A stretch of DNA of 64,000 nt from Maribellus sediminis (lineage in GTDB: Bacteria > Bacteroidota > Bacteroidia > Bacteroidales > Prolixibacteraceae), in contig NZ_WXUB01000002.1 of assembly GCF_011799805.1 (NCBI RefSeq), positions 992,001 through 1,056,000 of the forward strand, given 5' to 3'. A program made the translations under genes and the position numbers. Shown here piece after piece: positions 1 through 64,000 of the stretch (position 1 is its first letter; every line of letters starts with the position of its first letter). The notes under the pieces are model-generated. The model saw only the letters and a list, made by a program, of their open reading frames with translations, was not told the DNA's origin and searched no databases.

Positions 1-21
1 CGGGTTTTAATACATGCGTTG

Positions 22-49
22 AGCTAAAATCAAGCGATCATATTTAGCT
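22..49. promoter_or_regulatory. 7-bp inverted repeat upstream of the first SusC gene
   Basis: AGCTAAA at 22-28 and TTTAGCT at 43-49 form a perfect 7-bp inverted repeat with a 14-nt spacer, about 60 nt upstream of the SusC start codon. It could be an operator or the last hairpin of an upstream transcript. No clear TAnnTTTG box is visible in the 107 nt before the gene, so the promoter may lie outside the window. Confidence 0.3.
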
Positions 50-107
50 TGGTTCATACTCAACAAACAGCTATAAAGCATTGAATAACCAAATCAATTT
101 TCTACAG

Positions 108-3100
108 ATGAAAGAAAAACTAAAAACAAGGTTCAGATTCAAACAAGCCGGATTTCCCCGAGCGGGATTTGGAAGTTTGTTGTTGGCTACCTTTATGTTG
201 GTTGGAAATCTAAGTTCTGCTTCAAACGAACAGGCAGACGGACCAAACCAATTCAGGGAAGAAAAAGCCTTATCAACTTCATCGGCACAGCAAAACACCA
301 TTAAGGTTACCGGAAAGGTTACCGACGGACAGGGACTGGGACTTCCGGGTGTAAACATTGTTGAAAAAGGAACGATGAAAGGCGTTGTAACTTCAGTTGA
401 TGGAGACTACGAAATCGAGGTACCTGAGAATACGACACTCATTTTCTCGTTTATCGGATTCAGCACACAGGAAATCAATGTGAATGGAAGAACCACTATT
501 GATATTGTAATGCAGGAACAAACACATGGATTGGACGAGGTTGTGGTGACCGCCATGGGTGTTGTTTCTGAAAAGAAAGAACTGAATTTCGCAGTACAGG
601 CCATTAATTCCGATGAAATTACCCGCGACAAACAAGCGAGTTTTGTTGATGCACTGCAAGGCCGAATTGCGGGTGTGGATATTTCGGGAACAGGTGGCTC
701 ACCAACCGCAAGTTCACAAATACTTATTCGAGGTATCGCCTCCATTAACCCGGCACAAAACAACGAACCGATTTTCATCCTGAACGGAATGCATGTATCG
801 GGAGGAGCTTCAAAGGCTGCCGAAATCAATCCGAACGACATTGAGAATGTAACTGTTCTGAAAGGAGCAGCTGCAGCAGCACTTTACGGACAGGAAGCAG
901 CCAACGGCGCCATCATGATCACCACCAAGTCGGGTAAAGCCGGCGAAGTGATCGTTCAGGCCAGCAGTACTTTCCAAATCGACGAAGCCTACCGCATTCC
1001 TGAAATCCAGGATATGTACCTCCGCGGAAGCGACGGAGTTTACCGCGAAGAAACTTTCCTTGGTTGGGGACCGCTTAAACCGGCCAATGTTCAAACCTAC
1101 GATAATGTTGGAAACTACCTGAAAACAGGAGTTTACCAAAAATATGACCTCTCCGTTTCGGGAGGAACAGATAAATTCACTTCATACGCTTCAGCAAGTT
1201 ATACCGATCATAAAGGAATTGTTCCAAACGATTACCTCAAAAGAACGGGCGTTTTATTTAAATCGGATTATAACGTTAGCGACAAGCTGAAATTTGGCTT
1301 TATGGCCGATCTTACAAAACGTGAATCACGCGGTCCGGGCTCAATGGGCACCGTGTATTCCTGGCCAATCGACGATAATATGGCAGATTACAAAAATCCT
1401 GACGGAAGCATGCGTTACCTTTGGTTCAGAATCGATGATCTTGGAAATAACAAGTATAACCGCATCCACAATTCAACCAACCCGTATTGGAGCCGATATG
1501 AAGATTCCGGTGTTAGTGAATCGTACCGAACGCTAGTACAGGGAACGGTGAACTGGAATCCGGTTAAAAACCTGAATCTTACCGGCAGACTTGGGTACGA
1601 TCTTACAAACTCAGAAAGCCAGAGTAGTGTTACGGCACGTTATAAATTGCAGGAAGGCGAAGAGATTATTGCTTCTGATCTTCCTTCGTTTGGATCGTTT
1701 AGTTATTACGATGGTAAAAGTTCGGTGGTAAACGCAGCAATTCTGGCTACTTATTCCTGGGACATCAATGAGGATATGTCGCTGAATTTTCTTGGAGGTG
1801 CCGATCTAAAAACCTCGAAAGGAAGATCGACAAGTCTATTAGGACAACAATATATTGTACCTGAGTTTGAAAGTTTAAACAACACGGCGGTTATTGAGCC
1901 GGATGTTAATTACCGCTCGATGTACCGCACCGAGAAAAACGTATACGGTTACTACGGCGAAGTAAAATTCGATTACCGGGGTATTGCGCACCTGGGAGTT
2001 ACCGGCAGAAACGACCACTCTTCTACCCTGCCTAAAGAGAACAACTCCTACTTTTACCCGTCGGTTAGTGGTGGTTTAATCGTTACCGAACTCTTCGAAA
2101 TAAAAAATCAATTAATTAGTTTTGGAAAGATCAGAGGCAACTGGGCTAAAGTGGGTAAAGATGCGCCACTTTACCGTTTGAACAACTGGTACCTGGCTAT
2201 GCCGTTCCCCGATGGCGGATACGGGATTAACCCTGCTCGAAGCAGTAATCCGAATCTGAAACCTGAGTTTACAACCTCATGGGAAGTCGGCCTCGACATG
2301 CGTTTATTCAACGATAAAACTCATTTGGATGTAGCCTATTATTCAACATTGGTGGAAGACCAGATTGTTGACGTACGTGTTTCACCGGCATCGGGAAATA
2401 TTTTACAGACCAGAAACGAAGGAAACATCAAAAACCGGGGTATTGAAATAACCTGGGGACAGGAAGTCATTAATAACGGATCTTTCCGATGGAATATGAC
2501 CACCAACTTTGGCAAAAACAAAGGTACGGTTGAAGACCTGCCCGACGACCTGGTGGAAGTATATCATTATGCCGGTCAGGTTGGCGACATTCGCCCAACG
2601 GCTTACCTGCACGGATCAACTCTAGCCCTTTCGGGAAAAGACTACCTGCGTAACGATGACGGAAAGATCATTGTTGACGAGAACGGTTATCCGAAAATCA
2701 ATGCCAGCAGTTCCCTGCTGATCGGTAACCGCGAACCAAAATTTACAATGGGCTGGCAAAACAACTGGAGCTACAAAAACATTTCGTTGTCGGCGCTTAT
2801 CAACTTCCGTTATGGCGGCGATGTTGTTAACGGAACTTACAAATACCTGATGAGTAACGGTCAATCGGCCAAACTTGAAGATTACCGTAACCGACAAATT
2901 CTTATAGATGGTGTTGTGGAACAGGCTGACGGAACTTATACTGAAAACACCACACCGGTTATTTTCGATCATCAGTTTTACACCAACTATTTCGCACCTG
3001 TTGGATCGAACTTTATTGAAGACGGTTCTTTTGTGCGTCTGTCGAACGTTACCTTATCGTACGACTTTGCCGGTTTGCTGAAAAACTCGAATATCAAAGA

Positions 3101-3272
3101 TCTCGTGTTCTCAGTAACAGGAAGAAATTTACTGCTGCTTACCAATTACAGCGGCTCTGATCCCTCGGTGAACTACACCGGTTCGTCAGGCGGTACCGGA
3201 ACTTACGGAATTGATTATATCCCCGTTCCGAATACCCGATCGATTGCGTTTAACATCAGTGCAAAATTTTAA
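108..3272 (+). CDS. SusC/RagA-type TonB-dependent outer-membrane importer
   Basis: Outer-membrane TonB-dependent transporter of the SusC family, which imports oligomers delivered by its SusD lid using TonB energy. The start is taken at ATG 108; a TTG at 81 would add nine unlikely residues. After a basic N-terminus and one hydrophobic signal segment come a carboxypeptidase-regulatory-like domain (around residues 60-140, starting at VTGKVTDGQG), a TonB-box-like stretch LDEVVVTAMG, the plug domain with LKGAAAAALYG, and a long beta-barrel ending in F. The 1054 residues are normal for SusC. There is no STN domain, so unlike the second SusC (22812-26237) it is not expected to signal to a FecR. SusD follows 12 nt later. 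The family call is firm; peptidoglycan fragments as substrate are inferred from neighbours only. Confidence 0.95.
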   Translation: MKEKLKTRFRFKQAGFPRAGFGSLLLATFMLVGNLSSASNEQADGPNQFREEKALSTSSAQQNTIKVTGKVTDGQGLGLPGVNIVEKGTMKGVVTSVDGDYEIEVPENTTLIFSFIGFSTQEINVNGRTTIDIVMQEQTHGLDEVVVTAMGVVSEKKELNFAVQAINSDEITRDKQASFVDALQGRIAGVDISGTGGSPTASSQILIRGIASINPAQNNEPIFILNGMHVSGGASKAAEINPNDIENVTVLKGAAAAALYGQEAANGAIMITTKSGKAGEVIVQASSTFQIDEAYRIPEIQDMYLRGSDGVYREETFLGWGPLKPANVQTYDNVGNYLKTGVYQKYDLSVSGGTDKFTSYASASYTDHKGIVPNDYLKRTGVLFKSDYNVSDKLKFGFMADLTKRESRGPGSMGTVYSWPIDDNMADYKNPDGSMRYLWFRIDDLGNNKYNRIHNSTNPYWSRYEDSGVSESYRTLVQGTVNWNPVKNLNLTGRLGYDLTNSESQSSVTARYKLQEGEEIIASDLPSFGSFSYYDGKSSVVNAAILATYSWDINEDMSLNFLGGADLKTSKGRSTSLLGQQYIVPEFESLNNTAVIEPDVNYRSMYRTEKNVYGYYGEVKFDYRGIAHLGVTGRNDHSSTLPKENNSYFYPSVSGGLIVTELFEIKNQLISFGKIRGNWAKVGKDAPLYRLNNWYLAMPFPDGGYGINPARSSNPNLKPEFTTSWEVGLDMRLFNDKTHLDVAYYSTLVEDQIVDVRVSPASGNILQTRNEGNIKNRGIEITWGQEVINNGSFRWNMTTNFGKNKGTVEDLPDDLVEVYHYAGQVGDIRPTAYLHGSTLALSGKDYLRNDDGKIIVDENGYPKINASSSLLIGNREPKFTMGWQNNWSYKNISLSALINFRYGGDVVNGTYKYLMSNGQSAKLEDYRNRQILIDGVVEQADGTYTENTTPVIFDHQFYTNYFAPVGSNFIEDGSFVRLSNVTLSYDFAGLLKNSNIKDLVFSVTGRNLLLLTNYSGSDPSVNYTGSSGGTGTYGIDYIPVPNTRSIAFNISAKF

Positions 3273-3284
3273 ACTGAAACAATT

Positions 3285-4868
3285 ATGAAAAGATTTAAAT
3301 ATATATTTCTGTTGCTGATCATTCTGGGCACCATAACCGGGTGCGAAGATTATTTGGGTGAAAACCGCGACCCGGATTCGGTTGATGCGGTTCCGCCGGA
3401 TCAGATATTTCCCGTTGTGTTGTTTTATTCGTCGTTACAGAATTACGACCATAGTGAATACGGCACTTATCTCAGCCAATGTCTGACTACTGCAAGTAAA
3501 AGCCAAACCAGTGCTCATGCTTACCGAAGTGGTTGGGAATTCCTTGGAATGAACCGTCACCCGCAGTGGCGTCGTCACTTTTTCGATGTAGGTTCAAATG
3601 CAAAAGACCTTATTCAGTTTGCAAAAGAAGAAAACTCGGCAAACTATGAAGCTATTACAAGGTTGTTAAACCTGATTTCGGTACAGCTAACTACCGATGC
3701 CTTTGGCGACATGCCATTGTCGGAAGCTTACCAGTCGTCATCGCCAAAATACGACACACAGGAAAGTATTTACGAATGGATGAAAAACGAAGTAGCCGAA
3801 CTGGAGACGATGTTTAACAGCGCTGAAGTGCGCCAGGCAACCAACCGGATAATGGACGGCGATGTTGACCGCGTATTTGCAGGGGATGTTGACAAATGGC
3901 AAAAGGTACTTTATGCAATAAAATCGAGAATTTTGTTGCGTCAGCTGCCAAACTTAAATACCGACGCTGCTACCTGCAACCAGATTATTGCTGCAGCCGA
4001 AACCGCATTAAATGGCTGGGCTGATCCGCGTTACAAATTCGATGGCGGATCGAGCGTTGAGAAAAACTGTATGTGGGGCCGCACTAACCGTCCGGTAGGT
4101 GGATGGCAAAGTCGTACCAACGATTTAAGCGGCGCCATTCCTTCAAAATTCCTGATGGAAAACCTGTTTGGCTATAATCCGAATACCGGCGAATTCACCG
4201 ATCCACGTCTGCCCCAAATTATGAAAGCTCGTGGTGATGCGGCCAGCGGAATAGATACAACCTACCGCTACCTTGAAAACAACATCGGAATGCCGGCTAC
4301 TCATAAAATCGAATGGTATCCTGACATGTATGAGTCTCCGCTAACTACTGATACATCAACCATTACATTGTTTACCAAAGGCGAACTGTACTTTATTGTT
4401 GCCGAAGCAGCTTACTGGGCCGGCGATAAATCGAAAGCAGTTAACAACCTGGTATCAGGAATCCGATACCACATGAGCCGTTTGGGTGTTCCTGCCAACG
4501 AAATTGAAGCTTATATTTCTAATTCAGAACTGGTTCCCGGAACTGCAAATATTAGTTTGAGCCACATCATGCTTGAAAAATACAAAGCATTGTATTTGCA
4601 ACCTGAACAGTGGACCGACCTGCGCCGTTACGGTTACAGCAACAACCAAAACGGTGTGCTTTACGACAACACGGTAATTTACCCCGGTTTACGTCGGCCG
4701 TACAATTTATACGAAGCCTACTGGAGTAACGAAAACGAATGGATTCAACGTATTAACTACGATCCTGAGACAGAAGAGAAATACAACCGCGAAGAGTTGA
4801 TCCGCCTGGATGCGTTCCGTAACCCGGAATGGCTGAAAAAACCAATGATCTGGGCTCCTCAGAACTAG
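3285..4868 (+). CDS. SusD/RagB-like outer-membrane lipoprotein (SusD-like_2 type)
   Basis: Surface lipoprotein that caps the SusC barrel and binds ligand. The signal peptide ends in a lipobox with Cys20 (TITGC). The mature protein is alpha-helical with TPR-like helices, and the segment LEKYKALYLQPEQWTDLRRYGY near residue 430 is typical of the SusD and RagB lipoprotein family. Its 527 residues fit the family. It lies 12 nt downstream of susC and 27 nt upstream of another lipoprotein gene, so all four genes to 7375 are probably one transcript. Specificity cannot be read from the sequence; the neighbouring murein enzymes suggest a peptidoglycan-derived ligand (inference). Confidence 0.93.
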   Translation: MKRFKYIFLLLIILGTITGCEDYLGENRDPDSVDAVPPDQIFPVVLFYSSLQNYDHSEYGTYLSQCLTTASKSQTSAHAYRSGWEFLGMNRHPQWRRHFFDVGSNAKDLIQFAKEENSANYEAITRLLNLISVQLTTDAFGDMPLSEAYQSSSPKYDTQESIYEWMKNEVAELETMFNSAEVRQATNRIMDGDVDRVFAGDVDKWQKVLYAIKSRILLRQLPNLNTDAATCNQIIAAAETALNGWADPRYKFDGGSSVEKNCMWGRTNRPVGGWQSRTNDLSGAIPSKFLMENLFGYNPNTGEFTDPRLPQIMKARGDAASGIDTTYRYLENNIGMPATHKIEWYPDMYESPLTTDTSTITLFTKGELYFIVAEAAYWAGDKSKAVNNLVSGIRYHMSRLGVPANEIEAYISNSELVPGTANISLSHIMLEKYKALYLQPEQWTDLRRYGYSNNQNGVLYDNTVIYPGLRRPYNLYEAYWSNENEWIQRINYDPETEEKYNREELIRLDAFRNPEWLKKPMIWAPQN

Positions 4869-4895
4869 ATAAATTGATTGAATGATTAAAATCAA

Positions 4896-5744
4896 ATGAA
4901 AATGAAACAAATCACAAAATACATTTTGGCGTTGATTCTGGGAGCCACAACACTGGTTTCATGCGAAATCAACGATCCGATAGGCGACATTGCCCGAACC
5001 GGAGATATTGCCGCCAACATATACATGGTCATCCCATCGTCGATCGTCGATGCCGGTAATCCTGTCGATTTTCATGCCGAATACTGGTCGGTTGACGATC
5101 AGTTTGAATCGCTGTCTATCGGTTATGCCATTCAGGCTAAAATGAGCTACAGCATTACTGCAGTGGCAACTAACTATACGTATACGATGGACTCTTCAGA
5201 AGTTGCACGCGAGTACCAGCCTATAAAATCGTTTGAGCATTCTTCGGATAACTACGATGCAGAAGCCAGAGCTTATGTTATCAACGACGATTTTCCGGTA
5301 AGTTACACACTGGCCACCTCGGGCATTGGTAACAGCGACACCTATAATGAGGAACTCATCAATTCTGTATTCCCGGAAAGTGCCATTGCTGCATTTTACG
5401 ATGGATTCTTTGAAACACTCGATTACGATTTAATGAAAAACCTGGTGGTTACCACGCATGCCATTGTAGACGAAGAAACTTTCGAATCGCATTGGAATAC
5501 CGAAACCATTGAAGATCCGGCCGGTGGCGATCCAATCGAGGTAAAAACGATGAAAGAGGAATCTGTTCCGACACTAAAATCGTATACCAAACAAATTCCT
5601 TTAAGCGATATTGTATACAATGCCAATAAATTCATTTATGAAATTGCCTATACAAAGTCCTACGAATTAAATACACGGTTCAGGATAGTGAACGGTACCG
5701 GTATCGAGAACTTCTCTGAAGTAAAAACAATCACCGTTAATTAA
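4896..5744 (+). CDS. Lipoprotein in the SusCD operon, probable surface ligand-binding protein
   Basis: Hypothetical lipoprotein of 282 residues with signal peptide and lipobox (LVSC, Cys23). I do not recognise a named domain. The sequence is polar and beta-rich, and the first mature segment (about 30-60, with VDAGNPVDFHAEY) resembles the start of an Ig-like fold. It sits directly after SusD and 11 nt before a PKD lipoprotein, which is where SusE/SusF-like surface glycan-binding proteins are normally found. The role in holding substrate at the cell surface is inferred from position and lipidation. Confidence 0.85.
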   Translation: MKMKQITKYILALILGATTLVSCEINDPIGDIARTGDIAANIYMVIPSSIVDAGNPVDFHAEYWSVDDQFESLSIGYAIQAKMSYSITAVATNYTYTMDSSEVAREYQPIKSFEHSSDNYDAEARAYVINDDFPVSYTLATSGIGNSDTYNEELINSVFPESAIAAFYDGFFETLDYDLMKNLVVTTHAIVDEETFESHWNTETIEDPAGGDPIEVKTMKEESVPTLKSYTKQIPLSDIVYNANKFIYEIAYTKSYELNTRFRIVNGTGIENFSEVKTITVN

Positions 5745-5755
5745 AACGTAACATC

Positions 5756-7375
5756 ATGAAGAAGACAAATAGAATCATATCATTTATTCTGATAGCTGTG
5801 TCGATGCTGGCATTCACGGCCTGCGAGCAGGAACTGCTCGTTGAAGAATTTGAATCGGACATGGTGAATTTCAGCTACAAAGCAACATCAATTCATTATG
5901 TTATCGGTGAAGAGATCAGCTTTATTAACGAATCGAAAGTTGGGAGCTCATGGGAATGGAATTTTGGCGATGGAACTACGTCCACCGATCGCGATCCGGT
6001 TCACAAATACGACGAACCGGGAACCTACAAAGTAAAATTGGTGGTTGACGGCGGAACATACTCGGTAGAGAAAAACATCATGGTTAGCGATATCATTCCA
6101 ATTGTAAGTTACAGTACCGAAGACCCAACGATTGTTTTTAAGCAGTCGGAAGTTACTTTCGATGTACAATTGCTGAATCCTGAAGGCCTGCCTGTGACCT
6201 ATACGTGGGCTTTCCCAAAAGGTTCGAGCGGCGAAGGAATCGATGAGAACGGAAAGTCGGAACTGGCTTCACCTACGGTTGTTTTTGGTTCAATTGGTAG
6301 CCAGATCGTAAACCTCACCATCAAGCTGGGCGACAAGGACCTTGCCCCCATCAGCGTGAATGTGAAGGTTAATTACGACAAGCCGGTTAAAACCTTGTTC
6401 TACGCCGTAAAAAATGGCAATTTAATGTCGCGCAAAATCATCAACGATGCTATCGATCCGGAAATTAACCAGCCTTTCGATTTGGGTTATCGTTCAGGAA
6501 AACACCCGATGACACTGCAGGTTGCCGGCGACTGGGTATATGTTTTTGATGCCGGTACAAGAATTAGCTATGTAGCGGATCCTGCAGGCCTAGGTGATGG
6601 TGAAATTTTTGCCGTTGCTACCGACGGTTCGAAAAGAGAATCGGTGATCGAAAATTTTGGTGGCGATACCTACTACGATTTTTATTACGGTTTTGTTGAT
6701 GAAGCCGCCAACACCTTATATTGGACCGACCGCCGCGAAGGAATTTTCCGTACTTCAATGAATACCCGAAATGCCAAATTCTCTCTTGATGAATACAACT
6801 ACTTCGTACAAAACAGCTGGCTGGGCTATTACGGCAAAGGAATATACTGGGGTAACGTAAACGGACCGATCTTCAGAAGAGGTGACACCTGGTGGTGGGG
6901 TAAAAACTCAAACGGTGCCGGTATTTTCCGTTTTACCGAAGCCGATATTAAGGGTGCACCTGTTGAAGCTGAAGAGCCGGAACCGGCAGCAGGTTCATTG
7001 TTAACAACGTTTACGATCCGCGGCATGGTGGTTGATGAAGTAAATCAGCGCCTGTATGTTGCATCACAAAGCCATAAAGTGATTTTCTGTTTCAATTTGG
7101 ATGGAACCTTCGTTAAAATTGTTGAAGCTTTTGGTGCCGACGACGCTCCACCAACAAGCAATGAAAACATTTTTGTTAGCGGCATGGCTATTGATGTTGA
7201 CGAGAACGGCGACGGTTACCTCTACTACGCCTACCGAGGCCCGGAAGGCTCAGAAGATCCGAAGTTGAAATCCGGAATCAAAAGATATAAACTAAATGAC
7301 GATACAGCCGTACCCGAGTTTTACATCGAAGGTGTTGAAGCCTACGGTCTGGCCATCGATCAGGTAGCCAAGTAA
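5756..7375 (+). CDS. PKD-domain lipoprotein with a YWTD/NHL-like beta-propeller
   Basis: Exported lipoprotein of 539 residues with lipobox Cys23 (FTAC). A PKD domain lies at about residues 40-95 and shows the hallmark WEWNFGDGTTS followed by GTYKVKLVV. A second Ig/PKD-like segment follows to about 205. The rest looks like a six-bladed propeller, with repeated hydrophobic strands and one clear LDL-receptor-type signature, LYWTDRREG, near residue 320. Such proteins end many Bacteroidota SusCD operons as surface binding modules. It is the last gene before a strong terminator at 7377-7411. No catalytic residues are evident; binding of substrate or of partner proteins is an inference. Confidence 0.88.
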   Translation: MKKTNRIISFILIAVSMLAFTACEQELLVEEFESDMVNFSYKATSIHYVIGEEISFINESKVGSSWEWNFGDGTTSTDRDPVHKYDEPGTYKVKLVVDGGTYSVEKNIMVSDIIPIVSYSTEDPTIVFKQSEVTFDVQLLNPEGLPVTYTWAFPKGSSGEGIDENGKSELASPTVVFGSIGSQIVNLTIKLGDKDLAPISVNVKVNYDKPVKTLFYAVKNGNLMSRKIINDAIDPEINQPFDLGYRSGKHPMTLQVAGDWVYVFDAGTRISYVADPAGLGDGEIFAVATDGSKRESVIENFGGDTYYDFYYGFVDEAANTLYWTDRREGIFRTSMNTRNAKFSLDEYNYFVQNSWLGYYGKGIYWGNVNGPIFRRGDTWWWGKNSNGAGIFRFTEADIKGAPVEAEEPEPAAGSLLTTFTIRGMVVDEVNQRLYVASQSHKVIFCFNLDGTFVKIVEAFGADDAPPTSNENIFVSGMAIDVDENGDGYLYYAYRGPEGSEDPKLKSGIKRYKLNDDTAVPEFYIEGVEAYGLAIDQVAK

Positions 7376-7376
7376 T

Positions 7377-7411
7377 AAAAGCGGGTGTGGAACAAAACCA
7401 CACCCGCTTTT
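7377..7411 (+). terminator. Rho-independent terminator after the SusCD-lipoprotein block
   Basis: A perfect 14-bp stem is formed by AAAAGCGGGTGTGG (7377-7390) and CCACACCCGCTTTT (7398-7411) around a 7-nt loop. It separates the binding and transport genes from the hydrolase genes, so the two halves may be expressed at different levels. Confidence 0.88.
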
Positions 7412-7452
7412 GCTCTCCCGACATGCTATTTTTAAAAATTTGAAACACTTCC

Positions 7453-10248
7453 ATGAAAAGATTAAACACTTTTATTTTACTTTTTACCCTACTTTTTGGG
7501 GCTTCGAACCTAAAAGCGCAGGAACTGCCAAAACACGAAATGCGTGCCGCATGGATGGCAACCATTTGGGGACTGGACTGGCCATCGGCAACCATTCCTT
7601 CAACAGGAAGCAGCTACTACATCAACCTGCAAAAGGATCAGTTTATATATCTTTTAGATGAACTTGAGAAAGCGAATATCAACACCTTGTTCTTTCAGGT
7701 GCGTTCGGAATGCGATGCCATGTATCAGTCGTCATACGAGCCGTGGTCGGCCTACCTGGTAACAACCCGTGGCCTGGATCCCGGATATGATCCGCTTGAA
7801 TTTGCAATCAGCGAATGTCATAAACGAGGTATCGAATTGCATGCCTGGCTGAATCCGTACCGCTTTGAATCTTTTGTAGGTAAATATGAAGGGAAAGCCG
7901 GAGACTACAGGGAAAGCCACCCGGAATGGGTACTGGAATATCCCGACAAAAAGGACGGCACAAAAAACATTTCCATTATTGATCCGGGAAATCCTGAGGT
8001 TCGCCAACGAATTGTGGATGTAGTAACCGAAATTGTTACCAACTACGATGTTGACGGCATTACTTTCGACGATTATTTTTACGCATACGGCGGCACTCCA
8101 AATAACCTGGATGCCTACGCACAGCAAAACTTTAAACCGGCCGATATAAACCTGCACGACTGGCGCCGCGATAACGTAAATCGCATGGTGGCTGATGTGT
8201 ACGCTAAAATCCAGGAACTAAAACCATGGGTAACCTTCGGGCTATCTCCTTTCGGAATCTGGACAACCGATAACAATGTAGCCGAAAAAGAAGGGATTGA
8301 ATTACCGGCAGGAATTTCCGGCTCGAACATGTACCAGGAAATATATTGCGACCCGGTGGCGTGGTTAAAAGAAGGCACCGTGGATTATATTTCACCACAG
8401 CTTTACTGGCCAACTACAAGCAGCGGACAGGACTACGATGTACTTGGTCCATGGTGGTCGGATATCGCAAACCGTTTTTACCGTCACTTTTATTCAAGCA
8501 ACAATTTATACGACCTCACTCCTACCAGTTACGCCAGCACCGAAAAATCGGCAGGAACAAACGATCTGTCCGTTGAATTAAATGGTTTATCAATGCTGGA
8601 GTACCTTGGTGTGTATAACGACAACTTAAAATCAGCAACTTCGCAACACCCTACAGAAATTGGTAAACAGGTAGCTGTAAACCGCAAGTCAGACAAAAAC
8701 GGCGCTCCGGGCAGTGTAATGTACCGAACAAAAAACTTTACCACCCAGGGCTTTGTGAACTACCTGAAACAGGAGGTATTCAAATACCCGGCGCTGGCAC
8801 CTGCCATCAACTGGAAACCGGCTGAAACAAGAAGCATTCCCGAAAATATCCGTTTAGAGGGAAATAGTGTAAAATGGGATTCGGAGGAAGACAATGTGCG
8901 TTTTGTGGTTTATGCTATACCGCAAGAACAAGCCGGAGCCTCCGGTAATTTCAGTACCGGAGAACATATTCTGGGCATTTCTTACTCGAAACAATTCGAT
9001 CTCGCCGAAGATTCAGCCCTGATCTCAACACACACATTCGCGGTTTCGGTTCTCGACAGGTTTGGTAACGAATTTCCAGCCGGGTTAATGAATCCGATTT
9101 CAGGCGAAAATCAGGCTGCAAACCTGCTCTTTCCAACAGCTGGAGAAGAAGTATTCAAACCATTTGTTTTCAGCTGGGATTCTGTTGAAAATGCCGACTC
9201 CTACATTTTTGAAGTAGCATCTGATTCTACTTTTAACAATACTGTTTATAAGCGCTCGCTAACTGCCACCGAATTTGACGCAGCGAATATTTCAATGGCA
9301 GAAGATTCAATGTATTTCTGGCGTGTTTCAACGCGAATGGCAGGTGTTCACGATACGGTTTCTGCAACTGAATCATTTCTGCTGATCGCAGAACCCAGTC
9401 CGGAGATTACAAGTCCAATTAACGGCGAAGAAAATATGAGTCTCACACCAACGATCACCTGGACCGATTTTGGCGAAGGATTTTTATACCGGGTACAAAT
9501 CTCTTATCAAAATGATTTTTCGACACTGGTAGTTGACACAACAGGAGTGGCGGGACAAAGTTGGCAGGCGGCTGAAAATTCTTTACACGCCTACGGATCG
9601 TATTTTGTTCGTGTAATAGCATACAATAACAACATGACGTCGGCGTGGTCGGATGCAGTTGCTTTTTCAACCATTGAAGAAGCCCCTGACATTCCGGTAA
9701 TACTTTCACCAACTGAAGACGAAAATATCAGTGCCCAAGAGGTTTCTGTAAAAATTCAGGACGATGCCAGAGCTTATAGTTTCAGACTCGAGTTATCGAA
9801 ATCGAGCACTTTCCCGTGGACTGACAGAAAGGTGTTAACCTTGAATACCTTTGAATATGAAGGCCTGTACACCGGACTCACCTCAGGAACTTACTATGTT
9901 CGTGCCAGAGCTTCGTATAACGGCACAAATACCGAGTGGTCGGAAACCCGTTCCTTCAATGTTATACTCACATCAGCGATCGATCAGGAAGAAAATGGCT
10001 TGTCGCTGAACTGTGCCACTTTGCTAAGTGAACAAAATGCTCCGGTAGTAGTAAACCTTCCACGTAAATCGTTCATTCAGCTAAAATTATACGATACAAC
10101 CGGAAGACTGGTAATGGATCTGGCTGAAACGAAGTTACCCGCGGGTGTGCACCATTTCAGCATTCCGGCTTCAGGACTTTCGAGCAAAGTATACCTCTTA
10201 TCGCTAAGAACCGATTACGGATTCAAAACTTTGAAATTGGTTAAATAG
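7453..10248 (+). CDS. Secreted GHL10-family glycoside hydrolase with T9SS sorting domain
   Basis: Family 10-like glycosyl hydrolase (GHL10, formerly DUF187) with a signal peptide ending near Gln23 (LKAQ). The TIM-barrel domain covers about residues 27-350. It begins with MRAAWMATIWG and contains QVRSECDAMY, LHAWLNPYR and the acidic pair GITFDDYFYAYGG (Asp206, Asp207), the family's conserved active-site region. Three or so FN3/Ig-like repeats follow, and the last 75 residues form a type A T9SS sorting domain (IQLKLYDTTGRLV, ending FKTLKLVK). E. coli DigH, also GHL10, cleaves peptidoglycan strands that lack stem peptides (established). Together with the amidase at 12154-14667 this suggests murein glycan as substrate. 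The large C-terminal extension is unlike E. coli DigH. Confidence 0.9.
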   Translation: MKRLNTFILLFTLLFGASNLKAQELPKHEMRAAWMATIWGLDWPSATIPSTGSSYYINLQKDQFIYLLDELEKANINTLFFQVRSECDAMYQSSYEPWSAYLVTTRGLDPGYDPLEFAISECHKRGIELHAWLNPYRFESFVGKYEGKAGDYRESHPEWVLEYPDKKDGTKNISIIDPGNPEVRQRIVDVVTEIVTNYDVDGITFDDYFYAYGGTPNNLDAYAQQNFKPADINLHDWRRDNVNRMVADVYAKIQELKPWVTFGLSPFGIWTTDNNVAEKEGIELPAGISGSNMYQEIYCDPVAWLKEGTVDYISPQLYWPTTSSGQDYDVLGPWWSDIANRFYRHFYSSNNLYDLTPTSYASTEKSAGTNDLSVELNGLSMLEYLGVYNDNLKSATSQHPTEIGKQVAVNRKSDKNGAPGSVMYRTKNFTTQGFVNYLKQEVFKYPALAPAINWKPAETRSIPENIRLEGNSVKWDSEEDNVRFVVYAIPQEQAGASGNFSTGEHILGISYSKQFDLAEDSALISTHTFAVSVLDRFGNEFPAGLMNPISGENQAANLLFPTAGEEVFKPFVFSWDSVENADSYIFEVASDSTFNNTVYKRSLTATEFDAANISMAEDSMYFWRVSTRMAGVHDTVSATESFLLIAEPSPEITSPINGEENMSLTPTITWTDFGEGFLYRVQISYQNDFSTLVVDTTGVAGQSWQAAENSLHAYGSYFVRVIAYNNNMTSAWSDAVAFSTIEEAPDIPVILSPTEDENISAQEVSVKIQDDARAYSFRLELSKSSTFPWTDRKVLTLNTFEYEGLYTGLTSGTYYVRARASYNGTNTEWSETRSFNVILTSAIDQEENGLSLNCATLLSEQNAPVVVNLPRKSFIQLKLYDTTGRLVMDLAETKLPAGVHHFSIPASGLSSKVYLLSLRTDYGFKTLKLVK

Positions 10249-10301
10249 CTATTGTTTGGAATTGTTTTTGTCTTGAAAAGAAGAAATTTAAACCAGATAT
10301 T

Positions 10302-11195
10302 ATGCAAATAAAGATTTCAATTTTATCCCTGTTCCTTTGCTTTTCGTTGCTTTCGAAAGCGCAAACCGAAACAGGTGTAGCAGAAAAGATCAAGTTGCCA
10401 AATAACGAGCGGATCAAAGCGTTCAAAATCAGCTCAGCAGGTAACTACATTGCATTTACCTCGCTCCTCGACAACAAGACAAAAACCTTGAGTTTAAGAG
10501 ATAATTCCCTGGAAATACTGCCTGAAGAAGCACAGCTAAATTCAATAGCTTTTTCGGCTAACGAACAGCGCGTGTTCTTTCTCGCTGACCAAAACCTTAT
10601 GGTTTATGACCTGAAAAACCGCGAAACGCAAAGCATAACTCAGGATGAATTTAAGTCTTCGCAAAAGTGGTTATGGTGGTATCGTTTCTGGGACTCGAAA
10701 AAAGCTGAAATGCTACGACTCGACTGGAATGCATTGGCAGCAGGAGCAACGCAACTTCCGGCAGTAAGTTTGAAAAACGGAAAGCTCATTTTATCCACTG
10801 AAAACGGTGCTCAGGAAATTGATCCGTTGGATTCGAGGTATTACCTCTCTCCCGGCCTATCGCCCGACCAAACAAAGATTTGCGGCGTGGCTTACGGAAA
10901 AGGAGCTTTTGTTTGCGATCTGAATAAAAAGGTCGTGTTCGGCCCTGAAAAGCTGGAAGCACCAATCTGGATCGATGACGAGCTTATTGTTGGCGTAACG
11001 ACCAAAGATGACGGACTAAATATTCAGCAATCAGCGTTAAAGGTTGTGGACATCCAAACCGGAAAATCGGAAGTTATAGAACTGGCCGGTATAAAGCCTT
11101 TGTCACCAAAATTCAGCAAAGCCGACAATAAAGTGTACTTCCAGACTCCTGATGGAGAAATGTATTCAATAAAAATAAAACACGTAGACGAATGA
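10302..11195 (+). CDS. Exported beta-propeller-like protein of unknown function
   Basis: 297-residue protein with a cleavable signal peptide (MQIKISILSLFLCFSLLSKAQ). The mature part has repeated short strands and turn motifs resembling WD40/PD40 blades (for example IKAFKISSAGNYIAFTS near residue 35 and LSPDQTKICGVAYG near 190), with a Trp-rich insert KWLWWYRFWD around residue 125. It has no lipobox and no catalytic motif I recognise. The next gene starts inside its stop codon (ATGA overlap), so the two are translationally coupled and may form one complex. It probably acts in the periplasm or at the surface beside the GHL10 enzyme; function is unknown. Confidence 0.8.
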   Translation: MQIKISILSLFLCFSLLSKAQTETGVAEKIKLPNNERIKAFKISSAGNYIAFTSLLDNKTKTLSLRDNSLEILPEEAQLNSIAFSANEQRVFFLADQNLMVYDLKNRETQSITQDEFKSSQKWLWWYRFWDSKKAEMLRLDWNALAAGATQLPAVSLKNGKLILSTENGAQEIDPLDSRYYLSPGLSPDQTKICGVAYGKGAFVCDLNKKVVFGPEKLEAPIWIDDELIVGVTTKDDGLNIQQSALKVVDIQTGKSEVIELAGIKPLSPKFSKADNKVYFQTPDGEMYSIKIKHVDE

Positions 11196-12133
11196 AAATG
11201 AAAAAAATGATGCTCTTTCTGGGCCTGTTTGCGGCAATGATCGATTTGTCGAACGCCCAGCCGGTGCAAGGCACCACTCCCCGAAAAATCATCAGTGGAG
11301 AAAACCAGTTTTTCATGCGACCACAGTGGTCTCCCGACGGAACAAAGATTGCTTTTACCGCTGAAAAGAATCAGGGAATCTGGATCAGTAATGCCAAAGG
11401 GAACAAACTAACACAAATAACCGACGACAACGAAGCCGGTTTCGGGTTTAGCTGGTCGGCTGATTCAAAATCGATTTTGGCACGCCCCGTCGTACAAGTG
11501 GATGACCAACGGTTTCACCAGGTAAAAGCCTATGATATTGAGAGCGGTGAAGACAGAATCATTGTTGAAAATACCCGAAAGTTGCAGAGTCTGCCGGTCT
11601 GGAGCAACCACGATGCGTCAATCGCTTTTCTTATGAATAACGCCGTTGAAACACGCAACAGCGGAAAAACTCAGGTTAAATCGGCATCAAAAGATACACC
11701 AAAAGCCATGGCCCTGGGAAATGCACTTAAAACTACAGCCGGCTCTGAAACCATTGAATTCGATCAGTTCAAAGACCGGTACATTTTCAACGTAAAGACC
11801 TCGCCCAACGGACAAAAGATGGTTTTTCAGGTTAACGGGCTTGGATTGTTTGCCTGTAACGCTGACGGCACTGAATTAAAGTCGCTTGGACACAGTGAGC
11901 AAGCAAGCTGGATGCCCGACAACCGTTACATCGTTACTACAAAAGTAGCTGATAACGGTGTGGCGATCACCGCCGCAGAACTGATGCTGATTGATACCGA
12001 ATCAGGTTCGGAATTCCCTTTGCTAAGCGACGCCGATTACATTGCGCTTAATCCTTCGGTTTCGCCCGACGGAGCAAAACTGGTTTTCGAAAATGTGAAA
12101 GACGGCGCCATTTACCTGATGCCTCTTAAATAA
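11192..12133 (+). CDS. Exported TolB-like (PD40) beta-propeller protein
   Basis: 313 residues with a signal peptide ending around SNAQ and several PD40/WD40-like blades: RPQWSPDGTKIAFTA, FSWSADSKSILA and NPSVSPDGAKLVFEN. This is the TolB-type propeller fold used for protein binding. The start codon overlaps the preceding stop by four bases, and the amidase gene follows 20 nt later. Placement between a GHL10 hydrolase and a murein amidase suggests an accessory or scaffold role in peptidoglycan breakdown (inference). No enzymatic residues are visible. Confidence 0.85.
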   Translation: MKMKKMMLFLGLFAAMIDLSNAQPVQGTTPRKIISGENQFFMRPQWSPDGTKIAFTAEKNQGIWISNAKGNKLTQITDDNEAGFGFSWSADSKSILARPVVQVDDQRFHQVKAYDIESGEDRIIVENTRKLQSLPVWSNHDASIAFLMNNAVETRNSGKTQVKSASKDTPKAMALGNALKTTAGSETIEFDQFKDRYIFNVKTSPNGQKMVFQVNGLGLFACNADGTELKSLGHSEQASWMPDNRYIVTTKVADNGVAITAAELMLIDTESGSEFPLLSDADYIALNPSVSPDGAKLVFENVKDGAIYLMPLK

Positions 12134-12153
12134 ACCCACTAAATGAAATTGTT

Positions 12154-14667
12154 ATGAATGTAAGATTTTTACCTACTATATTTTTCATTGGATTGTTGTT
12201 CTTCGTTAACAACTCATTTGCCCAGGTAAGTGGATTGGCCGATTACAAAATTTTTCTCGATCCCGGCCATGCGCAAAAAGAGAATATGGGGCTGTATAAC
12301 TATTCTGAAGCTGAAAAAGTTTTACGTGTTGCCCACGAGTTAAAAGATCTTTTTGAAAGCCAAACCGACATTGAGGCTGTTCACTTGAGCCGCCTGACCG
12401 ATGCTGACCAGATTTCGCTTTCTGAACGTACCGACCTTGCCAATTCGCTGGGTGTCGATTTCTACTATTCCATCCACAGCGATGCGGGGGGTTCTACGGC
12501 AAACAGCACCCTCACCATGTATGGCGGCTGGAGAAAGAACGGTTCTACAGTTGAAAAAAGTCCGGTTGGCGGTAAAGCTTTTGGCGATCTCCTGAATGTA
12601 GACCTTTCCGGAGCAATGCGTATCGCCAACCGTGGCAATTATGCCGACCGTGTTTATTACCAGGGTGAAATTTACCACCACGATAATCAGTGGCCCTACC
12701 TTCATGTGAACCGTACTACAAACATGGCTTCGCTGCTTAGTGAAGGAGGATTCCACACCAATCCGACTCAACAACAACGCAATATGAATGCGAAGTGGAA
12801 AAAACTGGAAGCTATGTCGGCTTTTCGTTCTTTTCTGAAATACAAAGGCATTGAGCCACCGGCAATAGGTGTCGTAACCGGAATTATTACCGATGAAGAC
12901 AATGGGTTGCCTGTTAACGGAGTAGTGGTAACCATTGGCGAAAAACACGATACTACTGACACTTACCAGTCGTTGTTTAAAAATTATTCCACAAAAGACG
13001 GTCAACTTCGAAATGGTTTTTACTGGATTGACAACCTCACTCCGGGAGCAGAAGTGGAAGTGATTTTCAGTTCTGAGGATTATCTACCCAAAACGGTGAG
13101 CCTGACCCTGGCTACCGATTCAGCCGGATGGACAAAGGACAACCTGAGTTTTCTGGATGTGAGTTTAACCAGCAATAAACCACCCCTGGTTGAAAGTGTA
13201 ACGGCTGAAAACGGTCTGGGGAGAGTAATTCCGGGAATGGATCCGATTTCGATCACCTTTAACCGTACCATGAATAAAGAATCGGTGGAACAGGCCATTT
13301 CGGTTTCGCCTGAAGTACCAATCAGTTTTAATTGGAAAGATGATGCCACTATCATGATCAACACGGATAGCCTGGCGTTCAACGCCAACTACACCTTTAC
13401 GATTGCCGACAGCACTGCCAAGAACGACGTTACCGGTCAGTTTCTGGATGGCGATAACGATGGCGTGGAAGGTGGAGCTTATCAATTCGACATAACAACT
13501 TCCACCGAAGACATTACCGCACCGCAGCTACTCACATACTGGCCAAATGATACTACAGCCTCTGCTGAAATAAGGCCGGTGATCAGGATGGTTTACGACG
13601 AAGAAATTGCCGATGAAAGTGTAGCTTCGAACATCGTTTCGGTACAACGTATTTCCGATGGCAGATATGCTTACGGGAAAGTTGGACATGTTGTGGTGAA
13701 CGGTCAAAGTGTTTTGCACTTTTTTACAACGCAGGATCTGGTAAACCGCGAAACTTACCGGGTAAGTATTAAAGCGGGGCTTAAAGATGTGAACGGAAAT
13801 GCAACTGAAGCTTTCAGTTTTACTTTCACAGTTAAGGAGGAAGAAATTACAGCCAAGACCATAATCGACGATTTTAACGCAGGCGTTACCGGCTGGTGGC
13901 AGCCACAGGCATCAGGTTCTACCTCGGGAATTATTACCGAAGTAACCAGTTCGGGTGCCGATACAGAAGAAACCGTTCTTTCGGTTGGCAGTACCGGAAG
14001 TATGAAGCTGAACTACGGCTGGGATGTTGAAGCCTCAGGCCAGTATATCCGCGAATACCTTCCATCAACTGCAGATCAGAATAACAACCGATTTGGCATC
14101 GACGACGTACTGCAAATGTTTGTGATGGGTGATGGTTCCGGCAACCAGTTTCGTTTTATGATCAAAGATGGCGATTCGAAATACGAAGCCAGCCAGTGGT
14201 ACACGCTCGACTGGAAAGGCTGGAAACTTGTTTCGTGGAATTTAAGCGATGATCCGGTTTATGCCTGGGTTAATGGCGACGGTGTGCTGAACGGCGATAA
14301 TTTCCTCGTTGACGGTATCCACCTGCGTTATGCCGATGGCGCTGTTGCGCAGGGAACGCTTTGGTTCGACGACCTGCGTTTTGTAACGCGTTCGGCTTAC
14401 ACACCACCTACCGACGTGGAACTCGTTGCTGATGATGAAATGATCAGCATGTTTCCAAACCCTGCCCGGAGTAAAGTCAGAATTGAAACAAAGGAGAACA
14501 TCAGAAGTGTTTCTTTCTACAATTTATCGGGGCAGCTTACAAAACAACTTCAACCTGATTCACGCGAGGTTGAAATTAAACTGAATGAGATCGAACCGGG
14601 CTTATACCTTGTTAAAATTGAAACGACAAAAGGAATTTCAACTAAAAAACTGAACGTTGTCAAATAA
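12154..14667 (+). CDS. Secreted N-acetylmuramoyl-L-alanine amidase (Amidase_3) with Ig-like and T9SS domains
   Basis: Zinc amidase that removes stem peptides from murein glycan. After a signal peptide (SFAQ, residue 24), the Amidase_3 domain spans about 30-240. It contains the zinc ligands His39 (LDPGHAQ), Glu52 (YSEAEK) and His108 (SIHSDAGG) and the catalytic glutamate Glu197 (LLSEGGFHTNP), all intact. Downstream are a carboxypeptidase-regulatory-like segment, two Big_5-like Ig domains (about 345-560), a beta-sandwich that may bind carbohydrate (about 570-750), and a T9SS type A sorting domain in the last 80 residues (MFPNPARSKVRI, SFYNLSGQL). At 837 residues it is far longer than cell-division amidases. 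It is a secreted or surface enzyme, which suits scavenging more than self-division. Last gene of the + strand cluster. Confidence 0.93.
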   Translation: MNVRFLPTIFFIGLLFFVNNSFAQVSGLADYKIFLDPGHAQKENMGLYNYSEAEKVLRVAHELKDLFESQTDIEAVHLSRLTDADQISLSERTDLANSLGVDFYYSIHSDAGGSTANSTLTMYGGWRKNGSTVEKSPVGGKAFGDLLNVDLSGAMRIANRGNYADRVYYQGEIYHHDNQWPYLHVNRTTNMASLLSEGGFHTNPTQQQRNMNAKWKKLEAMSAFRSFLKYKGIEPPAIGVVTGIITDEDNGLPVNGVVVTIGEKHDTTDTYQSLFKNYSTKDGQLRNGFYWIDNLTPGAEVEVIFSSEDYLPKTVSLTLATDSAGWTKDNLSFLDVSLTSNKPPLVESVTAENGLGRVIPGMDPISITFNRTMNKESVEQAISVSPEVPISFNWKDDATIMINTDSLAFNANYTFTIADSTAKNDVTGQFLDGDNDGVEGGAYQFDITTSTEDITAPQLLTYWPNDTTASAEIRPVIRMVYDEEIADESVASNIVSVQRISDGRYAYGKVGHVVVNGQSVLHFFTTQDLVNRETYRVSIKAGLKDVNGNATEAFSFTFTVKEEEITAKTIIDDFNAGVTGWWQPQASGSTSGIITEVTSSGADTEETVLSVGSTGSMKLNYGWDVEASGQYIREYLPSTADQNNNRFGIDDVLQMFVMGDGSGNQFRFMIKDGDSKYEASQWYTLDWKGWKLVSWNLSDDPVYAWVNGDGVLNGDNFLVDGIHLRYADGAVAQGTLWFDDLRFVTRSAYTPPTDVELVADDEMISMFPNPARSKVRIETKENIRSVSFYNLSGQLTKQLQPDSREVEIKLNEIEPGLYLVKIETTKGISTKKLNVVK

Positions 14668-14677
14668 ATTCATAACC

Positions 14678-14716
14678 AGCACCTGTTCAATTTAGCAGAT
14701 TGAACGGGTGCTTTCT
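14678..14716. terminator. Bidirectional terminator between convergent gene clusters
   Basis: AGCACCTGTTCAA (14678-14690) pairs with TTGAACGGGTGCT (14700-14712) with one G-T wobble and a 9-nt loop, followed by TTCTTTC. It lies between the amidase (+) and the methyltransferase-like gene (-) and can serve both directions. Confidence 0.75.
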
Positions 14717-14717
14717 T

Positions 14718-15266
14718 TCAAAACAAAAACGGAATAAACCGTTTGGTCACCTTCATATAATCCTCATACTCCGCTCCAAAATAAGCAATACACTCCTTTT
14801 CATCGGCACGCGCAGTGAGGTATAAAAATGAACTGGCAAAAATGGTAATGTGAATCAAAATCCAGTCGGGTTGCTTTAAATATGCGCCCCAGGCCAGTAA
14901 CAAAAGCGATGCATACAAAGGATGACGAATGTATTTGTAAATTCCTGTTGTTACAAGTTTCGATGTTCGTTCAAAAGCATACAGATTTTCTTCTCGCCTT
15001 TCCTTCTTTTGCTGCCCTTTCTTTTTAAGCATAACTGTACCTGCAAGCACAAAATACAAGGAACTGAACAATAGAATCCAGGAAATGATCTGGTTCCAGG
15101 AGAAGGGATCTTTAAACCAGAATTCAATCTTGAAGATCAACAATACAAGGATAGCTTCCCAGCTAAAAAAGCGATAAAAACCATGACTGCCTTTTGCCTT
15201 CAACGATTTCCATGAAATAAGTAAAACGGGTAGGCTGACTAAGATAAATGCGAGTAGGTATTTCAT
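14718..15266 (-). CDS. Isoprenylcysteine/phospholipid methyltransferase-family membrane protein
   Basis: 182-residue integral membrane protein with about five hydrophobic segments. The C-terminal half holds the family signature: LVTTGIYKYIRHPLYASLLLLAWG, then a conserved RADEKECIAYFGAEYEDYMK and a terminal KRFIPFL. This is the S-adenosylmethionine-dependent ICMT/PEMT fold, commonly annotated as isoprenylcysteine carboxyl methyltransferase family. The bacterial substrate is unknown and may be a lipid or a small molecule. The gene lies 78 nt downstream of the epimerase gene on the same strand and could be read through from that operon, but a functional link is not evident. Confidence 0.85.
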   Translation of the reverse strand: MKYLLAFILVSLPVLLISWKSLKAKGSHGFYRFFSWEAILVLLIFKIEFWFKDPFSWNQIISWILLFSSLYFVLAGTVMLKKKGQQKKERREENLYAFERTSKLVTTGIYKYIRHPLYASLLLLAWGAYLKQPDWILIHITIFASSFLYLTARADEKECIAYFGAEYEDYMKVTKRFIPFLF

Positions 15267-15301
15267 TGATTAAAAAGACAGAAACATTCGGTTTTAATCA
15301 A
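15266..15301. promoter_or_regulatory. 10-bp inverted repeat at the start of the methyltransferase-like gene
   Basis: TTGATTAAAA (15266-15275) and TTTTAATCAA (15292-15301) are perfectly complementary around a 16-nt loop, touching the start codon of the 14718-15266 gene. It could be a weak terminator for the upstream epimerase operon or an operator. The stem is too AT-rich to be sure of an RNA role. Confidence 0.4.
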
Positions 15302-15344
15302 ATTACGCAATTATCCGGCCAATAAGAAATATACTATTCTGAAA

Positions 15345-16361
15345 TTACAATTTTCTAACCCCAATCCCGGGCAGATCATTCAAAGTTACTTTGCCATCGA
15401 TCACTTTCATGCCTTCAAAAATATCGTTGCTGATCAACAAGGCACCATCCAGATCGGCCCAATCAACAAGCGGGGAAAGCTGAGCCGCCGCAGAAACCGC
15501 ACATGAAGTTTCGGTCATACATCCCAACATCACTTTCATATCAAGCGAGCGGGCTGCATCCACCATCAGTTTCGCTTCGCGCATACCTGTACTTTTCATC
15601 AGTTTAATATTGATGCCGGAATAAACATCTTTCAACCCTGAGATATCATACAAGCGTTGAAATGCCTCATCGGCAATAGTTGGCAGCGGACTGTGAGCCG
15701 TCAGCCAGGCCATGTCATCCAGCTGTTCCTTTGGCATCGGTTGTTCAATAAACACAATCCCCTTTTCTTTTAGCCAGAAGATCATATCCAGCGCCTGTTG
15801 TTTATCGGTCCAACCCTGGTTAGCATCCACACAAAGCGGTACGTCAGTAACCGAACGAATTGTTTCAATGATCTCGCGATCGTTATCGCGTCCCAGTTTT
15901 ATTTTCAGAAACTTAAACTCAGCGGCTTCTTTTGTTTTCTGAATGATCATTTCCCGTGTATCAATCCCGATGGTGTAGGTTGTGAAAGGTGTTTTTTTGG
16001 CATCCAGTCCCCATATCTGATGCCACGATTTTCCCTGAAGTTTCCCTACCAGATCGTGCAAAGCAATGTCCACCGAAGCCTTTGCAGCACTGTTTCCCGG
16101 AGCAATGGAATCCACGTAATCAAGCATGTCATCCATTTTCAGCGGATCGGAAAAACCAGATAGATCAACCTTCTGTAAAAACCGTGAAACAGTTTCATGC
16201 GATTCGCCCAGGTAAGGTGGCATCGAAGCTTCTCCATAACCAACAACTCCCTCATATTCGAGTTCAACCAGCATAACCGGGGTTGATGTTCGCGAACTGG
16301 TTGCAAGATTAAATGCGTGTTTTAGCTTTAGTTCGTAGGGTTCGTAACGTAGTCGGATCAT
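15345..16361 (-). CDS. L-Ala-D/L-Glu epimerase (enolase superfamily)
   Basis: Cytosolic dipeptide epimerase that converts the murein dipeptide L-Ala-D-Glu to L-Ala-L-Glu so that ordinary peptidases can use it. The 338 residues show the muconate-lactonizing subgroup layout: KxK at Lys153/Lys155 (FLKIKLG), metal ligands Asp179 (CVDANQG), Glu206 (FIEQP) and Asp231 (IADEAF), a catalytic Lys at about 253 (NIKLMKS), and the Asp-x-Asp motif (WADLDG, Asp303 and Asp305) that marks dipeptide epimerases and contacts the substrate amino group. It is the last gene of the operon that starts with the GntR regulator, 14 nt after the NlpC/P60 gene. The pair mirrors Bacillus ykfB-ykfC of murein peptide catabolism. 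Confidence 0.9.
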   Translation of the reverse strand: MIRLRYEPYELKLKHAFNLATSSRTSTPVMLVELEYEGVVGYGEASMPPYLGESHETVSRFLQKVDLSGFSDPLKMDDMLDYVDSIAPGNSAAKASVDIALHDLVGKLQGKSWHQIWGLDAKKTPFTTYTIGIDTREMIIQKTKEAAEFKFLKIKLGRDNDREIIETIRSVTDVPLCVDANQGWTDKQQALDMIFWLKEKGIVFIEQPMPKEQLDDMAWLTAHSPLPTIADEAFQRLYDISGLKDVYSGINIKLMKSTGMREAKLMVDAARSLDMKVMLGCMTETSCAVSAAAQLSPLVDWADLDGALLISNDIFEGMKVIDGKVTLNDLPGIGVRKL

Positions 16362-16375
16362 TCTTAGAGTTTTTA

Positions 16376-17560
16376 TTATTCGGGAAGGACCATTTTATAA
16401 AAAGCATTATCCACAATCCACTCAATCCCCTTATCGTCCACATTATTCATTACACGGCGGGCGCGAACGTAGCCTTTTTCGTAATGTTCGGTATAATCTT
16501 CACTTGTGGCATCGAGGCTGTTAACACGCACCTTTCCCGATTCGTGAATAAACTTCTGATCGCCGATGCAAAGCCCAACGTGAGTTACTCTTTCAGGACG
16601 ATCTTCAGTTGCTTTTCTGCCAAAGAATACGAGATCGCCGGCTTCAAGATTTTCATAGCCATTTTCCACGCTGATTTCCTCGCCATACAACGTTTGCTGC
16701 GAAGCATCACGCTGCAGAAGCAAACCGTTAAAATAATAGGCAGTTTTCGTAAAACCGCTACAGTCCATCATTTTAGGCGAAGTTCCACCCCATAGATATG
16801 GCACGCCTTTAAACCGGAAAGCGGTTTTTAAAAGATCTTCTATTGTGAAAGATTTACTGTTCCACTGATCGGTTGAAACACATTCATTTTTCTTCACAAA
16901 AGCCTCGCGACCATCGGGGTAAAGTATTTTGTAATATTCCTTATCCTCATTCTCAACACTGAGCAAATTTCCTAAAACCAGGTCCGATTCCACACCGGAA
17001 TTTTGTTTTGGTTCGGAATAGGCAAAGCCGCTAACCTCGGCATAAATCACTTTTGGCAACTTCTTCCATTCAAGCATTTCGGCATTCGTCTTTGCAGAAA
17101 TACCTGCTCCATCGACCCAGCCAAAATAGCGATCGGGTGTTTGTACAAGGTACCAACCACCTTTTTTCCTGTAAATTTTTACAGGGGTGCCAAACAAAGC
17201 CTGCGTTAACAGTTCTGCTGCATGATCCGGTTTTGCCCGCATGTTACATACCGAAAGCGTAACTATTCCCCATGGATTTTCCTTAAACACTGCTTCGGGA
17301 AGCAATTCGACCTGGAAATCGTAATCGTTTTCCTTTGCCAGTTCCTGAAGCTTCTTAAAAGCCGGTTCCGAAACCGTTGCTCCGTGTAAAATTCTTTCGT
17401 CGTTGTTAACTGTTACATCGAAGTATTCCAGACGAGTGTCGGGAATTATTTCTTTTTGAATCTCCTGTATCTGTTGAGTTGTGACTTTGGGCGTTTGTTG
17501 CTGGCATGCAAACAATAAAACGCCAAAAGCAATAAACAAGATTTTAAAGTAATTCTTCAT
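16376..17560 (-). CDS. NlpC/P60 murein peptidase lipoprotein (YkfC-like gamma-D-Glu-diamino acid endopeptidase)
   Basis: 394-residue lipoprotein (Cys19, LLFAC). The middle holds two bacterial SH3-like domains at about residues 95-155 and 170-228 (VCNMRAKPDH, KKGGWYLVQTPDRYFGWV). The C-terminal NlpC/P60 domain has the catalytic Cys267 (MMDCSGFTK), His327 (RVTHVGL) and a third residue His339 (FIHESG). This SH3-SH3-NlpC/P60 arrangement is that of YkfC-type enzymes, which cut between gamma-D-Glu and the diamino acid in stem peptides with a free N-terminal L-Ala. The expected product, L-Ala-D-Glu, is the substrate of the epimerase encoded 14 nt downstream. It likely acts in the periplasm. Domain call firm; exact bond inferred from the family. 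Confidence 0.9.
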   Translation of the reverse strand: MKNYFKILFIAFGVLLFACQQQTPKVTTQQIQEIQKEIIPDTRLEYFDVTVNNDERILHGATVSEPAFKKLQELAKENDYDFQVELLPEAVFKENPWGIVTLSVCNMRAKPDHAAELLTQALFGTPVKIYRKKGGWYLVQTPDRYFGWVDGAGISAKTNAEMLEWKKLPKVIYAEVSGFAYSEPKQNSGVESDLVLGNLLSVENEDKEYYKILYPDGREAFVKKNECVSTDQWNSKSFTIEDLLKTAFRFKGVPYLWGGTSPKMMDCSGFTKTAYYFNGLLLQRDASQQTLYGEEISVENGYENLEAGDLVFFGRKATEDRPERVTHVGLCIGDQKFIHESGKVRVNSLDATSEDYTEHYEKGYVRARRVMNNVDDKGIEWIVDNAFYKMVLPE

Positions 17561-17574
17561 GATTGAGTTGACTC

Positions 17575-19002
17575 CTAATGATCAGTTAAATATTCCACGT
17601 CCAAATGATACGACCAGGCATCGAAATACAGGTTGCCACCTTTCCATTCAAGTTCTCCCCGTTGAAAATCGTAAGGTTCACTTCGGTAATATTTCTTTTT
17701 GGGCATGAATTCAGCTGCTACATCATCGTTAATGATCAAACGATAGGGATCCATTCCGTTTAAATAAAATTCACGAACCCGGATATCGTCCGAATCGATC
17801 AGTTTGAACGATGGATCAACCGGTACCCAGCCAATACCTTCGTAATATACTTCGGCCCAATCGTGCAGGTTCTTTTCCTGCGGTAAAAGGTACCAGCCAC
17901 TTTGCCATTTGCACGGAATTCCAAGACTCCGTGCCATACTCAGAAACAAAAAAGTCTGCATGCCGCAATCGCCCCGATGATGTTCCAGAACGTATTCAGG
18001 AATGCATTCCATTACCGAATATTCGAGAGCTCCGGCCCACGGAATGTTATCGTTGAGCCAGTAATACAACAACTTAACCTGGCTTACCGGATTGGTTTCG
18101 GCGCCCACAATTTGCTGAGCCAATGCTTTTATATCATCGTTGAATACAATGTGCGGAAGTTGTTCAGAAGTGTATTTTTTATAGAGTGTCGATTCTACAT
18201 CGTAAGGTTTTGTTTCCTCCGGTTTTACATCGAACCACTGCGCTGCAGTTTGCACCGTATATGCAACTTGAAACACAGTTGTTTCGTCTTTTACAGCTTT
18301 TTTCTCCAAATAAACCGATCGCTGATCAACCGTTGTTGGTGCAATATTCATCGCATCGCCATCAATTTGCAGCAACTCGACTTTTGAAGAACGCGCAATA
18401 CCCATTTTAGGATAAGGCAACCAGCAACGAAGAGTTTCTCCTGCAGGAACTGCGTTGACGTCCACTTTAACACTGTAGGTTATTTTCAAGCTTTGCTGGC
18501 TGAAAGGTTCTCTGCCGGCAATTCCTTCTTCAAAATAAGTTGGAATTACTTGCTGTTGAAAAGCTTCTACTCCGCTGTAAGATTCTCCATCGATACTTGC
18601 CTTTAACTTTTTAGCTTCAGGATTTATCCTGAAAAAATTACCGACGGCTCTGGAAAAATAGCGTTTTTCGCCATCGATTACCTTCATTTCAAGCTCACCG
18701 GAATTTTCCCATTTATCCAGGTCTTCATCCTTCAGATCAGGATAATACTTCTCAAATTGCTTTTTAACGTCAGCCCGTTTATACCGAAACTCTTTTCGTA
18801 TTCTTCTGAGCGTTTCCAACTCCACAATGTACTTTTCCTGAAGAAGCGAATCGTTGCGTGATTCACCAATTTTTTGAGAGAGCACAAACTCTGCTTGCCC
18901 AAATTCACCTTTTTGAATCAATTCATTCAAATCATATCCGGATTTTTGCCGGCACGCTGCCAGCGCAATGAAAAGCAATACATTGAGAAATGGTCGGAAC
19001 AC
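17575..19002 (-). CDS. Transglutaminase-like cysteine peptidase lipoprotein
   Basis: 475-residue lipoprotein (lipobox ALAAC, Cys17). An N-terminal helical region (about 20-165) is followed by an Ig-like beta domain (about 170-260) and a transglutaminase-core domain (about 290-420). That domain has an intact triad: Cys346 (HRGDCGMQT), His380 (NLHDWAEVY) and Asp396 (VPVDPSF). Bacterial members are mostly uncharacterised hydrolases or peptidases. Its position between the FadR-type regulator (9 nt upstream) and the YkfC-like peptidase (14 nt downstream) makes a murein stem-peptide cleavage role attractive, but that is an inference from neighbours. Confidence 0.85.
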   Translation of the reverse strand: MFRPFLNVLLFIALAACRQKSGYDLNELIQKGEFGQAEFVLSQKIGESRNDSLLQEKYIVELETLRRIRKEFRYKRADVKKQFEKYYPDLKDEDLDKWENSGELEMKVIDGEKRYFSRAVGNFFRINPEAKKLKASIDGESYSGVEAFQQQVIPTYFEEGIAGREPFSQQSLKITYSVKVDVNAVPAGETLRCWLPYPKMGIARSSKVELLQIDGDAMNIAPTTVDQRSVYLEKKAVKDETTVFQVAYTVQTAAQWFDVKPEETKPYDVESTLYKKYTSEQLPHIVFNDDIKALAQQIVGAETNPVSQVKLLYYWLNDNIPWAGALEYSVMECIPEYVLEHHRGDCGMQTFLFLSMARSLGIPCKWQSGWYLLPQEKNLHDWAEVYYEGIGWVPVDPSFKLIDSDDIRVREFYLNGMDPYRLIINDDVAAEFMPKKKYYRSEPYDFQRGELEWKGGNLYFDAWSYHLDVEYLTDH

Positions 19003-19011
19003 AAAGAAAAA

Positions 19012-19737
19012 TTATAATGAATTATGCAGATAACGTTTATAAATTTCAGAAGTACGTTCCAGGTGTTCGCGCATAAATCCTGATGCTGCCTCGCCATTTT
19101 GCTTATTGATGGCATCAAATACTTTGAGGTGGATGTCAAGTGTGAAATCCTTTTCGCCTTCCACATTTGCATAAATAAAATTGCGCATCCTTGGTAACAA
19201 GCTGTAAATCGGCTCCATAGTAATCTGAACGATTGGATTATGCGTAGCCCGAGCGATTAAAAGATGGAACTTATTATCGAGGTCGGCTTCCAGCTGTGTG
19301 TTGTCGGGATCGCAGGCCTTAAAAAGTTCAATGTTATTCTGAATGTCTGAAAGGTCGTTTTGATTTCGCTGACGGGCAGCCAGTCCTGCTATTTCAGGTT
19401 CGAATAAACGACGCACTTCAATAATCTGAGGGATCAGGTTCTGATCCAGTTGCATATCGTAATACAGGTTCATGGTTTTAATGGCATCGCCAATCTTAAA
19501 ACCGGTAACCGTCATTCCACTCCCCTTGGTTATTTCAATCAGTCCTCTCGCACTCAACCGACGCAATGCTTCGCGTAGAGCCGTTCGACTAACGCCAAAT
19601 GCTTCGCACAATTCTCTTTCAGTCGGTAGTTTCGATCCCACGGGAAGTTTCTTCTCGCGGATGGCAGCCTCAATTCTTCGTTCGATTTTCTGACTTAAGG
19701 TTAATTTGCTGCCAATTTTTTCAAAGATTTCATCCAT
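19012..19737 (-). CDS. FadR-subfamily GntR transcriptional regulator
   Basis: 241 residues. An N-terminal winged helix-turn-helix (about 12-80: LPVGSKLPTERELCEAFGVSRTALREALRRLSARGLIEI) is followed by an all-helical FCD ligand domain (about 90-230) with the metal-site pattern D-x3-H (DLDNKFH) plus later His residues (ATHNP, REHLERT). It is the first gene of the operon with the transglutaminase, NlpC/P60 and epimerase genes, and is divergent from the SGNH esterase gene. Carboxylate effectors are usual for FCD domains, so a murein peptide, MurNAc or an amino acid is a plausible signal (inference). A candidate autoregulatory site is at 19795-19803. Confidence 0.92.
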   Translation of the reverse strand: MDEIFEKIGSKLTLSQKIERRIEAAIREKKLPVGSKLPTERELCEAFGVSRTALREALRRLSARGLIEITKGSGMTVTGFKIGDAIKTMNLYYDMQLDQNLIPQIIEVRRLFEPEIAGLAARQRNQNDLSDIQNNIELFKACDPDNTQLEADLDNKFHLLIARATHNPIVQITMEPIYSLLPRMRNFIYANVEGEKDFTLDIHLKVFDAINKQNGEAASGFMREHLERTSEIYKRYLHNSL

Positions 19738-19794
19738 AATTCTATCCCCAATTTCAATCCAAATTGTAAGTATGATTTAGTTATATTTATAGTA

Positions 19795-19809
19795 TGTCAG
19801 ACAAATATA
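19795..19809 (-). promoter_or_regulatory. Candidate GntR operator overlapping the minus-strand -7 box
   Basis: TGTCAGACA (19795-19803) is a perfect 4-1-4 palindrome with the GT-N3-AC spacing usual for FadR-subfamily operators. It overlaps CAAATATA (19802-19809), which on the - strand reads TATATTTG, a perfect Bacteroidota -7 element, 65 nt upstream of the regulator start. No good -33 box was found. The 313-nt gap to the SGNH gene also holds a second small palindrome, TTCAAT-AGTA-ATTGAA (19877-19892), and is otherwise AT-rich without ORFs. Confidence 0.45.
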
Positions 19810-19985
19810 CATTTTATCTATCTGAGGCTTCCTTCCAATATCAATAATTTATCAATATGGGCAAAAATTTAAAAAGTTCAATAGTAATTGAAACGACATT
19901 TTTGATTAGGAGTTCAATTTTACTAAAATTATCGAAACGTTTATTAAGCCTGAAATTGCATTTTCACTGTTAAATGCCTGCACGA

Positions 19986-20019
19986 TTTGATTGTTTAGCA
20001 AGCTACCTGCTTATATTTG
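19986..20019 (+). promoter_or_regulatory. Promoter of the SGNH esterase gene
   Basis: TTTG at 19986-19989 and TATATTTG at 20012-20019, with a 22-nt spacer, match the Bacteroidota -33/-7 pattern apart from slightly long spacing. The start of transcription would fall near 20026. This argues that the ATG at 20051, and not an in-frame ATG at 19991 upstream of the -7 box, is the true start. Confidence 0.55.
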
Positions 20020-20050
20020 TAAGATACGTTCAATACTATACTATCATCCG

Positions 20051-20854
20051 ATGAAAAATAACAACCGCGAAACAAAAATATCACGAAAAACATTTCTTAA
20101 AACCTCAGCCTTTGCCGGCGCTTTCGTTGGAATAAGTGGCACTATGGCCTGTTCAGGTGCAAAAGCAGATGTAAAGGAAGAATATAAAGGATTGCGTTTC
20201 CTTTTCCAGGGTGATTCAATAACCGATGGGAATCGTGGACGTAATGAAGATCCGAATCACATAATGGGCCACGGTTATGCGTTTTCGGTAGCCAGCAGAG
20301 TTGGCGCCGATTTTCCATCAAGTGGTTTTACCTTTTTCAACCGCGGAATCAGTGGAGATACCGTAACCAAACTGGAAAAAAGATGGCAAAACGATACGAT
20401 GGATTTAAAACCGGATGTTTTAAGTCTGTTAGTGGGCATTAATGATGTGGGTGATATTGTACGACAATTGGGAGAGCCCAAAACGTTGAGCGAATTTGAA
20501 TCGGGCTACCGCAGACTACTGGATTTGAGCCGGACACAAAATCCCGATATACTGTTTGTTTTGGGAGTTCCTTTTGTTTACCGGGTAGGCAAACGAAACG
20601 AAAACTGGGAACTTTGGAACAAGGAAACACAGGACAGAGCCGAAGTTGTTCGAAAAATTTCAAAAGAATATGATGCTGTTTGTGTGGAATATCCCGGGGT
20701 TTTTGAGCAGGCAACAAAGCATACTCCTATCGAATACTGGATTTGGGATGGCGTACATCCAACTGTTTTCGGGCACGAACTGATGGCCCGGGAATGGATA
20801 AAAACAGTAGCAGAACGATTGGATTTTCTGAACCGATATAACTACGACAGCTAA
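20051..20854 (+). CDS. Tat-exported SGNH/GDSL hydrolase lipoprotein
   Basis: 267-residue esterase. The N-terminus has a twin-arginine-like motif (SRKTFLK, Arg-Lys variant), a hydrophobic stretch and a lipobox Cys34 (TMAC). The SGNH blocks are intact: nucleophile Ser56 in FQGDSITDG, block II FNRGISGDT, block III GIND (Asn131) and Asp233/His236 in DGVHP. Relatives remove acetyl groups from carbohydrates. It stands alone, divergent from the GntR operon. Removing O-acetyl groups from peptidoglycan, which block muramidases, would fit the neighbouring murein genes, but the substrate is inferred. The start was chosen from the promoter and the Tat motif. Confidence 0.88.
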   Translation: MKNNNRETKISRKTFLKTSAFAGAFVGISGTMACSGAKADVKEEYKGLRFLFQGDSITDGNRGRNEDPNHIMGHGYAFSVASRVGADFPSSGFTFFNRGISGDTVTKLEKRWQNDTMDLKPDVLSLLVGINDVGDIVRQLGEPKTLSEFESGYRRLLDLSRTQNPDILFVLGVPFVYRVGKRNENWELWNKETQDRAEVVRKISKEYDAVCVEYPGVFEQATKHTPIEYWIWDGVHPTVFGHELMAREWIKTVAERLDFLNRYNYDS

Positions 20855-21051
20855 AGGAACTTACCCCAAATCCATTACCTTCTGGTTCTGGCTACTGTCT
20901 AAATCCGAAAACAACTAATTCATTTTTGCTTCAAATATTTCTACATGAATCATTTTTTATCTTGATTTGCTTTACTAACTTTAAACCACTAACTAGAAGG
21001 TTTCTATGTTCCTTTTACAATAAGGGAAGCACTAACTAAACTAAACTATTC

Positions 21052-21651
21052 ATGCTTATAGAACATAAGGACCAACTTTTAATTGCCCAGGGCAACCAGG
21101 CGAAATTCAGGCAGCTCATGGAATTGTGTTCGGATGAGTTGTTACATTTTGCCATGGGATTTCTTCGGAACAAAGAATTGTCGGAAGAAATTGTGAGCGA
21201 TGTATTTGTAAAAATCTGGTACAAGCGAAAAGAGCTTGTCAATATCCAAAATTTAAAATCCTACCTTTTTATTAGTGTTAAAAACGCTTGTTTATCGCAT
21301 TTAAGAGCGGCCAAAGGAAATAAAATTGTTCTTATTGATGAATACAACGATTTTATGTTTCTTGAAGTTAGCGGACCGTCGGATGATCTGATTGACGAAG
21401 AAGACCTGGATCGAATACATGCGGCTATCCAAAGTTTACCACCCAAATGTCAGCTCGCTTTTACGCTCGCCAAAATCAATGAGCTAAAACACAAAGAAAT
21501 AGCAGCCATCATGGAAATTTCAGAGAAAACGGTAAATAATCATCTAATTGCTGCTGTTAAAAAGATTAGCGAAATGCTCGAGATCGATAAGAAAAGCAAA
21601 AAAGCTTCCTATCCTTTAAAGCGAGCCAGCTTTTATTCCTTTTTTTTATAA
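21052..21651 (+). CDS. ECF (FecI-like) RNA polymerase sigma factor
   Basis: 199-residue sigma-70 family factor. Region 2 lies at about residues 20-90 (LLHFAMGFLRNKELSEEIVSDVFVKIW) and region 4 at about 125-180 (LPPKCQLAFTLAKINELKHKEIAAIMEISEKTVNNHL). It is followed 64 nt later by a FecR-type anti-sigma gene and then by an STN-domain SusC, the standard trans-envelope signalling cassette of Bacteroidota. It should recruit RNA polymerase to the downstream susCD when substrate docks at the outer membrane. The 197-nt gap before it shows no convincing housekeeping promoter. Confidence 0.93.
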   Translation: MLIEHKDQLLIAQGNQAKFRQLMELCSDELLHFAMGFLRNKELSEEIVSDVFVKIWYKRKELVNIQNLKSYLFISVKNACLSHLRAAKGNKIVLIDEYNDFMFLEVSGPSDDLIDEEDLDRIHAAIQSLPPKCQLAFTLAKINELKHKEIAAIMEISEKTVNNHLIAAVKKISEMLEIDKKSKKASYPLKRASFYSFFL

Positions 21652-21715
21652 AAAAGTTCATTTTCCACTAGGTATATTTCAACGAATCTGCGTCTTAATT
21701 TACAGACGACAACTT

Positions 21716-22684
21716 ATGACTATAAACGACAAGTTTTACAGACTTATAACCAAAGAGTTAACCGATGGACTTTCTCCTGAGGAGGCAAATAAGCTTCAAC
21801 AGGAGTTGGAAAAAGATAAGTCTGCCGAAAAACGACAAAAGCAAATTTCACACTTCTGGAAATTTTTCTTTCCACAAACAAAACAGCATAATATAATATC
21901 GAAAACCGAAAAAAAGCTTGGTTTCACATATCATTCAGGCCGGGAAAATAAACTTTGGAAACGACTCGGAATTGCTGCTACTGTATTATTAGTAGTATCG
22001 GTTGGAGCTTATATTTTAACGCCTCGTCAGCATACTACATTAAACGAATACCGTTGCGATGTAGGTGAACAAAAGAAAGTGGTATTAAGCGATGGCACCC
22101 AGGTATGGCTCAACTCCATTTCATACATTGTGGCCAACGAGCCATTTATTGGCGATAAACGCGAAGTGATTCTTTTTGGCGAAGCCTATTTCGAAGTCGC
22201 TCCTAATCCGGATCAGCCATTCATCGTAAAAACACCGATGTTAAGCACTAAGGTTCTGGGAACCAAGTTTAACATTGCTGCCATGAATCCGCACGCCCGG
22301 CAGGAGATCTCATTATACGAAGGAAAAGTTGAACTTATTACCGATAACAAAGCCCATCAGAGCATCATCATGAAGCCCGGAGAAAAAGCATTTTTCTCGC
22401 CTGAAAGCGGAGAGATAGAAGTACTGAGGACAACACTGGGCAAACCGGCGCAATGGAGAGAAGGTATTTTATACCTGTATAACGAAGACCTGTTTAGCAT
22501 TGCACTAAAACTCGAACGTAGATTTAAAACAAAAATATTTATCACAGACCCTGCTGTTGGCCGTTTAAGGTACACGGCGGAATTTGAAAACGAGCCTTTG
22601 GAACGGATTATAAAAATCCTGTGCGAAGCCAAAGCATTCGCTTATGAAAAAACTGAAGGAGGATTTATTATAAAATCAAAATAA
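21716..22684 (+). CDS. FecR-family anti-sigma factor
   Basis: 322 residues with a cytoplasmic N-terminal part that should bind the sigma factor, one transmembrane helix at about residues 82-100 (LGIAATVLLVVSVGAYIL), a periplasmic FecR domain (VVLSDGTQVWLNS, FGEAYFEVA) and a C-terminal secretin/TonB short N-like domain (DUF4974 type, IALKLERRFKTKIFI). It is the inner-membrane partner of the ECF factor encoded upstream and should contact the STN domain of the SusC encoded downstream. Confidence 0.93.
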   Translation: MTINDKFYRLITKELTDGLSPEEANKLQQELEKDKSAEKRQKQISHFWKFFFPQTKQHNIISKTEKKLGFTYHSGRENKLWKRLGIAATVLLVVSVGAYILTPRQHTTLNEYRCDVGEQKKVVLSDGTQVWLNSISYIVANEPFIGDKREVILFGEAYFEVAPNPDQPFIVKTPMLSTKVLGTKFNIAAMNPHARQEISLYEGKVELITDNKAHQSIIMKPGEKAFFSPESGEIEVLRTTLGKPAQWREGILYLYNEDLFSIALKLERRFKTKIFITDPAVGRLRYTAEFENEPLERIIKILCEAKAFAYEKTEGGFIIKSK

Positions 22685-22730
22685 GAAGATTTCGATTGCT
22701 ATGATATATCGGATCTATACCAACTAAATC

Positions 22731-22762
22731 GGAAGTAAAGAGCTATTAAGTTCTTTACTTCC
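22731..22762 (+). promoter_or_regulatory. Long hairpin in the fecR-susC intergenic region
   Basis: 14 consecutive pairs (one G-T wobble) form between 22731-22744 (starting GGAAGTAAAGA) and 22749-22762 (ending TCTTTACTTCC) around a 4-nt ATTA loop, 49 nt before the susC start. No T-tract follows, so it is not a normal terminator. An mRNA stability or processing element that sets the susC to fecR ratio is plausible. It may also be a DNA palindrome for a regulator. Confidence 0.7.
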
Positions 22763-22811
22763 AAAAATGTGATTACTAATTTTTTGTTTAATGAACTAAA
22801 CCATTAACTGT

Positions 22812-25800
22812 ATGGAACTAAACGAACAAAACATGCTGCCTCGTATTCGGGGTTGGCAAAGCAAACTTCGTCGTGTCTCTGCATTAGTTTTATTAATGCT
22901 AACGGCGATTGTAATCAATGTTCAGGCAAGTACATATTCAGAGTCGGTTAAATTCGACCTGAAAATGAAAAAAGCAAGCCTGAAAGAAGTCTTTCAAACG
23001 ATCTCTGATCAGAGTGAGTTTAAATTTGTTTATAACAACGACGTTGTAAACGACAACCAGCAGGTTACAATTACAACTGAAGGTGCCCGCGTTGAAGAAA
23101 TTTTAGATGAAATTCTTCCACAGCACAAGTTAGAGTACCGTGTAATTGATCGTCAGGTTATTGTTTTTCCTGCTGAATCGGAAAAAAGCGAACCTTCAGA
23201 AGCAGGCACCCCGCAGGAGAAAACTGTTTCGGGTAAAGTGACTGATGCCGGTGGTACTCCACTGCCCGGGGTTACTGTAATTGTTAAGGGGACTACTGTT
23301 GGTATCGTAACCGACGCCGACGGTAATTTTAACCTTAGCGGTGTTCCTGCCGATAGCAAAGTACTGGTTTTTTCTTTTGTTGGTATGAAAACCCAGGAAG
23401 TGACCATTGGCAACATGACAACCTTTAACATTGCAATGGAAGAAGAAGCTATTGGACTCGACGAGGTTATTGCCGTGGGTTATGCCACTCAGAAAAAGGC
23501 CAATGTAGTAGGTTCGGTTTCTTCTGTTAACGGCGAACAAATTGAAGCCATTCCGGCTGCCGATGTTTCTAACACACTGTCAGGCCGTATGTCGGGAGTT
23601 ACCGGTATTCAGCAAACAGGTGAACCCGGACAAAGTGATGCCAGGCTTTTAATACGCGGACGTACAACACTTGGCGACGACGAAGCCAACACTGCCCCAC
23701 TTGTGGTGGTTGATGGAGTTCCCGGTCGTTCTTTAACCGATATCGACCCGGTTGACATTGAAAGTGTTTCGGTATTGAAAGATGCATCAGCAGCAATTTA
23801 TGGTGCAACTGCCGCAAACGGTGTAATTCTGGTTACTACCAAAAAAGGTCAGACCGGTAAACCACGTTTGAACTATCAGTTCTACCAGGGATTTATGACC
23901 CCAACAATTCTTCCGAAAGCAACCAGTGCCGGCGACTATGCTACCATGCTTAGCGAATACCAGGATTATGAAAACAGGAACAGAACCTACACCGATGAAG
24001 ACATCGCGTTATTTTACAGTGGCAGGGACCCCTGGCAACATCCAAACAGTGACTGGATGGGCGATTTGGTAGCCGATTGGACAACAACCAGTAAGCACAA
24101 TTTCAGCATCGACGGCGGTACTACCAACGGTATGCGTTATTATGTTTCGTTGGGTTACAAAAACGAAGAAGCGATTTACGAGCAGGAATCGACCAACTAC
24201 AAACAATACAACCTGCGTGCAAAACTTGAAATGCCAATTACTGATTGGTTAACCACATCGGTTGATTATGCAGGTTTCCTTAACCATAAGCTTTATCCAA
24301 CCAAAAGTGCCGGTGCCATTTACGGTCAGGCAACACGTCTGCTCCCAACCCGCTGGTCGTTCTGGCCAAACGGATTACCGGGACCGGATATTGAGTACGG
24401 TGATAACCCGGTTGTAACTTCAACTTTTGAAGGTGGTACCGATGACCAAACGGATTACATCAACCAGTTTACCTTTAAAGGAACCATTACTCCTCCAATG
24501 ATCGAAGGTTTAACGCTCAGCGGATATTATACCTATGACATTTCAAACTGGTACCGTAAACGTTTCCGTAAACCCTGGACGCTTTATACCGAAAACTGGG
24601 ATACAGCAGAGTACGACTCGGAGGGTTTCATTACAAATATGGAATTAACTCCTGCATTAAGAGGATATTCTGCGCCGGAGCTTGCAGAAGATTACCGCAG
24701 AAGTATACGTAAATTAGCAAACGTAAACTTTAACTATGCACGCGATTTTGGCGACCATTCAATTAATGTATTTGGTGCTTACGAACAAATTGACCAGAAC
24801 TGGAATAACTTCGGCGCATTCCGTAAGTACTACATTTCTGATGTTGTTCAAACCATCGATGCCGGTTCTGACAAGGACAAAGATAACTGGGGTAGCATGA
24901 GTATTTATGCACGAAAATCGTGGATCGGACGTTTCAACTACAGCTACAAAGGAAAATATTTGGTTGAAGCGCTGTTCCGTCGCGATGGTTCGCTGAAATT
25001 CCCACCTGATAGCCGTTGGGGTAATTTCCCTGGATTATTATTAGGATGGCGTGCCTCAGAAGAAGACTTCTGGCAAAACAACATTGGCTTCATCAATTAT
25101 TTTAAGTTAAGAGCTTCTTACGGTAAAATGGGTATGGACCCGGGTGATCCATTCCAGTTTATGAACAAATACGTGCTTGGAACAGGTTTAACCATGGGCA
25201 CGGGAAAAGTTGTAGAAACCGTTGTACAACAGCAAGGAGTAGCTAACCCAAATATTACCTGGGAAAAACAAACCACTTATAACCTTGGTTTCGAATCGCA
25301 GTTATTGAATAACATGTTCTCGTTAAATGCTGATTTCTTCTACAGTAAACGTTCCGATATCTTGGCATCACGCGATGCATCGGTTCCTCAATTTACTGGT
25401 TTGGCATTACCCGACGAAAATATTGCCGAGGTAGATAACCGTGGTTTTGAAATTGAAGCCGGTTATCATAAAGATTTCAACAGAGACTGGAGATTGAACG
25501 TTAGCGGTAACTTCAGTTACAACCACAACGAAGTGGTATTTATGGATGAACCCGAACGTGCCGAACCATGGCAGCAACGCACCGGTCACCCTTACGGAGC
25601 ATGGTTAATGTACGATGCCATTGGCATTTTTGCCGACCAGGCTGCAGTTGACAACTATCCTCACTGGGACGGAGCAAAGCCTGGTGATGTAATTTTCAGG
25701 GATGTTGATGGCGACAAGGCGATTACAAGTGACGATAAAATACTTGTTGACCAAACCGATGCTCCGGAAGTATCGTACGGTTTATCGCTGGACCTGACTT

Positions 25801-26237
25801 ACAAAAACTGGAACTTATCAGTACTGGCTCAAGGTCAGGGAACTTATTACCGTATGAACATTTCTGACGGACGTCGTGGTGAAGCGGGTAACTATTTACA
25901 GTGGAGTTTCGACGACCGTTGGACACCAACCAATACCAACACTGACGTAGCCAGAGCATACAACCGAGACGACTTGTACTGGTCGTTCGACCGTAACATG
26001 AGTACCTACCATTTGGATAACATGGCATTCTGCCGTTTGAAAAATGCCGTTCTTACGTATACTATTCCTAATAGTGTTTTTGGTAATCTTGGAGTTTCCA
26101 GAGCACAGGTATTTTTTGCAGGAAATAACCTCTTCCTGATCTATGCCGCTCAGAAAAACTTCGACCCGGAAATTGGTGCTCCATTAACCTATCCGGCCGT
26201 TAAAACGTTTGCTCTTGGTGTTAAGGTTACCTTTTAG
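22812..26237 (+). CDS. SusC-type TonB-dependent transducer with STN domain
   Basis: 1141-residue outer-membrane importer and signal transducer. The order is signal segment (about 22-38), STN domain (about 46-120, SVKFDLKMKKASLKEVFQTI), carboxypeptidase-regulatory-like domain (about 138-215, VSGKVTDAGGTPLPGVTV), TonB-box-like LDEVIAVGYATQ, plug with VLKDASAAIYG, and a large barrel ending in VTF. The STN domain is the part that talks to a FecR, matching the fecI-fecR genes upstream. SusD follows 21 nt later. No degradative enzyme accompanies the pair, so the ligand may be a small diffusible compound or one made available by enzymes encoded elsewhere. Confidence 0.95.
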   Translation: MELNEQNMLPRIRGWQSKLRRVSALVLLMLTAIVINVQASTYSESVKFDLKMKKASLKEVFQTISDQSEFKFVYNNDVVNDNQQVTITTEGARVEEILDEILPQHKLEYRVIDRQVIVFPAESEKSEPSEAGTPQEKTVSGKVTDAGGTPLPGVTVIVKGTTVGIVTDADGNFNLSGVPADSKVLVFSFVGMKTQEVTIGNMTTFNIAMEEEAIGLDEVIAVGYATQKKANVVGSVSSVNGEQIEAIPAADVSNTLSGRMSGVTGIQQTGEPGQSDARLLIRGRTTLGDDEANTAPLVVVDGVPGRSLTDIDPVDIESVSVLKDASAAIYGATAANGVILVTTKKGQTGKPRLNYQFYQGFMTPTILPKATSAGDYATMLSEYQDYENRNRTYTDEDIALFYSGRDPWQHPNSDWMGDLVADWTTTSKHNFSIDGGTTNGMRYYVSLGYKNEEAIYEQESTNYKQYNLRAKLEMPITDWLTTSVDYAGFLNHKLYPTKSAGAIYGQATRLLPTRWSFWPNGLPGPDIEYGDNPVVTSTFEGGTDDQTDYINQFTFKGTITPPMIEGLTLSGYYTYDISNWYRKRFRKPWTLYTENWDTAEYDSEGFITNMELTPALRGYSAPELAEDYRRSIRKLANVNFNYARDFGDHSINVFGAYEQIDQNWNNFGAFRKYYISDVVQTIDAGSDKDKDNWGSMSIYARKSWIGRFNYSYKGKYLVEALFRRDGSLKFPPDSRWGNFPGLLLGWRASEEDFWQNNIGFINYFKLRASYGKMGMDPGDPFQFMNKYVLGTGLTMGTGKVVETVVQQQGVANPNITWEKQTTYNLGFESQLLNNMFSLNADFFYSKRSDILASRDASVPQFTGLALPDENIAEVDNRGFEIEAGYHKDFNRDWRLNVSGNFSYNHNEVVFMDEPERAEPWQQRTGHPYGAWLMYDAIGIFADQAAVDNYPHWDGAKPGDVIFRDVDGDKAITSDDKILVDQTDAPEVSYGLSLDLTYKNWNLSVLAQGQGTYYRMNISDGRRGEAGNYLQWSFDDRWTPTNTNTDVARAYNRDDLYWSFDRNMSTYHLDNMAFCRLKNAVLTYTIPNSVFGNLGVSRAQVFFAGNNLFLIYAAQKNFDPEIGAPLTYPAVKTFALGVKVTF

Positions 26238-26258
26238 TGAATTATGAATTATTGAAAA

Positions 26259-28139
26259 ATGAAGAACATGAAAAAAATATTAGGATATTCAATAATGATG
26301 TTGGCGCTTATGTTGGCAACAACGTCATGCGACGATATTCTCGACCAAAAGGCTGTTGATGCCTTTAACGAGGAATCTGTTTTTGAAGACTTAAACCTAA
26401 CCAAAGCATATTTAGGAAGATGCTATGATTTTATTGGAGTAGACAACAATATGTTATTAGGTTTACGAGAAGATTTACTTGTTGGTGCAACCGATGAAGC
26501 ATTATGTATTCACCGTCCGGGTGGTTACCCCTTTGTTAAAGGAAGTATGAGCCCCGACGAATTGGGACATTTTGGAAACTGGCGTTTTAACTGGATTACA
26601 TGGAACTTATACGGTAACATTAAAAACGTTAATGTATTTCTTGCCAATGTTGATAATGTTCCTGTTGAAAAGCCTGCTGATAAGGATCTCATCGAGCAAA
26701 TGAAGGCAGAGGCCTATTTTATCCGCGCTTTCGATTACCACAATCTAATGCGCTCGTATGGTGGTGTTGTATTAGCAGAAAAGCCATATGAATTAGATGA
26801 AGATTTCCTTTCAATTACAAGATCTTCACTGGACGAAACGCTTGATTTTATTCTTGCCGACCTTGATAAAGCCATTGCAGGGCTTCCAAAGAAAGGCGAT
26901 ATGGAGCAGGGACGTGCCACAAAAGGAGCCGCCGCCGCTTTAAAATCAAGAATCCTAAGTTGGAGTACAGGAGAATTAATGCATGGTGGATATTCTTCCG
27001 ATGCATTGGTTTCATTCAAAACACATAGCCGGAATACATTACTGACACAGGCTCAAACCATTGCCAAAGAAATTATGGATGGCAAATATGGTAATTACGC
27101 GCTTACAGGAACGACAAATGATCCACCTTCACCATTAACCGAAGCTGATGTTCAGGCTTACTCCGAGAACTTCTTTAGTATTTTCACGCAGAAAGGTGAA
27201 TGGAACGATGAAGCCATTTGGGGTGTTCAACACTTACAGGCTCAGGGTAACCGCACCACTCAAAACCGTTGGTGGGGACCATGCGGGTACCACAACTGGG
27301 GTAATAACGGCCCGAACGAACCTGTTGTTCGTGAGTTTGAAATGGCCGACGGAACTCCTTTTGTTTGGGATAAATACAGCCCAGGCGACGAGTTTCTTAG
27401 AAAAGGAACAGCTGCTGAATTGGCAGCCGATCCGGAGATTAACCCATACGTTGGACGTGAACCACGTTTTTATGCTACAGTGTTTTTCGATGGAGCGCCA
27501 TGGATTCAACGTCCTGATGATGCAGCACCTCTTGATCCCGAGAATAAAGTAAGAACAGGTTATTATGTTGGTACCAGCAGGGACGATATTATCAGTAATG
27601 GTTTGGATACCCGTCAGGGGCCAATTGAAGCCTGGAACGGAACCAAGAATGGCTATTACATTAAAAAGTACCAGGATCCGGCAACTGTTGGTCAGTACTT
27701 TAATAACGAAAATGCATGGATTGAAATGAGATATGCAGAGGTTATTTTAGATTATGCTGAAGCCTGTATTGAACTTGGAGAAGTTGATAAAGGTATGAAC
27801 GCATTAAATATGATTCGTAACCGTGCAGGATTACCCGATAAAACGACCACCGATCAGGCGCAGGCCAGAGAATGGTACCGTCACGAACGTCAGGTTGAAT
27901 TCTTTGGTGAAGGCGACCGTTGGTACATGATTCGTAAATGGATGATTGCGGAAGATGTCATTAAAGACGTTCACGCGATTAAAATTTACCATTATTCAAA
28001 TGGTACTACAGAATGGTTCTACGACACTTCAACAGTGGTTGATAACCGATCGTGGAATGACGTGAACTACTGGCTGCCAATTTCGAGAACAGAACAAAAT
28101 AAGGCCCCGCAGTTACAACAGAATCCGGGGTATAATTAA
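26259..28139 (+). CDS. RagB/SusD-family outer-membrane lipoprotein
   Basis: 626-residue lipoprotein (lipobox TTSC, Cys24). An N-terminal SusD-like domain holds AYFIRAFDYHNLMRSYGGVVL and the C-terminal RagB/SusD domain holds YAEVILDYAEACIELG, MIRNRAGLPD and the RHERQVEFFGEGDRWYMIRKW block that defines the family. It partners the SusC encoded 21 nt upstream. A terminator follows at 28162-28193, so the MFS gene downstream probably has its own promoter or depends on readthrough. Confidence 0.94.
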   Translation: MKNMKKILGYSIMMLALMLATTSCDDILDQKAVDAFNEESVFEDLNLTKAYLGRCYDFIGVDNNMLLGLREDLLVGATDEALCIHRPGGYPFVKGSMSPDELGHFGNWRFNWITWNLYGNIKNVNVFLANVDNVPVEKPADKDLIEQMKAEAYFIRAFDYHNLMRSYGGVVLAEKPYELDEDFLSITRSSLDETLDFILADLDKAIAGLPKKGDMEQGRATKGAAAALKSRILSWSTGELMHGGYSSDALVSFKTHSRNTLLTQAQTIAKEIMDGKYGNYALTGTTNDPPSPLTEADVQAYSENFFSIFTQKGEWNDEAIWGVQHLQAQGNRTTQNRWWGPCGYHNWGNNGPNEPVVREFEMADGTPFVWDKYSPGDEFLRKGTAAELAADPEINPYVGREPRFYATVFFDGAPWIQRPDDAAPLDPENKVRTGYYVGTSRDDIISNGLDTRQGPIEAWNGTKNGYYIKKYQDPATVGQYFNNENAWIEMRYAEVILDYAEACIELGEVDKGMNALNMIRNRAGLPDKTTTDQAQAREWYRHERQVEFFGEGDRWYMIRKWMIAEDVIKDVHAIKIYHYSNGTTEWFYDTSTVVDNRSWNDVNYWLPISRTEQNKAPQLQQNPGYN

Positions 28140-28161
28140 TAGTTAGTTTAGCTGGATAATA

Positions 28162-28193
28162 AAAAAGATCGGCCCACAGTGGCCGGTCTTTTT
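28162..28193 (+). terminator. Terminator after the second susCD pair
   Basis: An AAAAAGATCGGCC / GGCCGGTCTTTTT stem with one G-T wobble and a 6-nt loop (CACAGT), ending in a T-run. It lies 23 nt after the SusD stop codon. Confidence 0.85.
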
Positions 28194-28239
28194 CATATTC
28201 GACTAACCATATCGTAAAAAACACAATAACACTTACACC

Positions 28240-29478
28240 ATGCAACAAGGAGCAATTACCCCGGGACATACATCAGGCGCAATCAAAATAAAACTTTCAG
28301 TAATGCTATTTTTGCAATACATGATGTATGCTGTTTGGTGGGTACCTCTGGCCGCCTACCTTACCAACCTTGAGGTAAGCAGTCTCGAAAAGTCATTGAT
28401 TGTAAGCTCCATGGCAATTGGGTGTATTTTCTCGCCTGTTGTAGGTATGCTCGCCGACCGTTTTTTCGCGGGGCAAAAAGTTCTGGCGGTGCTCAACCTC
28501 ATTAATGCTGTAATGCTCTTTCTGGCCGGAACTACCAATAATACCGATTTTCTGTTTATCTGCCTGGTAATTGCCATGTTAGGATACATGCCAAGCTGGA
28601 GCCTTACCAGTTCCATCGCCATGGCTCATCTCGATTCGGAACAATTTCCAAAAGTCAGGATTTTTGGTTCGATAGGTTGGGTAGCTTCGGGTATTTTCAG
28701 TGTTATTTTTATTCAATTACTTCAACTTGATTTCGACGGCACAAACCTGCCATTTTATTGCGGTGCCGGAGTAAGCCTGGTTGCCATTGCAACCAACCTC
28801 ACTTTGCCCAATACTCCCCCACCCGCCAAAGGACAAAAAGGTTCACTCATTGATGCATTCGGATTAAGATCGGTAGAATTGATGAAGGATCGCAATTTTG
28901 CGGTTTTTATCGTTTTCTCCTTCTTATCGATGATCCCTTTTGCCATGTACTTTTCCTTTTTTTCCGAATTTTTACTCCACATAAAAACCAAATACATATC
29001 GGTTACCATGAACTGGGGAGTTTTAGCCGAAATGGGATTTTTGCTTTTAGTGCCGCCTGCAATCAAAAAATTTGGACTACGCAAAGTGATGATCTTCGGA
29101 TTGGTTGCCCTGTTCATTCGCTACTTTTCATTCTTCACCGGAGGAGTGATCAGCCAAAGCTGGATGTATTACATCGGTATTTTGATTCACGGACTGATCT
29201 TCGGTTTCTTTTATGTTGGTGGCCAGATTTACATCGATAAAAAGGCACCGGCTGAATTAAAATCGCAGGCACAGGGCTTTATTTTCCTGGTGACTTTTGG
29301 CGCAGGTCTGCTGGTAGGGAATTTTATTTGTGCCAAAATCATCGACTTTTACAAAACCAATGGTGGCTACAACTGGGATGCCATTTGGGGAATAATCACA
29401 GTAAGCTCAGCCGTCCTCTTAATTGCTTTCATGCTCCTATTTAAAAAGGATGAAAGCTTAATTCCTAAAAGCGAATAG
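28240..29478 (+). CDS. MFS permease, NupG-like nucleoside:H+ symporter family
   Basis: 412-residue inner-membrane transporter with about 12 hydrophobic helices. The N-terminal segment (KLSVMLFLQYMMYAVWWVPLAAYL), the VGMLADRFFAGQKVLA loop and VRIFGSIGWVASG resemble the nucleoside/H+ symporter family (NupG/XapB). In Bacteroidota such permeases also sit beside sugar-utilisation genes, so the substrate may be a sugar or a nucleoside. Following the orphan susCD by 100 nt, it could carry the imported ligand across the inner membrane. Confidence 0.82.
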   Translation: MQQGAITPGHTSGAIKIKLSVMLFLQYMMYAVWWVPLAAYLTNLEVSSLEKSLIVSSMAIGCIFSPVVGMLADRFFAGQKVLAVLNLINAVMLFLAGTTNNTDFLFICLVIAMLGYMPSWSLTSSIAMAHLDSEQFPKVRIFGSIGWVASGIFSVIFIQLLQLDFDGTNLPFYCGAGVSLVAIATNLTLPNTPPPAKGQKGSLIDAFGLRSVELMKDRNFAVFIVFSFLSMIPFAMYFSFFSEFLLHIKTKYISVTMNWGVLAEMGFLLLVPPAIKKFGLRKVMIFGLVALFIRYFSFFTGGVISQSWMYYIGILIHGLIFGFFYVGGQIYIDKKAPAELKSQAQGFIFLVTFGAGLLVGNFICAKIIDFYKTNGGYNWDAIWGIITVSSAVLLIAFMLLFKKDESLIPKSE

Positions 29479-29524
29479 TTTTTTAGGCAAATTAGTACCT
29501 ATGATCTACTAATTCAACTTTACT

Positions 29525-30250
29525 ATGAAATACTGTTTCCCCCTTTTCTTTTTACTGATCGGACTGTTTTCCTGTACGGAACCGGAGGAAACAGAACCTG
29601 AAATGGAACCGTGCGACTTCTACGCCACCGGACATTTTAAGGATACCATTCCCGGGAAGATCCCGGAGTTATACTGGCCGTGTATGGAAACAAAAGATCT
29701 GGTGGATGCCGTTTCCTACAACTTTCCGAGTCTGTATATTCAAATGGCAGGTTGCTGTGGTTTGCAAAGTGGTTACGATATGGTTAAAAGAAGCCATGGT
29801 TTCCCTGAACTTGAAAGTCGGGAAGATGCACTTGAGAACCTTATTGCCAAATATATTTCGATTGATACAATACATTACAACCGCAATCTGCTGTCGATTC
29901 AGCACGGTGGTTTTAATTTCTATACCTACAACCTTGAAGTTGTTTTGGCCCAGGAAGTTTTTCTCAAAAGTGCTACCAAACAACAAAAGCTCGATTTACT
30001 AAACGAACTTAAAATAAAGCAAGACCTCAGAAACGGAGAGTCAGGTGATTACGCAGCTGAAGGTCCAACTTTTGCAACTTCAAGAGTAATGTTCTTCGAC
30101 GATTATCAGCCCCTGCTCGACAGTATGCAGCAAAATCACATTATAAAATCGATAGTTGAACTGGGAACAATAAATCACGGAACCGAAGCTTTTGATGCTG
30201 CACAAAATACAATTTTCGTAATGGCCGGGCAATATGCATTGCAGCTTTAA
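29525..30250 (+). CDS. Conserved lipoprotein of unknown function
   Basis: 241 residues with a short signal peptide and lipobox Cys17 (GLFSC). After an acidic linker the domain contains LYWPCMETKDLVDAVSYNFPS, a Cys pair (AGCCGLQSGYD) and a conserved-looking C-terminal half (FFDDYQPLLDSMQ). I do not recognise the family. It has its own intergenic gap of 46 nt after the MFS gene and converges with the next gene, so it may be co-transcribed with the permease. Role unknown. Confidence 0.75.
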   Translation: MKYCFPLFFLLIGLFSCTEPEETEPEMEPCDFYATGHFKDTIPGKIPELYWPCMETKDLVDAVSYNFPSLYIQMAGCCGLQSGYDMVKRSHGFPELESREDALENLIAKYISIDTIHYNRNLLSIQHGGFNFYTYNLEVVLAQEVFLKSATKQQKLDLLNELKIKQDLRNGESGDYAAEGPTFATSRVMFFDDYQPLLDSMQQNHIIKSIVELGTINHGTEAFDAAQNTIFVMAGQYALQL

Positions 30251-30272
30251 ACACTACATTTAACAGCAACAA

Positions 30273-32033
30273 TCAATCAAAAAATACATAATACCAGTAT
30301 GTATCAGCAAACTCTCGTAACGCATTTTGTGCTTTTTGCTTATTCCCCTGGTTTTGCTGAAAAAGCTGGTAGTACCGTTGAAACCGTTGTTCGGTTTGCG
30401 GATTGATTTGAAGCCTTGTTAATTCAGGCAGCTCTCCTACCCGAAGTAATTTATAGGTTACAACTGCCTCTTCCACATTTTTGGGAATTTTGGTGTAACC
30501 TGCCTTTTCCATTGCAGGAAGCAGTGCTACAATGCCTTTCATATCTTTTTGAAGCATTAACCAGGCCAGTTCGTATTCCAAAGCAATTCTATTTGTTGAG
30601 TCGGATTGTAAAACCGGCAGGAGGTTTACCCACGGTTTATCGCTTTGCACAAAAAAATCAAGTTTCGTATCCAACCGCCTTTTTTCGCCAAGATCCTTAT
30701 CGGCCAATACTGCCTGATCATCGTTCAGGAACTTTCGAAGATCCTGTGCTCGTTTCTTATAAAACAGCGACTTCTCCAGTATTGAAATGTATTTCTCTGC
30801 TGTTTTGTAATTGCCTTTTATCAGCTCGGTTTTAATCATCATCGTAAGCGATTCCGGCGTATTTCCTTGCATCACCATATATTCGTAGGCCCACCGCTGA
30901 GCCTCGTTAACCATTCCGGTGGCATAGTAATAAAATCCGCCGCGTTTCAATATTTCGCTGATTATCTCCCAATTCAAAAAAAGTGTGCTTCCATCGGGGC
31001 TTTGCCTGAAACGAAAAAAAGAATCAGCCAGTTTGCCGGTTTCGGCCAGAGCAACATTGTTCAGAAACAAGGTGAGTTTGTTGTTGGTTGGGAAACGTTG
31101 GTTAAAACGAATCAGCTCATCGTATTGCTGCGCGTAAAACAGTTTTTCGGCCTGAAAATAGTCACGGTTCTTTTCATCAACTCGATTAAAAACCAAAACA
31201 GCCAACACCAAAAGAATAATGTATGGAGTGAACTGATTAAGGTGATTTTTCTTTATTCTAAGCCGATCAAATACTTTTAATTTCAGTTTCGAAAGGAGTG
31301 GAACAAACAGAATTAGCAAAGCCGTTGCTGAAAAAAGCTTGACTTGTCCTCCAATTCCTACTGTTTCCAGCGGCGCAACAAACAATGATTCGGTAGTTTG
31401 GTAAAACAAAAGCCGGCTGCCAAACACAAAAAATACAGCAACAGCCAACCAGCTTACCAGTAATTTTAACCAACTTTTCTCCAGGATAAAAAACAAGGTC
31501 ATCATCCCGAGCAGCAAAAAAGAAAAGCTGCCAAAAAGAAAATAAGCCAGTGGAAGTAGCACCACAGAAATCCACTGAAATTTAGGTTTGAATGGCGTGA
31601 TTACACGATACAAAATCAACTGAAATAAGATTCCCAATGTATTTAAAGCCTGGTACTGGTAGTTGGTTTGCATTAAAAATATGGCAGCACCAACAACAAA
31701 CGGCACCAGAACAAACCGACTTCGATCCGGCTTTTCGGCGAAACTTTGCAGTAGCAATACAATTCCACAAACTTCGATACTTACCAGAACAGCCCCAATA
31801 ATTGGATAATAATAGAAACTGGTCTGAAGTGTTCCCAAATACTCCAGAAATCCTCCCGGATAATGAAGGTGATCGATTAAATACGGTAATGAAACCAGGA
31901 ACAAGGATGATTTTTCCTGGTAGAAAAAAATGTAATCGGTAAAGCGATACAGAAAAAAGGTTCCAAACAGGAACAAAAGCAGGTAAGGAAAGAATCGAAA
32001 AAGCAGTTTGTTTTTTTGTTCAACTGAATTCAT
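30273..32033 (-). CDS. DUF6057-like polytopic membrane protein with TPR-like tail
   Basis: 586 residues. The N-terminal 270 residues hold about nine or ten hydrophobic helices (for example LLFRFFPYLLLFLFGTFFLYRF). The C-terminal half is a soluble helical-repeat region (ETGKLADSFFRF, GNYKTAEKYISILEKS). This layout fits the DUF6057 family of Bacteroidota. It starts 10 nt after the propeller lipoprotein gene and the two form an operon. A membrane-anchored scaffold for the partner lipoprotein is an inference; no function is known to me. Confidence 0.7.
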   Translation of the reverse strand: MNSVEQKNKLLFRFFPYLLLFLFGTFFLYRFTDYIFFYQEKSSLFLVSLPYLIDHLHYPGGFLEYLGTLQTSFYYYPIIGAVLVSIEVCGIVLLLQSFAEKPDRSRFVLVPFVVGAAIFLMQTNYQYQALNTLGILFQLILYRVITPFKPKFQWISVVLLPLAYFLFGSFSFLLLGMMTLFFILEKSWLKLLVSWLAVAVFFVFGSRLLFYQTTESLFVAPLETVGIGGQVKLFSATALLILFVPLLSKLKLKVFDRLRIKKNHLNQFTPYIILLVLAVLVFNRVDEKNRDYFQAEKLFYAQQYDELIRFNQRFPTNNKLTLFLNNVALAETGKLADSFFRFRQSPDGSTLFLNWEIISEILKRGGFYYYATGMVNEAQRWAYEYMVMQGNTPESLTMMIKTELIKGNYKTAEKYISILEKSLFYKKRAQDLRKFLNDDQAVLADKDLGEKRRLDTKLDFFVQSDKPWVNLLPVLQSDSTNRIALEYELAWLMLQKDMKGIVALLPAMEKAGYTKIPKNVEEAVVTYKLLRVGELPELTRLQINPQTEQRFQRYYQLFQQNQGNKQKAQNALREFADTYWYYVFFD

Positions 32034-32043
32034 TGCGTCATTT

Positions 32044-33510
32044 TTAGTTCGTTGCCCAACTTGCCTGAACCGCCTGTTTATTGGCAGTGCTTCTCAACTT
32101 TCCGGGTTTGAAATGTACATCGGCAGTTGCAAATTCGGGAATATTAAAGGTCTTTATAAATTCGTCGTAAAATTCCGGATCTTTCTGAGGCAGAATAAAA
32201 GGTTTCGAGGTATTTCCGTTTTCATCAACAAACGAAATGTAAGGACGAGCAGTTAAACCGTCGTCACGTTTACTGCTAAACACCAGCCAGCTGCTGTTGG
32301 TCGACCAGCTGTGATAGCTTTCGGTAAAATCGCTGTTTCCTTCACACTTTGTAACCTGAAAATCGGCAAGATCAATACTGTACAAATCGGCTTCCTTATG
32401 CCAGATTGAAAAACAACCATAATCGTGCAAGGTGAAAACAAGTACATCACCCTTTGGCGAAATCCTTGGAAAGGAAACGCTTTTGCCTATCGCTTCAGCA
32501 TCAAAAACCAGCTCAGGTGCATTAAACGATCTTGTTTCGGGATCAAATTCGGCACGGCACAGGTTGTATTTTGTATCCTGATAATCATAGTCTTCAGCAA
32601 TCTGTTTTGCACGGCAGAAGTACAGATAGCGACCATCGGGCGACCATTCGGGATAGGTATCCATAAATTGCTTGTCGGGATCAACAGGCACCTGCATCAT
32701 TTCATTCTTAGCCACATCGTACATCACCAGCGAAGAATTAAGATCGGAAACCTCGATCTTTTTATTGTCCATTGAATGAAATTGCTGCACGACTTTATTC
32801 GATGAAAAAGCCACAAATTTGCCCGAAGGATGCCAGCGCGGGTAAGTTGCGCCGTTTTGCATTTCAGGCGTTTTCAGGTTTACCTTTTTTAAATCGTCAC
32901 CGTCGGCAAAATAGGTGCCACCCAGGTTTCCACGCATGTGAAACATGAAATCATCGGAGTTCTGGTTGTTAAAGGCGTGGCAATTGACGCAGTTCTGCCC
33001 CACCACATTGTTCTCGATCACCACCTTTTCTTTAAAACTATCCAAACTTCGCTCAACAATGCTGATCTCGGTCCAGCTTTCGTAACCGGGGTACAACAAG
33101 CGATAATACAAATACGGATCGATTTCCTGCGCAGAAACCTGGTTGCTAAAACTTTTCAATTTTAACCACTTTCCGCTTTGCTTTACGAATACCTGAAACG
33201 AAATTTCTTTTCCCTTGTTTTCGCTTAGTAGCTTTTTCCACTTTCGCTCGGGAAACTGAATGATGCTGTTTTTACTTTGAACGGTAAAACCTTGGTCATC
33301 CGCTCCAACAACTTTTACCACGCAGGCTTCATTTTCATCCACCACCTTAAAATTTAAAGGAGCAATATTGAAAGGTATTGTTAATGCGGTGTAATCCGGC
33401 TTTATATGGGGCAGTGTTTCTGTACTTTTCAGGTCATCGCCGGGTGTTCCCGTGCAACTCCATAAAAAAATACTACTAATCACAAGTATGTAGAACCCGC
33501 GAATGCTCAT
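32044..33510 (-). CDS. TolB-like propeller lipoprotein with a CxxCH haem-type motif
   Basis: 488-residue lipoprotein (Cys19, LWSC). An N-terminal beta domain (about 40-165) is followed by GQNCVNCHAF (Cys174, Cys177, His178), a c-type haem attachment motif, and then PD40/TolB-type blades (YPRWHPSGKFVAFSS, YPEWSPDGRYLYFCR, FPRISPKGDVLVFTL) to about residue 470. The single CxxCH could bind haem or be a conserved structural remnant; a distal Met ligand is not obvious, though FMFHMRGN follows closely. The operon partner is the DUF6057-like membrane protein. Confidence 0.8.
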   Translation of the reverse strand: MSIRGFYILVISSIFLWSCTGTPGDDLKSTETLPHIKPDYTALTIPFNIAPLNFKVVDENEACVVKVVGADDQGFTVQSKNSIIQFPERKWKKLLSENKGKEISFQVFVKQSGKWLKLKSFSNQVSAQEIDPYLYYRLLYPGYESWTEISIVERSLDSFKEKVVIENNVVGQNCVNCHAFNNQNSDDFMFHMRGNLGGTYFADGDDLKKVNLKTPEMQNGATYPRWHPSGKFVAFSSNKVVQQFHSMDNKKIEVSDLNSSLVMYDVAKNEMMQVPVDPDKQFMDTYPEWSPDGRYLYFCRAKQIAEDYDYQDTKYNLCRAEFDPETRSFNAPELVFDAEAIGKSVSFPRISPKGDVLVFTLHDYGCFSIWHKEADLYSIDLADFQVTKCEGNSDFTESYHSWSTNSSWLVFSSKRDDGLTARPYISFVDENGNTSKPFILPQKDPEFYDEFIKTFNIPEFATADVHFKPGKLRSTANKQAVQASWATN

Positions 33511-33675
33511 AAGTTTAGATTTTGTATAAAGTAAAAGTTGAAAATTGTATTAACCAAATATTTACGCGTATAATTAAGTATAAAATTGCTTTGGCATATC
33601 GGTTATCAATCCGTGCTAAATATCATGCTAAACTTTAAATTTCGTATAAAAAGCTATTTTTTAATTTCAAATCGT

Positions 33676-33705
33676 TTTGCTTATTAATTATAATTTCTAC
33701 ATTTG
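33676..33705 (+). promoter_or_regulatory. Promoter of the ilv leader and operon
   Basis: TTTG (33676-33679), an 18-nt spacer and TACATTTG (33698-33705) match the Bacteroidota housekeeping promoter. Transcription would start near 33712, about 16 nt before the leader peptide start codon. The remainder of the 217-nt gap to the divergent lipoprotein gene is AT-rich with no other clear signal. Confidence 0.75.
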
Positions 33706-33727
33706 TTTCCGAAGTCAAAATTATACG

Positions 33728-33793
33728 ATGAGAGTAATTAATAACATTCTAGTCCTTCTGGTTGTCATTCTTGGATTTTCTGAGGAAGGTTAG
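33728..33793 (+). CDS. ilvL: ilv operon leader peptide
   Basis: A 21-codon ORF, too short for routine gene calling. Codons 3-15 contain eleven branched-chain residues out of thirteen (Val3 Ile4, then ILVLLVVIL at 7-15, interrupted only by Asn5-Asn6); the tail is GFSEEG. It lies between a promoter and a terminator upstream of ilvD, which is how translation-coupled attenuators sense charged tRNA-Ile, tRNA-Val and tRNA-Leu. The stop codon (33791-33793) abuts the antiterminator half-site at 33781-33791, so a ribosome that finishes the peptide would cover that half-site. Confidence 0.9.
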   Translation: MRVINNILVLLVVILGFSEEG

Positions 33794-33833
33794 ATCATGT
33801 TATAAATTGAACGATATTTACAAGCCTTTCTCA
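33781..33833 (+). promoter_or_regulatory. Antiterminator of the ilv attenuator
   Basis: TGAGGAAGGTT at 33781-33791, the end of the leader ORF, can pair with AAGCCTTTCTCA at 33822-33833: eleven pairs including one G-T wobble and one bulged G (33824). The downstream partner is the 5' arm of the terminator, so the two structures exclude each other. Ribosome stalling at upstream Ile/Val/Leu codons would leave 33781-33791 free and favour readthrough into ilvD. Confidence 0.75.
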
Positions 33834-33853
33834 AAAAAGAGAAAGGCTTTTTT
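33822..33853 (+). terminator. Attenuator terminator before ilvD
   Basis: A perfect 11-bp stem between AAGCCTTTCTC (33822-33832) and GAGAAAGGCTT (33839-33849), with a 6-A loop and a T-run to 33853. It stands between the leader peptide and ilvD, 34 nt before the ilvD start. Confidence 0.9.
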
Positions 33854-33886
33854 AATATTTAAACCGACAGTAAAAGACAAAATAGT

Positions 33887-35716
33887 ATGCAGATTCCATT
33901 AAGAAGCGATACCACAACAAAAGGTCGCCGAATGGCTGGAGCAAGAAGCCTTTGGAGAGCAAATGGCGTAAAAGAAGAGCAATTTGGTAAACCGATAATT
34001 GCGATTGTAAACTCATTTACACAATTTGTACCCGGACACGCACACCTCCACGAAATTGGTCAATACCTGAAAGGCCTGATAGAAAAACACGGTTATTTCG
34101 CCGCCGAGTTCAACACCATTGCAGTAGACGATGGTATTGCCATGGGGCACGACGGTATGTTGTACTCACTGCCTTCGCGCGATGTAATTGCCGACAGTGT
34201 TGAATATATGTGCAATGCACACAAGGTGGATGCGATGATCTGCATTTCGAACTGCGATAAAATTACACCCGGAATGTTGATGGGCGCCATGCGTTTAAAC
34301 ATTCCGGCAGTATTTGTTTCGGGCGGACCGATGGAAGCCGGTGAAGTGGACGACAAGTACCTCGACCTGGTAGATGCCATGGTAATGGCCGCCGACACAA
34401 ATGTTTCTGACGAATACCTTACCCGTGTTGAACAGAACGCCTGCCCTACCTGTGGCTCGTGTTCAGGAATGTTCACTGCCAATTCAATGAACTGTCTGGC
34501 AGAAGCCATCGGTCTAGCGCTTCCCGGCAACGGAACAATTGTTGCTACTCACGGCAACAGAAAACGTTTGTTTGAGGAATCAGTTGAGAAAATTGTTACG
34601 GCAACAAAAACGTATTATTACGAAGGCGACGACCGCGTGCTTCCAAGAAGTATCGCTACCCGCGATGCTTTCCTCAATGCCATGAAGCTGGACATTGCCA
34701 TGGGCGGATCGACCAACACGGTTCTTCACCTGCTGGCCATAGCACACGAAGCAGGCGTTGATTTCACCATGAGCGACATCGACAAGCTTTCGCGCCAAAC
34801 ACCTAACCTTTGTAAGGTAGCTCCGAATTCTCATTACCACATTCAGGATGTAAACCGTGCCGGAGGTATTTTATCCATTCTGGCCGAGCTTAATCGCGGT
34901 GGATTGCTTGAGACCGCCGTTAACCGGATTGATGGCAAAACACTGGCTGAAGCAATTGCGGAATATGATTTAATGAGTGAAACGGTTAGCGATGATGCCA
35001 TCAGAAGATTTAAATCGGCTCCCGGCGGAGGCAGAAACCTGGTAATGGGATCGCAGGAAAGCCAATACAAGGAACTGGATACCGACCGCGAAAAAGGTTG
35101 CATCCGCGATATGGAGCATGCCTACAACAAAGATGGAGGACTGGCTATTCTTTTTGGAAATATCGCTGAAAAAGGCTGTATTGTAAAAACAGCAGGAGTG
35201 GATTCCTCCATTTTCAAATTCACAGGAACAGCTAAAGTTTTCGATTCGCAGGATGATGCAGTAAATGGCATTTTAGGCGATACCGTACAAAAAGGAGATG
35301 TTATCGTTATTCGTTACGAAGGCCCGAAAGGTGGTCCGGGAATGCAGGAAATGCTCTACCCCACTTCGTACCTGAAATCGATGCAGTTGGATAAAGATTG
35401 TGCCCTGATCACCGACGGACGTTTCTCGGGAGGAACTTCGGGTCTTTCTATCGGACATGTTTCACCCGAAGCTGCAGGAGGCGGAGCCATCGGATTGATA
35501 CAAAACAACGATAAAATTGAGATTGATATTTCGGCACGTTCTATCAACCTGTTGATTTCGGATGAAGAACTGGCAAACCGCCGGAAAGCCGAAGACGCAA
35601 AAGGTGATAAAGCATGGAAACCCGGTGCACGTGAGCGAAACGTGTCGAAGGCACTGAAAGCCTACGCCAGTCTGGTTTCTTCAGCCGATCTTGGAGCAAT
35701 AAGATTAATAGATTAG
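33887..35716 (+). CDS. ilvD: Dihydroxy-acid dehydratase
   Basis: Removes water from 2,3-dihydroxy-isovalerate and -methylvalerate, giving the keto acids for valine and isoleucine. The 609 residues match the family throughout: [27 protein letters not shown], Cys123 in [11 protein letters not shown], Cys192 in [17 protein letters not shown], and a C-terminal [23 protein letters not shown]. The VPGHAHL form, with no Cys there, resembles the oxygen-sensitive [4Fe-4S] E. coli-type enzyme (inference). First gene of ilvD-ilvB-ilvN, controlled by the attenuator upstream. Confidence 0.97.
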
Positions 35717-35776
35717 AACTAACATTGAAAAACAAAATATAGACATAGCCTGTTATGGCAGATAAAATCAAACAGT

Positions 35777-37474
35777 ATGACAGCTAAAAAAGTTACCGGT
35801 TCGCAAGCATTGATCCTTTCATTACTGGAAGAAGGAGTTGATACCATTTTTGGGTATCCGGGAGGCGCAATTATGCCTGTTTACGATGCTTTGTACGATT
35901 TCGATCAAAATGTAAAACACATTCTAACCCGCCACGAGCAGGGAGCCATCCATGGAGCTCAGGGCTATGCAAGAGTCACAGGGAAACCCGGTGTCTGCTT
36001 TGCAACTTCAGGCCCGGGTGCAACTAACCTGATGACAGGTATTGCCGACGCCATGATTGATTCCACACCATTAGTCTGTATTACCGGACAGGTGGCCTCG
36101 CCATTGCTAGGTACCGATGCTTTCCAGGAATCGGATATTGTTGGGATGTCGATTACGGTAACTAAATGGAACTACCAGGTTACTACACCCGAAGAAATTC
36201 CTGAAGCAATTGCTCAGGCCTTTTACATTGCCAATTCCGGACGTCCGGGACCTGTGCTCATCGATTTAACGAAAGATGCGCAGTTTGGCGAACTTGATTT
36301 TGAATACAAGAAATGTACAAAAATACGCTCCTATCTTCCTGAAACACCGGTTGATCCGCATCAGGTAAAAGCTGCTGCCGAATTGATCGATGCCGCGAAA
36401 AAGCCTTTGTTGCTTTTCGGTCACGGTATTATTATTGGTCGTGCCGAAGAAGAGTTAAAAGCATTTGTTGAAAAAACCGGCATTCCTGCTGCATGGACCA
36501 TCATGGGACTTTCAGCTTTACCTACCGATCATCCACAAAATGTTGGTATGTTGGGAATGCACGGAAATTACGGTCCGAACCTGCTCACAAACGAAGCCGA
36601 TCTGATCATCGCCGTTGGAATGCGTTTCGACGACCGTGTGACCGGAAAAGTAAGTGAATATGCAAAAAAGGCCAAGATCATTCATCTCGAGATTGATCCG
36701 GCAGAAGTAGATAAGATCGTAAAAACCGACGTAAGAGTTGTGGGCGATGCGAAGAAATCCCTGAAAATGCTTACGGCCAATGTGAAGGAAAACCAGCACA
36801 GTGAATGGCTGGGTGAATTCAACAAGTGCATGGCAATTGAAAAGGAAAAAGTGATCGATAAAGACCTTCATCCTACCAAACCCGGATTGACTATGGGTGA
36901 AGTAATTCGCCTGGCTTCTGAAAAAACCAACCACGATGCCATTCTGGTTACCGACGTGGGTCAGCACCAGATGGTTGCACAGCGCTACTTCAAATTTAAA
37001 ACATCGCGTAGCAATGTTACTTCCGGAGGTCTGGGAACCATGGGATTTTGCCTGCCAGCCAGTATGGGGGCACAACTTGGAGCGCCTGACCGGACAATTA
37101 TTGCAGTAATTGGCGATGGTGGTTTCCAAATGACCATCCAGGAATTGGGTACCATTGCACAAAATAAACTACCGGTTAAAATTATTGTTCTTAACAACAA
37201 CTTCCTTGGGATGGTGCGCCAGTGGCAGCAATTGTTCTTCGATAAACGCTATTCGTTTACCGAGTTGCAAAACCCCGATTTTATCATGATCGGCAAAGGT
37301 TTTGGAATTGAAGGCCACAAAGTGGAAAAACGCGAAGACCTTGATGCCGGTGTTCAGAAGATGATAGACCACGACGGTCCGTATTTGCTGGAGGTTGTTA
37401 TCGAAAAAGAGGACAATGTATTCCCGATGGTACCAACCGGAGCTTCGGTTTCCGACGTATTACTTGAACCATAA
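35777..37474 (+). CDS. ilvB: Acetolactate synthase large (catalytic) subunit
   Basis: Thiamine-diphosphate enzyme that makes acetolactate or acetohydroxybutyrate from pyruvate. 565 residues in the usual three domains: N-terminal pyrimidine-binding domain with the activating Glu region (FGYPGGAIMPVYDAL, HEQGAIHGAQGYAR), central FAD/DHAP-like domain (GMRFDDRVTGK), and C-terminal pyrophosphate domain with GDGGFQMTIQELGTI and an NNNFLGMVRQWQ loop. It follows ilvD by 60 nt and precedes the regulatory subunit by 29 nt. Confidence 0.97.
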   Translation: MTAKKVTGSQALILSLLEEGVDTIFGYPGGAIMPVYDALYDFDQNVKHILTRHEQGAIHGAQGYARVTGKPGVCFATSGPGATNLMTGIADAMIDSTPLVCITGQVASPLLGTDAFQESDIVGMSITVTKWNYQVTTPEEIPEAIAQAFYIANSGRPGPVLIDLTKDAQFGELDFEYKKCTKIRSYLPETPVDPHQVKAAAELIDAAKKPLLLFGHGIIIGRAEEELKAFVEKTGIPAAWTIMGLSALPTDHPQNVGMLGMHGNYGPNLLTNEADLIIAVGMRFDDRVTGKVSEYAKKAKIIHLEIDPAEVDKIVKTDVRVVGDAKKSLKMLTANVKENQHSEWLGEFNKCMAIEKEKVIDKDLHPTKPGLTMGEVIRLASEKTNHDAILVTDVGQHQMVAQRYFKFKTSRSNVTSGGLGTMGFCLPASMGAQLGAPDRTIIAVIGDGGFQMTIQELGTIAQNKLPVKIIVLNNNFLGMVRQWQQLFFDKRYSFTELQNPDFIMIGKGFGIEGHKVEKREDLDAGVQKMIDHDGPYLLEVVIEKEDNVFPMVPTGASVSDVLLEP

Positions 37475-37503
37475 TTTAACCTGGAACGCTTAAAAAAAGA
37501 AAA

Positions 37504-38046
37504 ATGAAAAAAGAATTTATTGTAACAGTATATTCCGAGAACCACATTGGTTTGCTGGCAAGAATTACGATAATGTTTACTCGTCGTAAAATAAATATCG
37601 AAAGTTTAACTGTATCAGAATCTGCTATTAAGGGTATTTTCAAATTCACCATTGTGATTCAGGAAACGGAAGCGCAAGTGAAAAAAGTTGTTGGTCAGCT
37701 CGAAAAACAGATCGATATTCTGAAAGCATTTTACCACACCAACGATGAAATGGTGTACCAGGAAATCGCGCTCTATAAAGTACCGATCGAGCCGATCTAC
37801 GAGAGCGACGATATTGAAAATATGGTTCGAAATGCAGGCGCTCGTATTCTGGAGATTACAAAAAACTATGTGGTGATCGAGAAAACAGGCCATAAAGAAG
37901 AAACTCAGGCCTTGTTCGAAGAGCTCAATAAGTTTAAGGTAATGCAGTTTATCCGCTCTGGTCGTGTGGCCATCACCCGCGATCCGATCGAACGCCTTTC
38001 AGAGTTCCTGAAAGAAAGAGATGCCTTACTGGATAGCATGGACTAA
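37504..38046 (+). CDS. ilvN: Acetolactate synthase small (regulatory) subunit
   Basis: 180 residues with an N-terminal ACT domain (residues about 3-75: FIVTVYSENHIGLLARITIMFTRRKINIESLTV) and a C-terminal ALS_ss_C domain (to about 165). It binds valine or isoleucine and confers feedback inhibition on the large subunit. Last gene of the operon: a terminator follows at 38071-38100, and ilvC, which often accompanies these genes in Bacteroidota, is not in the window. Confidence 0.95.
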   Translation: MKKEFIVTVYSENHIGLLARITIMFTRRKINIESLTVSESAIKGIFKFTIVIQETEAQVKKVVGQLEKQIDILKAFYHTNDEMVYQEIALYKVPIEPIYESDDIENMVRNAGARILEITKNYVVIEKTGHKEETQALFEELNKFKVMQFIRSGRVAITRDPIERLSEFLKERDALLDSMD

Positions 38047-38070
38047 TCCAATTCAGATATTACATAAATG

Positions 38071-38100
38071 AGCCTGTTTCGCATTTGAAACAGGCTTTTT
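38071..38100 (+). terminator. Terminator of the ilv operon
   Basis: A perfect 10-bp stem between AGCCTGTTTC (38071-38080) and GAAACAGGCT (38087-38096), 6-nt loop, followed by TTTT. It lies 24 nt after ilvN. Confidence 0.92.
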
Positions 38101-38132
38101 AGTTTTTCAAAAAAATGTATGTAAATTGAAAC

Positions 38133-38477
38133 ATGAACGCAGTAGATCAATACATCGCAGGGTTTCCTGTCAATATTCAGCAACTCCTGAAAGAAATGAG
38201 AAAGCTTATTTTAGAAACAGCACCCGATGCTGTTGAAAGTATTTCGTATGGAATGTCAGCTTACAAACTAAACGGAAAACCACTGGTGTATTTTGCGGGC
38301 TATAAAAATCACATAGGTTTTTATGCCACCCCCAGTGGTCATAACGAATTTGCAAAAGAGCTTGCCGGTTACAAACAGGGAAAAGGTTCAGTGCAGTTCC
38401 CGGTTTCCAATCCGCTTCCTGTCCACCTTATCAGAAGGATCGTAGAATTCAGAATAGCAGAAAATAAGGCACCATAA
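38133..38477 (+). CDS. DUF1801 (YdhG-like) protein
   Basis: 114-residue cytosolic protein. The pattern IQQLLKEMRKLILETAPDAVESISYGMSAYKLNGKPLVYFAGYKNHIGFYATP is characteristic of the DUF1801/YdhG family, sometimes called iron chaperone-like because of a frataxin-like fold. The function is not established. It stands alone after the ilv terminator. Confidence 0.88.
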   Translation: MNAVDQYIAGFPVNIQQLLKEMRKLILETAPDAVESISYGMSAYKLNGKPLVYFAGYKNHIGFYATPSGHNEFAKELAGYKQGKGSVQFPVSNPLPVHLIRRIVEFRIAENKAP

Positions 38478-38584
38478 GTTTGATGTTAATTATGTTTTGC
38501 TGATAAAACATAATGCAACAAGCTGAAGAACTCATTTATTTAGTTTTCGTACATTAGCACAGGAAACGGCAAACAAAGAAACAA

Positions 38585-40663
38585 ATGAAATTTGCTTACC
38601 AACTACTAACCTTTCTGCTGATGCTGGCGAGTCTGGCTCCTGTTCGCAGTTTTGCACAAATCCCGTTTCCCCTTCAGGATACCACCGTAGTAAACGATCC
38701 ACTCGAAGAAATTACCGTAACAGCTTTTCGTTCGCCATATAATGTTTTTAATACCCCTGCTCCCATCAACCTCGTTCTCAGCGAAAAACTCGAAAGTGGC
38801 GATGCACTTACTCCCGTTGATGCACTGAACCAAATTCCGGGTGTTTTAATGCACCATGGCACGCTGAACACTAACCGGCTGACCATTCGCGGGATTGGTT
38901 CGAGAACACCTTACGGCACCAATAAAATCAAGGCCTATTTTGGAGAGATTCCGCTAACTGCAGGCGATGGTGAAACCACGCTCGAAGACCTCGAAAACAC
39001 GGCCATTAAACGTATTGAGGTAATTAAAGGTCCAGCTTCAAGCCTCTACGGTGCCGGTCTTGCAGGTGTCATTCTTTTTCACCCTAAAACGGTCGTTAAA
39101 AATTTTGTACAAAACCGAAGTACGGTGGCTTCATTCGGAACGTTTAAAAACACTTTGTCGGCCGGCGTTAACAGCGGAAAGTACAAGGTATTTGCGCTGG
39201 GTTCGTACCTCAACAGCGATGGCTACCGCGACAATAACAACACCAAACGTGGCAATCTCTTGCTAAATAATACCTATTCAATTTCAGAAAAAACCAATCT
39301 GCAGGTTTTGCTGAATACCACCAGCATGAAGGCTTTCATTCCGAGTTCGCTCGATAAGGAAACATTTGATAACGATCCGAGCAGTGCAGCGGCAAACTGG
39401 CAAGGTGTAAATGGATATGAACAATATTCGAAAGCCCAAATGGGTGTTTCGCTGAACCGATTTACTACCAACGACGGGAAAATTTCGGTTTCGGTAGTCG
39501 GCAGTTTAAAAAAGCTGGAAGAGAAGCGACCGTTCAACTTCCTGGAAGAATCGTCGGATTATCTGGCATGGCGTGCCGAAGCCCAGAAAATACTGGAGTC
39601 AGACAATTCTCGTTTTGTATTTACCACCGGTTTTGAGATGTTCCGTGAAAATTACGACTGGAGTACATCGGACAACGACAATGGCAGCCTGATTTCGGAC
39701 AATAACGAGAAACGCCAGTACGAAAACCTGTTCGTTCAAATGGAGGCAAATTTTAAGGAAAAAGTGTTTTTCTCAACAGGTGTTAACGGCAACCTCACCC
39801 GCTTCGATTACAAAGACCACTATACCGATAACGGAGACCAATCAGGAGAGCGTAGTTACAAACCGGTAATTTCGCCGCGAATTGGAATGAATGTGCTCTT
39901 ATCGCGAAATACTTCTGTTTTCTGGAATGTTAGTCACGGTTTCTCAACACCATCCTTTCAGGAAACCTTGCTTCCCGAAGGCGAAGTAAATCCGGATATA
40001 AAGCCCGAAACAGGCTGGAACTTTGAAGCCGGAATACGTTCAATAATCGCAAAACGACTACAGCTGTCGGCAAGTTATTACCGCATTTACATCAAAGACC
40101 TGCTGGTTGCCCGCCGCACCGGAGAAGATGCCTACATCGGGGTTAACGCCGGTCGATCGCTACACCCCGGTTTTGAAGCTGAACTCGACTGGAGAGCTAT
40201 AACCTTAAATGGAAATACTTTGTTGTCGTTGGCAGCCAATGCCACTCTGGCGAACTATCATTTTCAGGATTTTGTTGATCTCGGCAAAGATTATTCAGGC
40301 AACCTGCTGCCCGGAACAGCCAAAGAAATGATGTCGGTTTCGGCACATTTTTATCCGAGTAAGAATTTCGATATAAAAGCCTGGTACCATTTTAATGGGG
40401 AAATGCCGGTGAACGATACCAACAGCGAATTCTCCGATGCCTTTGGAATCACTAATTTAGAAATGCAGTTTAAAGGAAGTATCGGTGAGTTTGAAATCGG
40501 GTTGAAAGGTGGTGTTCAGAATATTTTCGATATTCACTACGCATCGATGCTGGCGGTAAATGCTCCGTCGTTTAACGGTGTTCCGCCGCGCTATTATTAC
40601 CCCGGAAATCCGCGAAATTATTATGTTACCATAATAATAGGTCTGCTGGAAAATCAGCACTAA
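38585..40663 (+). CDS. TonB-dependent outer-membrane receptor (siderophore/metal type)
   Basis: 692 residues with a signal peptide ending SFAQ. There is a TonB-box-like region at about 40-50 (LEEITVTAFRSPYN), a plug domain (about 55-160: VDALNQIPGVLMH, RLTIRGIGSRTP, IEVIKGPASSLYGAGLAGVI) and a 22-strand-type barrel to the C-terminus. It has no carboxypeptidase-regulatory or STN domain and no SusD partner, so it belongs with classical receptors for iron complexes, cobalamin or similar. The ligand cannot be read from sequence. The nearest -7-like element is TACATTAG at 38550-38557, one base off consensus. Confidence 0.9.
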   Translation: MKFAYQLLTFLLMLASLAPVRSFAQIPFPLQDTTVVNDPLEEITVTAFRSPYNVFNTPAPINLVLSEKLESGDALTPVDALNQIPGVLMHHGTLNTNRLTIRGIGSRTPYGTNKIKAYFGEIPLTAGDGETTLEDLENTAIKRIEVIKGPASSLYGAGLAGVILFHPKTVVKNFVQNRSTVASFGTFKNTLSAGVNSGKYKVFALGSYLNSDGYRDNNNTKRGNLLLNNTYSISEKTNLQVLLNTTSMKAFIPSSLDKETFDNDPSSAAANWQGVNGYEQYSKAQMGVSLNRFTTNDGKISVSVVGSLKKLEEKRPFNFLEESSDYLAWRAEAQKILESDNSRFVFTTGFEMFRENYDWSTSDNDNGSLISDNNEKRQYENLFVQMEANFKEKVFFSTGVNGNLTRFDYKDHYTDNGDQSGERSYKPVISPRIGMNVLLSRNTSVFWNVSHGFSTPSFQETLLPEGEVNPDIKPETGWNFEAGIRSIIAKRLQLSASYYRIYIKDLLVARRTGEDAYIGVNAGRSLHPGFEAELDWRAITLNGNTLLSLAANATLANYHFQDFVDLGKDYSGNLLPGTAKEMMSVSAHFYPSKNFDIKAWYHFNGEMPVNDTNSEFSDAFGITNLEMQFKGSIGEFEIGLKGGVQNIFDIHYASMLAVNAPSFNGVPPRYYYPGNPRNYYVTIIIGLLENQH

Positions 40664-40749
40664 TTACTTTGCCTGTTATAAGGAAACAATTAACACCTTT
40701 ATACTTACTTTGTAATTCGCAGAACACATATCTTAAATAACAACACTTT

Positions 40750-41091
40750 ATGTCGAGCAAAAAAGAACAAAAGGAAGCCTACAAGCAAATGAAATTCCAG
40801 ATGGGTGTTTTTCAGATCAGGAATCTGACCAACAATAAAATACTGATCGACAACAGCACAGATATTCATTCGAAATGGAACCGACACAAAATGGAATTGC
40901 GCTTTGGAAATCATAAAAACCAGGCATTACAACACGACTGGAATGCAAACGGAGAAACCAATTTTGCACTTGAAATTCTTGCTGAATTAAAAGAAAACGA
41001 GGAACAAAACGTAAATTATCAACGGGAATTGAAAGCCTTGCAAAAACAAACGATTGAGGCGCTGAACATCCCTGAAGAGTTGAAATACTAA
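40750..41091 (+). CDS. Degenerate GIY-YIG-family protein, probably non-catalytic
   Basis: 113-residue basic protein resembling a small GIY-YIG family found in Bacteroidota. The fold's first two strands can be read as MGVFQIRNLTNNKILIDNSTDI, but the signature tyrosines are replaced: GVF stands for GIY and LID for YIG. The helix KWNRHKMELRFGNHKNQALQHDWN follows as expected, and a Glu-rich C-terminus matches the usual metal-Glu helix region. The lost tyrosines suggest it binds nucleic acid without cutting it (inference). It ends 7 nt from the convergent GntR gene. Confidence 0.7.
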   Translation: MSSKKEQKEAYKQMKFQMGVFQIRNLTNNKILIDNSTDIHSKWNRHKMELRFGNHKNQALQHDWNANGETNFALEILAELKENEEQNVNYQRELKALQKQTIEALNIPEELKY

Positions 41092-41098
41092 ACTTCGC

Positions 41099-42112
41099 TT
41101 AAAGCGACTTTCGCTGAATAAATTCAAACGGACTTTTAATTCTCCGAAAATCATTATCAAGGATCATACGGGCAACAGTTCGTCCGATTTCGTCGTGGTT
41201 TGTAGTAATGGTGGTTATTCCATCCTCGAGAATTTCCTTCACCGGATTGTCGTTATAAGCCACTACCCCAACATCCTTACCTGTTTTCCAGTTTCGCTCC
41301 CGGCAGATTTTTATAAAACGGTACAGGTCGTCGTCGGAAACCAAAACATAGGCCTGGCTTTTCTTTAAGTCCTCATCGGCAAACTGATGGATCACCGAAA
41401 ATTCAAGATTATTCACCTGACAGAAAATATGAAATCCGCGTATGATGTTTTTTGAATAGTACTCGTTTTGCGGAAAAACCAGGTTAATATTTTTATACTT
41501 TCTAATCAAGGGAAGCGCTTTCCCAAGGGCTGTTTGAATGTCTTTTTCAAATTCCTGATACACCACCGGGTAATCATTCAGTACATCCAGGTTCCGGTCG
41601 ATCAGCAGGACCTTCTTTTTAGGAATACGTCGAATCACTTCTGCAGCACGGTCATTCTCGTCGTTAAACTGAGGCAGGATCACAAAATAGTCGTATGCCG
41701 TCAGGTGATCGTTGATGATCTCTTCAAACTTATCGATGCTGTAGTTATAAATAAACACATCAACACCGGCTTTGCTGCCCATCGTTTCCACGAACGAATA
41801 ATAGATGTTACGTTTATAGTTGCTCAGCTTGTTAAAAACCAGGGCTACTTTTAGCTTTTTCTGAAGGTTCGCCTGGTTTACGTAATAACCCTTTCCCCGA
41901 ACCGACGAAAGTATCCCGTTTTTCCGCAGGTGTACATAGGCTTTTTCAACCGTATCGCGCGAAAGTAGCAACTCTTCACTCGTTTCGTTTATCGACGGAA
42001 CACGCTGGCCTTTTTTAAAGATCCCTGCCTCGATATCAGAAATGATCAACTCAACAACCTGCTTGTATTTTGGGATTTCGGATTCGTGATTTATACGCTC
42101 AATACTCGGCAT
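41099..42112 (-). CDS. GntR-type regulator with LacI-like sugar-sensing domain
   Basis: 337 residues. The GntR winged helix covers about 10-78 (PKYKQVVELIISDIEAGIFKKGQRVPSINETSEELLLSRDTVEKAYVHLRKNGIL), followed by a periplasmic-binding-protein-like effector domain (about 88-330; VALVFNKLS, FVILPQFND, DVGVVAYNDNPVKEIL) as in LacI repressors. Bacteroidota use this hybrid for monosaccharide pathways, but no sugar genes adjoin it. It lies 6 nt downstream of the OmpA-family gene on the same strand, so the two are probably co-transcribed. Confidence 0.88.
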   Translation of the reverse strand: MPSIERINHESEIPKYKQVVELIISDIEAGIFKKGQRVPSINETSEELLLSRDTVEKAYVHLRKNGILSSVRGKGYYVNQANLQKKLKVALVFNKLSNYKRNIYYSFVETMGSKAGVDVFIYNYSIDKFEEIINDHLTAYDYFVILPQFNDENDRAAEVIRRIPKKKVLLIDRNLDVLNDYPVVYQEFEKDIQTALGKALPLIRKYKNINLVFPQNEYYSKNIIRGFHIFCQVNNLEFSVIHQFADEDLKKSQAYVLVSDDDLYRFIKICRERNWKTGKDVGVVAYNDNPVKEILEDGITTITTNHDEIGRTVARMILDNDFRRIKSPFEFIQRKSL

Positions 42113-42118
42113 CGTGTT

Positions 42119-44026
42119 TTATTTTCCAATGATCTTGATGGTAGTTCTACGGTTTTGTTTTCGCCCATCGGCAGTTTCGTTACTTGCAATTGGCCGGGTG
42201 TCGCCATAACCTTCCGATTTAAGTCTACCTGCCTGAATCGCGTGTTCAACAAGGTAATCAACTACCGATTTTGCCCTGCGCTTCGAAAGTTCCAGGTTGC
42301 TTTCCGGATTACCCGAACTGTCGGTATGTCCCTGAATTTCAACTCTCAGCTCCGGATTTTTACCCAGGAATTCCACCAGTTTCTGCAATTCCGGTTCCGA
42401 CTGTGGCAAAATACGGAACGAATCGGTTTCGTAGTAAATATTGTACAACTCCATTTGCGCTCCAAGTTCTATCGGCTCCAACTCAATATTTAAAATGATT
42501 GGATCTGTGAGATCGTTGGCATTAGCGAGCTGCATCGACTGCGAGTAAAAAAGAAAACCATCCTCAGAAACATTAAAAGCATAATTGCGGCGAAGCGGCA
42601 AAGCCAGCATAACTTCGCCTTTTTCGTCGGCACGTTGGATACGGCTTTTTTCAAACTTCGAATTCAGGTTTACCAATTCAATATCGGCAGCGATAGGCGC
42701 GTGCGTTTTCCTGTTCGTAACCGTAGCTTTCACATAAGTAACCGGTTGCGGTTGCAATCCTCGGTCGAGGTTGAACGAAAAAATGTCGAGTCCACGATCA
42801 GCCTCCCGGGCAGATGAAAAATAAGCAACATCACCAATCGAACTGATAGTCAGTCCCATATCATCGCGGTAGGTATTTATTGGATAGCCCATATTTTTCA
42901 AATCCGTGATGTTTCCATCCTCATCAATCATGGCCGAATACAGGTCGAAACCTCCCATCCCCACATGCGAATCGGAAGCAAAATAAAAATTCTGGTTATT
43001 GGCATGAATAAAAGGTGAGATTTCGTCGCCTTCGGTATTTATCGATTCCAGGTTTTCGAGCTTTCCCCATTTCGGATTTCCGGCTTCTGAAAAACCAAGA
43101 AATTCAATGCGCCAGATATCTTTCTTTCCTTTTCCTCCGGGTCTGTTACTCGCGAAATACAGGTAATGATTATCTGACGACAAAGAAGGCTGGGCTTCCC
43201 ATGATCGCGTATTTAACGGTTCCCCTGCATTGCGAGGTGTAGTCCATTGTCCGTTTACAAAACGAGAAAAGAAAATATCGCAACTTCCATATCCTTCTTC
43301 ACGATTGCAGGCCGTAAAAAACATGATCTTTGAATCAGCCGACAAGGTTTGCGCCCCTTCGTTTTCGGGCGTGTTTACGTCGCTTATCGGTTCGGCTTCC
43401 CATTGCAGTGAATCGAGGTCGGCCATAAAAAAGTCTTCCTGAGGCCGCGTTACCGAGTCTTTCATCAAACGCGTAAAAACAAGGTGTTTCCCATCCAAAG
43501 TTGGTGTTGGCCAGTATTCATCGTTTGGGCTGTTAATGTTATCACCCAGGTTATTCGGCTCAAAATCAACCGGGTTGGCTATCGAATTTAAGGCAAATTT
43601 GCAGCTGGCTATTTTGCAGGCCAGTAAAAACTGCCGTTTCTCCGGGATGGTTTTATTCTCCTTGTATTTGTCGTAAAAACTCAGCGCTTCCGAGTACATT
43701 CCGAGTTTGTAAAAAGCCTCGCCTAAACGGAAATCGATCAGCGGATTGGTGCTGTTCTTTTGTGCCTTGGTCAGGTGACTGATTTCGAGCCGTGTAGAAT
43801 CCATATCCTTATACATTTCGGCCATCAGCAAATGGGTATTTGCATTATCGGGATCAAGCCTGAGAATATCCTCACAAATTTCTAACGACTTGCTGTAGTT
43901 ATCCGCTGAATACAAACTTCGTGCTTCTTCGAACAGCTTTTCAACGCGTTTGTTGTTCTGTGCGACTGCTGTTAGCGACAGGCCTAAAAAAACAACTACT
44001 GAGAATAAAAGCTTTGGGTATCTCAT
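42119..44026 (-). CDS. OmpA-family protein with TPR, propeller and CRD domains (PorE-like)
   Basis: 635 residues. Signal peptide ending AVAQ, then TPR repeats (about 25-135, LFEEARSLYSADNYSKSLEICEDILRLDPDN), a PD40-type propeller (about 150-415; PTLDGKHLVFTR, SADSKIMFFTA, SSDNHYLYFASNRPGGKG), a carboxypeptidase-regulatory-like domain (about 425-515) and a C-terminal OmpA domain (about 530-635) with the murein-binding HTDSSGN and LSKRRAKSV motifs. This is the domain order of the T9SS component PorE of Porphyromonas, but PorE is a lipoprotein and no lipobox is seen here. Many paralogues exist, so the T9SS role is possible rather than shown. Confidence 0.85.
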   Translation of the reverse strand: MRYPKLLFSVVVFLGLSLTAVAQNNKRVEKLFEEARSLYSADNYSKSLEICEDILRLDPDNANTHLLMAEMYKDMDSTRLEISHLTKAQKNSTNPLIDFRLGEAFYKLGMYSEALSFYDKYKENKTIPEKRQFLLACKIASCKFALNSIANPVDFEPNNLGDNINSPNDEYWPTPTLDGKHLVFTRLMKDSVTRPQEDFFMADLDSLQWEAEPISDVNTPENEGAQTLSADSKIMFFTACNREEGYGSCDIFFSRFVNGQWTTPRNAGEPLNTRSWEAQPSLSSDNHYLYFASNRPGGKGKKDIWRIEFLGFSEAGNPKWGKLENLESINTEGDEISPFIHANNQNFYFASDSHVGMGGFDLYSAMIDEDGNITDLKNMGYPINTYRDDMGLTISSIGDVAYFSSAREADRGLDIFSFNLDRGLQPQPVTYVKATVTNRKTHAPIAADIELVNLNSKFEKSRIQRADEKGEVMLALPLRRNYAFNVSEDGFLFYSQSMQLANANDLTDPIILNIELEPIELGAQMELYNIYYETDSFRILPQSEPELQKLVEFLGKNPELRVEIQGHTDSSGNPESNLELSKRRAKSVVDYLVEHAIQAGRLKSEGYGDTRPIASNETADGRKQNRRTTIKIIGK

Positions 44027-44225
44027 TACTAACTGGTTACAATTTTTAAATAAAAACTTCTTTTTAACTGCTATGGTATTTTTTCAAATTAATTTTTTTC
44101 CTATTTTGCCCTAAAATACAAATTAATATCTGAATCTAATTTTGAATAATGGGCTAATGAATCGAAGACCGCGCAAGCGGAAATTTGCTTCATCGAAAAA
44201 ATGAAAAGTCTTAGTTTTAAATGTG

Positions 44226-44405
44226 ATGAAAAAGAATGTAAAAAAGAGAGAATTCTCTGATCTTGACAGATTTGACAGGAAACACAAACGCGTTTCTTCA
44301 CCAAAAGAAAAAGGTTCTTCAAAGCACAGGTTTTCCATTTACGACGATTTTGAAGACGAAGATTTAACAGATAACTCATCAGAATACGACGACCTCGACG
44401 ACTAA
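44226..44405 (+). CDS. Small bipolar (basic-acidic) protein
   Basis: 59-residue ORF starting at ATG 44226. The N-terminal half is rich in Lys/Arg (MKKNVKKREF, RKHKRV) and the last 22 residues hold 12 Asp/Glu (for example YDDFEDEDL and EYDDLDD). No signal peptide or Cys. The charge segregation and sensible codon use make it a credible small cytosolic protein, maybe nucleic-acid or ribosome associated, but I do not recognise it. It is isolated between two minus-strand genes, with a 200-nt AT-rich gap before it. Confidence 0.5.
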   Translation: MKKNVKKREFSDLDRFDRKHKRVSSPKEKGSSKHRFSIYDDFEDEDLTDNSSEYDDLDD

Positions 44406-44448
44406 CATCTCATTATTACATACATTTCCCTGCATCGGCTAAACCTAA

Positions 44449-44943
44449 TTAGTTCTTATCGCTGTAGTAAAACGCTTCTTTCCCGGGGAAGTGGTAGCGG
44501 GCTTTTGCTATTTTCTCAGGAAATACGAAGTAGGATAATGTTGCGCTTGCACATTCCACTCCATAAGCGTTAAACAATGAAGCAGAGATTGTTGCAATAC
44601 GGCCATCTACCGATTCCAGTTTCCCGCGAACTGTAAGTTCGCCACCGGAGATCTGCACCGGTTTAAGGTACTTCACCTGCATTTCGCTGGTGACGCCCGT
44701 GGTTCCCAGTTTTAGCATGACTACCCAGCCACCGATCTCGTCGAGCAGAGTGGCCTGAATTCCGCCATGCAGCACGCCGATCCAGCCTTCATACATTTTT
44801 AAAGGGTCCCACTTGCTGATAATTTCATCACCATCTTCCCAAAACTCAAGTTGCAATCCCGATTCGTTGTAGGGCGAACAGGCGAAGCAATTGTAATCGC
44901 CTATGTTTTTGGGATCTTTCCAGGGATTTCTGATTTTTTGCAT
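44449..44943 (-). CDS. PaaI-family hotdog thioesterase
   Basis: 164 residues with a single hotdog domain at about 30-145. The motif VLHGGIQATLLDEIGGW carries the HGG-x6-D/E arrangement of PaaI/YbgC-like acyl-CoA thioesterases, followed by VKYLKPVQISGGELTV. The N-terminal FACSPYN motif is common in Bacteroidota members. It probably hydrolyses an acyl-CoA or aryl-CoA thioester in the cytosol; the substrate is unknown. A REP-like palindromic element lies just upstream. Confidence 0.85.
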   Translation of the reverse strand: MQKIRNPWKDPKNIGDYNCFACSPYNESGLQLEFWEDGDEIISKWDPLKMYEGWIGVLHGGIQATLLDEIGGWVVMLKLGTTGVTSEMQVKYLKPVQISGGELTVRGKLESVDGRIATISASLFNAYGVECASATLSYFVFPEKIAKARYHFPGKEAFYYSDKN

Positions 44944-44973
44944 ACTTAAATTAGCTTCTCTGTTGTTTCAATC

Positions 44974-45050
44974 ACCCCCTATCGTAACTTTGTTCCGATT
45001 GTCTCCGTCAGCTGACGGAGGACAGGAGCGCCGAAGAAGCGACAGGGGGT
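44974..45050. repeat. REP-like palindromic element
   Basis: Nested inverted repeats: outer arms ACCCCCTATCG (44974-44984) and CGACAGGGGGT (45040-45050), one mismatch, enclose an inner near-perfect palindrome at 45001-45023 containing CTCCGTCAGCTGACGGAG. It lies between the divergent upstream region of the thioesterase gene and the 3' end of the prohibitin gene. It is GC-rich against an AT-rich background, which is the usual look of a dispersed extragenic palindrome. Confidence 0.7.
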
Positions 45051-45075
45051 AAATCGAGGCACTCCTTCTTTTAAA

Positions 45076-45101
45076 TAAAAAGGCCGGTGTAAACCAGCCT
45101 T
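45076..45101 (-). terminator. Terminator of the prohibitin-like gene
   Basis: On the - strand AAGGCTGG (45101-45094) pairs with CCGGCCTT (45087-45080), one G-T wobble, followed by TTTATTT. It lies 20 nt past the stop of the prohibitin-like gene. Confidence 0.7.
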
Positions 45102-45121
45102 CTGTATTGTTCGGTCAAATA

Positions 45122-45940
45122 TTAGTTTCCTCCCAGTATCAATGGTAAACCATCTTCACCGCTGCCAATAACAATCACTTTTGTATTTGGCGATTCAGCC
45201 AGCGAAGTAGTTGCTTCAATACCACGTTGTTTCAGAATATTATCGGTCAAACTCGCATTGATAATACGGTTATAATTAGCAATACCTTCTGCTTCAATCC
45301 GGCGACGTTCGGCTTCAGCGGTTTCTTTTGTCAGACGGTATTCGTAAGCCAGCGATTCCTGTTCCTGCTGAAGTTTGTTTTCAATGGCGCCCTTAATTTG
45401 CGGCGGCAGATTAATCGAACGAATCAACAAAGCTTTCATTGCAATGTAGTTTTCGCCCAAAGTTTGTTTAGTTTCAGTAATTATGGCCTGTTCTACCTCT
45501 GCCCTTTTGGTTGAATAGATTTCTTCGGCAGTATAACGACCGGCTACCTGACGAACCGATGAGCGCACTTCGGGAATAACCAGTACGTTTACAAAATTCA
45601 CCCCAAACTGCTCGTGCAAATATCCGATTTTATCGTAACTCGGATTAAAACGAACGGTTACATCGGTATTTATCGACAGACCATTTTTATCGAGCACATC
45701 CATGGTTTCTTCACGCTGTTGTTCGCGAACACTGTAAACGTACATTTCGTTCCAGGGTGCAATCACGTGGAATCCTTCACCATAAATATTTTCCTTGTCC
45801 AGACCGGTGGTGTAGGGTCGGAAAATCACTCCGCGCTCACCAGCCTCGATGATCAGGAACATACGGCCACCAAAAAGCAGCAAAACGATTAAAGCGATAA
45901 CACCGATTATGATGTACGAAGACTTAAAATTGAATTTCAT
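45122..45940 (-). CDS. Prohibitin-family (SPFH) membrane protein
   Basis: 272 residues from ATG 45940; an upstream in-frame ATG at 45994 lies ahead of the -7 box at 45964-45971 and is rejected. One N-terminal membrane helix (IIIGVIALIVLLLFGG), then the SPFH/band 7 domain (about 25-200: AGERGVIFRPYTTGLDKENIYGEGFHVIAPWNEM, RSSVRQVAGRYTAEEIY) and a coiled-coil region (LAYEYRLTKETAEAERRRIEAEG). It likely forms large ring assemblies at the inner membrane that hold or regulate membrane proteases (family knowledge). Monocistronic. Confidence 0.92.
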   Translation of the reverse strand: MKFNFKSSYIIIGVIALIVLLLFGGRMFLIIEAGERGVIFRPYTTGLDKENIYGEGFHVIAPWNEMYVYSVREQQREETMDVLDKNGLSINTDVTVRFNPSYDKIGYLHEQFGVNFVNVLVIPEVRSSVRQVAGRYTAEEIYSTKRAEVEQAIITETKQTLGENYIAMKALLIRSINLPPQIKGAIENKLQQEQESLAYEYRLTKETAEAERRRIEAEGIANYNRIINASLTDNILKQRGIEATTSLAESPNTKVIVIGSGEDGLPLILGGN

Positions 45941-45963
45941 AGCATTGTATTTTGTTGTTTGCA

Positions 45964-45971
45964 CAAATGTA
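45964..45971 (-). promoter_or_regulatory. -7 promoter element of the prohibitin-like gene
   Basis: CAAATGTA on the + strand reads TACATTTG on the - strand, a perfect Bacteroidota -7 box 23 nt upstream of ATG 45940. No matching TTTG was found at the right distance. It decides the start codon choice. Confidence 0.5.
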
Positions 45972-46049
45972 CAAAGTTTAACGACTCCTTTCATGTTTCA
46001 TTATGATTAATTTGGAGTTTGGGCCTGAGTGATTTTGTGGAACATTCTT

Positions 46050-46057
46050 TATATTTG
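46050..46057 (+). promoter_or_regulatory. -7 promoter element of the exported amidotransferase gene
   Basis: TATATTTG, perfect TAnnTTTG, 23 nt before ATG 46081. TTTG boxes occur upstream (46018-46021 and 46034-46037) but neither is at the usual 19-21 nt spacing. Confidence 0.5.
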
Positions 46058-46080
46058 AAGGACTGTTAAAACCACTGTTT

Positions 46081-47190
46081 ATGAAAAAGCTGCTTACCAC
46101 TCTATTCTTATTCGTATTTGTACTTACTGCATTTTCGCAAAACTTTTTTGATACCGATTTCGATCATTCAAAACGTTACATCATTTTATGCGACCCGACC
46201 GTCGCACGCGTAAAAACCATTCAGTACCTCACCGGCAACGACATTTTTGAGGTAAAAAAGAACAAGGTAAAATTTGTGGGTGTTTATTTTGAAGATCAGA
46301 ATTACGATTTCAGCGAGACAAAAGCATACATTGAAGAAAACAAGCTAAAGAACTTCTTCCTGCAGGAAATAAAGGGCGATTTAAGCGAAGATGAATTGTT
46401 CCGCAACAACGAAATTTCGGCTCAGCTTAAAAAAGTATTCGATATTTCTATCGGTGTTATTTTCTTCGGAGGCCCCGATATTCCGCCTTCGGTGTACGGC
46501 GAAGAAAATACCCGCTCTGTAGTTACCGATCCTGAAAGGCATTATTTTGAAGCCAGCTTTTTATTTCACTTATTGGGCGGTTCACAGAATGAAAATTTCA
46601 TTCCCTATTTATCTGAGCGCCCCGATTATGTGGTTACCGGTTTTTGCCTGGGCATGCAAACCATGAACGTTGCTACCGGCGGCACCTTGGTTCAGGATAT
46701 TCCTGAAGAAATTTATGGTGCCGAAACTGCTGAAAAAACAGTAAATATTGGTCGTGAAAACCTGCACCGGAATTACTGGCAGGAAATTGCTGATGACGAG
46801 CAGCTGATGGGAATAAACCTGCATACGATTCAGTTTACCAATCACCCGTTTTTTGGCGAAGCCGTAAAAGTGAAGAAGAAAGACACGCCGCGTGTTTACA
46901 GTTCGCACCACCAGGCAGCTGAAAAAATCGGTAAAGATCTGGCAGTTACTGCCCTGTCTCCCGATGGCAAAGTAGTGGAAGCACTGGCCCACAATAAATT
47001 CAAAAACGTATTCGCGGTTCAGTTTCATCCCGAAGTACCGGCTTTATACGAAGAAATGCAGCCGAGGAAATTTCATCCGGATGATGTTCCGAAAAGTTAT
47101 TACGACATCATCGGAAAATCGAGTGTCCGTTTTCATAAAGAATACTGGGCATACATTTCGAAAGTGATGAGCGAGGTGAAGAAAAAATAA
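46081..47190 (+). CDS. Exported class I glutamine amidotransferase-like hydrolase (peptidase C26 type)
   Basis: 369 residues with a clear signal peptide (VLTAFSQ, about residue 20). The GATase1 fold shows GGPDIPPSVYG (about 130-140), nucleophile Cys189 in GFCLGMQ, SSHHQAAE (273-280), and His315/Glu317 in VQFHPE, so the Cys-His-Glu triad is complete. Peptidase C26 members cleave gamma-glutamyl bonds (gamma-Glu-GABA, folate polyglutamate). An exported version is unusual and could act on gamma-glutamyl compounds in the periplasm, perhaps gamma-D-Glu of murein, but that is only a guess. Single gene. Confidence 0.85.
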   Translation: MKKLLTTLFLFVFVLTAFSQNFFDTDFDHSKRYIILCDPTVARVKTIQYLTGNDIFEVKKNKVKFVGVYFEDQNYDFSETKAYIEENKLKNFFLQEIKGDLSEDELFRNNEISAQLKKVFDISIGVIFFGGPDIPPSVYGEENTRSVVTDPERHYFEASFLFHLLGGSQNENFIPYLSERPDYVVTGFCLGMQTMNVATGGTLVQDIPEEIYGAETAEKTVNIGRENLHRNYWQEIADDEQLMGINLHTIQFTNHPFFGEAVKVKKKDTPRVYSSHHQAAEKIGKDLAVTALSPDGKVVEALAHNKFKNVFAVQFHPEVPALYEEMQPRKFHPDDVPKSYYDIIGKSSVRFHKEYWAYISKVMSEVKKK

Positions 47191-47424
47191 TGAATGAAGA
47201 AAATCGATCAACGATTTAAGATTAACGATCGGCAGGAACGAACCAGGATTGCATCCAAATTCCTCGTGCATTCAATAATTATTAAATGAAAAGTATCTTA
47301 TTAATCCCGAAATGTGGGTAGCAGGTACTAAATATTAGCACAACAATAAAAGACTTTCAAGTGCGGATTTCTTAACATTCACTGCTTATTTTTCTACACC
47401 TCAACCTGACTGTGAGCCTTTTAC

Positions 47425-47432
47425 TAATTTTG
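47425..47432 (+). promoter_or_regulatory. -7 promoter element of the MFS gene
   Basis: TAATTTTG fits TAnnTTTG and lies 20 nt before the start at 47453; a -33 box is not evident. The 262-nt gap upstream (47191-47452) otherwise holds only degenerate CGAT-rich sequence around 47200-47235. Confidence 0.4.
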
Positions 47433-47452
47433 CGGCCAAATAAAAACCACAT

Positions 47453-48646
47453 ATGTCAGGAATCACACTTGAAAGTTTAATCGAAGAAGGTGTACAATCG
47501 GGAAAACGCAGAACACGACTTGCCGTTGCTTTGGTCTACTTTAGCATGGGATTGGCTTTTGCCTCGTGGGCAAGCCGCATCCCGGATATTAAAACTGCTC
47601 TCAGCTTAAGTGACGGAGCTTTTGGTAGTATCCTTTTTGCACTGCCTGTCGGTCAATTTCTGATGATGCCTTTTTCAGGGAAACTGGTAACACGATTTGG
47701 AAGCAACAATGTGCTAAAAGTTGGATTGCCGTTGTACACGCTTGCACTGACCAGTATCGGCCTCGTACAAACCGGCTGGCAGTTGGCCATTGTGCTTTTC
47801 CTGTTTGGAGTTACCGGAAACCTTTGTAACATTTCGGTAAACACACAAGGTGTTGCCGCCGAACGACTATATGGACGTCCGATCATGGCTTCGTTCCATG
47901 GAGGCTGGAGCCTGGCTGGTTTTACCGGCGCATTGATTGGTTTGGTCATGATCAATTTTAAAGTCCCTCCCGTTTGGCATTTTGTAAGTGTTATTGTAAT
48001 CGTATGGGCGATCGTTCGAATCAACTATCCACACCTGATGCGCACCGATGCTTCTCCCCAAAAACAAGAACCGCGACGAAAATTTATCATGAAACCCGAC
48101 AGCATCCTACTTCAACTGGGAATCATCGGATTTTTCAGCATGGCCAGCGAAGGTGCCATGTTCGACTGGAGCGGAGTCTATTTTAAAGACGTTGTAAAAG
48201 CACCCGAATCGCTAGTAGCACTGGGATATACCTCTTTTATGATTATGATGGCCAGCGGTCGCTTTTTAGCTGATTACCTGATTGGTAAAATCGGAAGAAA
48301 ACGTTTGATGCAGATCTGCGGGGTAATGATCTCCGCAGGATTATTCACCGCCGTTATTTTTCCCTATCTGATCTCAAGCACCATTGCTTTTATGCTGGTT
48401 GGACTAGGTGTATCGAGCATTGTACCCACCGTTTACAGTGCTGCAGGCAAGCACGAAAAAATACCACCTGGAATTGCATTGGCCACCGTTTCAAGCGTTA
48501 GTTTCCTCGGTTTTTTGATGGGTCCGCCACTTATTGGTTTTATTGCCGAAGCTTTTGGATTGAGGTACTCTTATGCCGTAATCGGAATTTTTGGGATTGG
48601 TATCACACTCATGGTTGGTAAGGTAAAAGCATTGCGGGAAGGTTAA
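47453..48646 (+). CDS. MFS transporter
   Basis: 397 residues with 12 predicted helices. The first helix region reads RLAVALVYFSMGLAFASWASRIPDIK, and the loop 2-3 region GQFLMMPFSGKLVTRFGSNNVLK and the mid-protein break after VRINYPHLMR fit a two-times-six-helix MFS. The ASWASRIPDIK pattern is common in a bacterial MFS subgroup of unknown or drug/sugar specificity. Not linked to other genes; an 8-bp repeat array begins at its stop codon. Confidence 0.85.
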   Translation: MSGITLESLIEEGVQSGKRRTRLAVALVYFSMGLAFASWASRIPDIKTALSLSDGAFGSILFALPVGQFLMMPFSGKLVTRFGSNNVLKVGLPLYTLALTSIGLVQTGWQLAIVLFLFGVTGNLCNISVNTQGVAAERLYGRPIMASFHGGWSLAGFTGALIGLVMINFKVPPVWHFVSVIVIVWAIVRINYPHLMRTDASPQKQEPRRKFIMKPDSILLQLGIIGFFSMASEGAMFDWSGVYFKDVVKAPESLVALGYTSFMIMMASGRFLADYLIGKIGRKRLMQICGVMISAGLFTAVIFPYLISSTIAFMLVGLGVSSIVPTVYSAAGKHEKIPPGIALATVSSVSFLGFLMGPPLIGFIAEAFGLRYSYAVIGIFGIGITLMVGKVKALREG

Positions 48647-48647
48647 A

Positions 48648-48719
48648 GACTGAGGGACGGAAGGATTGAAGGACGGAAGGACGGAGGGACGGAAGGACTG
48701 AGGGATTGAAGGATTGAAG
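48648..48719. repeat. Degenerate 8-bp tandem repeat array
   Basis: About nine head-to-tail octamers with consensus GGAYKGAR (GGACGGAA, GGATTGAA, GGACTGAG and similar), starting just after the MFS stop codon. Related octamers recur at 57466-57506. The unit changes by point substitution while the 8-bp period is kept. Confidence 0.8.
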
Positions 48720-48802
48720 ATCTTCGATTTGAAAAATCAACATACTATACTTAAAATATGCCGGTGAGCTGCTAATTGACCACGGCCACAAAAATCCTGT
48801 CA

Positions 48803-48895
48803 CTGAGAACTGCGACTGCAAACTGTTGTCTGGATTGCCAACTGCCGACAAAACTTTGAACTCTGAACTTTGAACACTAAACTCTGAACTCTATT
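48803..48895. repeat. Degenerate short repeats of the AACTCTG and AACTGC type
   Basis: Two further low-complexity families follow each other: GAACTGCGACTGCAAACTG...CCAACTGCCGAC (about 48804-48850) and AACTTTGAACTCTGAACTTTGAACACTAAACTCTGAACTC (about 48853-48892, written here as a pattern of AACTCTG-like heptamers). Similar words occur at 51172-51205 and 56102-56135. They lie between the MFS gene and prfC, a 298-nt gap with no ORF. Confidence 0.6.
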
Positions 48896-48912
48896 ATATT
48901 AAACTTTATTAC

Positions 48913-48920
48913 TACTTTTG
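48913..48920 (+). promoter_or_regulatory. -7 promoter element of prfC
   Basis: TACTTTTG is a perfect TAnnTTTG match 24 nt upstream of the prfC start codon. A -33 box is not clear because the upstream DNA is the degenerate repeat region. Confidence 0.5.
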
Positions 48921-48944
48921 CGCCCGCATTAAAACAAGCTGTAA

Positions 48945-50519
48945 ATGACATTTCTGGAAGAGATAAAACGCCGACGTACATTTGGAATTGTGAGTCACCC
49001 GGATGCCGGGAAAACAACTTTAACTGAGAAGTTACTGCTTTTTGGTGGAGCGATTCGTGTAGCCGGCGCCGTAAAAAACAACAAAATTAAAAAGGGAGCC
49101 ACCTCCGATTTTATGGAAATCGAACGCCAGCGTGGTATTTCGGTGGCTACTTCGGTAATGGGTTTCGAATACAACGGTTACAAGGTGAACATTCTTGATA
49201 CTCCCGGTCACCAGGATTTTCAGGAAGATACTTTCAGGACATTAACAGCAGTTGACAGTGTAATTATTGTAATTGATGCAGCGAAAGGTGTGGAGCCGCA
49301 AACCGAAAAATTGATGAATGTTTGCCGGATGCGCAAAACTCCGGTTATCGTGTTTGTCAACAAAATGGACCGACCGGCGCAAGACCCGTTCAGCTTAATG
49401 GACGAGGTGGAAGAACAGCTGAAAATTAAGGTTCGCCCTCTGAGTTGGCCAATAAACAATGGCCCCGATTTTAAAGGGGTTTACAACATTTTCAACCGCA
49501 GCCTGAAACTTTTCAATCCAGATATCCAGGAAATTCAGGAAAGAATAAAATTTGAAGACCTTTCCGATCCGCAACTGGAAGATTATATCGGCAACGATGC
49601 CAGTGTATTGCGCGAAGAGCTGGAACTGGTTGAAGGAATTTATCCTGAATTCAACAGTGAAGAATACCTCGCCGGTGATTTGGCACCGGTATTTTTCGGT
49701 AGTGCGCTTTATAACTTTGGAGTGCAGGAATTGCTCGATTCATTCGTGCAGATCGCTCCTACCCCGCAACCCAGCACTGCTGAAGAACGCGTTGTTAAAC
49801 CAGACGAAAACGGTTTTAGTGGCTTTGTTTTTAAAATTCATGCCAACATCGATCCGAATCACCGCAGCCGGATTGCCTTTGTGAAGATCTGCTCAGGCAG
49901 GTTCGAACGAAATAAAATGTACAACAATGTCCGTTTGGGTAAATCGTTCCGTATTTCGAGTCCAACGGCTTTTATGGCTTCACAGAAAGAGATTGTGGAA
50001 GAAGCTTTCCCGGGAGATATCATCGGTGTGCCTGACACCGGCAACCTGATTATTGGCGACACGCTGACCGACGGTGAAGAAATCCACTACAAAGGATTGC
50101 CAAGTTTCTCACCTGAACTTTTCCGTTATGTGGAGAATGCCGATCCGATGAAAGCCAAACAGCTGGCAAAAGGAATCGACCAATTGATGGACGAAGGTGT
50201 GGCACAGTTGTTTACCAGCGCATTCAACGGCCGAAAAATAATAGGTACGGTTGGACAGCTGCAATTCGAAGTGATTCAATACCGACTGGAGCATGAATAC
50301 AACGCGAAATGCCGTTTCGAGCCGCTGCAAATGCACAAAGCCTGCTGGATAGAAAGTAACGACACAAAAGTACTTACTGAATTTAAGAAGCGTAAACATC
50401 AGAAAATGGCCAAAGACAAACTCGGCCGCGATGTTTTTATGGCCGATTCATCGTTTATTCTGCAAATGGCGCAGGACGAATTTAAAGACATTCGTTTCCA
50501 CTTTACCTCTGAATTTTAA
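48945..50519 (+). CDS. prfC: Peptide chain release factor 3
   Basis: GTPase that recycles RF1/RF2 from the ribosome after peptide release. 524 residues, normal for RF3. G1 motif SHPDAGKTT at 17-25, switch I with [13 protein letters not shown]3 DTPGHQDF, G4 [10 protein letters not shown], then the RF3-specific middle and C-terminal domains ([44 protein letters not shown]). Monocistronic. Confidence 0.97.
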
Positions 50520-50589
50520 ATGAAATTTGTGCTATAAATTTGTACTTTCGAAAGAAAATTAACCGTTCATTACTGATTCCGCTTTAATC

Positions 50590-51165
50590 ATGGAAACTGC
50601 ATTTTACGACAGTTCATTTTTTACCTATGTTCTGCTTCCTGCGTTAATATTCTTTTCGCGGGTGATGGATGTAACAATCGGCACCATTCGTATTGTTATG
50701 GTCTCGAAAGGCCATAAAATATGGGCACCGATTCTAGGCTTCTTTGAAGTGTTGATCTGGTTGGTTGCTATTACCAAGATCATTCAGAACCTCGACAACT
50801 GGATTTGCTACATAGCCTATGGACTTGGGTTTGCAGCAGGAAATTATGTTGGGCTTATTATTGAAGAGAAAATGGCCCTGGGTATAGTAAAACTTCAGAT
50901 CATCACCCGAAAAGAGGCCAGCAAACTAATTGAAAACCTGAAAGCCGCGGGATACGGCATCACGCACCATAATGCGAAAGGCAGCAGCGAGAATGTAAGT
51001 ATCATTTACAGCATCATTAAACGCTCGGAAATTAAAAAGGTGGAAGACATCGTTAAAACAACCAATCCGAAAGCATTCTATTCCATCGAAGACATCAAGT
51101 TTGTGAGCGAAGGAGTTTTCCCGCTGGGCAAGACACGTGTGGTACCCTGGCGGAAAGGGAAGTGA
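50590..51165 (+). CDS. UPF0316 (DUF5698/DUF2179) membrane protein
   Basis: 191 residues. Three membrane helices in the first 95 residues (FFTYVLLPALIFFSRVMDVTIGTIRIVMVSKGHK, ILGFFEVLIWLVAITKI, IAYGLGFAAGNYVGLIIEEKMALG) are followed by a DUF2179 cytosolic domain (about 110-185). This is the UPF0316 family, of unknown biochemical role. A TAnnTTTG match (TAAATTTG, 50535-50542) lies 48 nt before its start. Confidence 0.88.
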   Translation: METAFYDSSFFTYVLLPALIFFSRVMDVTIGTIRIVMVSKGHKIWAPILGFFEVLIWLVAITKIIQNLDNWICYIAYGLGFAAGNYVGLIIEEKMALGIVKLQIITRKEASKLIENLKAAGYGITHHNAKGSSENVSIIYSIIKRSEIKKVEDIVKTTNPKAFYSIEDIKFVSEGVFPLGKTRVVPWRKGK

Positions 51166-51265
51166 AGTTAGTTCAGAGTTCAGGGTTTAAAGTTTAGAGT
51201 TGAGTACCTGTACAAGCTTAGCGAGCAAGAGAACCGCGTTGAATAACTTAGGAAAAATAGCTAAT

Positions 51266-51300
51266 AAAAAACGGAATCCACTTTCATGAATTCCGTTTTT
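51266..51300. terminator. Bidirectional terminator
   Basis: AAAAACGGAAT and ATTCCGTTTTT form an 11-bp stem with A- and T-runs on both sides, between the convergent UPF0316 gene and the gene at 51319-53091. Confidence 0.85.
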
Positions 51301-51318
51301 CTATTCTTGCTATACTTA

Positions 51319-53091
51319 CTATAATTCCTTATTTAACACCGGATATTTCTTAATTAAACTATCCAGTTCCTCCAGAATTTCGGTTTTCTTATCCGCGAAA
51401 AGATTTCGATAATAATCGATACCGTCAAACAGGTTCTTTTTAAATTTCTCGAGGTTACGTTTTTCTTTCACGTCATCCATGTTGTTCAGAAATTTCTCCA
51501 CCCGTTCTTTAAAAATGTCCAGGTACATATTCATTTCCTTGATAAACATATTCGGACGTGGCATTTTATCCAAAATATTTGTTCGTCCGTAAATGTGGTC
51601 TACCATTTCTTTCAGGGAGGTAATTTTTGAAAAATAAGCCAGGTTTGGTCCCGGACAAACCGTTACCTTTTCGCTTTCGGCTACTTTCATTCCCTTCGAA
51701 ATTTTGGTAGAAGCCCCCAGACCAACACACAAACATTCGGGTTCAATAATTTTATCGTAGGCTTTTTTGTATTCGGCTTCCGGCAAATTCAGGGCCTGCA
51801 AGTCTACAAGTTTCTTTTGCTGGTATTCGCGCGACGAAGTACAAATAGGTTTTTCGGTGTATTCGGTATTGTACCTTAAAAATCCCTTTGTACAAGGAGT
51901 TCCGGCTTTTCCATTGGCAGCCAGTTCCAGTCGGCGCACACTCATCGATGCTCCTTTAATGCTGTTAAAAGGCACACCCAGCGGCGACAGTCCACTAAAA
52001 TAATAGTCGTTTTCTTTTCCTTTGGCCAACAGGTTCATGGTATCCGTATCAATACTAATCACCTCAGGAACCAGCATAAACGGCGATCCCCACCCCACGC
52101 TGTCCATATTGTAATAATCGAGTAAAAAATTGTGTTCTTCATTGTTGCCGACTCCACCTTGCGCTGAAACGATCAATTCGGGTTCAGTTGCAGGTTGCGG
52201 CAGCGATTTTTTCTCGAGTGCCGCCTTATAAGCTTCCAAACAGGTATCCAGTAATTGTTGCCTGTTTTGTTTGAATTCTTCGAGTATTGGACCGAACAAA
52301 ACACCATTTGTCGGGAAAGCATGTCCTCCACAGTTCACGCCCGACTCAATACGGTATTCGCTGATCCATAATCCTTTTGCTGCCAGCATTTTTCCCTGTA
52401 CCAGGGCTGACCTGAAGTCGCTTACTTTTAATATGATCTTCTTTTTAATCAGTCCTTTTTCGTCAGGAAAGAAATCTTCAAAGTTTTCAATATAGCTGTA
52501 TAAGCGAGGGCTCATTCCAGCTGACAAAACCAGCGAAGAACTTAACTTACTGTTGGCAAATCCACGCAAAGCAGCGTGTGCGTCGTTATACTCGATAGGC
52601 AAATCTACTCCGTCTTTCTGGTTCACCTGGTCGAGTTTGGTCATGATGTTCACATCGATAGAGCCGGGAAACAGGAATTCTTTTACCCGTTTCGAAAAAT
52701 CCTCAGCTGTCTTTCTCCCCTTTTCGCCTAAATTCAGTTTATTTTTTAACGACGATGTGTCGGGTAGTAAATCGAGGTATTTATCCAGTTCACTACCGGT
52801 ATTTAACACTGATTTTTTTAGTTCATCGAACTTTCGTTCAACGATTTCTTCCACCACATTCAGGTACGAAGTAATTCGTTTAGCTCTAAAGTCATCCACC
52901 TTTTTTGAGATGGCCTTAAAAGGCATATCAAATTTGTGGCAGTAAAACTCGCGCATCTTCTCCATCAACGAATCATCGACTAATGAAATTACCGATGAAA
53001 TACCAAATGGTGCAACATTTATTGGAGTATCAATTGAATATCCCACACCCAAAACCGGGATATGGAATGAATGTCCTTTAATTATTCTCAT
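51319..53091 (-). CDS. Large conserved protein of unknown function, possible Fe-S or flavin oxidoreductase
   Basis: 590-residue soluble protein. The beginning (IKGHSFHIPVLGVGYSIDTPINVAPFGISSVISLVDD) resembles the start of TIM-barrel oxidoreductases of the nitronate monooxygenase or dihydroorotate-dehydrogenase kind, and SGVNCGGHAFPTNGVLFGP in the middle is similar to the substrate-loop region of that fold. Cysteines cluster in the second half: GTPCTKG, PICTSS, PECLCVG and TVCPGPN, enough ligands for a [4Fe-4S] cluster. The C-terminal 90 residues are helical and charged. I recognise this only as a Bacteroidota conserved hypothetical; the enzyme suggestion is inference. Divergent from tetR. Confidence 0.75.
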   Translation of the reverse strand: MRIIKGHSFHIPVLGVGYSIDTPINVAPFGISSVISLVDDSLMEKMREFYCHKFDMPFKAISKKVDDFRAKRITSYLNVVEEIVERKFDELKKSVLNTGSELDKYLDLLPDTSSLKNKLNLGEKGRKTAEDFSKRVKEFLFPGSIDVNIMTKLDQVNQKDGVDLPIEYNDAHAALRGFANSKLSSSLVLSAGMSPRLYSYIENFEDFFPDEKGLIKKKIILKVSDFRSALVQGKMLAAKGLWISEYRIESGVNCGGHAFPTNGVLFGPILEEFKQNRQQLLDTCLEAYKAALEKKSLPQPATEPELIVSAQGGVGNNEEHNFLLDYYNMDSVGWGSPFMLVPEVISIDTDTMNLLAKGKENDYYFSGLSPLGVPFNSIKGASMSVRRLELAANGKAGTPCTKGFLRYNTEYTEKPICTSSREYQQKKLVDLQALNLPEAEYKKAYDKIIEPECLCVGLGASTKISKGMKVAESEKVTVCPGPNLAYFSKITSLKEMVDHIYGRTNILDKMPRPNMFIKEMNMYLDIFKERVEKFLNNMDDVKEKRNLEKFKKNLFDGIDYYRNLFADKKTEILEELDSLIKKYPVLNKEL

Positions 53092-53305
53092 TGCAATTTA
53101 ACTGTACTGTTTTTTACGGTTTAAAGTTTCGCGTCCGATCTTAATTTCTTTAATGTTGCCAAAGGAAATAAGATTATCGATAACAAATTGCAACTATTGG
53201 TGCATTGACTTTTGAAATCACCAGAAGTCCTTTATTTTGAATGGTTCTATAAAATTTAAAACCCATTTAGTCGAAAGTTACAATAACCACGTCAGAATTT
53301 ACAAT

Positions 53306-53319
53306 TGACCGATTGGTCA
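53306..53319. promoter_or_regulatory. Upstream TetR operator candidate
   Basis: TGACCGATTGGTCA, a perfect 5-4-5 palindrome, located 17 nt ahead of the -33 box of the tetR promoter. The 305-nt divergent gap (53092-53396) contains this site, the promoter and the second operator, and no other ORF. Confidence 0.7.
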
Positions 53320-53335
53320 TTTTTATACAAAATTA

Positions 53336-53367
53336 TTTGGAATTTAGAAACTTGCTTTTTAACTTTG
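53336..53367 (+). promoter_or_regulatory. Promoter of the tetR-LolA-like-ABC operon
   Basis: TTTG (53336-53339), 20-nt spacer and TAACTTTG (53360-53367) are a full Bacteroidota promoter. Transcription would begin near 53374, about 23 nt upstream of ATG 53397. This rules out the in-frame ATG at 53313. Confidence 0.75.
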
Positions 53368-53383
53368 ACCGACCGTTCAGTCA
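53366..53383. promoter_or_regulatory. Core TetR operator overlapping the -7 box and start of transcription
   Basis: TGACCGACCGTTCAGTCA is an imperfect 18-bp palindrome (TGAC ends symmetric) sharing the TGACCGA word with the site at 53306. It overlaps the last bases of the -7 element and the predicted start of transcription, so a bound repressor would block the promoter. Confidence 0.7.
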
Positions 53384-53396
53384 TAAAAACAAAAAA

Positions 53397-53987
53397 ATGC
53401 CAAAGAGTCAGGAACAAATCGACGATATCAGAAAACAAAAGAAGCAGTTGATCATGGATACGGCGCTGGAATTATTTGCAGAAAATGGGTTCCACGCCAC
53501 ATCCATAAGTCAGATTGCGAAAAAAGCCAAAATATCAAAAGGACTCACCTACAATTATTTCGACAGCAAAAACAAAATCCTGGATGAGCTAATGAACCAG
53601 GGTTTTAATGAAATTTACGATAATCTCGATCTGAATAAGGACGGCATTCTTACTGAAGATGAATTCAAATTTTTTATAAGCGAGAATTTCAGGCTGGTAC
53701 GCGAAAACCTGCACTACTGGAAATTATTTTTCTCACTACTCTTACAACCACAGGTTTCGGTGGTTTTTGCCGAACAGTATAAAGAAAAAGCCGAGCCTCT
53801 GTTTCTTATGTTCTACCAGTTCATTGTTTCAAGTGGCAGCAAAGATCCTGAAAAGGATTTGATGGCTGTTGCATCAATGATTGAGGGTGCATTTTTGTAC
53901 ATAGTAGCCGCACCTGATGTATTCCCAATCGATAAAATGGAAGAAGCAGTTATCGACAGCTGTCTGAAAATCATAAAAACAAATTAA
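53397..53987 (+). CDS. TetR/AcrR-family transcriptional repressor
   Basis: 196 residues from ATG 53397. The N-terminal TetR helix-turn-helix is clear (MDTALELFAENGFHATSISQIAKKAKISKGLTYNYFDSKNKILDEL); the C-terminal helical ligand domain is variable. The segment NLDLNKDGILTEDEFKFF has the look of an EF-hand loop (DLNKDGILTEDE), which is odd in a TetR protein. It is the first gene of an envelope export operon, 10 nt before the LolA-like gene, and two operators surround the promoter, so it should repress itself and the transporter until a ligand binds. Confidence 0.92.
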   Translation: MPKSQEQIDDIRKQKKQLIMDTALELFAENGFHATSISQIAKKAKISKGLTYNYFDSKNKILDELMNQGFNEIYDNLDLNKDGILTEDEFKFFISENFRLVRENLHYWKLFFSLLLQPQVSVVFAEQYKEKAEPLFLMFYQFIVSSGSKDPEKDLMAVASMIEGAFLYIVAAPDVFPIDKMEEAVIDSCLKIIKTN

Positions 53988-53997
53988 AATCAAAGTC

Positions 53998-54768
53998 ATG
54001 AACTTACCTACAAACTACTGGCATAAACTAACTTTTACAATCCTGCTGCTTGTCGGTGCCTTCGCAGGAAAATCTCAGGAAATTAATATCTCAGAAATTG
54101 TTCGGCAGGCCGATGAGAAATTCCGCGGCACGTCGAGCATTGGTGAACTTACGATGATCATCGAACGGCCAAGCTGGTCGCGTACGGTTTCCATGAAGAA
54201 CTGGACACTGGGAAATGATTATTCACTCATCTATATCACCGCCCCGGCTAAAGAAAAAGGCCAGGTTTTTCTGAAACGCGATAAGGAAATGTGGAACTGG
54301 GTGCCAAACATCGAACGCATGATAAAAATTCCGCCATCGATGATGATGCAGTCGTGGATGGGATCGGATTTTACAAACGACGACCTGGTTAGAGAATCGT
54401 CGATGGCCGACGATTATGATCAAAAATTACTGGGAGAAGAGGAGTTGGAAAGTTACACCTGCTACAAAATAGAGCTAATTCCCCACGACGATGCAGCAGT
54501 GGTTTGGGGAAAAGTAATCATGTGGATCTCGAAAAAAGAATTACACTGGCTGAAAGCCGAATTTTACGACGAAGACGGATACCTGGTTAACACCGAAATA
54601 CTAAGCGACATTAAGCAAATGGATGACCGCGTAATGCCGACACGCCTGGAAATGATCCCTGCAGATGAAGAAGGCAACAAAACGATCATGATCTTCAATA
54701 AAATTGATTTTAATGTGGATATCAAGGAGAGTTTTTTCTCTCAGCAAAACATGAAACGGATAAGATAG
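53998..54768 (+). CDS. LolA-like periplasmic carrier (outer membrane lipoprotein-sorting family)
   Basis: 256 residues with a signal peptide (AGKSQ, about 28). The mature domain begins ISEIVRQADEKFRGTSSIGELTMIIERPSWSRTVSMKNW and continues FLKRDKEMWNWVPNIERMIKIPPSMMMQSWMGSDFTNDDL. This is the LolA/LolB-like half-barrel annotated as outer membrane lipoprotein-sorting protein and usually co-encoded with exporters. It probably ferries a lipid or lipoprotein from the ABC permeases encoded downstream to the outer membrane (inference from fold and operon). Confidence 0.85.
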   Translation: MNLPTNYWHKLTFTILLLVGAFAGKSQEINISEIVRQADEKFRGTSSIGELTMIIERPSWSRTVSMKNWTLGNDYSLIYITAPAKEKGQVFLKRDKEMWNWVPNIERMIKIPPSMMMQSWMGSDFTNDDLVRESSMADDYDQKLLGEEELESYTCYKIELIPHDDAAVVWGKVIMWISKKELHWLKAEFYDEDGYLVNTEILSDIKQMDDRVMPTRLEMIPADEEGNKTIMIFNKIDFNVDIKESFFSQQNMKRIR

Positions 54769-54876
54769 CTTCGTCACTCTGTTCATCGCTAAATCCTGCC
54801 ATAGAACATTTGCACACACGATTTTGCGAGCGACGAAGGAGCGTGGCCAACTTAATTTTGAACTCAAAACAACGAT

Positions 54877-56097
54877 ATGAATACCAATATAAAACTCGCC
54901 TGGCGCAACCTGTGGAGAAACAGGCGGCGAACGATCATCGCGATTTCCTCCATCGTATTCAGCGTTCTGCTGGCATCGTGGATGCGATCGATGCAGGAAG
55001 GCTCGTATGATAAAATGATCGAGAATTCTGTGAAATTTTATTCGGGCTACCTGCAGGTGCAAGACACAGCTTATTGGGATGAACGCACACTCGACAACAG
55101 TTTTAAGGCGTCAGACGACCTTAAAAACCAAATTGCCGGGATAAAAGATGTAACCCTGGTTGTCGACCGGATGGAATCGTTCGCACTGGCGGCCAACAAC
55201 CTGAAAAGTAAACCGGCCATGGTTATGGGAATTGAGCCTGAAGCTGAAGACCAGATCACAAAGATTTCGCAAAAAGTAAAAAAAGGCCGTTTCCTTAAAC
55301 AGGGCGACAAAGGTACCATACTGGGAGAAGGCCTGGCCAAATACCTTGGACTTGAAGTTGGAGACACGCTCGTTATGATCAGTCAGGGTTACCATGGAAT
55401 TAGTGCCAGCGGATTATTCGAAATAGTGGGTATTCTCTCCCACCCAAACCAGGAGTTCAATAACCGGATGGTTTACCTCGATCTTCAGACTGCCCGTGAT
55501 TTTTATTCGGCGTATGGATTATCGACTTCACTGGTGGTGATGACACACAACCATTACGAAGTAAAACACATACAAAAAGAAATTGCGAAAATTTTGCCTG
55601 CCAGTAACCGGGTTATGACCTGGACAGAAATGCAACCTGACCTCGAACAACTTATTGAAAGTGACCGTGGCAGTGGAATCATCATGCTGGGAATTTTGTA
55701 CATGGTGATTGCCTTTGGCATGTTCAGCGTGGTTTTAATGATGGTGAAAGAACGTTCGCGTGAATTTGGAGTGGTACACGCCGTTGGTATGCAAAAAACA
55801 AAACTGGCGGTCGTTGTATTCTTCGAAACCATTTTTATTGGATTTATTGGCTGTTTGGTAGGACTGATCATCAGTTACGCCTTCTGCCTTTATTTCTATT
55901 TCAACCCAATTCCTATGTCGGGCGATATGGCCACAGCTTACGAGCAGTATGGCATGGAGCCCTACCTATTCTTCTCGCTGAAAGCTTCGCTCTTTTATAG
56001 CCAGATGATACTAGTATTTCTGTTGAGTATGTTTATTTCCATTTTTCCAATGTGGAATATACATCGACTTAGAATCACAAAAGCAATGCGTTCCTGA
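54877..56097 (+). CDS. ABC transporter permease, LolC/E-MacB (FtsX) type
   Basis: 406 residues. One N-terminal membrane helix (IIAISSIVFSVLLASWM), a large periplasmic domain of the MacB_PCD type (about 45-270) and three C-terminal helices within an FtsX domain (about 275-400: LGILYMVIAFGMFSVVLMMVKERSREFGVVHAVGMQKTKL). This four-helix topology belongs to type VII ABC systems, which extrude lipids or lipoproteins without passing them through a channel. It is paired with a second similar permease and an ATPase downstream. Confidence 0.92.
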   Translation: MNTNIKLAWRNLWRNRRRTIIAISSIVFSVLLASWMRSMQEGSYDKMIENSVKFYSGYLQVQDTAYWDERTLDNSFKASDDLKNQIAGIKDVTLVVDRMESFALAANNLKSKPAMVMGIEPEAEDQITKISQKVKKGRFLKQGDKGTILGEGLAKYLGLEVGDTLVMISQGYHGISASGLFEIVGILSHPNQEFNNRMVYLDLQTARDFYSAYGLSTSLVVMTHNHYEVKHIQKEIAKILPASNRVMTWTEMQPDLEQLIESDRGSGIIMLGILYMVIAFGMFSVVLMMVKERSREFGVVHAVGMQKTKLAVVVFFETIFIGFIGCLVGLIISYAFCLYFYFNPIPMSGDMATAYEQYGMEPYLFFSLKASLFYSQMILVFLLSMFISIFPMWNIHRLRITKAMRS

Positions 56098-56144
56098 CTT
56101 AGTTTACAGTTGGCAGTCGCAGTATGCAGTTAAGAGAGTTTAAA

Positions 56145-56240
56145 ATGAAAAACAAAAACCAAATGAAGAAAGCGTTGACAGTAAAAGTCGGAATATATAC
56201 TTCCAACTTCGGTCTTCCTGCTTCATTCAAAATTTATTGA
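56145..56240 (+). CDS. Possible 31-codon ORF ahead of the second permease
   Basis: A small ORF (MKNKNQMKKALTVKVG... ending FKIY) stops one base before the ATG of the second permease gene. It has a basic start but no membrane segment. It may be a translational-coupling ORF or chance; the 144-nt gap also contains degenerate repeat words at 56102-56135. Confidence 0.25.
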   Translation: MKNKNQMKKALTVKVGIYTSNFGLPASFKIY

Positions 56241-56241
56241 T

Positions 56242-57462
56242 ATGATTTGGTCAATAGCCTGGAGAAACGTTTGGAGAAATAAGGTGCGAAGCATCATTAT
56301 GATTGTTGCCATTGCGCTTGGGCTGATTGCGGGTGTTTTTGCCACCGCATTTATGCAGGGAGCCGTTGATGCCCGCATCGAATCGGCAACGCATTCTGAA
56401 CTGGCTCACCTACAAGTGCACGCTCCCCACTTTCAGGACAATAACGAAACCGGACTTTACATGTCGGGCGTAAATGAACTCACCCAAAAAATTGAAAACA
56501 TCGATAAAGTTGAGGCTGCCAGTTACCGCCTGATCGCTGAGCCATTTATTATGGCTGCACACGGTACCGGCGGAGGCAAAATGCTGGGAATTGTTCCTGA
56601 AAAAGAAAAACTGGTAACGGATATTGCCGAAAAACTGGTGGATGGCACTTACCTTGAAAAAACAAGCAGAATGCCCCCGATCCTGATCGGCGAAAAACTT
56701 TCGAAAAAGTTGAAACTGAAAGTCGGATCGAAACTGAACGTTCAAATGGTGGATATCAACGGCGATCTTTCTTCGAAAGGATATCGTGTAGGCGGGATTT
56801 ACAAAACGGTAAACACCGGATTCGATGAAATGACACTGTTTGTAAACTATGATGATCTGAGAAATCAGCTGGGCTTACAATATGACGTGGCGCACGAAAT
56901 CGCCATGATCTGTGAAAGCGGAGAGGAAGTTGATGTCGTAAAACCTGAAGTTCAACAAATAGCCGGGAACAACATCGTTAAAACCTGGAAAGAACTGAGC
57001 CCTGAAATGTCGCTGCTAACCGAATCGATGGATGAATACATGTACATTTTTATCATGATCATTTTGCTTGGGCTGTGTTTTGGCATTATCAATACCATGT
57101 TGATGGCGGTACTGGAACGGGTAAAAGAAATCGGGATGCTGATGGCGGTTGGAATGAACAAACGCAAAATATTCTGGATGATTATGCTCGAATCAGTTAT
57201 GCTGACATTTTCGGGAGGAATTGTTGGCGTGGTGTTTGGCTCCCTGATCACGAAGTTTTTTGAAACCCGACCGATTGATGTTTCAACTTTCTCTGAGGGC
57301 CTCGAGAAATACGGATATGCGACACAAATTTACACCTCGCTGCAAAACGAAATGCTGGTAACCATCACGGTTCTGGTAATTATCACCGGAATGATTTCAG
57401 CTGTTTACCCGGCACGGAAAGCTTTGAAACTGAATCCGGCGGAAGCAACGAGAACGGAGTGA
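56242..57462 (+). CDS. ABC transporter permease, LolC/E-MacB (FtsX) type
   Basis: 406 residues, the same length and topology as the permease upstream but divergent in sequence, suggesting an old duplication and a heterodimer like LolCE. N-terminal helix IIMIVAIALGLIAGVFATAFM, periplasmic domain about 45-265, and a C-terminal FtsX domain with IIMILLGLCFGIINTMLMAVLERVKEIGMLMAVGMNKRK. It has GTGGGKMLGI in the periplasmic part. It works with the ATPase encoded at 57585-58268. Confidence 0.92.
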   Translation: MIWSIAWRNVWRNKVRSIIMIVAIALGLIAGVFATAFMQGAVDARIESATHSELAHLQVHAPHFQDNNETGLYMSGVNELTQKIENIDKVEAASYRLIAEPFIMAAHGTGGGKMLGIVPEKEKLVTDIAEKLVDGTYLEKTSRMPPILIGEKLSKKLKLKVGSKLNVQMVDINGDLSSKGYRVGGIYKTVNTGFDEMTLFVNYDDLRNQLGLQYDVAHEIAMICESGEEVDVVKPEVQQIAGNNIVKTWKELSPEMSLLTESMDEYMYIFIMIILLGLCFGIINTMLMAVLERVKEIGMLMAVGMNKRKIFWMIMLESVMLTFSGGIVGVVFGSLITKFFETRPIDVSTFSEGLEKYGYATQIYTSLQNEMLVTITVLVIITGMISAVYPARKALKLNPAEATRTE

Positions 57463-57465
57463 TGG

Positions 57466-57540
57466 AGGACTGAAGGAATGATCAGTTGAAGGACTGAAGG
57501 ATTGCTCCAAGCTAATGGCTCGCAGCTTGTAGCTCGAAGT
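57466..57540. repeat. Degenerate 8-bp repeats and an AGCTCG-type repeat
   Basis: GGACTGAA, GGAATGAT, CAGTTGAA, GGACTGAA, GGATTG occur in 8-bp register (57467-57506), the same family as the array at 48648. It is followed by GCTAATGGCTCGCAGCTTGTAGCTCGAAG-like sequence with repeated AGCTYG words to about 57539. They fill most of the 122-nt gap before the ATPase gene. Confidence 0.65.
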
Positions 57541-57584
57541 AAAACTAAATTAGAAGTGAAAATAAAAACAAAAAATTACATAAA

Positions 57585-58268
57585 ATGAAAATAATCAACA
57601 TAACAAACCTGCACAAGATCTACAACAGCAACTCAGTATCAGTGCACGCTGTAAACGGGATTGATGTTTCGTTTGAAGAAGGCGAATTTACGGCCATTGT
57701 TGGTCCGTCGGGTTCAGGGAAAACCACCTTGCTCAATGTTATCGGCGGATTGGATGATGCCACCGAAGGAAGCGTAGAAATTGAAGGTGTAAAAATCAAC
57801 GAATTATCAGCCCGAAAACTTACTGATTTCCGAATGAAGAATATAGGTTTTGTTTTCCAGGCTTATAACCTGATTCCGGTACTTACCGCAAAGGAGAACG
57901 TGGAATTCATTATGCACCTGCAAGGCGAGAAAAAAGCAGCCCGCGATGCCCGAACCTCTGAACTTTTAAAAGCTGTTGGGCTTGGCGAAATGATGGACCG
58001 ACGGCCATCGAAACTTTCGGGTGGGCAACAACAACGTGTTGCGGTGGCTCGTGCGTTGGCTTCGAAACCCAAATTTGTACTGGCCGATGAACCCACTGCC
58101 AACCTCGATTCACATTCTACCGAGAACCTGCTCGATATTATGGAACGACTTAATAAAGAGGAAAAAATTACGTTTATATTTTCAACACACGATCAGCGGG
58201 TGGTAAACAAAGCCCGGCGTGTGATCACCATCGAAGACGGGAAAATAATAAACGACATTACAAAATGA
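57585..58268 (+). CDS. ABC transporter ATPase, LolD/MacB type
   Basis: 227 residues. Walker A GPSGSGKTT (40-48), Q-loop Gln92 (FVFQAYNLIPVLTAKENVE), signature LSGGQQQR (144-151), Walker B FVLADEPTANLDS (164-176) and a switch His in FSTHDQRVV. The sequence is a close fit to the LolD/MacB/FtsE class that powers the two FtsX-type permeases upstream. Its stop codon overlaps the ATG of the CAP-domain gene (ATGA), so their translation is coupled. Confidence 0.95.
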   Translation: MKIINITNLHKIYNSNSVSVHAVNGIDVSFEEGEFTAIVGPSGSGKTTLLNVIGGLDDATEGSVEIEGVKINELSARKLTDFRMKNIGFVFQAYNLIPVLTAKENVEFIMHLQGEKKAARDARTSELLKAVGLGEMMDRRPSKLSGGQQQRVAVARALASKPKFVLADEPTANLDSHSTENLLDIMERLNKEEKITFIFSTHDQRVVNKARRVITIEDGKIINDITK

Positions 58269-58930
58269 TCAGAACAGCAGGAATATTGATTTTAGTAGGT
58301 TTGATTTCGATTTGCGCATCGGGAAAAGAAACAAAACGTGCCGACCTGAATACGGCCGCCAATGCAAGTTACCTGAGCTCCCTGGAAAAGGAAGTTATAT
58401 ACGAGATCAATCTCTTCCGATCAAATCCTGCCAAATATTCTGAACTATATATCGCACCTCTGGCAAATTATTACGACAGTAAAATTCTGCGTTATCCAGG
58501 TGATAAATCTATTCGTACCGTTGAAGGTGTCCGCGCTTTGAATGAATGTGTTCGCGAACTAAAAAAAATGTCGTATAAACCCATTCTCAATCCCGATAAA
58601 AGTCTCTCGTTGTCGGCCCGGGATCATCAACTTGACCAGCAAAAAAGCGGTTTGACCGGGCATACCGGAACGGATCATTCCAATTTACGCCAACGCATCG
58701 AACGTTACGGTACATGGCAAACACGCATTGGAGAGAACATTGCCTACGGCAATAGCAATGCCCGCCAGATTGTCGTTTTCCTGTTAATTGATGACGGAGT
58801 AAGAGATCGAGGTCACCGGGCTACACTTCTAAATCCCGATTTTAAAGTGGTTGGCTTGGCCTGTGGAAAACATCCGGTGTACGAAACCATGTGCGTGCTC
58901 GACTTTGCCGGCGGCATGATTGAAAAGTAA
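58265..58930 (+). CDS. Exported CAP (SCP/PR1-like) domain protein
   Basis: 221 residues with a short N-terminal hydrophobic signal. The CAP domain (about 40-215) shows the cavity residues His133 (TGHTGTDHS), Glu157 (GENIAYG) and His184 (DRGHRATLLN), and the second signature is intact. CAP proteins bind sterols, fatty acids or other lipids in several organisms, and some are peptidases; the bacterial function is uncertain. It overlaps the ATPase gene by 4 nt and the barrel gene by 1 nt (TAATG), an intimate coupling that suggests a shared job in envelope lipid handling (inference). Confidence 0.88.
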   Translation: MIRTAGILILVGLISICASGKETKRADLNTAANASYLSSLEKEVIYEINLFRSNPAKYSELYIAPLANYYDSKILRYPGDKSIRTVEGVRALNECVRELKKMSYKPILNPDKSLSLSARDHQLDQQKSGLTGHTGTDHSNLRQRIERYGTWQTRIGENIAYGNSNARQIVVFLLIDDGVRDRGHRATLLNPDFKVVGLACGKHPVYETMCVLDFAGGMIEK

Positions 58931-60327
58931 TGAGTAGTAAAATGAGAAGGGAAAAACATATCTGCAACTTAGATTGTGAAACTTTTAAATCGAAGCAAAT
59001 TTGTTTTAAAAAGCTTCCGACATGGATCAGCAATATGTACCCCCCGGCTTACTCCGGAGTTTCCTTGAAACTACCGGCTCCAGCCGTCCCCCTACGAGTA
59101 GGGGGACAATTGAGGCCGCAAGCTCCGATTTACGGAGCGAGGCAGAAACAGAGGGTACTTATCTTTTTGGCAATTCTCCTAATTATTTTTCTTCCGTTCA
59201 ACTCAAATGCACAATCCGATATTGATTTTAACGGCTATATAAAAGATCTGGGGATGTACTATCATCCGGTGGAACCTGTGCCGGTTTCCGACGACAAAGC
59301 ATTGGATTATCTGATTTTGAATCAAATACACAACCGCCTGAATTTTCGCTGGTTCGCCAGTTCCGAATTAACTTTTGCACTGGAAACCCGGAACAGGATC
59401 TTTTTCGGGCAAATGATCCGCGAATTTCCGGATTATGAGTCTTTCATAAACCAGGATAATGGCTATCTCGATCTTGGATTTATACTCATTTCTCAGGACA
59501 GTTGGTTTATGCACACGATGCTCGATCGCGCCTGGATGGATTACACGAGTGGAAAATGGCAGATTCGCCTGGGGCGGCAGCGAATAAATTGGGGAACCAA
59601 CCTCGTTTGGAATCCCAACGATGTTTTCAACACCTTTTCCTATTTCGATTTCGATTATGAAGAACGCCCGGGAACTGATGGGATTCGAATTCAATATTAC
59701 ACCGGCGTAACCTCATCGGCCGAACTGGTTTATAAGGTCGGGCATAATAACGATGAGACTGCCATTGCCGGAATGTATCGTTTCCTGAAAGCCAGCTACG
59801 ACATTCAGTTTATGGGTGGCTGGGTTGGCAAAGATTACGTGCTTGGAGGCGGCTGGTCGGGCGATATCAAAGGCGGAGCCTTTCGTGGTGAGGCCACCTG
59901 GTTCAGGCCGCGCGATAAAAATGATGCAAGCAACTTCGAAAGTTTTGTGGCCTCAATATCGGGAGATTATACCTTCAAAAACAGCTTGTATGTGCATGTT
60001 GCAACGCTTTACAACAGTCATGGCACCACGGGCGATGCAGGAGGTCGTTCTTTCTTTGCCCCCGATATATCGGCCAAAATGCTTTCGCTTGGGCGATACC
60101 AGCTATTTGCACAAACCTCCTACCCCATTACACCACTCTTTACCGGTAATATTTCAGCCATGTTAAATCCCAGTGACGGATCTTCTTTTATTGGACCTTC
60201 GCTTACCTATTCAATTGGTAATAACTGGGAGCTGATGCTCAATGGTCAGTTGTTTTTTGGAAGAAGCGGCACCGAATACGGCGACTATGGCCAGGCGGTT
60301 TATGGCCGGATTAAATGGTCGTTTTAA
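58930..60327 (+). CDS. DUF1302-like outer-membrane beta-barrel protein with displaced signal peptide
   Basis: 465 residues from the coupled ATG at 58930. The signal peptide lies unusually deep, at about residues 75-96 (RVLIFLAILLIIFLPFNSNAQ). Before it is an odd extension rich in Pro/Gly/Arg, encoded partly by two GC-rich hairpins (59086-59138). After the signal the protein is a beta-barrel with WQIRLGRQRINWGTNLVWNPNDVFN, similar to the DUF1302 family that is co-encoded with LolA-like carriers and lipid exporters in other bacteria. No better start codon exists near the signal segment. The extension may be a palindromic-element insertion, or initiation may occur at a non-standard codon. Confidence 0.8.
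   Translation: MSSKMRREKHICNLDCETFKSKQICFKKLPTWISNMYPPAYSGVSLKLPAPAVPLRVGGQLRPQAPIYGARQKQRVLIFLAILLIIFLPFNSNAQSDIDFNGYIKDLGMYYHPVEPVPVSDDKALDYLILNQIHNRLNFRWFASSELTFALETRNRIFFGQMIREFPDYESFINQDNGYLDLGFILISQDSWFMHTMLDRAWMDYTSGKWQIRLGRQRINWGTNLVWNPNDVFNTFSYFDFDYEERPGTDGIRIQYYTGVTSSAELVYKVGHNNDETAIAGMYRFLKASYDIQFMGGWVGKDYVLGGGWSGDIKGGAFRGEATWFRPRDKNDASNFESFVASISGDYTFKNSLYVHVATLYNSHGTTGDAGGRSFFAPDISAKMLSLGRYQLFAQTSYPITPLFTGNISAMLNPSDGSSFIGPSLTYSIGNNWELMLNGQLFFGRSGTEYGDYGQAVYGRIKWSF
59086..59138. repeat. Two GC-rich hairpins inside the 5' part of the barrel gene
   Basis: GTCCCCCTAC-GA-GTAGGGGGAC (59086-59107) is a perfect 10-bp stem with a 2-nt loop. GCTCCG-ATTTA-CGGAGC (59122-59138) is a 6-bp stem. 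They look like REP-type extragenic palindromes but lie in frame within the ORF, just upstream of the signal peptide codons. Confidence 0.7.
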
Positions 60328-60486
60328 ACTTCTCCAGCAACGCCTCACCTTTTCCAAATTCAGAATCCGTAGTTAAGAATTATTAACACTCCGCTCTCGA
60401 TATAGTAACTCAAAACCTTGCTTTACAGACATTTTAGTCTTAAATTGAATGGTTATTTAAATTATTCATTATTAAATATTTAAGCC

Positions 60487-60813
60487 ATGGGATTAGTAAT
60501 CGTTCCTTTAAAAAAGGATAAACTCGATGCCTGGAAAACGTGGGCCGAATCGCTTAACAATGAGCAGAGTGAGGAGTTTAACAGTTTTAACAAAAAGTAT
60601 GGACTAACACGACATGATGCGTGGTTAGCAGAAACACCCGAAGGACCAGTTGTAGTCGCCTTACATGAAGGTCCCGGAGCCGAGAGTTTTATGCAGGAGG
60701 TTGGAAAATCAAATGATAGCTTTGAAGCCAGCTTCAAAGAAAAACTAATGGAGTTTCACGGTATGGATCTTTCTGGGCCACCTCCAGGACCAATGCCGGT
60801 TAAAATGATTTAA
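60487..60813 (+). CDS. Small conserved protein, probable dimeric alpha-beta barrel
   Basis: 108-residue soluble protein. The pattern LVIVPLKKDKLDAWKTWAESLN..., then YGLTRHDAWLAETPEGPVVVALHEGPGAESFMQEVGKS is like the ferredoxin-like (ABM/DUF6176-type) small proteins, with a Pro-rich tail (GPPPGPMP). No catalytic role can be assigned. It is followed by another small ORF 118 nt later. Confidence 0.75.
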   Translation: MGLVIVPLKKDKLDAWKTWAESLNNEQSEEFNSFNKKYGLTRHDAWLAETPEGPVVVALHEGPGAESFMQEVGKSNDSFEASFKEKLMEFHGMDLSGPPPGPMPVKMI

Positions 60814-60931
60814 TGTATTAGGAAATGATTCAGGGATAAATATCTGGTCAATTCTGAATAACTCCCTTTTCACACACCTGAACGGACAAGCTCCAAAACC
60901 GCAATTCAAGAAATTAATAAAACAAACGGTC

Positions 60932-61153
60932 ATGAAAAACTGGGAGTATTTGTTTTTAACTGCCGAGAAACTGGATAAAGTTTGGCGTCCGAGATTTGTA
61001 AACGGACTGGAACTGGAACAATGGGATACCGGACCAAATCTTTACGACTACGCGAACATTTTAGGCAAAAAAGGTTGGGAACTGGTGACTGTAAACTGGC
61101 AGGCAAAAGAAGACATGACCCATCACAGGTTCGTTTTCAAAAAAAGACTGTAA
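60932..61153 (+). CDS. DUF4177-like small protein
   Basis: 73 residues with the DUF4177 pattern: WEYLFLTAEKL at the start, then YDYANILGKKGWELVTVNWQ and a C-terminal FVFKKRL. This family is widespread and of unknown function. It begins after a 118-nt AT-rich gap. A 205-nt gap follows, with only a promoter for the tRNA locus. Confidence 0.8.
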   Translation: MKNWEYLFLTAEKLDKVWRPRFVNGLELEQWDTGPNLYDYANILGKKGWELVTVNWQAKEDMTHHRFVFKKRL

Positions 61154-61336
61154 ACAGAAATGGATATATTCCCCGATACAATTTAGATTTTAGAATCCGA
61201 ACTCAATTTCCTAATGGCTCATAATTACCTAATTACCAAAGCGTAACCGCAATTACTTCTTCCATATCATCTTCTCGTTCCCTTTATACAAAAGGAAAAT
61301 ATCGATCGAATGTGAATAACGAATATGATTATTGCA

Positions 61337-61344
61337 TACATTTG
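61337..61344 (+). promoter_or_regulatory. -7 promoter element of the tRNA-Gly locus
   Basis: TACATTTG, a perfect TAnnTTTG, 15 nt upstream of the broken tRNA-Gly copy and 82 nt upstream of the intact one. A weak -33 (TGTG at 61311-61314) has 22-nt spacing. Transcription from here would run through both copies. Confidence 0.55.
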
Positions 61345-61358
61345 AGCACGAAAGATAA

Positions 61359-61413
61359 GCGGGAGTAGCTCAGTGGTAGTCCCGAGTACTCGGGATCCCA
61401 AGCTGTGGGTCGC
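61359..61413 (+). pseudogene. Broken tRNA-Gly copy (5' part only)
   Basis: The first 21 nt (61359-61379) are identical to the first 21 nt of the intact tRNA-Gly at 61426. Then a 16-bp perfect palindrome TCCCGAGTACTCGGGA (61380-61395) replaces the end of the D-arm and the 5' anticodon stem. CCCAAGCTG-GGGTCGC resumes the tRNA sequence up to 61413 with one change. The T-arm and acceptor 3' strand are missing, so it cannot fold as a tRNA. The sequence continues ATAAAACAATAG into the intact copy. Confidence 0.85.
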
Positions 61414-61425
61414 ATAAAACAATAG

Positions 61426-61497
61426 GCGGGAGTAGCTCAGTGGTAGAGCATCAGCTTCCCAAGCTGAGGGTCGCGGGTTCGATCCCCGTTTCCCGCT
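61426..61497 (+). tRNA. tRNA-Gly (anticodon CCC)
   Basis: Complete cloverleaf: acceptor GCGGGAG/TTCCCGC (one G-T pair), D-arm GCTC-AGTGGTA-GAGC, anticodon stem TCAGC/GCTGA with loop TTCCCAA (anticodon CCC), variable loop GGGTC, T-arm GCGGG-TTCGATC-CCCGT, discriminator T. CCA is not encoded. The last 20 nt plus two following bases are repeated at 61842-61863, on the other side of a GIY-YIG gene. Confidence 0.93.
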
Positions 61498-61530
61498 CTG
61501 TAATAGCTGTACCAAGCACAATTTATATCT

Positions 61531-61827
61531 GTGGATTTTTACGTTTACATATTATATTCTGATTCCGCTGACGCCTATTACAAAGGGCAAACAACTGATT
61601 TACATGATCGTAAACACAGACATAACAACGAATACGAGAAAGCTACAAAAAAAGGTGCTCCCTGGACGCTTATATGGTGCACACAGAAACAAACACGCAG
61701 CGAGGCTCTGTTACTGGAGAAAAAATTAAAAAACCTGTCAAGAGAAAAAACAATCCGATTCATTGAGAAATACGCAGAAGAGTCGCGGGCCCTGACGCTC
61801 AAACTGGGTTTGAGATCAGGATGCTGA
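61531..61827 (+). CDS. GIY-YIG nuclease (UPF0213-like) inserted at a tRNA-Gly 3' end
   Basis: 98 residues from GTG 61531, 33 nt after the tRNA; no ATG is available in frame before an upstream stop at 61504. The single GIY-YIG domain shows YVYILYSDSADAYYKGQTTDLHDRKHRHN, with YKG in place of YIG, the catalytic-Arg region (DRKHRHN) and the Glu of SEALLLEKKLK, so it should be an active endonuclease. Small GIY-YIG proteins of this type are abundant in Bacteroidota. Here the gene is flanked by the intact tRNA and a 22-bp copy of its 3' end (61842-61863), consistent with integration at a tRNA gene. The gene stops only 14 nt before the repeat. Confidence 0.88.
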   Translation: MDFYVYILYSDSADAYYKGQTTDLHDRKHRHNNEYEKATKKGAPWTLIWCTQKQTRSEALLLEKKLKNLSREKTIRFIEKYAEESRALTLKLGLRSGC

Positions 61828-61841
61828 CCAAAGCGTCAGTA

Positions 61842-61863
61842 TTCGATCCCCGTTTCCCGCTCT
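61842..61863 (+). repeat. 22-bp direct repeat of the tRNA-Gly 3' end
   Basis: Identical to 61478-61499, i.e. T-loop, T-stem 3' strand, acceptor 3' strand and two bases beyond. Together the two copies bracket a 342-nt segment that contains only the GIY-YIG gene. It is the pattern left by integration at a tRNA 3' end, or by splitting of an older tRNA copy. Confidence 0.92.
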
Positions 61864-61976
61864 TTAAAACAAGCGAATAACCTTAAGCATCTTTCTTTAA
61901 AAATTACAGGATCTGCGGACGTGTTCAAATGAATTAGTTAGGGATTTTACAATTGAAAGTTGGAAATAAAACCACC

Positions 61977-62017
61977 TGTCCATCCATCCATTTCAATGAG
62001 TAATGAATGAATGGACA
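61977..62017 (-). terminator. Likely terminator of the AhpD-like gene
   Basis: TGTCCATCCATCCATT (61977-61992) and AATGAATGAATGGACA (62002-62017) form a 16-bp stem; read as - strand RNA the two non-Watson-Crick positions are G-U pairs. It lies 27 nt past the stop of the minus-strand gene. The T-tract after it is weak. Confidence 0.55.
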
Positions 62018-62044
62018 TTTAGTTTTGAACTAAGAATTTGAAGT

Positions 62045-62431
62045 TTACGCGTGAACCGCTTTAACGTGCTCAACTACCATGTCGGTTTCTCTTGTGAACT
62101 CATCATAATCGAGTTGAAGTCCATTTACATAAGCACTCCATCCTGATGTTGACTTGGCAAAATGCAGAGCTTCTTCAATTTCTTCTTCAGTCGCACCATG
62201 TAATTTAGCTATTTCCGTATGAAAATAAGCGCAATAACGGCACTTAGTTACAGCTGAAATAGCTATTCCAATCAATTCACGGTACTTGTTTGGCACAGCA
62301 CCTTCTGCCAAATGAATACTTTTAAATAGCTCCCACTCTAACTCAATTGTTGCTTCCGGTACTGCTTTGAACATTGATGGAACAAGTCCAAACATTTGTT
62401 CGATTTCATTAAATACTGTTTCCTTACTCAT
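62045..62431 (-). CDS. AhpD-like / carboxymuconolactone decarboxylase family protein
   Basis: 128 residues, all helical. The AhpD-type active site is present: Cys64 and Cys67 in TKCRYCAYFH with His71. Such proteins reduce peroxides or act as thiol-disulfide partners. The N-terminus EQMFGLVPSMFKAVPE is typical of the CMD subgroup. A strong Shine-Dalgarno sequence (AGGAGG, complement of 62439-62444) lies 7 nt before the start codon, uncommon in Bacteroidota and supporting this start. Single gene. Confidence 0.9.
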   Translation of the reverse strand: MSKETVFNEIEQMFGLVPSMFKAVPEATIELEWELFKSIHLAEGAVPNKYRELIGIAISAVTKCRYCAYFHTEIAKLHGATEEEIEEALHFAKSTSGWSAYVNGLQLDYDEFTRETDMVVEHVKAVHA

Positions 62432-62646
62432 TTTAGTTCCTCCTCTTAAATAATTAATAATACATGGCTGAAATATAAGTTACAACTTATTTTAAAGACA
62501 ATAAGATGTTTTATTCTAATAAATGTTAATTCACGCGTAAATAGGAGGTAACCCATCAAAGTTTTTTTTCATCGAATATTTATATCCTCAGTCAGATGAG
62601 CTATTAAAAATTATCGTTGGAAAACTATTTTGAATAGAGAAGAAAA

Positions 62647-62754
62647 ATGGGGAAAGCGATTGGACGCTTTTTGAAGATGATTGATAATTTACAAACCCCT
62701 AAACACAAAACCAATCATAGATACAGAAGTCGCTTTCCCCTTGCACTTATTTAA
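62647..62754 (+). other. Nested inverted repeats with a 35-codon basic ORF in a 558-nt gap
   Basis: GGGGAAAGCGA (62649-62659) and TCGCTTTCCCC (62730-62740) are perfect 11-bp arms; inside them ATGATTG (62677-62683) and CAATCAT (62712-62718) pair too. AAAGCG can instead pair locally with CGCTTT (62665-62670), followed by T's. An ORF of 35 codons (MGKAIGRFLKMIDN..., end RFPLALI) spans the element. It may be a structured RNA, a miniature mobile element or an IS remnant. The rest of the gap (62432-62989) is AT-rich with nothing I can assign. Confidence 0.4.
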
Positions 62755-62989
62755 ACCAACAACCAGGCCACAAAAGCTTAACTTCTGAACCTAAACAGTT
62801 TAACAAAATTGTAATTTTCGAGGACGTCTCTCTCTGGGAAATTTTTGCTAAAATGGGGCTGTATGAGTCGAAAATAGGCACCCAAACTAGCTTTACAATT
62901 ATTAACATACTTATTAGTATTTTATTTTGAATTTTGTTGTTCAGCTGCGATTAAAACCTTAACTTGATTCATACTAAAGATATTAAGAC

Positions 62990-63799
62990 ATGTTTAACCT
63001 ATTTAAAAAACTAAGTGGTGTTTTGATTATTGTAGCAGTAATTGGAATGCAATCCTGCGATAAGGATGATAGTATTTTAGAAACTGCGGAAACGCAGACT
63101 GAACTAAAAAATGCTGTGATGAATACGTTTTACAGCCAAAGCGTTTCTGTTGGAAATGGAGTGGCACGAGCCTGGATTAAAACGACAAAAACAGGCGATC
63201 CTCTTGAAGTTGGAATAGATTTAAGCGGTAAGGCTTTAATGAATTTACCTGAAGAACCTGTTCAATATGTTCTTCCTCTTCCCAAAAACAAGGGGAACCA
63301 CTTTTATAACCATGTTCTTTTCGATTGGAATCCTGTAGGGCATGAACCTCCGGGAGTATACGATTTGCCTCATTTCGACTTTCACTTTTATATTACCTCG
63401 ATTGAAAAACGAGAAGCAATTCCACCAATGAATCCTCCGTATTTTGATCCTGCTCCTGACAGTATGTACATACCTGCAAATTACATGGAACTTCCTGGTT
63501 TAGTTCCGGCAATGGGTGCACATTGGGTTGACTCAACTTCATCAGAATTGCCTCCGATCCTCGAAAAATTCACAAAGACATTCATTTGGGGATCACATAG
63601 CGGTGAATTTATTTTCTGGGAACCAATGATTACCAGAGAATATCTTATGACTATGCCAAATGATACTATTCCAATACCTCAACCTGAAGCCTATCAAAAA
63701 GATGGTTGGTATGCAATGGATTACGTAATTACCTATTCCACCAGACCCGAAAAATACACAATTGCCCTGGTCAATTTGGAATATAAACAGGCACAATAG
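62990..63799 (+). CDS. Lipoprotein, possibly DUF5602/TTHB210-like
   Basis: 269 residues with lipobox Cys23 (GMQSC). The domain contains VARAWIKTTKTGDPLEVGIDLSGKALMNLPEE, followed by a His-rich stretch YDLPHFDFHFYI and MGAHWVDSTSSELPP, and ends with FIFWEPMITREYLM. The ordered His residues (HFDFHF, GAHW, WGSHSGEF) suggest a metal site. The pattern recalls the DUF5602/TTHB210 family of secreted proteins, but I am not certain. It is isolated and followed by a strong terminator. Confidence 0.75.
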   Translation: MFNLFKKLSGVLIIVAVIGMQSCDKDDSILETAETQTELKNAVMNTFYSQSVSVGNGVARAWIKTTKTGDPLEVGIDLSGKALMNLPEEPVQYVLPLPKNKGNHFYNHVLFDWNPVGHEPPGVYDLPHFDFHFYITSIEKREAIPPMNPPYFDPAPDSMYIPANYMELPGLVPAMGAHWVDSTSSELPPILEKFTKTFIWGSHSGEFIFWEPMITREYLMTMPNDTIPIPQPEAYQKDGWYAMDYVITYSTRPEKYTIALVNLEYKQAQ

Positions 63800-63866
63800 T
63801 TTTATTAGATACAGATATTGTATGTAAAACCATGGTTCTACAACAATTTACGTGTATTCCTACATT

Positions 63867-63902
63867 AAAGGTCACTCAGTTGCTGTGACCTTTATTTTTT
63901 TT
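63867..63902 (+). terminator. Terminator after the last lipoprotein gene
   Basis: A perfect 9-bp stem AAAGGTCAC / GTGACCTTT with a 9-nt loop, followed by ATTTTTTTTT. The remaining 98 nt of the window show no feature. Confidence 0.9.
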
Positions 63903-64000
63903 TAGAAATACAAGGATAATTCAATAACGTAATGAAAGTAAGTAACTAAATTACAACGCATATCGAAGTAAAATTTGCATATTCCTTCAATCCCATAATT

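Follow-up and report, generated by a model that had tools for sequence, protein, structure and literature searches.

A probable utilization locus for the glycan of peptidoglycan next to MurNAc-salvage genes in Maribellus sediminis

The DNA analysed here (the window) is a 64,000-nt stretch of the Maribellus sediminis genome (contig NZ_WXUB01000002.1, positions 992,001 to 1,056,000). Near its left end, the plus-strand segment from 108 to 14667 is probably a polysaccharide-utilization locus (PUL) for the glycan of peptidoglycan, feeding a scavenging cluster of the Tannerella type, and the block converging on it (15345-19737, minus strand) would be a resident operon for peptide salvage. In the pathway proposed, an Amidase_3 enzyme exported by the type IX system (T9SS) would remove the stem peptides of murein outside the cell and the GHL10 enzyme would cut the denuded glycan into oligosaccharides, to be bound by SusD and the surface lipoproteins and imported through SusC. 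Disaccharides or MurNAc would then reach the cytoplasm through periplasmic enzymes and an AmpG-like permease, and a MurNAc-kinase-like protein together with MurQ would convert MurNAc to GlcNAc-6-phosphate. The stem peptides released could be used by the convergent block. The substrate, its uptake, the direction in which the pathway runs and this last use of the peptides are all predicted from the genes described below.

Organization of the SusCD operon

Eight codirectional genes separated by -4 to 77 bp form a tight operon encoding SusC, SusD, two surface lipoproteins, the GHL10 enzyme, two beta-propeller proteins and the Amidase_3 enzyme (Table 1). Their order is found again in other genomes. 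Given the common orientation, the small gaps and the recurrent order, the arrangement exceeds what chance would produce. SusC and SusD homologues stand side by side, in the company of codirectional surface lipoproteins and glycan-active enzymes (GHL10, Amidase_3), as befits a PUL, and the locus continues leftward past the edge of the window. An in-frame TTG at 81 is a possible alternative start for SusC.

A preliminary description of the region had named genes and domains in both blocks; all of them were recovered in open frames at the positions of Table 1, with the domains attributed to them. The two propeller genes went unmentioned in it. Its right-hand limit, at 20854, was too generous. The GDSL gene that ends there lies beyond the FadR-type gene and next to a separate sigma/FecR/SusCD locus; it was set aside because genus relatives have a fucosidase or sulfatase in its place, again next to another sigma/FecR/SusC locus.

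Table 1. Genes of the putative PUL, the convergent block and the adjoining GDSL gene (window positions).
Feature	Position	Strand	Basis
SusC, TonB-dependent outer-membrane transporter	108..3272	+	Pfam domains; orthologs
SusD, surface lipoprotein lid	3285..4868	+	SusD-like_2, 119 bits
SGBP3 surface lipoprotein	4896..5744	+	no Pfam family; kept beside SusD in relatives
PKD-domain surface lipoprotein, putative glycan-binding protein	5756..7375	+	PKD domain; relatives
GHL10 glycosidase, long C-terminal part and weak T9SS-type tail	7453..10248	+	217 bits, cut-off 27.9
Propeller-like protein A	10302..11195	+	no Pfam family over cut-off; relatives
PD40 beta-propeller protein B, immediately before the amidase gene	11192..12133	+	PD40 over Pfam cut-off
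Amidase_3 N-acetylmuramoyl-L-alanine amidase, Ig-like domains and T9SS tail	12154..14667	+	Amidase_3, 62 bits
Dipeptide epimerase, probably L-Ala-D/L-Glu	15345..16361	-	MR_MLE
SH3-NlpC/P60 lipoprotein, YkfC/dipeptidyl-peptidase VI-like	16376..17560	-	domains; solved structures
Transglutaminase-like lipoprotein	17575..19002	-	Transglut_core; kept in 11/20 genus loci
GntR/FCD (FadR-type) regulator of resident operon	19012..19737	-	kept in 15/20 genus loci
GDSL gene	19991-20854		beyond FadR-type gene, next to separate sigma/FecR/SusCD locus

The structure model of SGBP3 predicts a beta-sandwich (pLDDT 90). Comparison with the PDB returned nothing useful, the best TM-scores being about 0.2, so that no function can be assigned from the model.

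The MurK-MurQ genes and the PUL in relatives

A MurNAc-kinase-like gene and murQ lie just upstream of the PUL on the same strand (G000:C6:988432-990083), murQ ending 1.9 kb left of the window. The substrate of MurQ is a murein-specific sugar phosphate. The protein scores 324 bits against TIGR00274, whose equivalog cut-off is 302. The kinase gave no informative match in NCBIfam; its PDB matches, at 154-170 bits, are chains labelled ATPase, N-acetylglucosamine kinase and, in one case, "putative novel MurNAc kinase". MurK of Tannerella forsythia and K1058 are described in PMC10465942. Adjoining the MurK-like gene are a SpoIID gene, over its family cut-off, and an AmpG-like gene whose product falls far under that of its family (TIGR00901, 179.5 bits against 350).

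MurQ is present in 361 of 396 genomes of the class; thus, only its adjacency to the PUL is informative. Relatives were sought through whole-genome searches and one contig scan, and loci were drawn from the best 80 GHL10 matches, the 79 loci so obtained being a sample of the closest GHL10 relatives. In nine other genomes MurQ lies 16-172 bp upstream of a SusC gene and on the same strand, each of the nine SusC proteins being of the window type (468-1141 bits with the SusC of the PUL, against 107-165 with the window's second SusC). One locus, L213, joins AmpG, SpoIID, GT2, MurK, MurQ, SusC, SusD, SGBP3, PKD and GHL10 in one stretch. SusD and an SGBP accompany GHL10 in 19 of the 80 loci. Among these 19 PUL loci, Amidase_3 occurs in seven and a NAGPA phosphodiester glycosidase in nine; none was seen within 12 kb in the other 12 and 10, respectively, in some cases because the contig ends. 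Amidase_3 was also found near 13 of the 61 GHL10 loci without a PUL. Some ten genomes have the PUL without MurQ nearby: MurQ lies apart in G454, G455, G456, G468, G469, G471, G335 and G352 and about 29 kb away in G460, and a search of G473 did not find it. In a class-wide control on 39 genomes with listed matches to both (own genome excluded), GHL10 and MurQ fall within 30 kb of each other in 6 against 0.82 expected, a figure to be taken only as a hint since several of the six belong to the same families, most of the GHL10 proteins are short and MurQ was counted among the matches listed.

Altogether, the reading of the locus as a SusCD-based system for peptidoglycan, already put forward in the preliminary description, has gained more support than the window by itself could give. 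The strongest evidence lies beyond the window: the MurK-like gene and MurQ, the recurrent MurQ-SusC pair, and Amidase_3 or NAGPA in relatives.

As an alternative, the PUL would serve a different amino-sugar glycan, of host, algal or capsular origin, and its adjacency to MurK-MurQ would be incidental. The genomes in which PUL and MurQ are apart (G335, G352, G455, G456, G469 and others), the lack of an amidase within 12 kb in L065, L066, L094 and L113, and the phosphodiester glycosidases of relatives, which could act on other phosphoglycans, would fit such a target. However, the nine MurQ-SusC pairs and the seven Amidase_3 loci speak against it, as does the action on murein of GHL10 enzymes of known substrate (PMC6016235, PMC12288456), and we consider it improbable.

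Of the 36 further genomes of the genus that were searched, none has a close SusD or a long GHL10. In base composition the PUL bears no clear mark of recent transfer (GC 0.449, against 0.433 in the convergent block and 0.437 in the left flank); hence gain in this species and loss from relatives are both possible.

The convergent peptide block

The SH3-NlpC/P60 protein has both domains expected of a YkfC-type peptidase over cut-off (NLPC_P60 and SH3_3/SH3_16); the YkfC second-SH3 model stays below its own (21.4 against 27.4). Its closest solved relatives, 3PVQ and 3NPF, are dipeptidyl-peptidase VI structures. The epimerase scores below the NCBIfam equivalog cut-offs (152 bits against 343 for PRK15129, 214 against 400 for DgcA), and its closest solved structure, 3IJI (515 bits), bears the file name muconate cycloisomerase. 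The block touches MurQ, with no PUL, in 14 of 20 genus loci fetched; it is an older operon resident in the genus, usually abutting MurQ and probably serving stem-peptide salvage. In M. sediminis the two are separated by the PUL.

The preliminary description had joined both blocks in a single conserved pathway, to be recognized by the co-occurrence of GHL10, Amidase_3 and SusCD with the epimerase/NlpC pair. Neither epimerase nor NlpC was found within 12 kb of GHL10 in any of the 19 PUL loci (best 80 matches). Moreover, of 17 PUL genomes searched, eight have an epimerase at E 1e-30 and only five a close one (51-69% identity). An obligatory role of the peptide block in the PUL was set aside on these counts; the PUL is usually partnered by the sugar branch (MurK-MurQ) rather than by the peptide branch.

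The two blocks could even be functionally independent, the PUL acting on murein glycan and the epimerase/NlpC operon being a mere neighbour. This is a serious possibility, to which the same counts lend weight together with the retention of the peptide block in the genus without the PUL. Likewise, a search with simple palindrome and FadR-like patterns, a weak test, showed no operator common to the upstream regions of GntR, MurK and SusC. Against independence, PUL and peptide block both touch MurQ, and peptides freed by the amidase would suit the latter. In addition, a link between PUL-type enzymes and NlpC/epimerase exists elsewhere but is rare: a Paludibacter locus (L103), devoid of SusCD, joins propeller, Amidase_3, NlpC, epimerase and GHL10, and two loci (L197, L198) have SusC-SusD-NlpC-epimerase in a row.

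Putative exported enzymes and comparison with known systems

The GHL10 protein finds its closest solved structure in Cwp19 (254 bits over residues 28-362), whose GHL10 domain cleaves murein with lytic transglycosylase activity (PMC6016235). DigH, another GHL10 enzyme, acts on denuded murein glycan and is described as a hydrolase (PMC12288456). The window protein shares their domain, but here a long repeat-bearing region (fn3 in orthologs) and a T9SS-type tail follow it, and the gene belongs to a SusCD operon. By its likeness to Cwp19, it might be a lytic transglycosylase producing anhydro-MurNAc ends rather than a hydrolase. We regard this as possible, if less likely than not: besides the precedent of DigH, the neighbouring kinase resembles a MurNAc kinase, and a search for AnmK, the anhydro-MurNAc kinase, found none in M. 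sediminis but matched in 5 of 14 control genomes.

In the amidase, the Amidase_3 domain (PF01520) clears its cut-off of 27, and alignment to 4RN7 shows conservation of His, Glu, His and Glu columns, which we take to be the metal and catalytic residues. T9SS tails had been attributed to both enzymes. That of the amidase scores over both cut-offs (45 bits against 27, 42 against 23); that of the GHL10 protein stays below threshold (TIGR04183, 20.7 against 23) and gave no match in the Pfam search, though in two orthologs the tail exceeds the Pfam threshold, at 42 and 49 bits. SprA of the T9SS is encoded in this genome, and so is NamZ. The tail on the amidase points to a location beyond the outer membrane. 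This location weighs against a role in the cell's own wall, by which amidase and GHL10 enzyme would separate daughter cells or reclaim murein that is shed and SusCD would retake the fragments. Amidase_3 and DigH do work in E. coli cell separation (PMC12288456), and the genus has a resident AmpG/MurK/MurQ cluster without the PUL. Yet the absence of the PUL from all 36 congeneric genomes searched is unlike a housekeeping function, making such a role unlikely.

The murein-scavenging operon of T. forsythia, Tanf_08345-08385, comprises a xanthan lyase, two gtf genes, lytB, ampG, ybbC, murT, murK and murQ (PMC5388701, PMC5790795, PMC7670621). Its GT2, SpoIID/LytB, AmpG-like, MurK-like and MurQ families recur beside the window PUL or in genus relatives, one of which also has a 990-aa Golvesin_C protein; the likeness is one of gene family, sequences having been compared only through the kinase-type PDB chains. 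In contrast, the sections of those papers cited here mention no SusCD, SGBP or GHL10 gene. The scheme they give has AmpG and MurT at the inner membrane and MurK and MurQ in the cytoplasm, and does not treat the outer-membrane step. SusC, SusD, the two lipoproteins and the two putatively exported enzymes are candidates for that step. With Sus-like PULs of Bacteroidota the locus has in common that a single operon encodes SusC, SusD, two surface lipoproteins and an exported glycosidase; it differs from these in pairing a GHL10 enzyme with a murein amidase, and in having MurK-like and MurQ as linked sugar genes. A PUL of this kind was not found in the literature searched.

More tentatively, the locus may represent a family of murein PULs spread across Bacteroidota, with a SusCD pair dedicated to importing peptide-free glycan, which would provide the outer-membrane step. 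Wall teichoic acid is held by a GlcNAc-1-phosphate-6-MurNAc link. NAGPA-domain phosphodiester glycosidases exported by the Paludibacter branch might cut this link as well, so that whole Gram-positive walls could be consumed. A SusC preceded by MurQ could serve as a marker for finding murein PULs in other genomes. If the assignment is true, murein would be added to the substrates with dedicated Bacteroidota PULs, which would have consequences for how dead or living neighbours are fed upon, for the turnover of wall material in guts and sediments, and for the liberation of wall fragments sensed by the host.

Murein salvage in Bacillus subtilis relies on the ykf and murQ-namZ groups, with ABC or PTS importers. 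These operons resemble the present region in pairing a YkfC-type peptidase with an epimerase and in having MurQ; they differ from it in having neither SusCD nor T9SS.

Gene content of the window and its left flank

Frame and domain analysis of the window re-derived the open frames and domains of the preliminary description and agreed with them. The eight frames of block 1 (from SusC to Amidase_3) run in one direction, spaced by -4 to 77 bp; the gaps in block 2, the epimerase operon, are 9 to 14 bp. Lipoprotein-type signals, judged by eye on the translations, open the NlpC and transglutaminase-like proteins of block 2. The GHL10 and Amidase_3 proteins of block 1 are 931 and 837 aa long. The T9SS tail of the latter scores above cut-off; the tail previously ascribed to the GHL10 protein fell slightly short (20.7 bits, cut-off 23), and its orthologs in loci L065 and L066 carry tails that score above cut-off. 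The genome likely has a T9SS, since it encodes SprA (2706 bits).

Left of the window (G000:C6:992001-1056000 in its own genome), locus L091 carries putative murein-sugar genes. The best PDB matches of the kinase (154-170 bits) include a protein named "putative novel MurNAc kinase". SpoIID scores above its cut-off (177 vs 83) and the AmpG-like permease below that for AmpG (179.5 vs 350). In Paludibacter PULs, relatives of the T9SS-tailed protein are encoded 3' of GHL10. On the other side of block 2 is a separate glycan PUL, where relatives have a fucosidase or sulfatase instead of the GDSL gene.

Features of the window, its left flank (contig coordinates) and locus L103
Feature	Position	Strand	Content or evidence
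Kinase, 277 aa	988432-989265	as block 1	best PDB matches are sugar kinases
MurQ	989271-990083	as block 1	TIGR00274, 324 bits (cut-off 302)
T9SS-tailed protein, 472 aa	990299-991717 (L091:13299-14717)	as block 1	upstream of SusC; T9SS tail
GT2, 392-aa protein, SpoIID, AmpG-like permease	left of window, L091	opposite to kinase/MurQ	domain searches
Block 1	window 108-14667	+	SusC, SusD, lipoprotein without Pfam family, PKD lipoprotein, GHL10, two propeller-like proteins, Amidase_3
Propellers of block 1	window 10302-12133	+	the second lies directly upstream of Amidase_3
Methyltransferase	window 14718-15266		PEMT/ICMT-like; between the convergent blocks; lower GC (0.386)
Block 2	window 15345-19737	-	epimerase, SH3-NlpC/P60, transglutaminase-like protein, GntR/FCD regulator
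Separate glycan PUL	window 19991-28139		GDSL esterase followed by a sigma factor, FecR, second SusC, further frame in SusD place
806-aa protein	L103:7476-9896		between epimerase and GHL10; sole match CBM48-like, weak and under cut-off

Relatives of the PUL and the position of MurQ

Genome contigs were scanned with a GHL10 profile and the best 80 matches kept, which yielded at least 79 loci; with L065, L066 and L073 added, frames in a set of 82 were labelled with home-made profiles, and Pfam was used to confirm domain names of several proteins near GHL10. Among the matches listed, 80 of the 82 loci held a labelled GHL10 frame, and in at least 19 of these 80 a window-type SusD and a lipoprotein (SGBP or PKD) lay no further than 12 kb from it. 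These PUL loci belong to Carboxylicivirga, Marinilabiliaceae, Paludibacter, Paludibacteraceae, Muribaculaceae, other Bacteroidales, Marinoscillum, Membranihabitans, Pedobacter and two further genomes. Neighbour counts are lower bounds, given contig ends and a 10-kb flank: in the 19 PUL loci, at least 7 Amidase_3, 9 NAGPA, 5 propeller, 7 MurQ and 6 MurK; in the other 61, at least 13 Amidase_3, 2 NAGPA, 1 MurQ, 3 NlpC and 1 epimerase. The phosphodiester glycosidase NAGPA (L095, L096, L097, L099, L101, L102, L104, L105 and L128), several copies of which bear T9SS tails, is absent from block 1.

Among the matches listed, a propeller gene directly precedes a codirectional Amidase_3 gene in at least 15 of the 82 loci (L093, L095, L097, L100, L101, L103, L115, L120, L124, L126, L132, L133, L135, L136 and L137), ten of them outside the PUL-locus count; the two proteins may act as partners. 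L068 shows the same trio. L078 has a short GHL10 gene adjoining MurQ, with no SusCD of window type, and L111, from a Bacteroidales genome, a run of four GHL10 genes.

In an evenly drawn sample of 396 class genomes, the window-family SusD was found in 14 (1e-60). Three matches are strong (window's genome, 850 bits; G352, 703; G335, 691), each with GHL10 just downstream; 12 others are weaker (207-260 bits), two of which (G229 and G375) have a GHL10 gene within about 4 kb.

MurQ scored above cut-off in 21 of 22 genomes behind the loci described above, and its surroundings were fetched wherever it fell outside loci in hand. MurQ is widespread, with a match at 1e-60 in 361 of 396 class genomes, so that its adjacency rather than its presence counts as evidence. 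In nine genomes (L096, L097, L101, L102, L105, L132, L213, L215 and L217) it lies 16-172 bp 5' of SusC on the same strand, and all nine SusC are of the window's first type; the L215 and L217 contigs stop within SusC and so show no GHL10. MurQ, AmpG and GT2 directly precede SusC in L201 and L207, GHL10 is followed directly by MurK-MurQ in L109, and in L203 MurQ lies downstream beyond three frames, one a second GHL10. MurQ is away from the PUL in G454, G455, G456, G468, G469, G471, G335 and G352, about 29 kb from it in G460, and was not found by genome search in G473.

Proposed activity and published precedent

GHL10 is a murein-cleaving domain according to passages describing Cwp19 as a lytic transglycosylase (PMC6016235) and DigH as a hydrolase acting on denuded glycan (PMC12288456). 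A search of the window's genome found no AnmK, and the linked kinase resembles MurNAc kinases; these observations favour, though not strongly, a hydrolase over a lytic transglycosylase. NamZ is encoded elsewhere in the genome. As judged from its operon, SusCD would carry out import. Passages on T. forsythia present the AmpG-MurKQ route and use of whole murein as established (PMC7670621, PMC5388701, PMC5790795, PMC10465942). The literature searched, which leaves out most subscription journals and any separate preprint collection, yielded no murein PUL, nor do passages of PMC6987092, PMC10877868, PMC11488536 and PMC11658791 describe one. That absence does not prove novelty.

Block 2 as a resident neighbourhood

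The preliminary description joined both blocks in one murein pathway. The association of GHL10 with SusD/SGBP (at least 19/80 loci) and Amidase_3 (at least 7/19) speaks for its SusCD-based murein locus, but neither epimerase nor NlpC was seen near GHL10 in any of the 19 PUL loci among the matches listed. An epimerase was found (1e-30) in 8 of 17 PUL-bearing genomes, five copies being close (51-69%) and three distant (32-34%). Block 2 is thus no fixed partner of the PUL. One close epimerase (G457) lies in a second locus, L103, with the order propeller, Amidase_3, NlpC, epimerase, 806-aa protein, GHL10; another (G454) is on the MurQ contig, 16 kb away.

Within the genus, 35 of 37 genomes have the epimerase. 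The long GHL10 is restricted to the window's genome; other GHL10 frames have 436-567 aa and at most 46% identity. No close SusD occurs in the other genus genomes searched (n=37 including its own; identity at most 31%), the best full-length match reaching 125 bits vs 1231 for the window's own. In 20 epimerase loci fetched, NlpC lies beside the epimerase in all; 15 retain the GntR gene and 11 the transglutaminase; MurQ directly adjoins the epimerase in 14, 12 of these with MurK. On the other side are a 990-1020-aa protein (Golvesin_C and Amidase_3-like regions), GT2, DUF4922 and SpoIID. Block 2 and MurK-MurQ thus make up an old neighbourhood for murein salvage, inside which the PUL sits in the window species. 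Two genus genomes (L197 and L198) have SusC-SusD directly followed by NlpC-epimerase, a row that could possibly serve as an importer of murein peptides.
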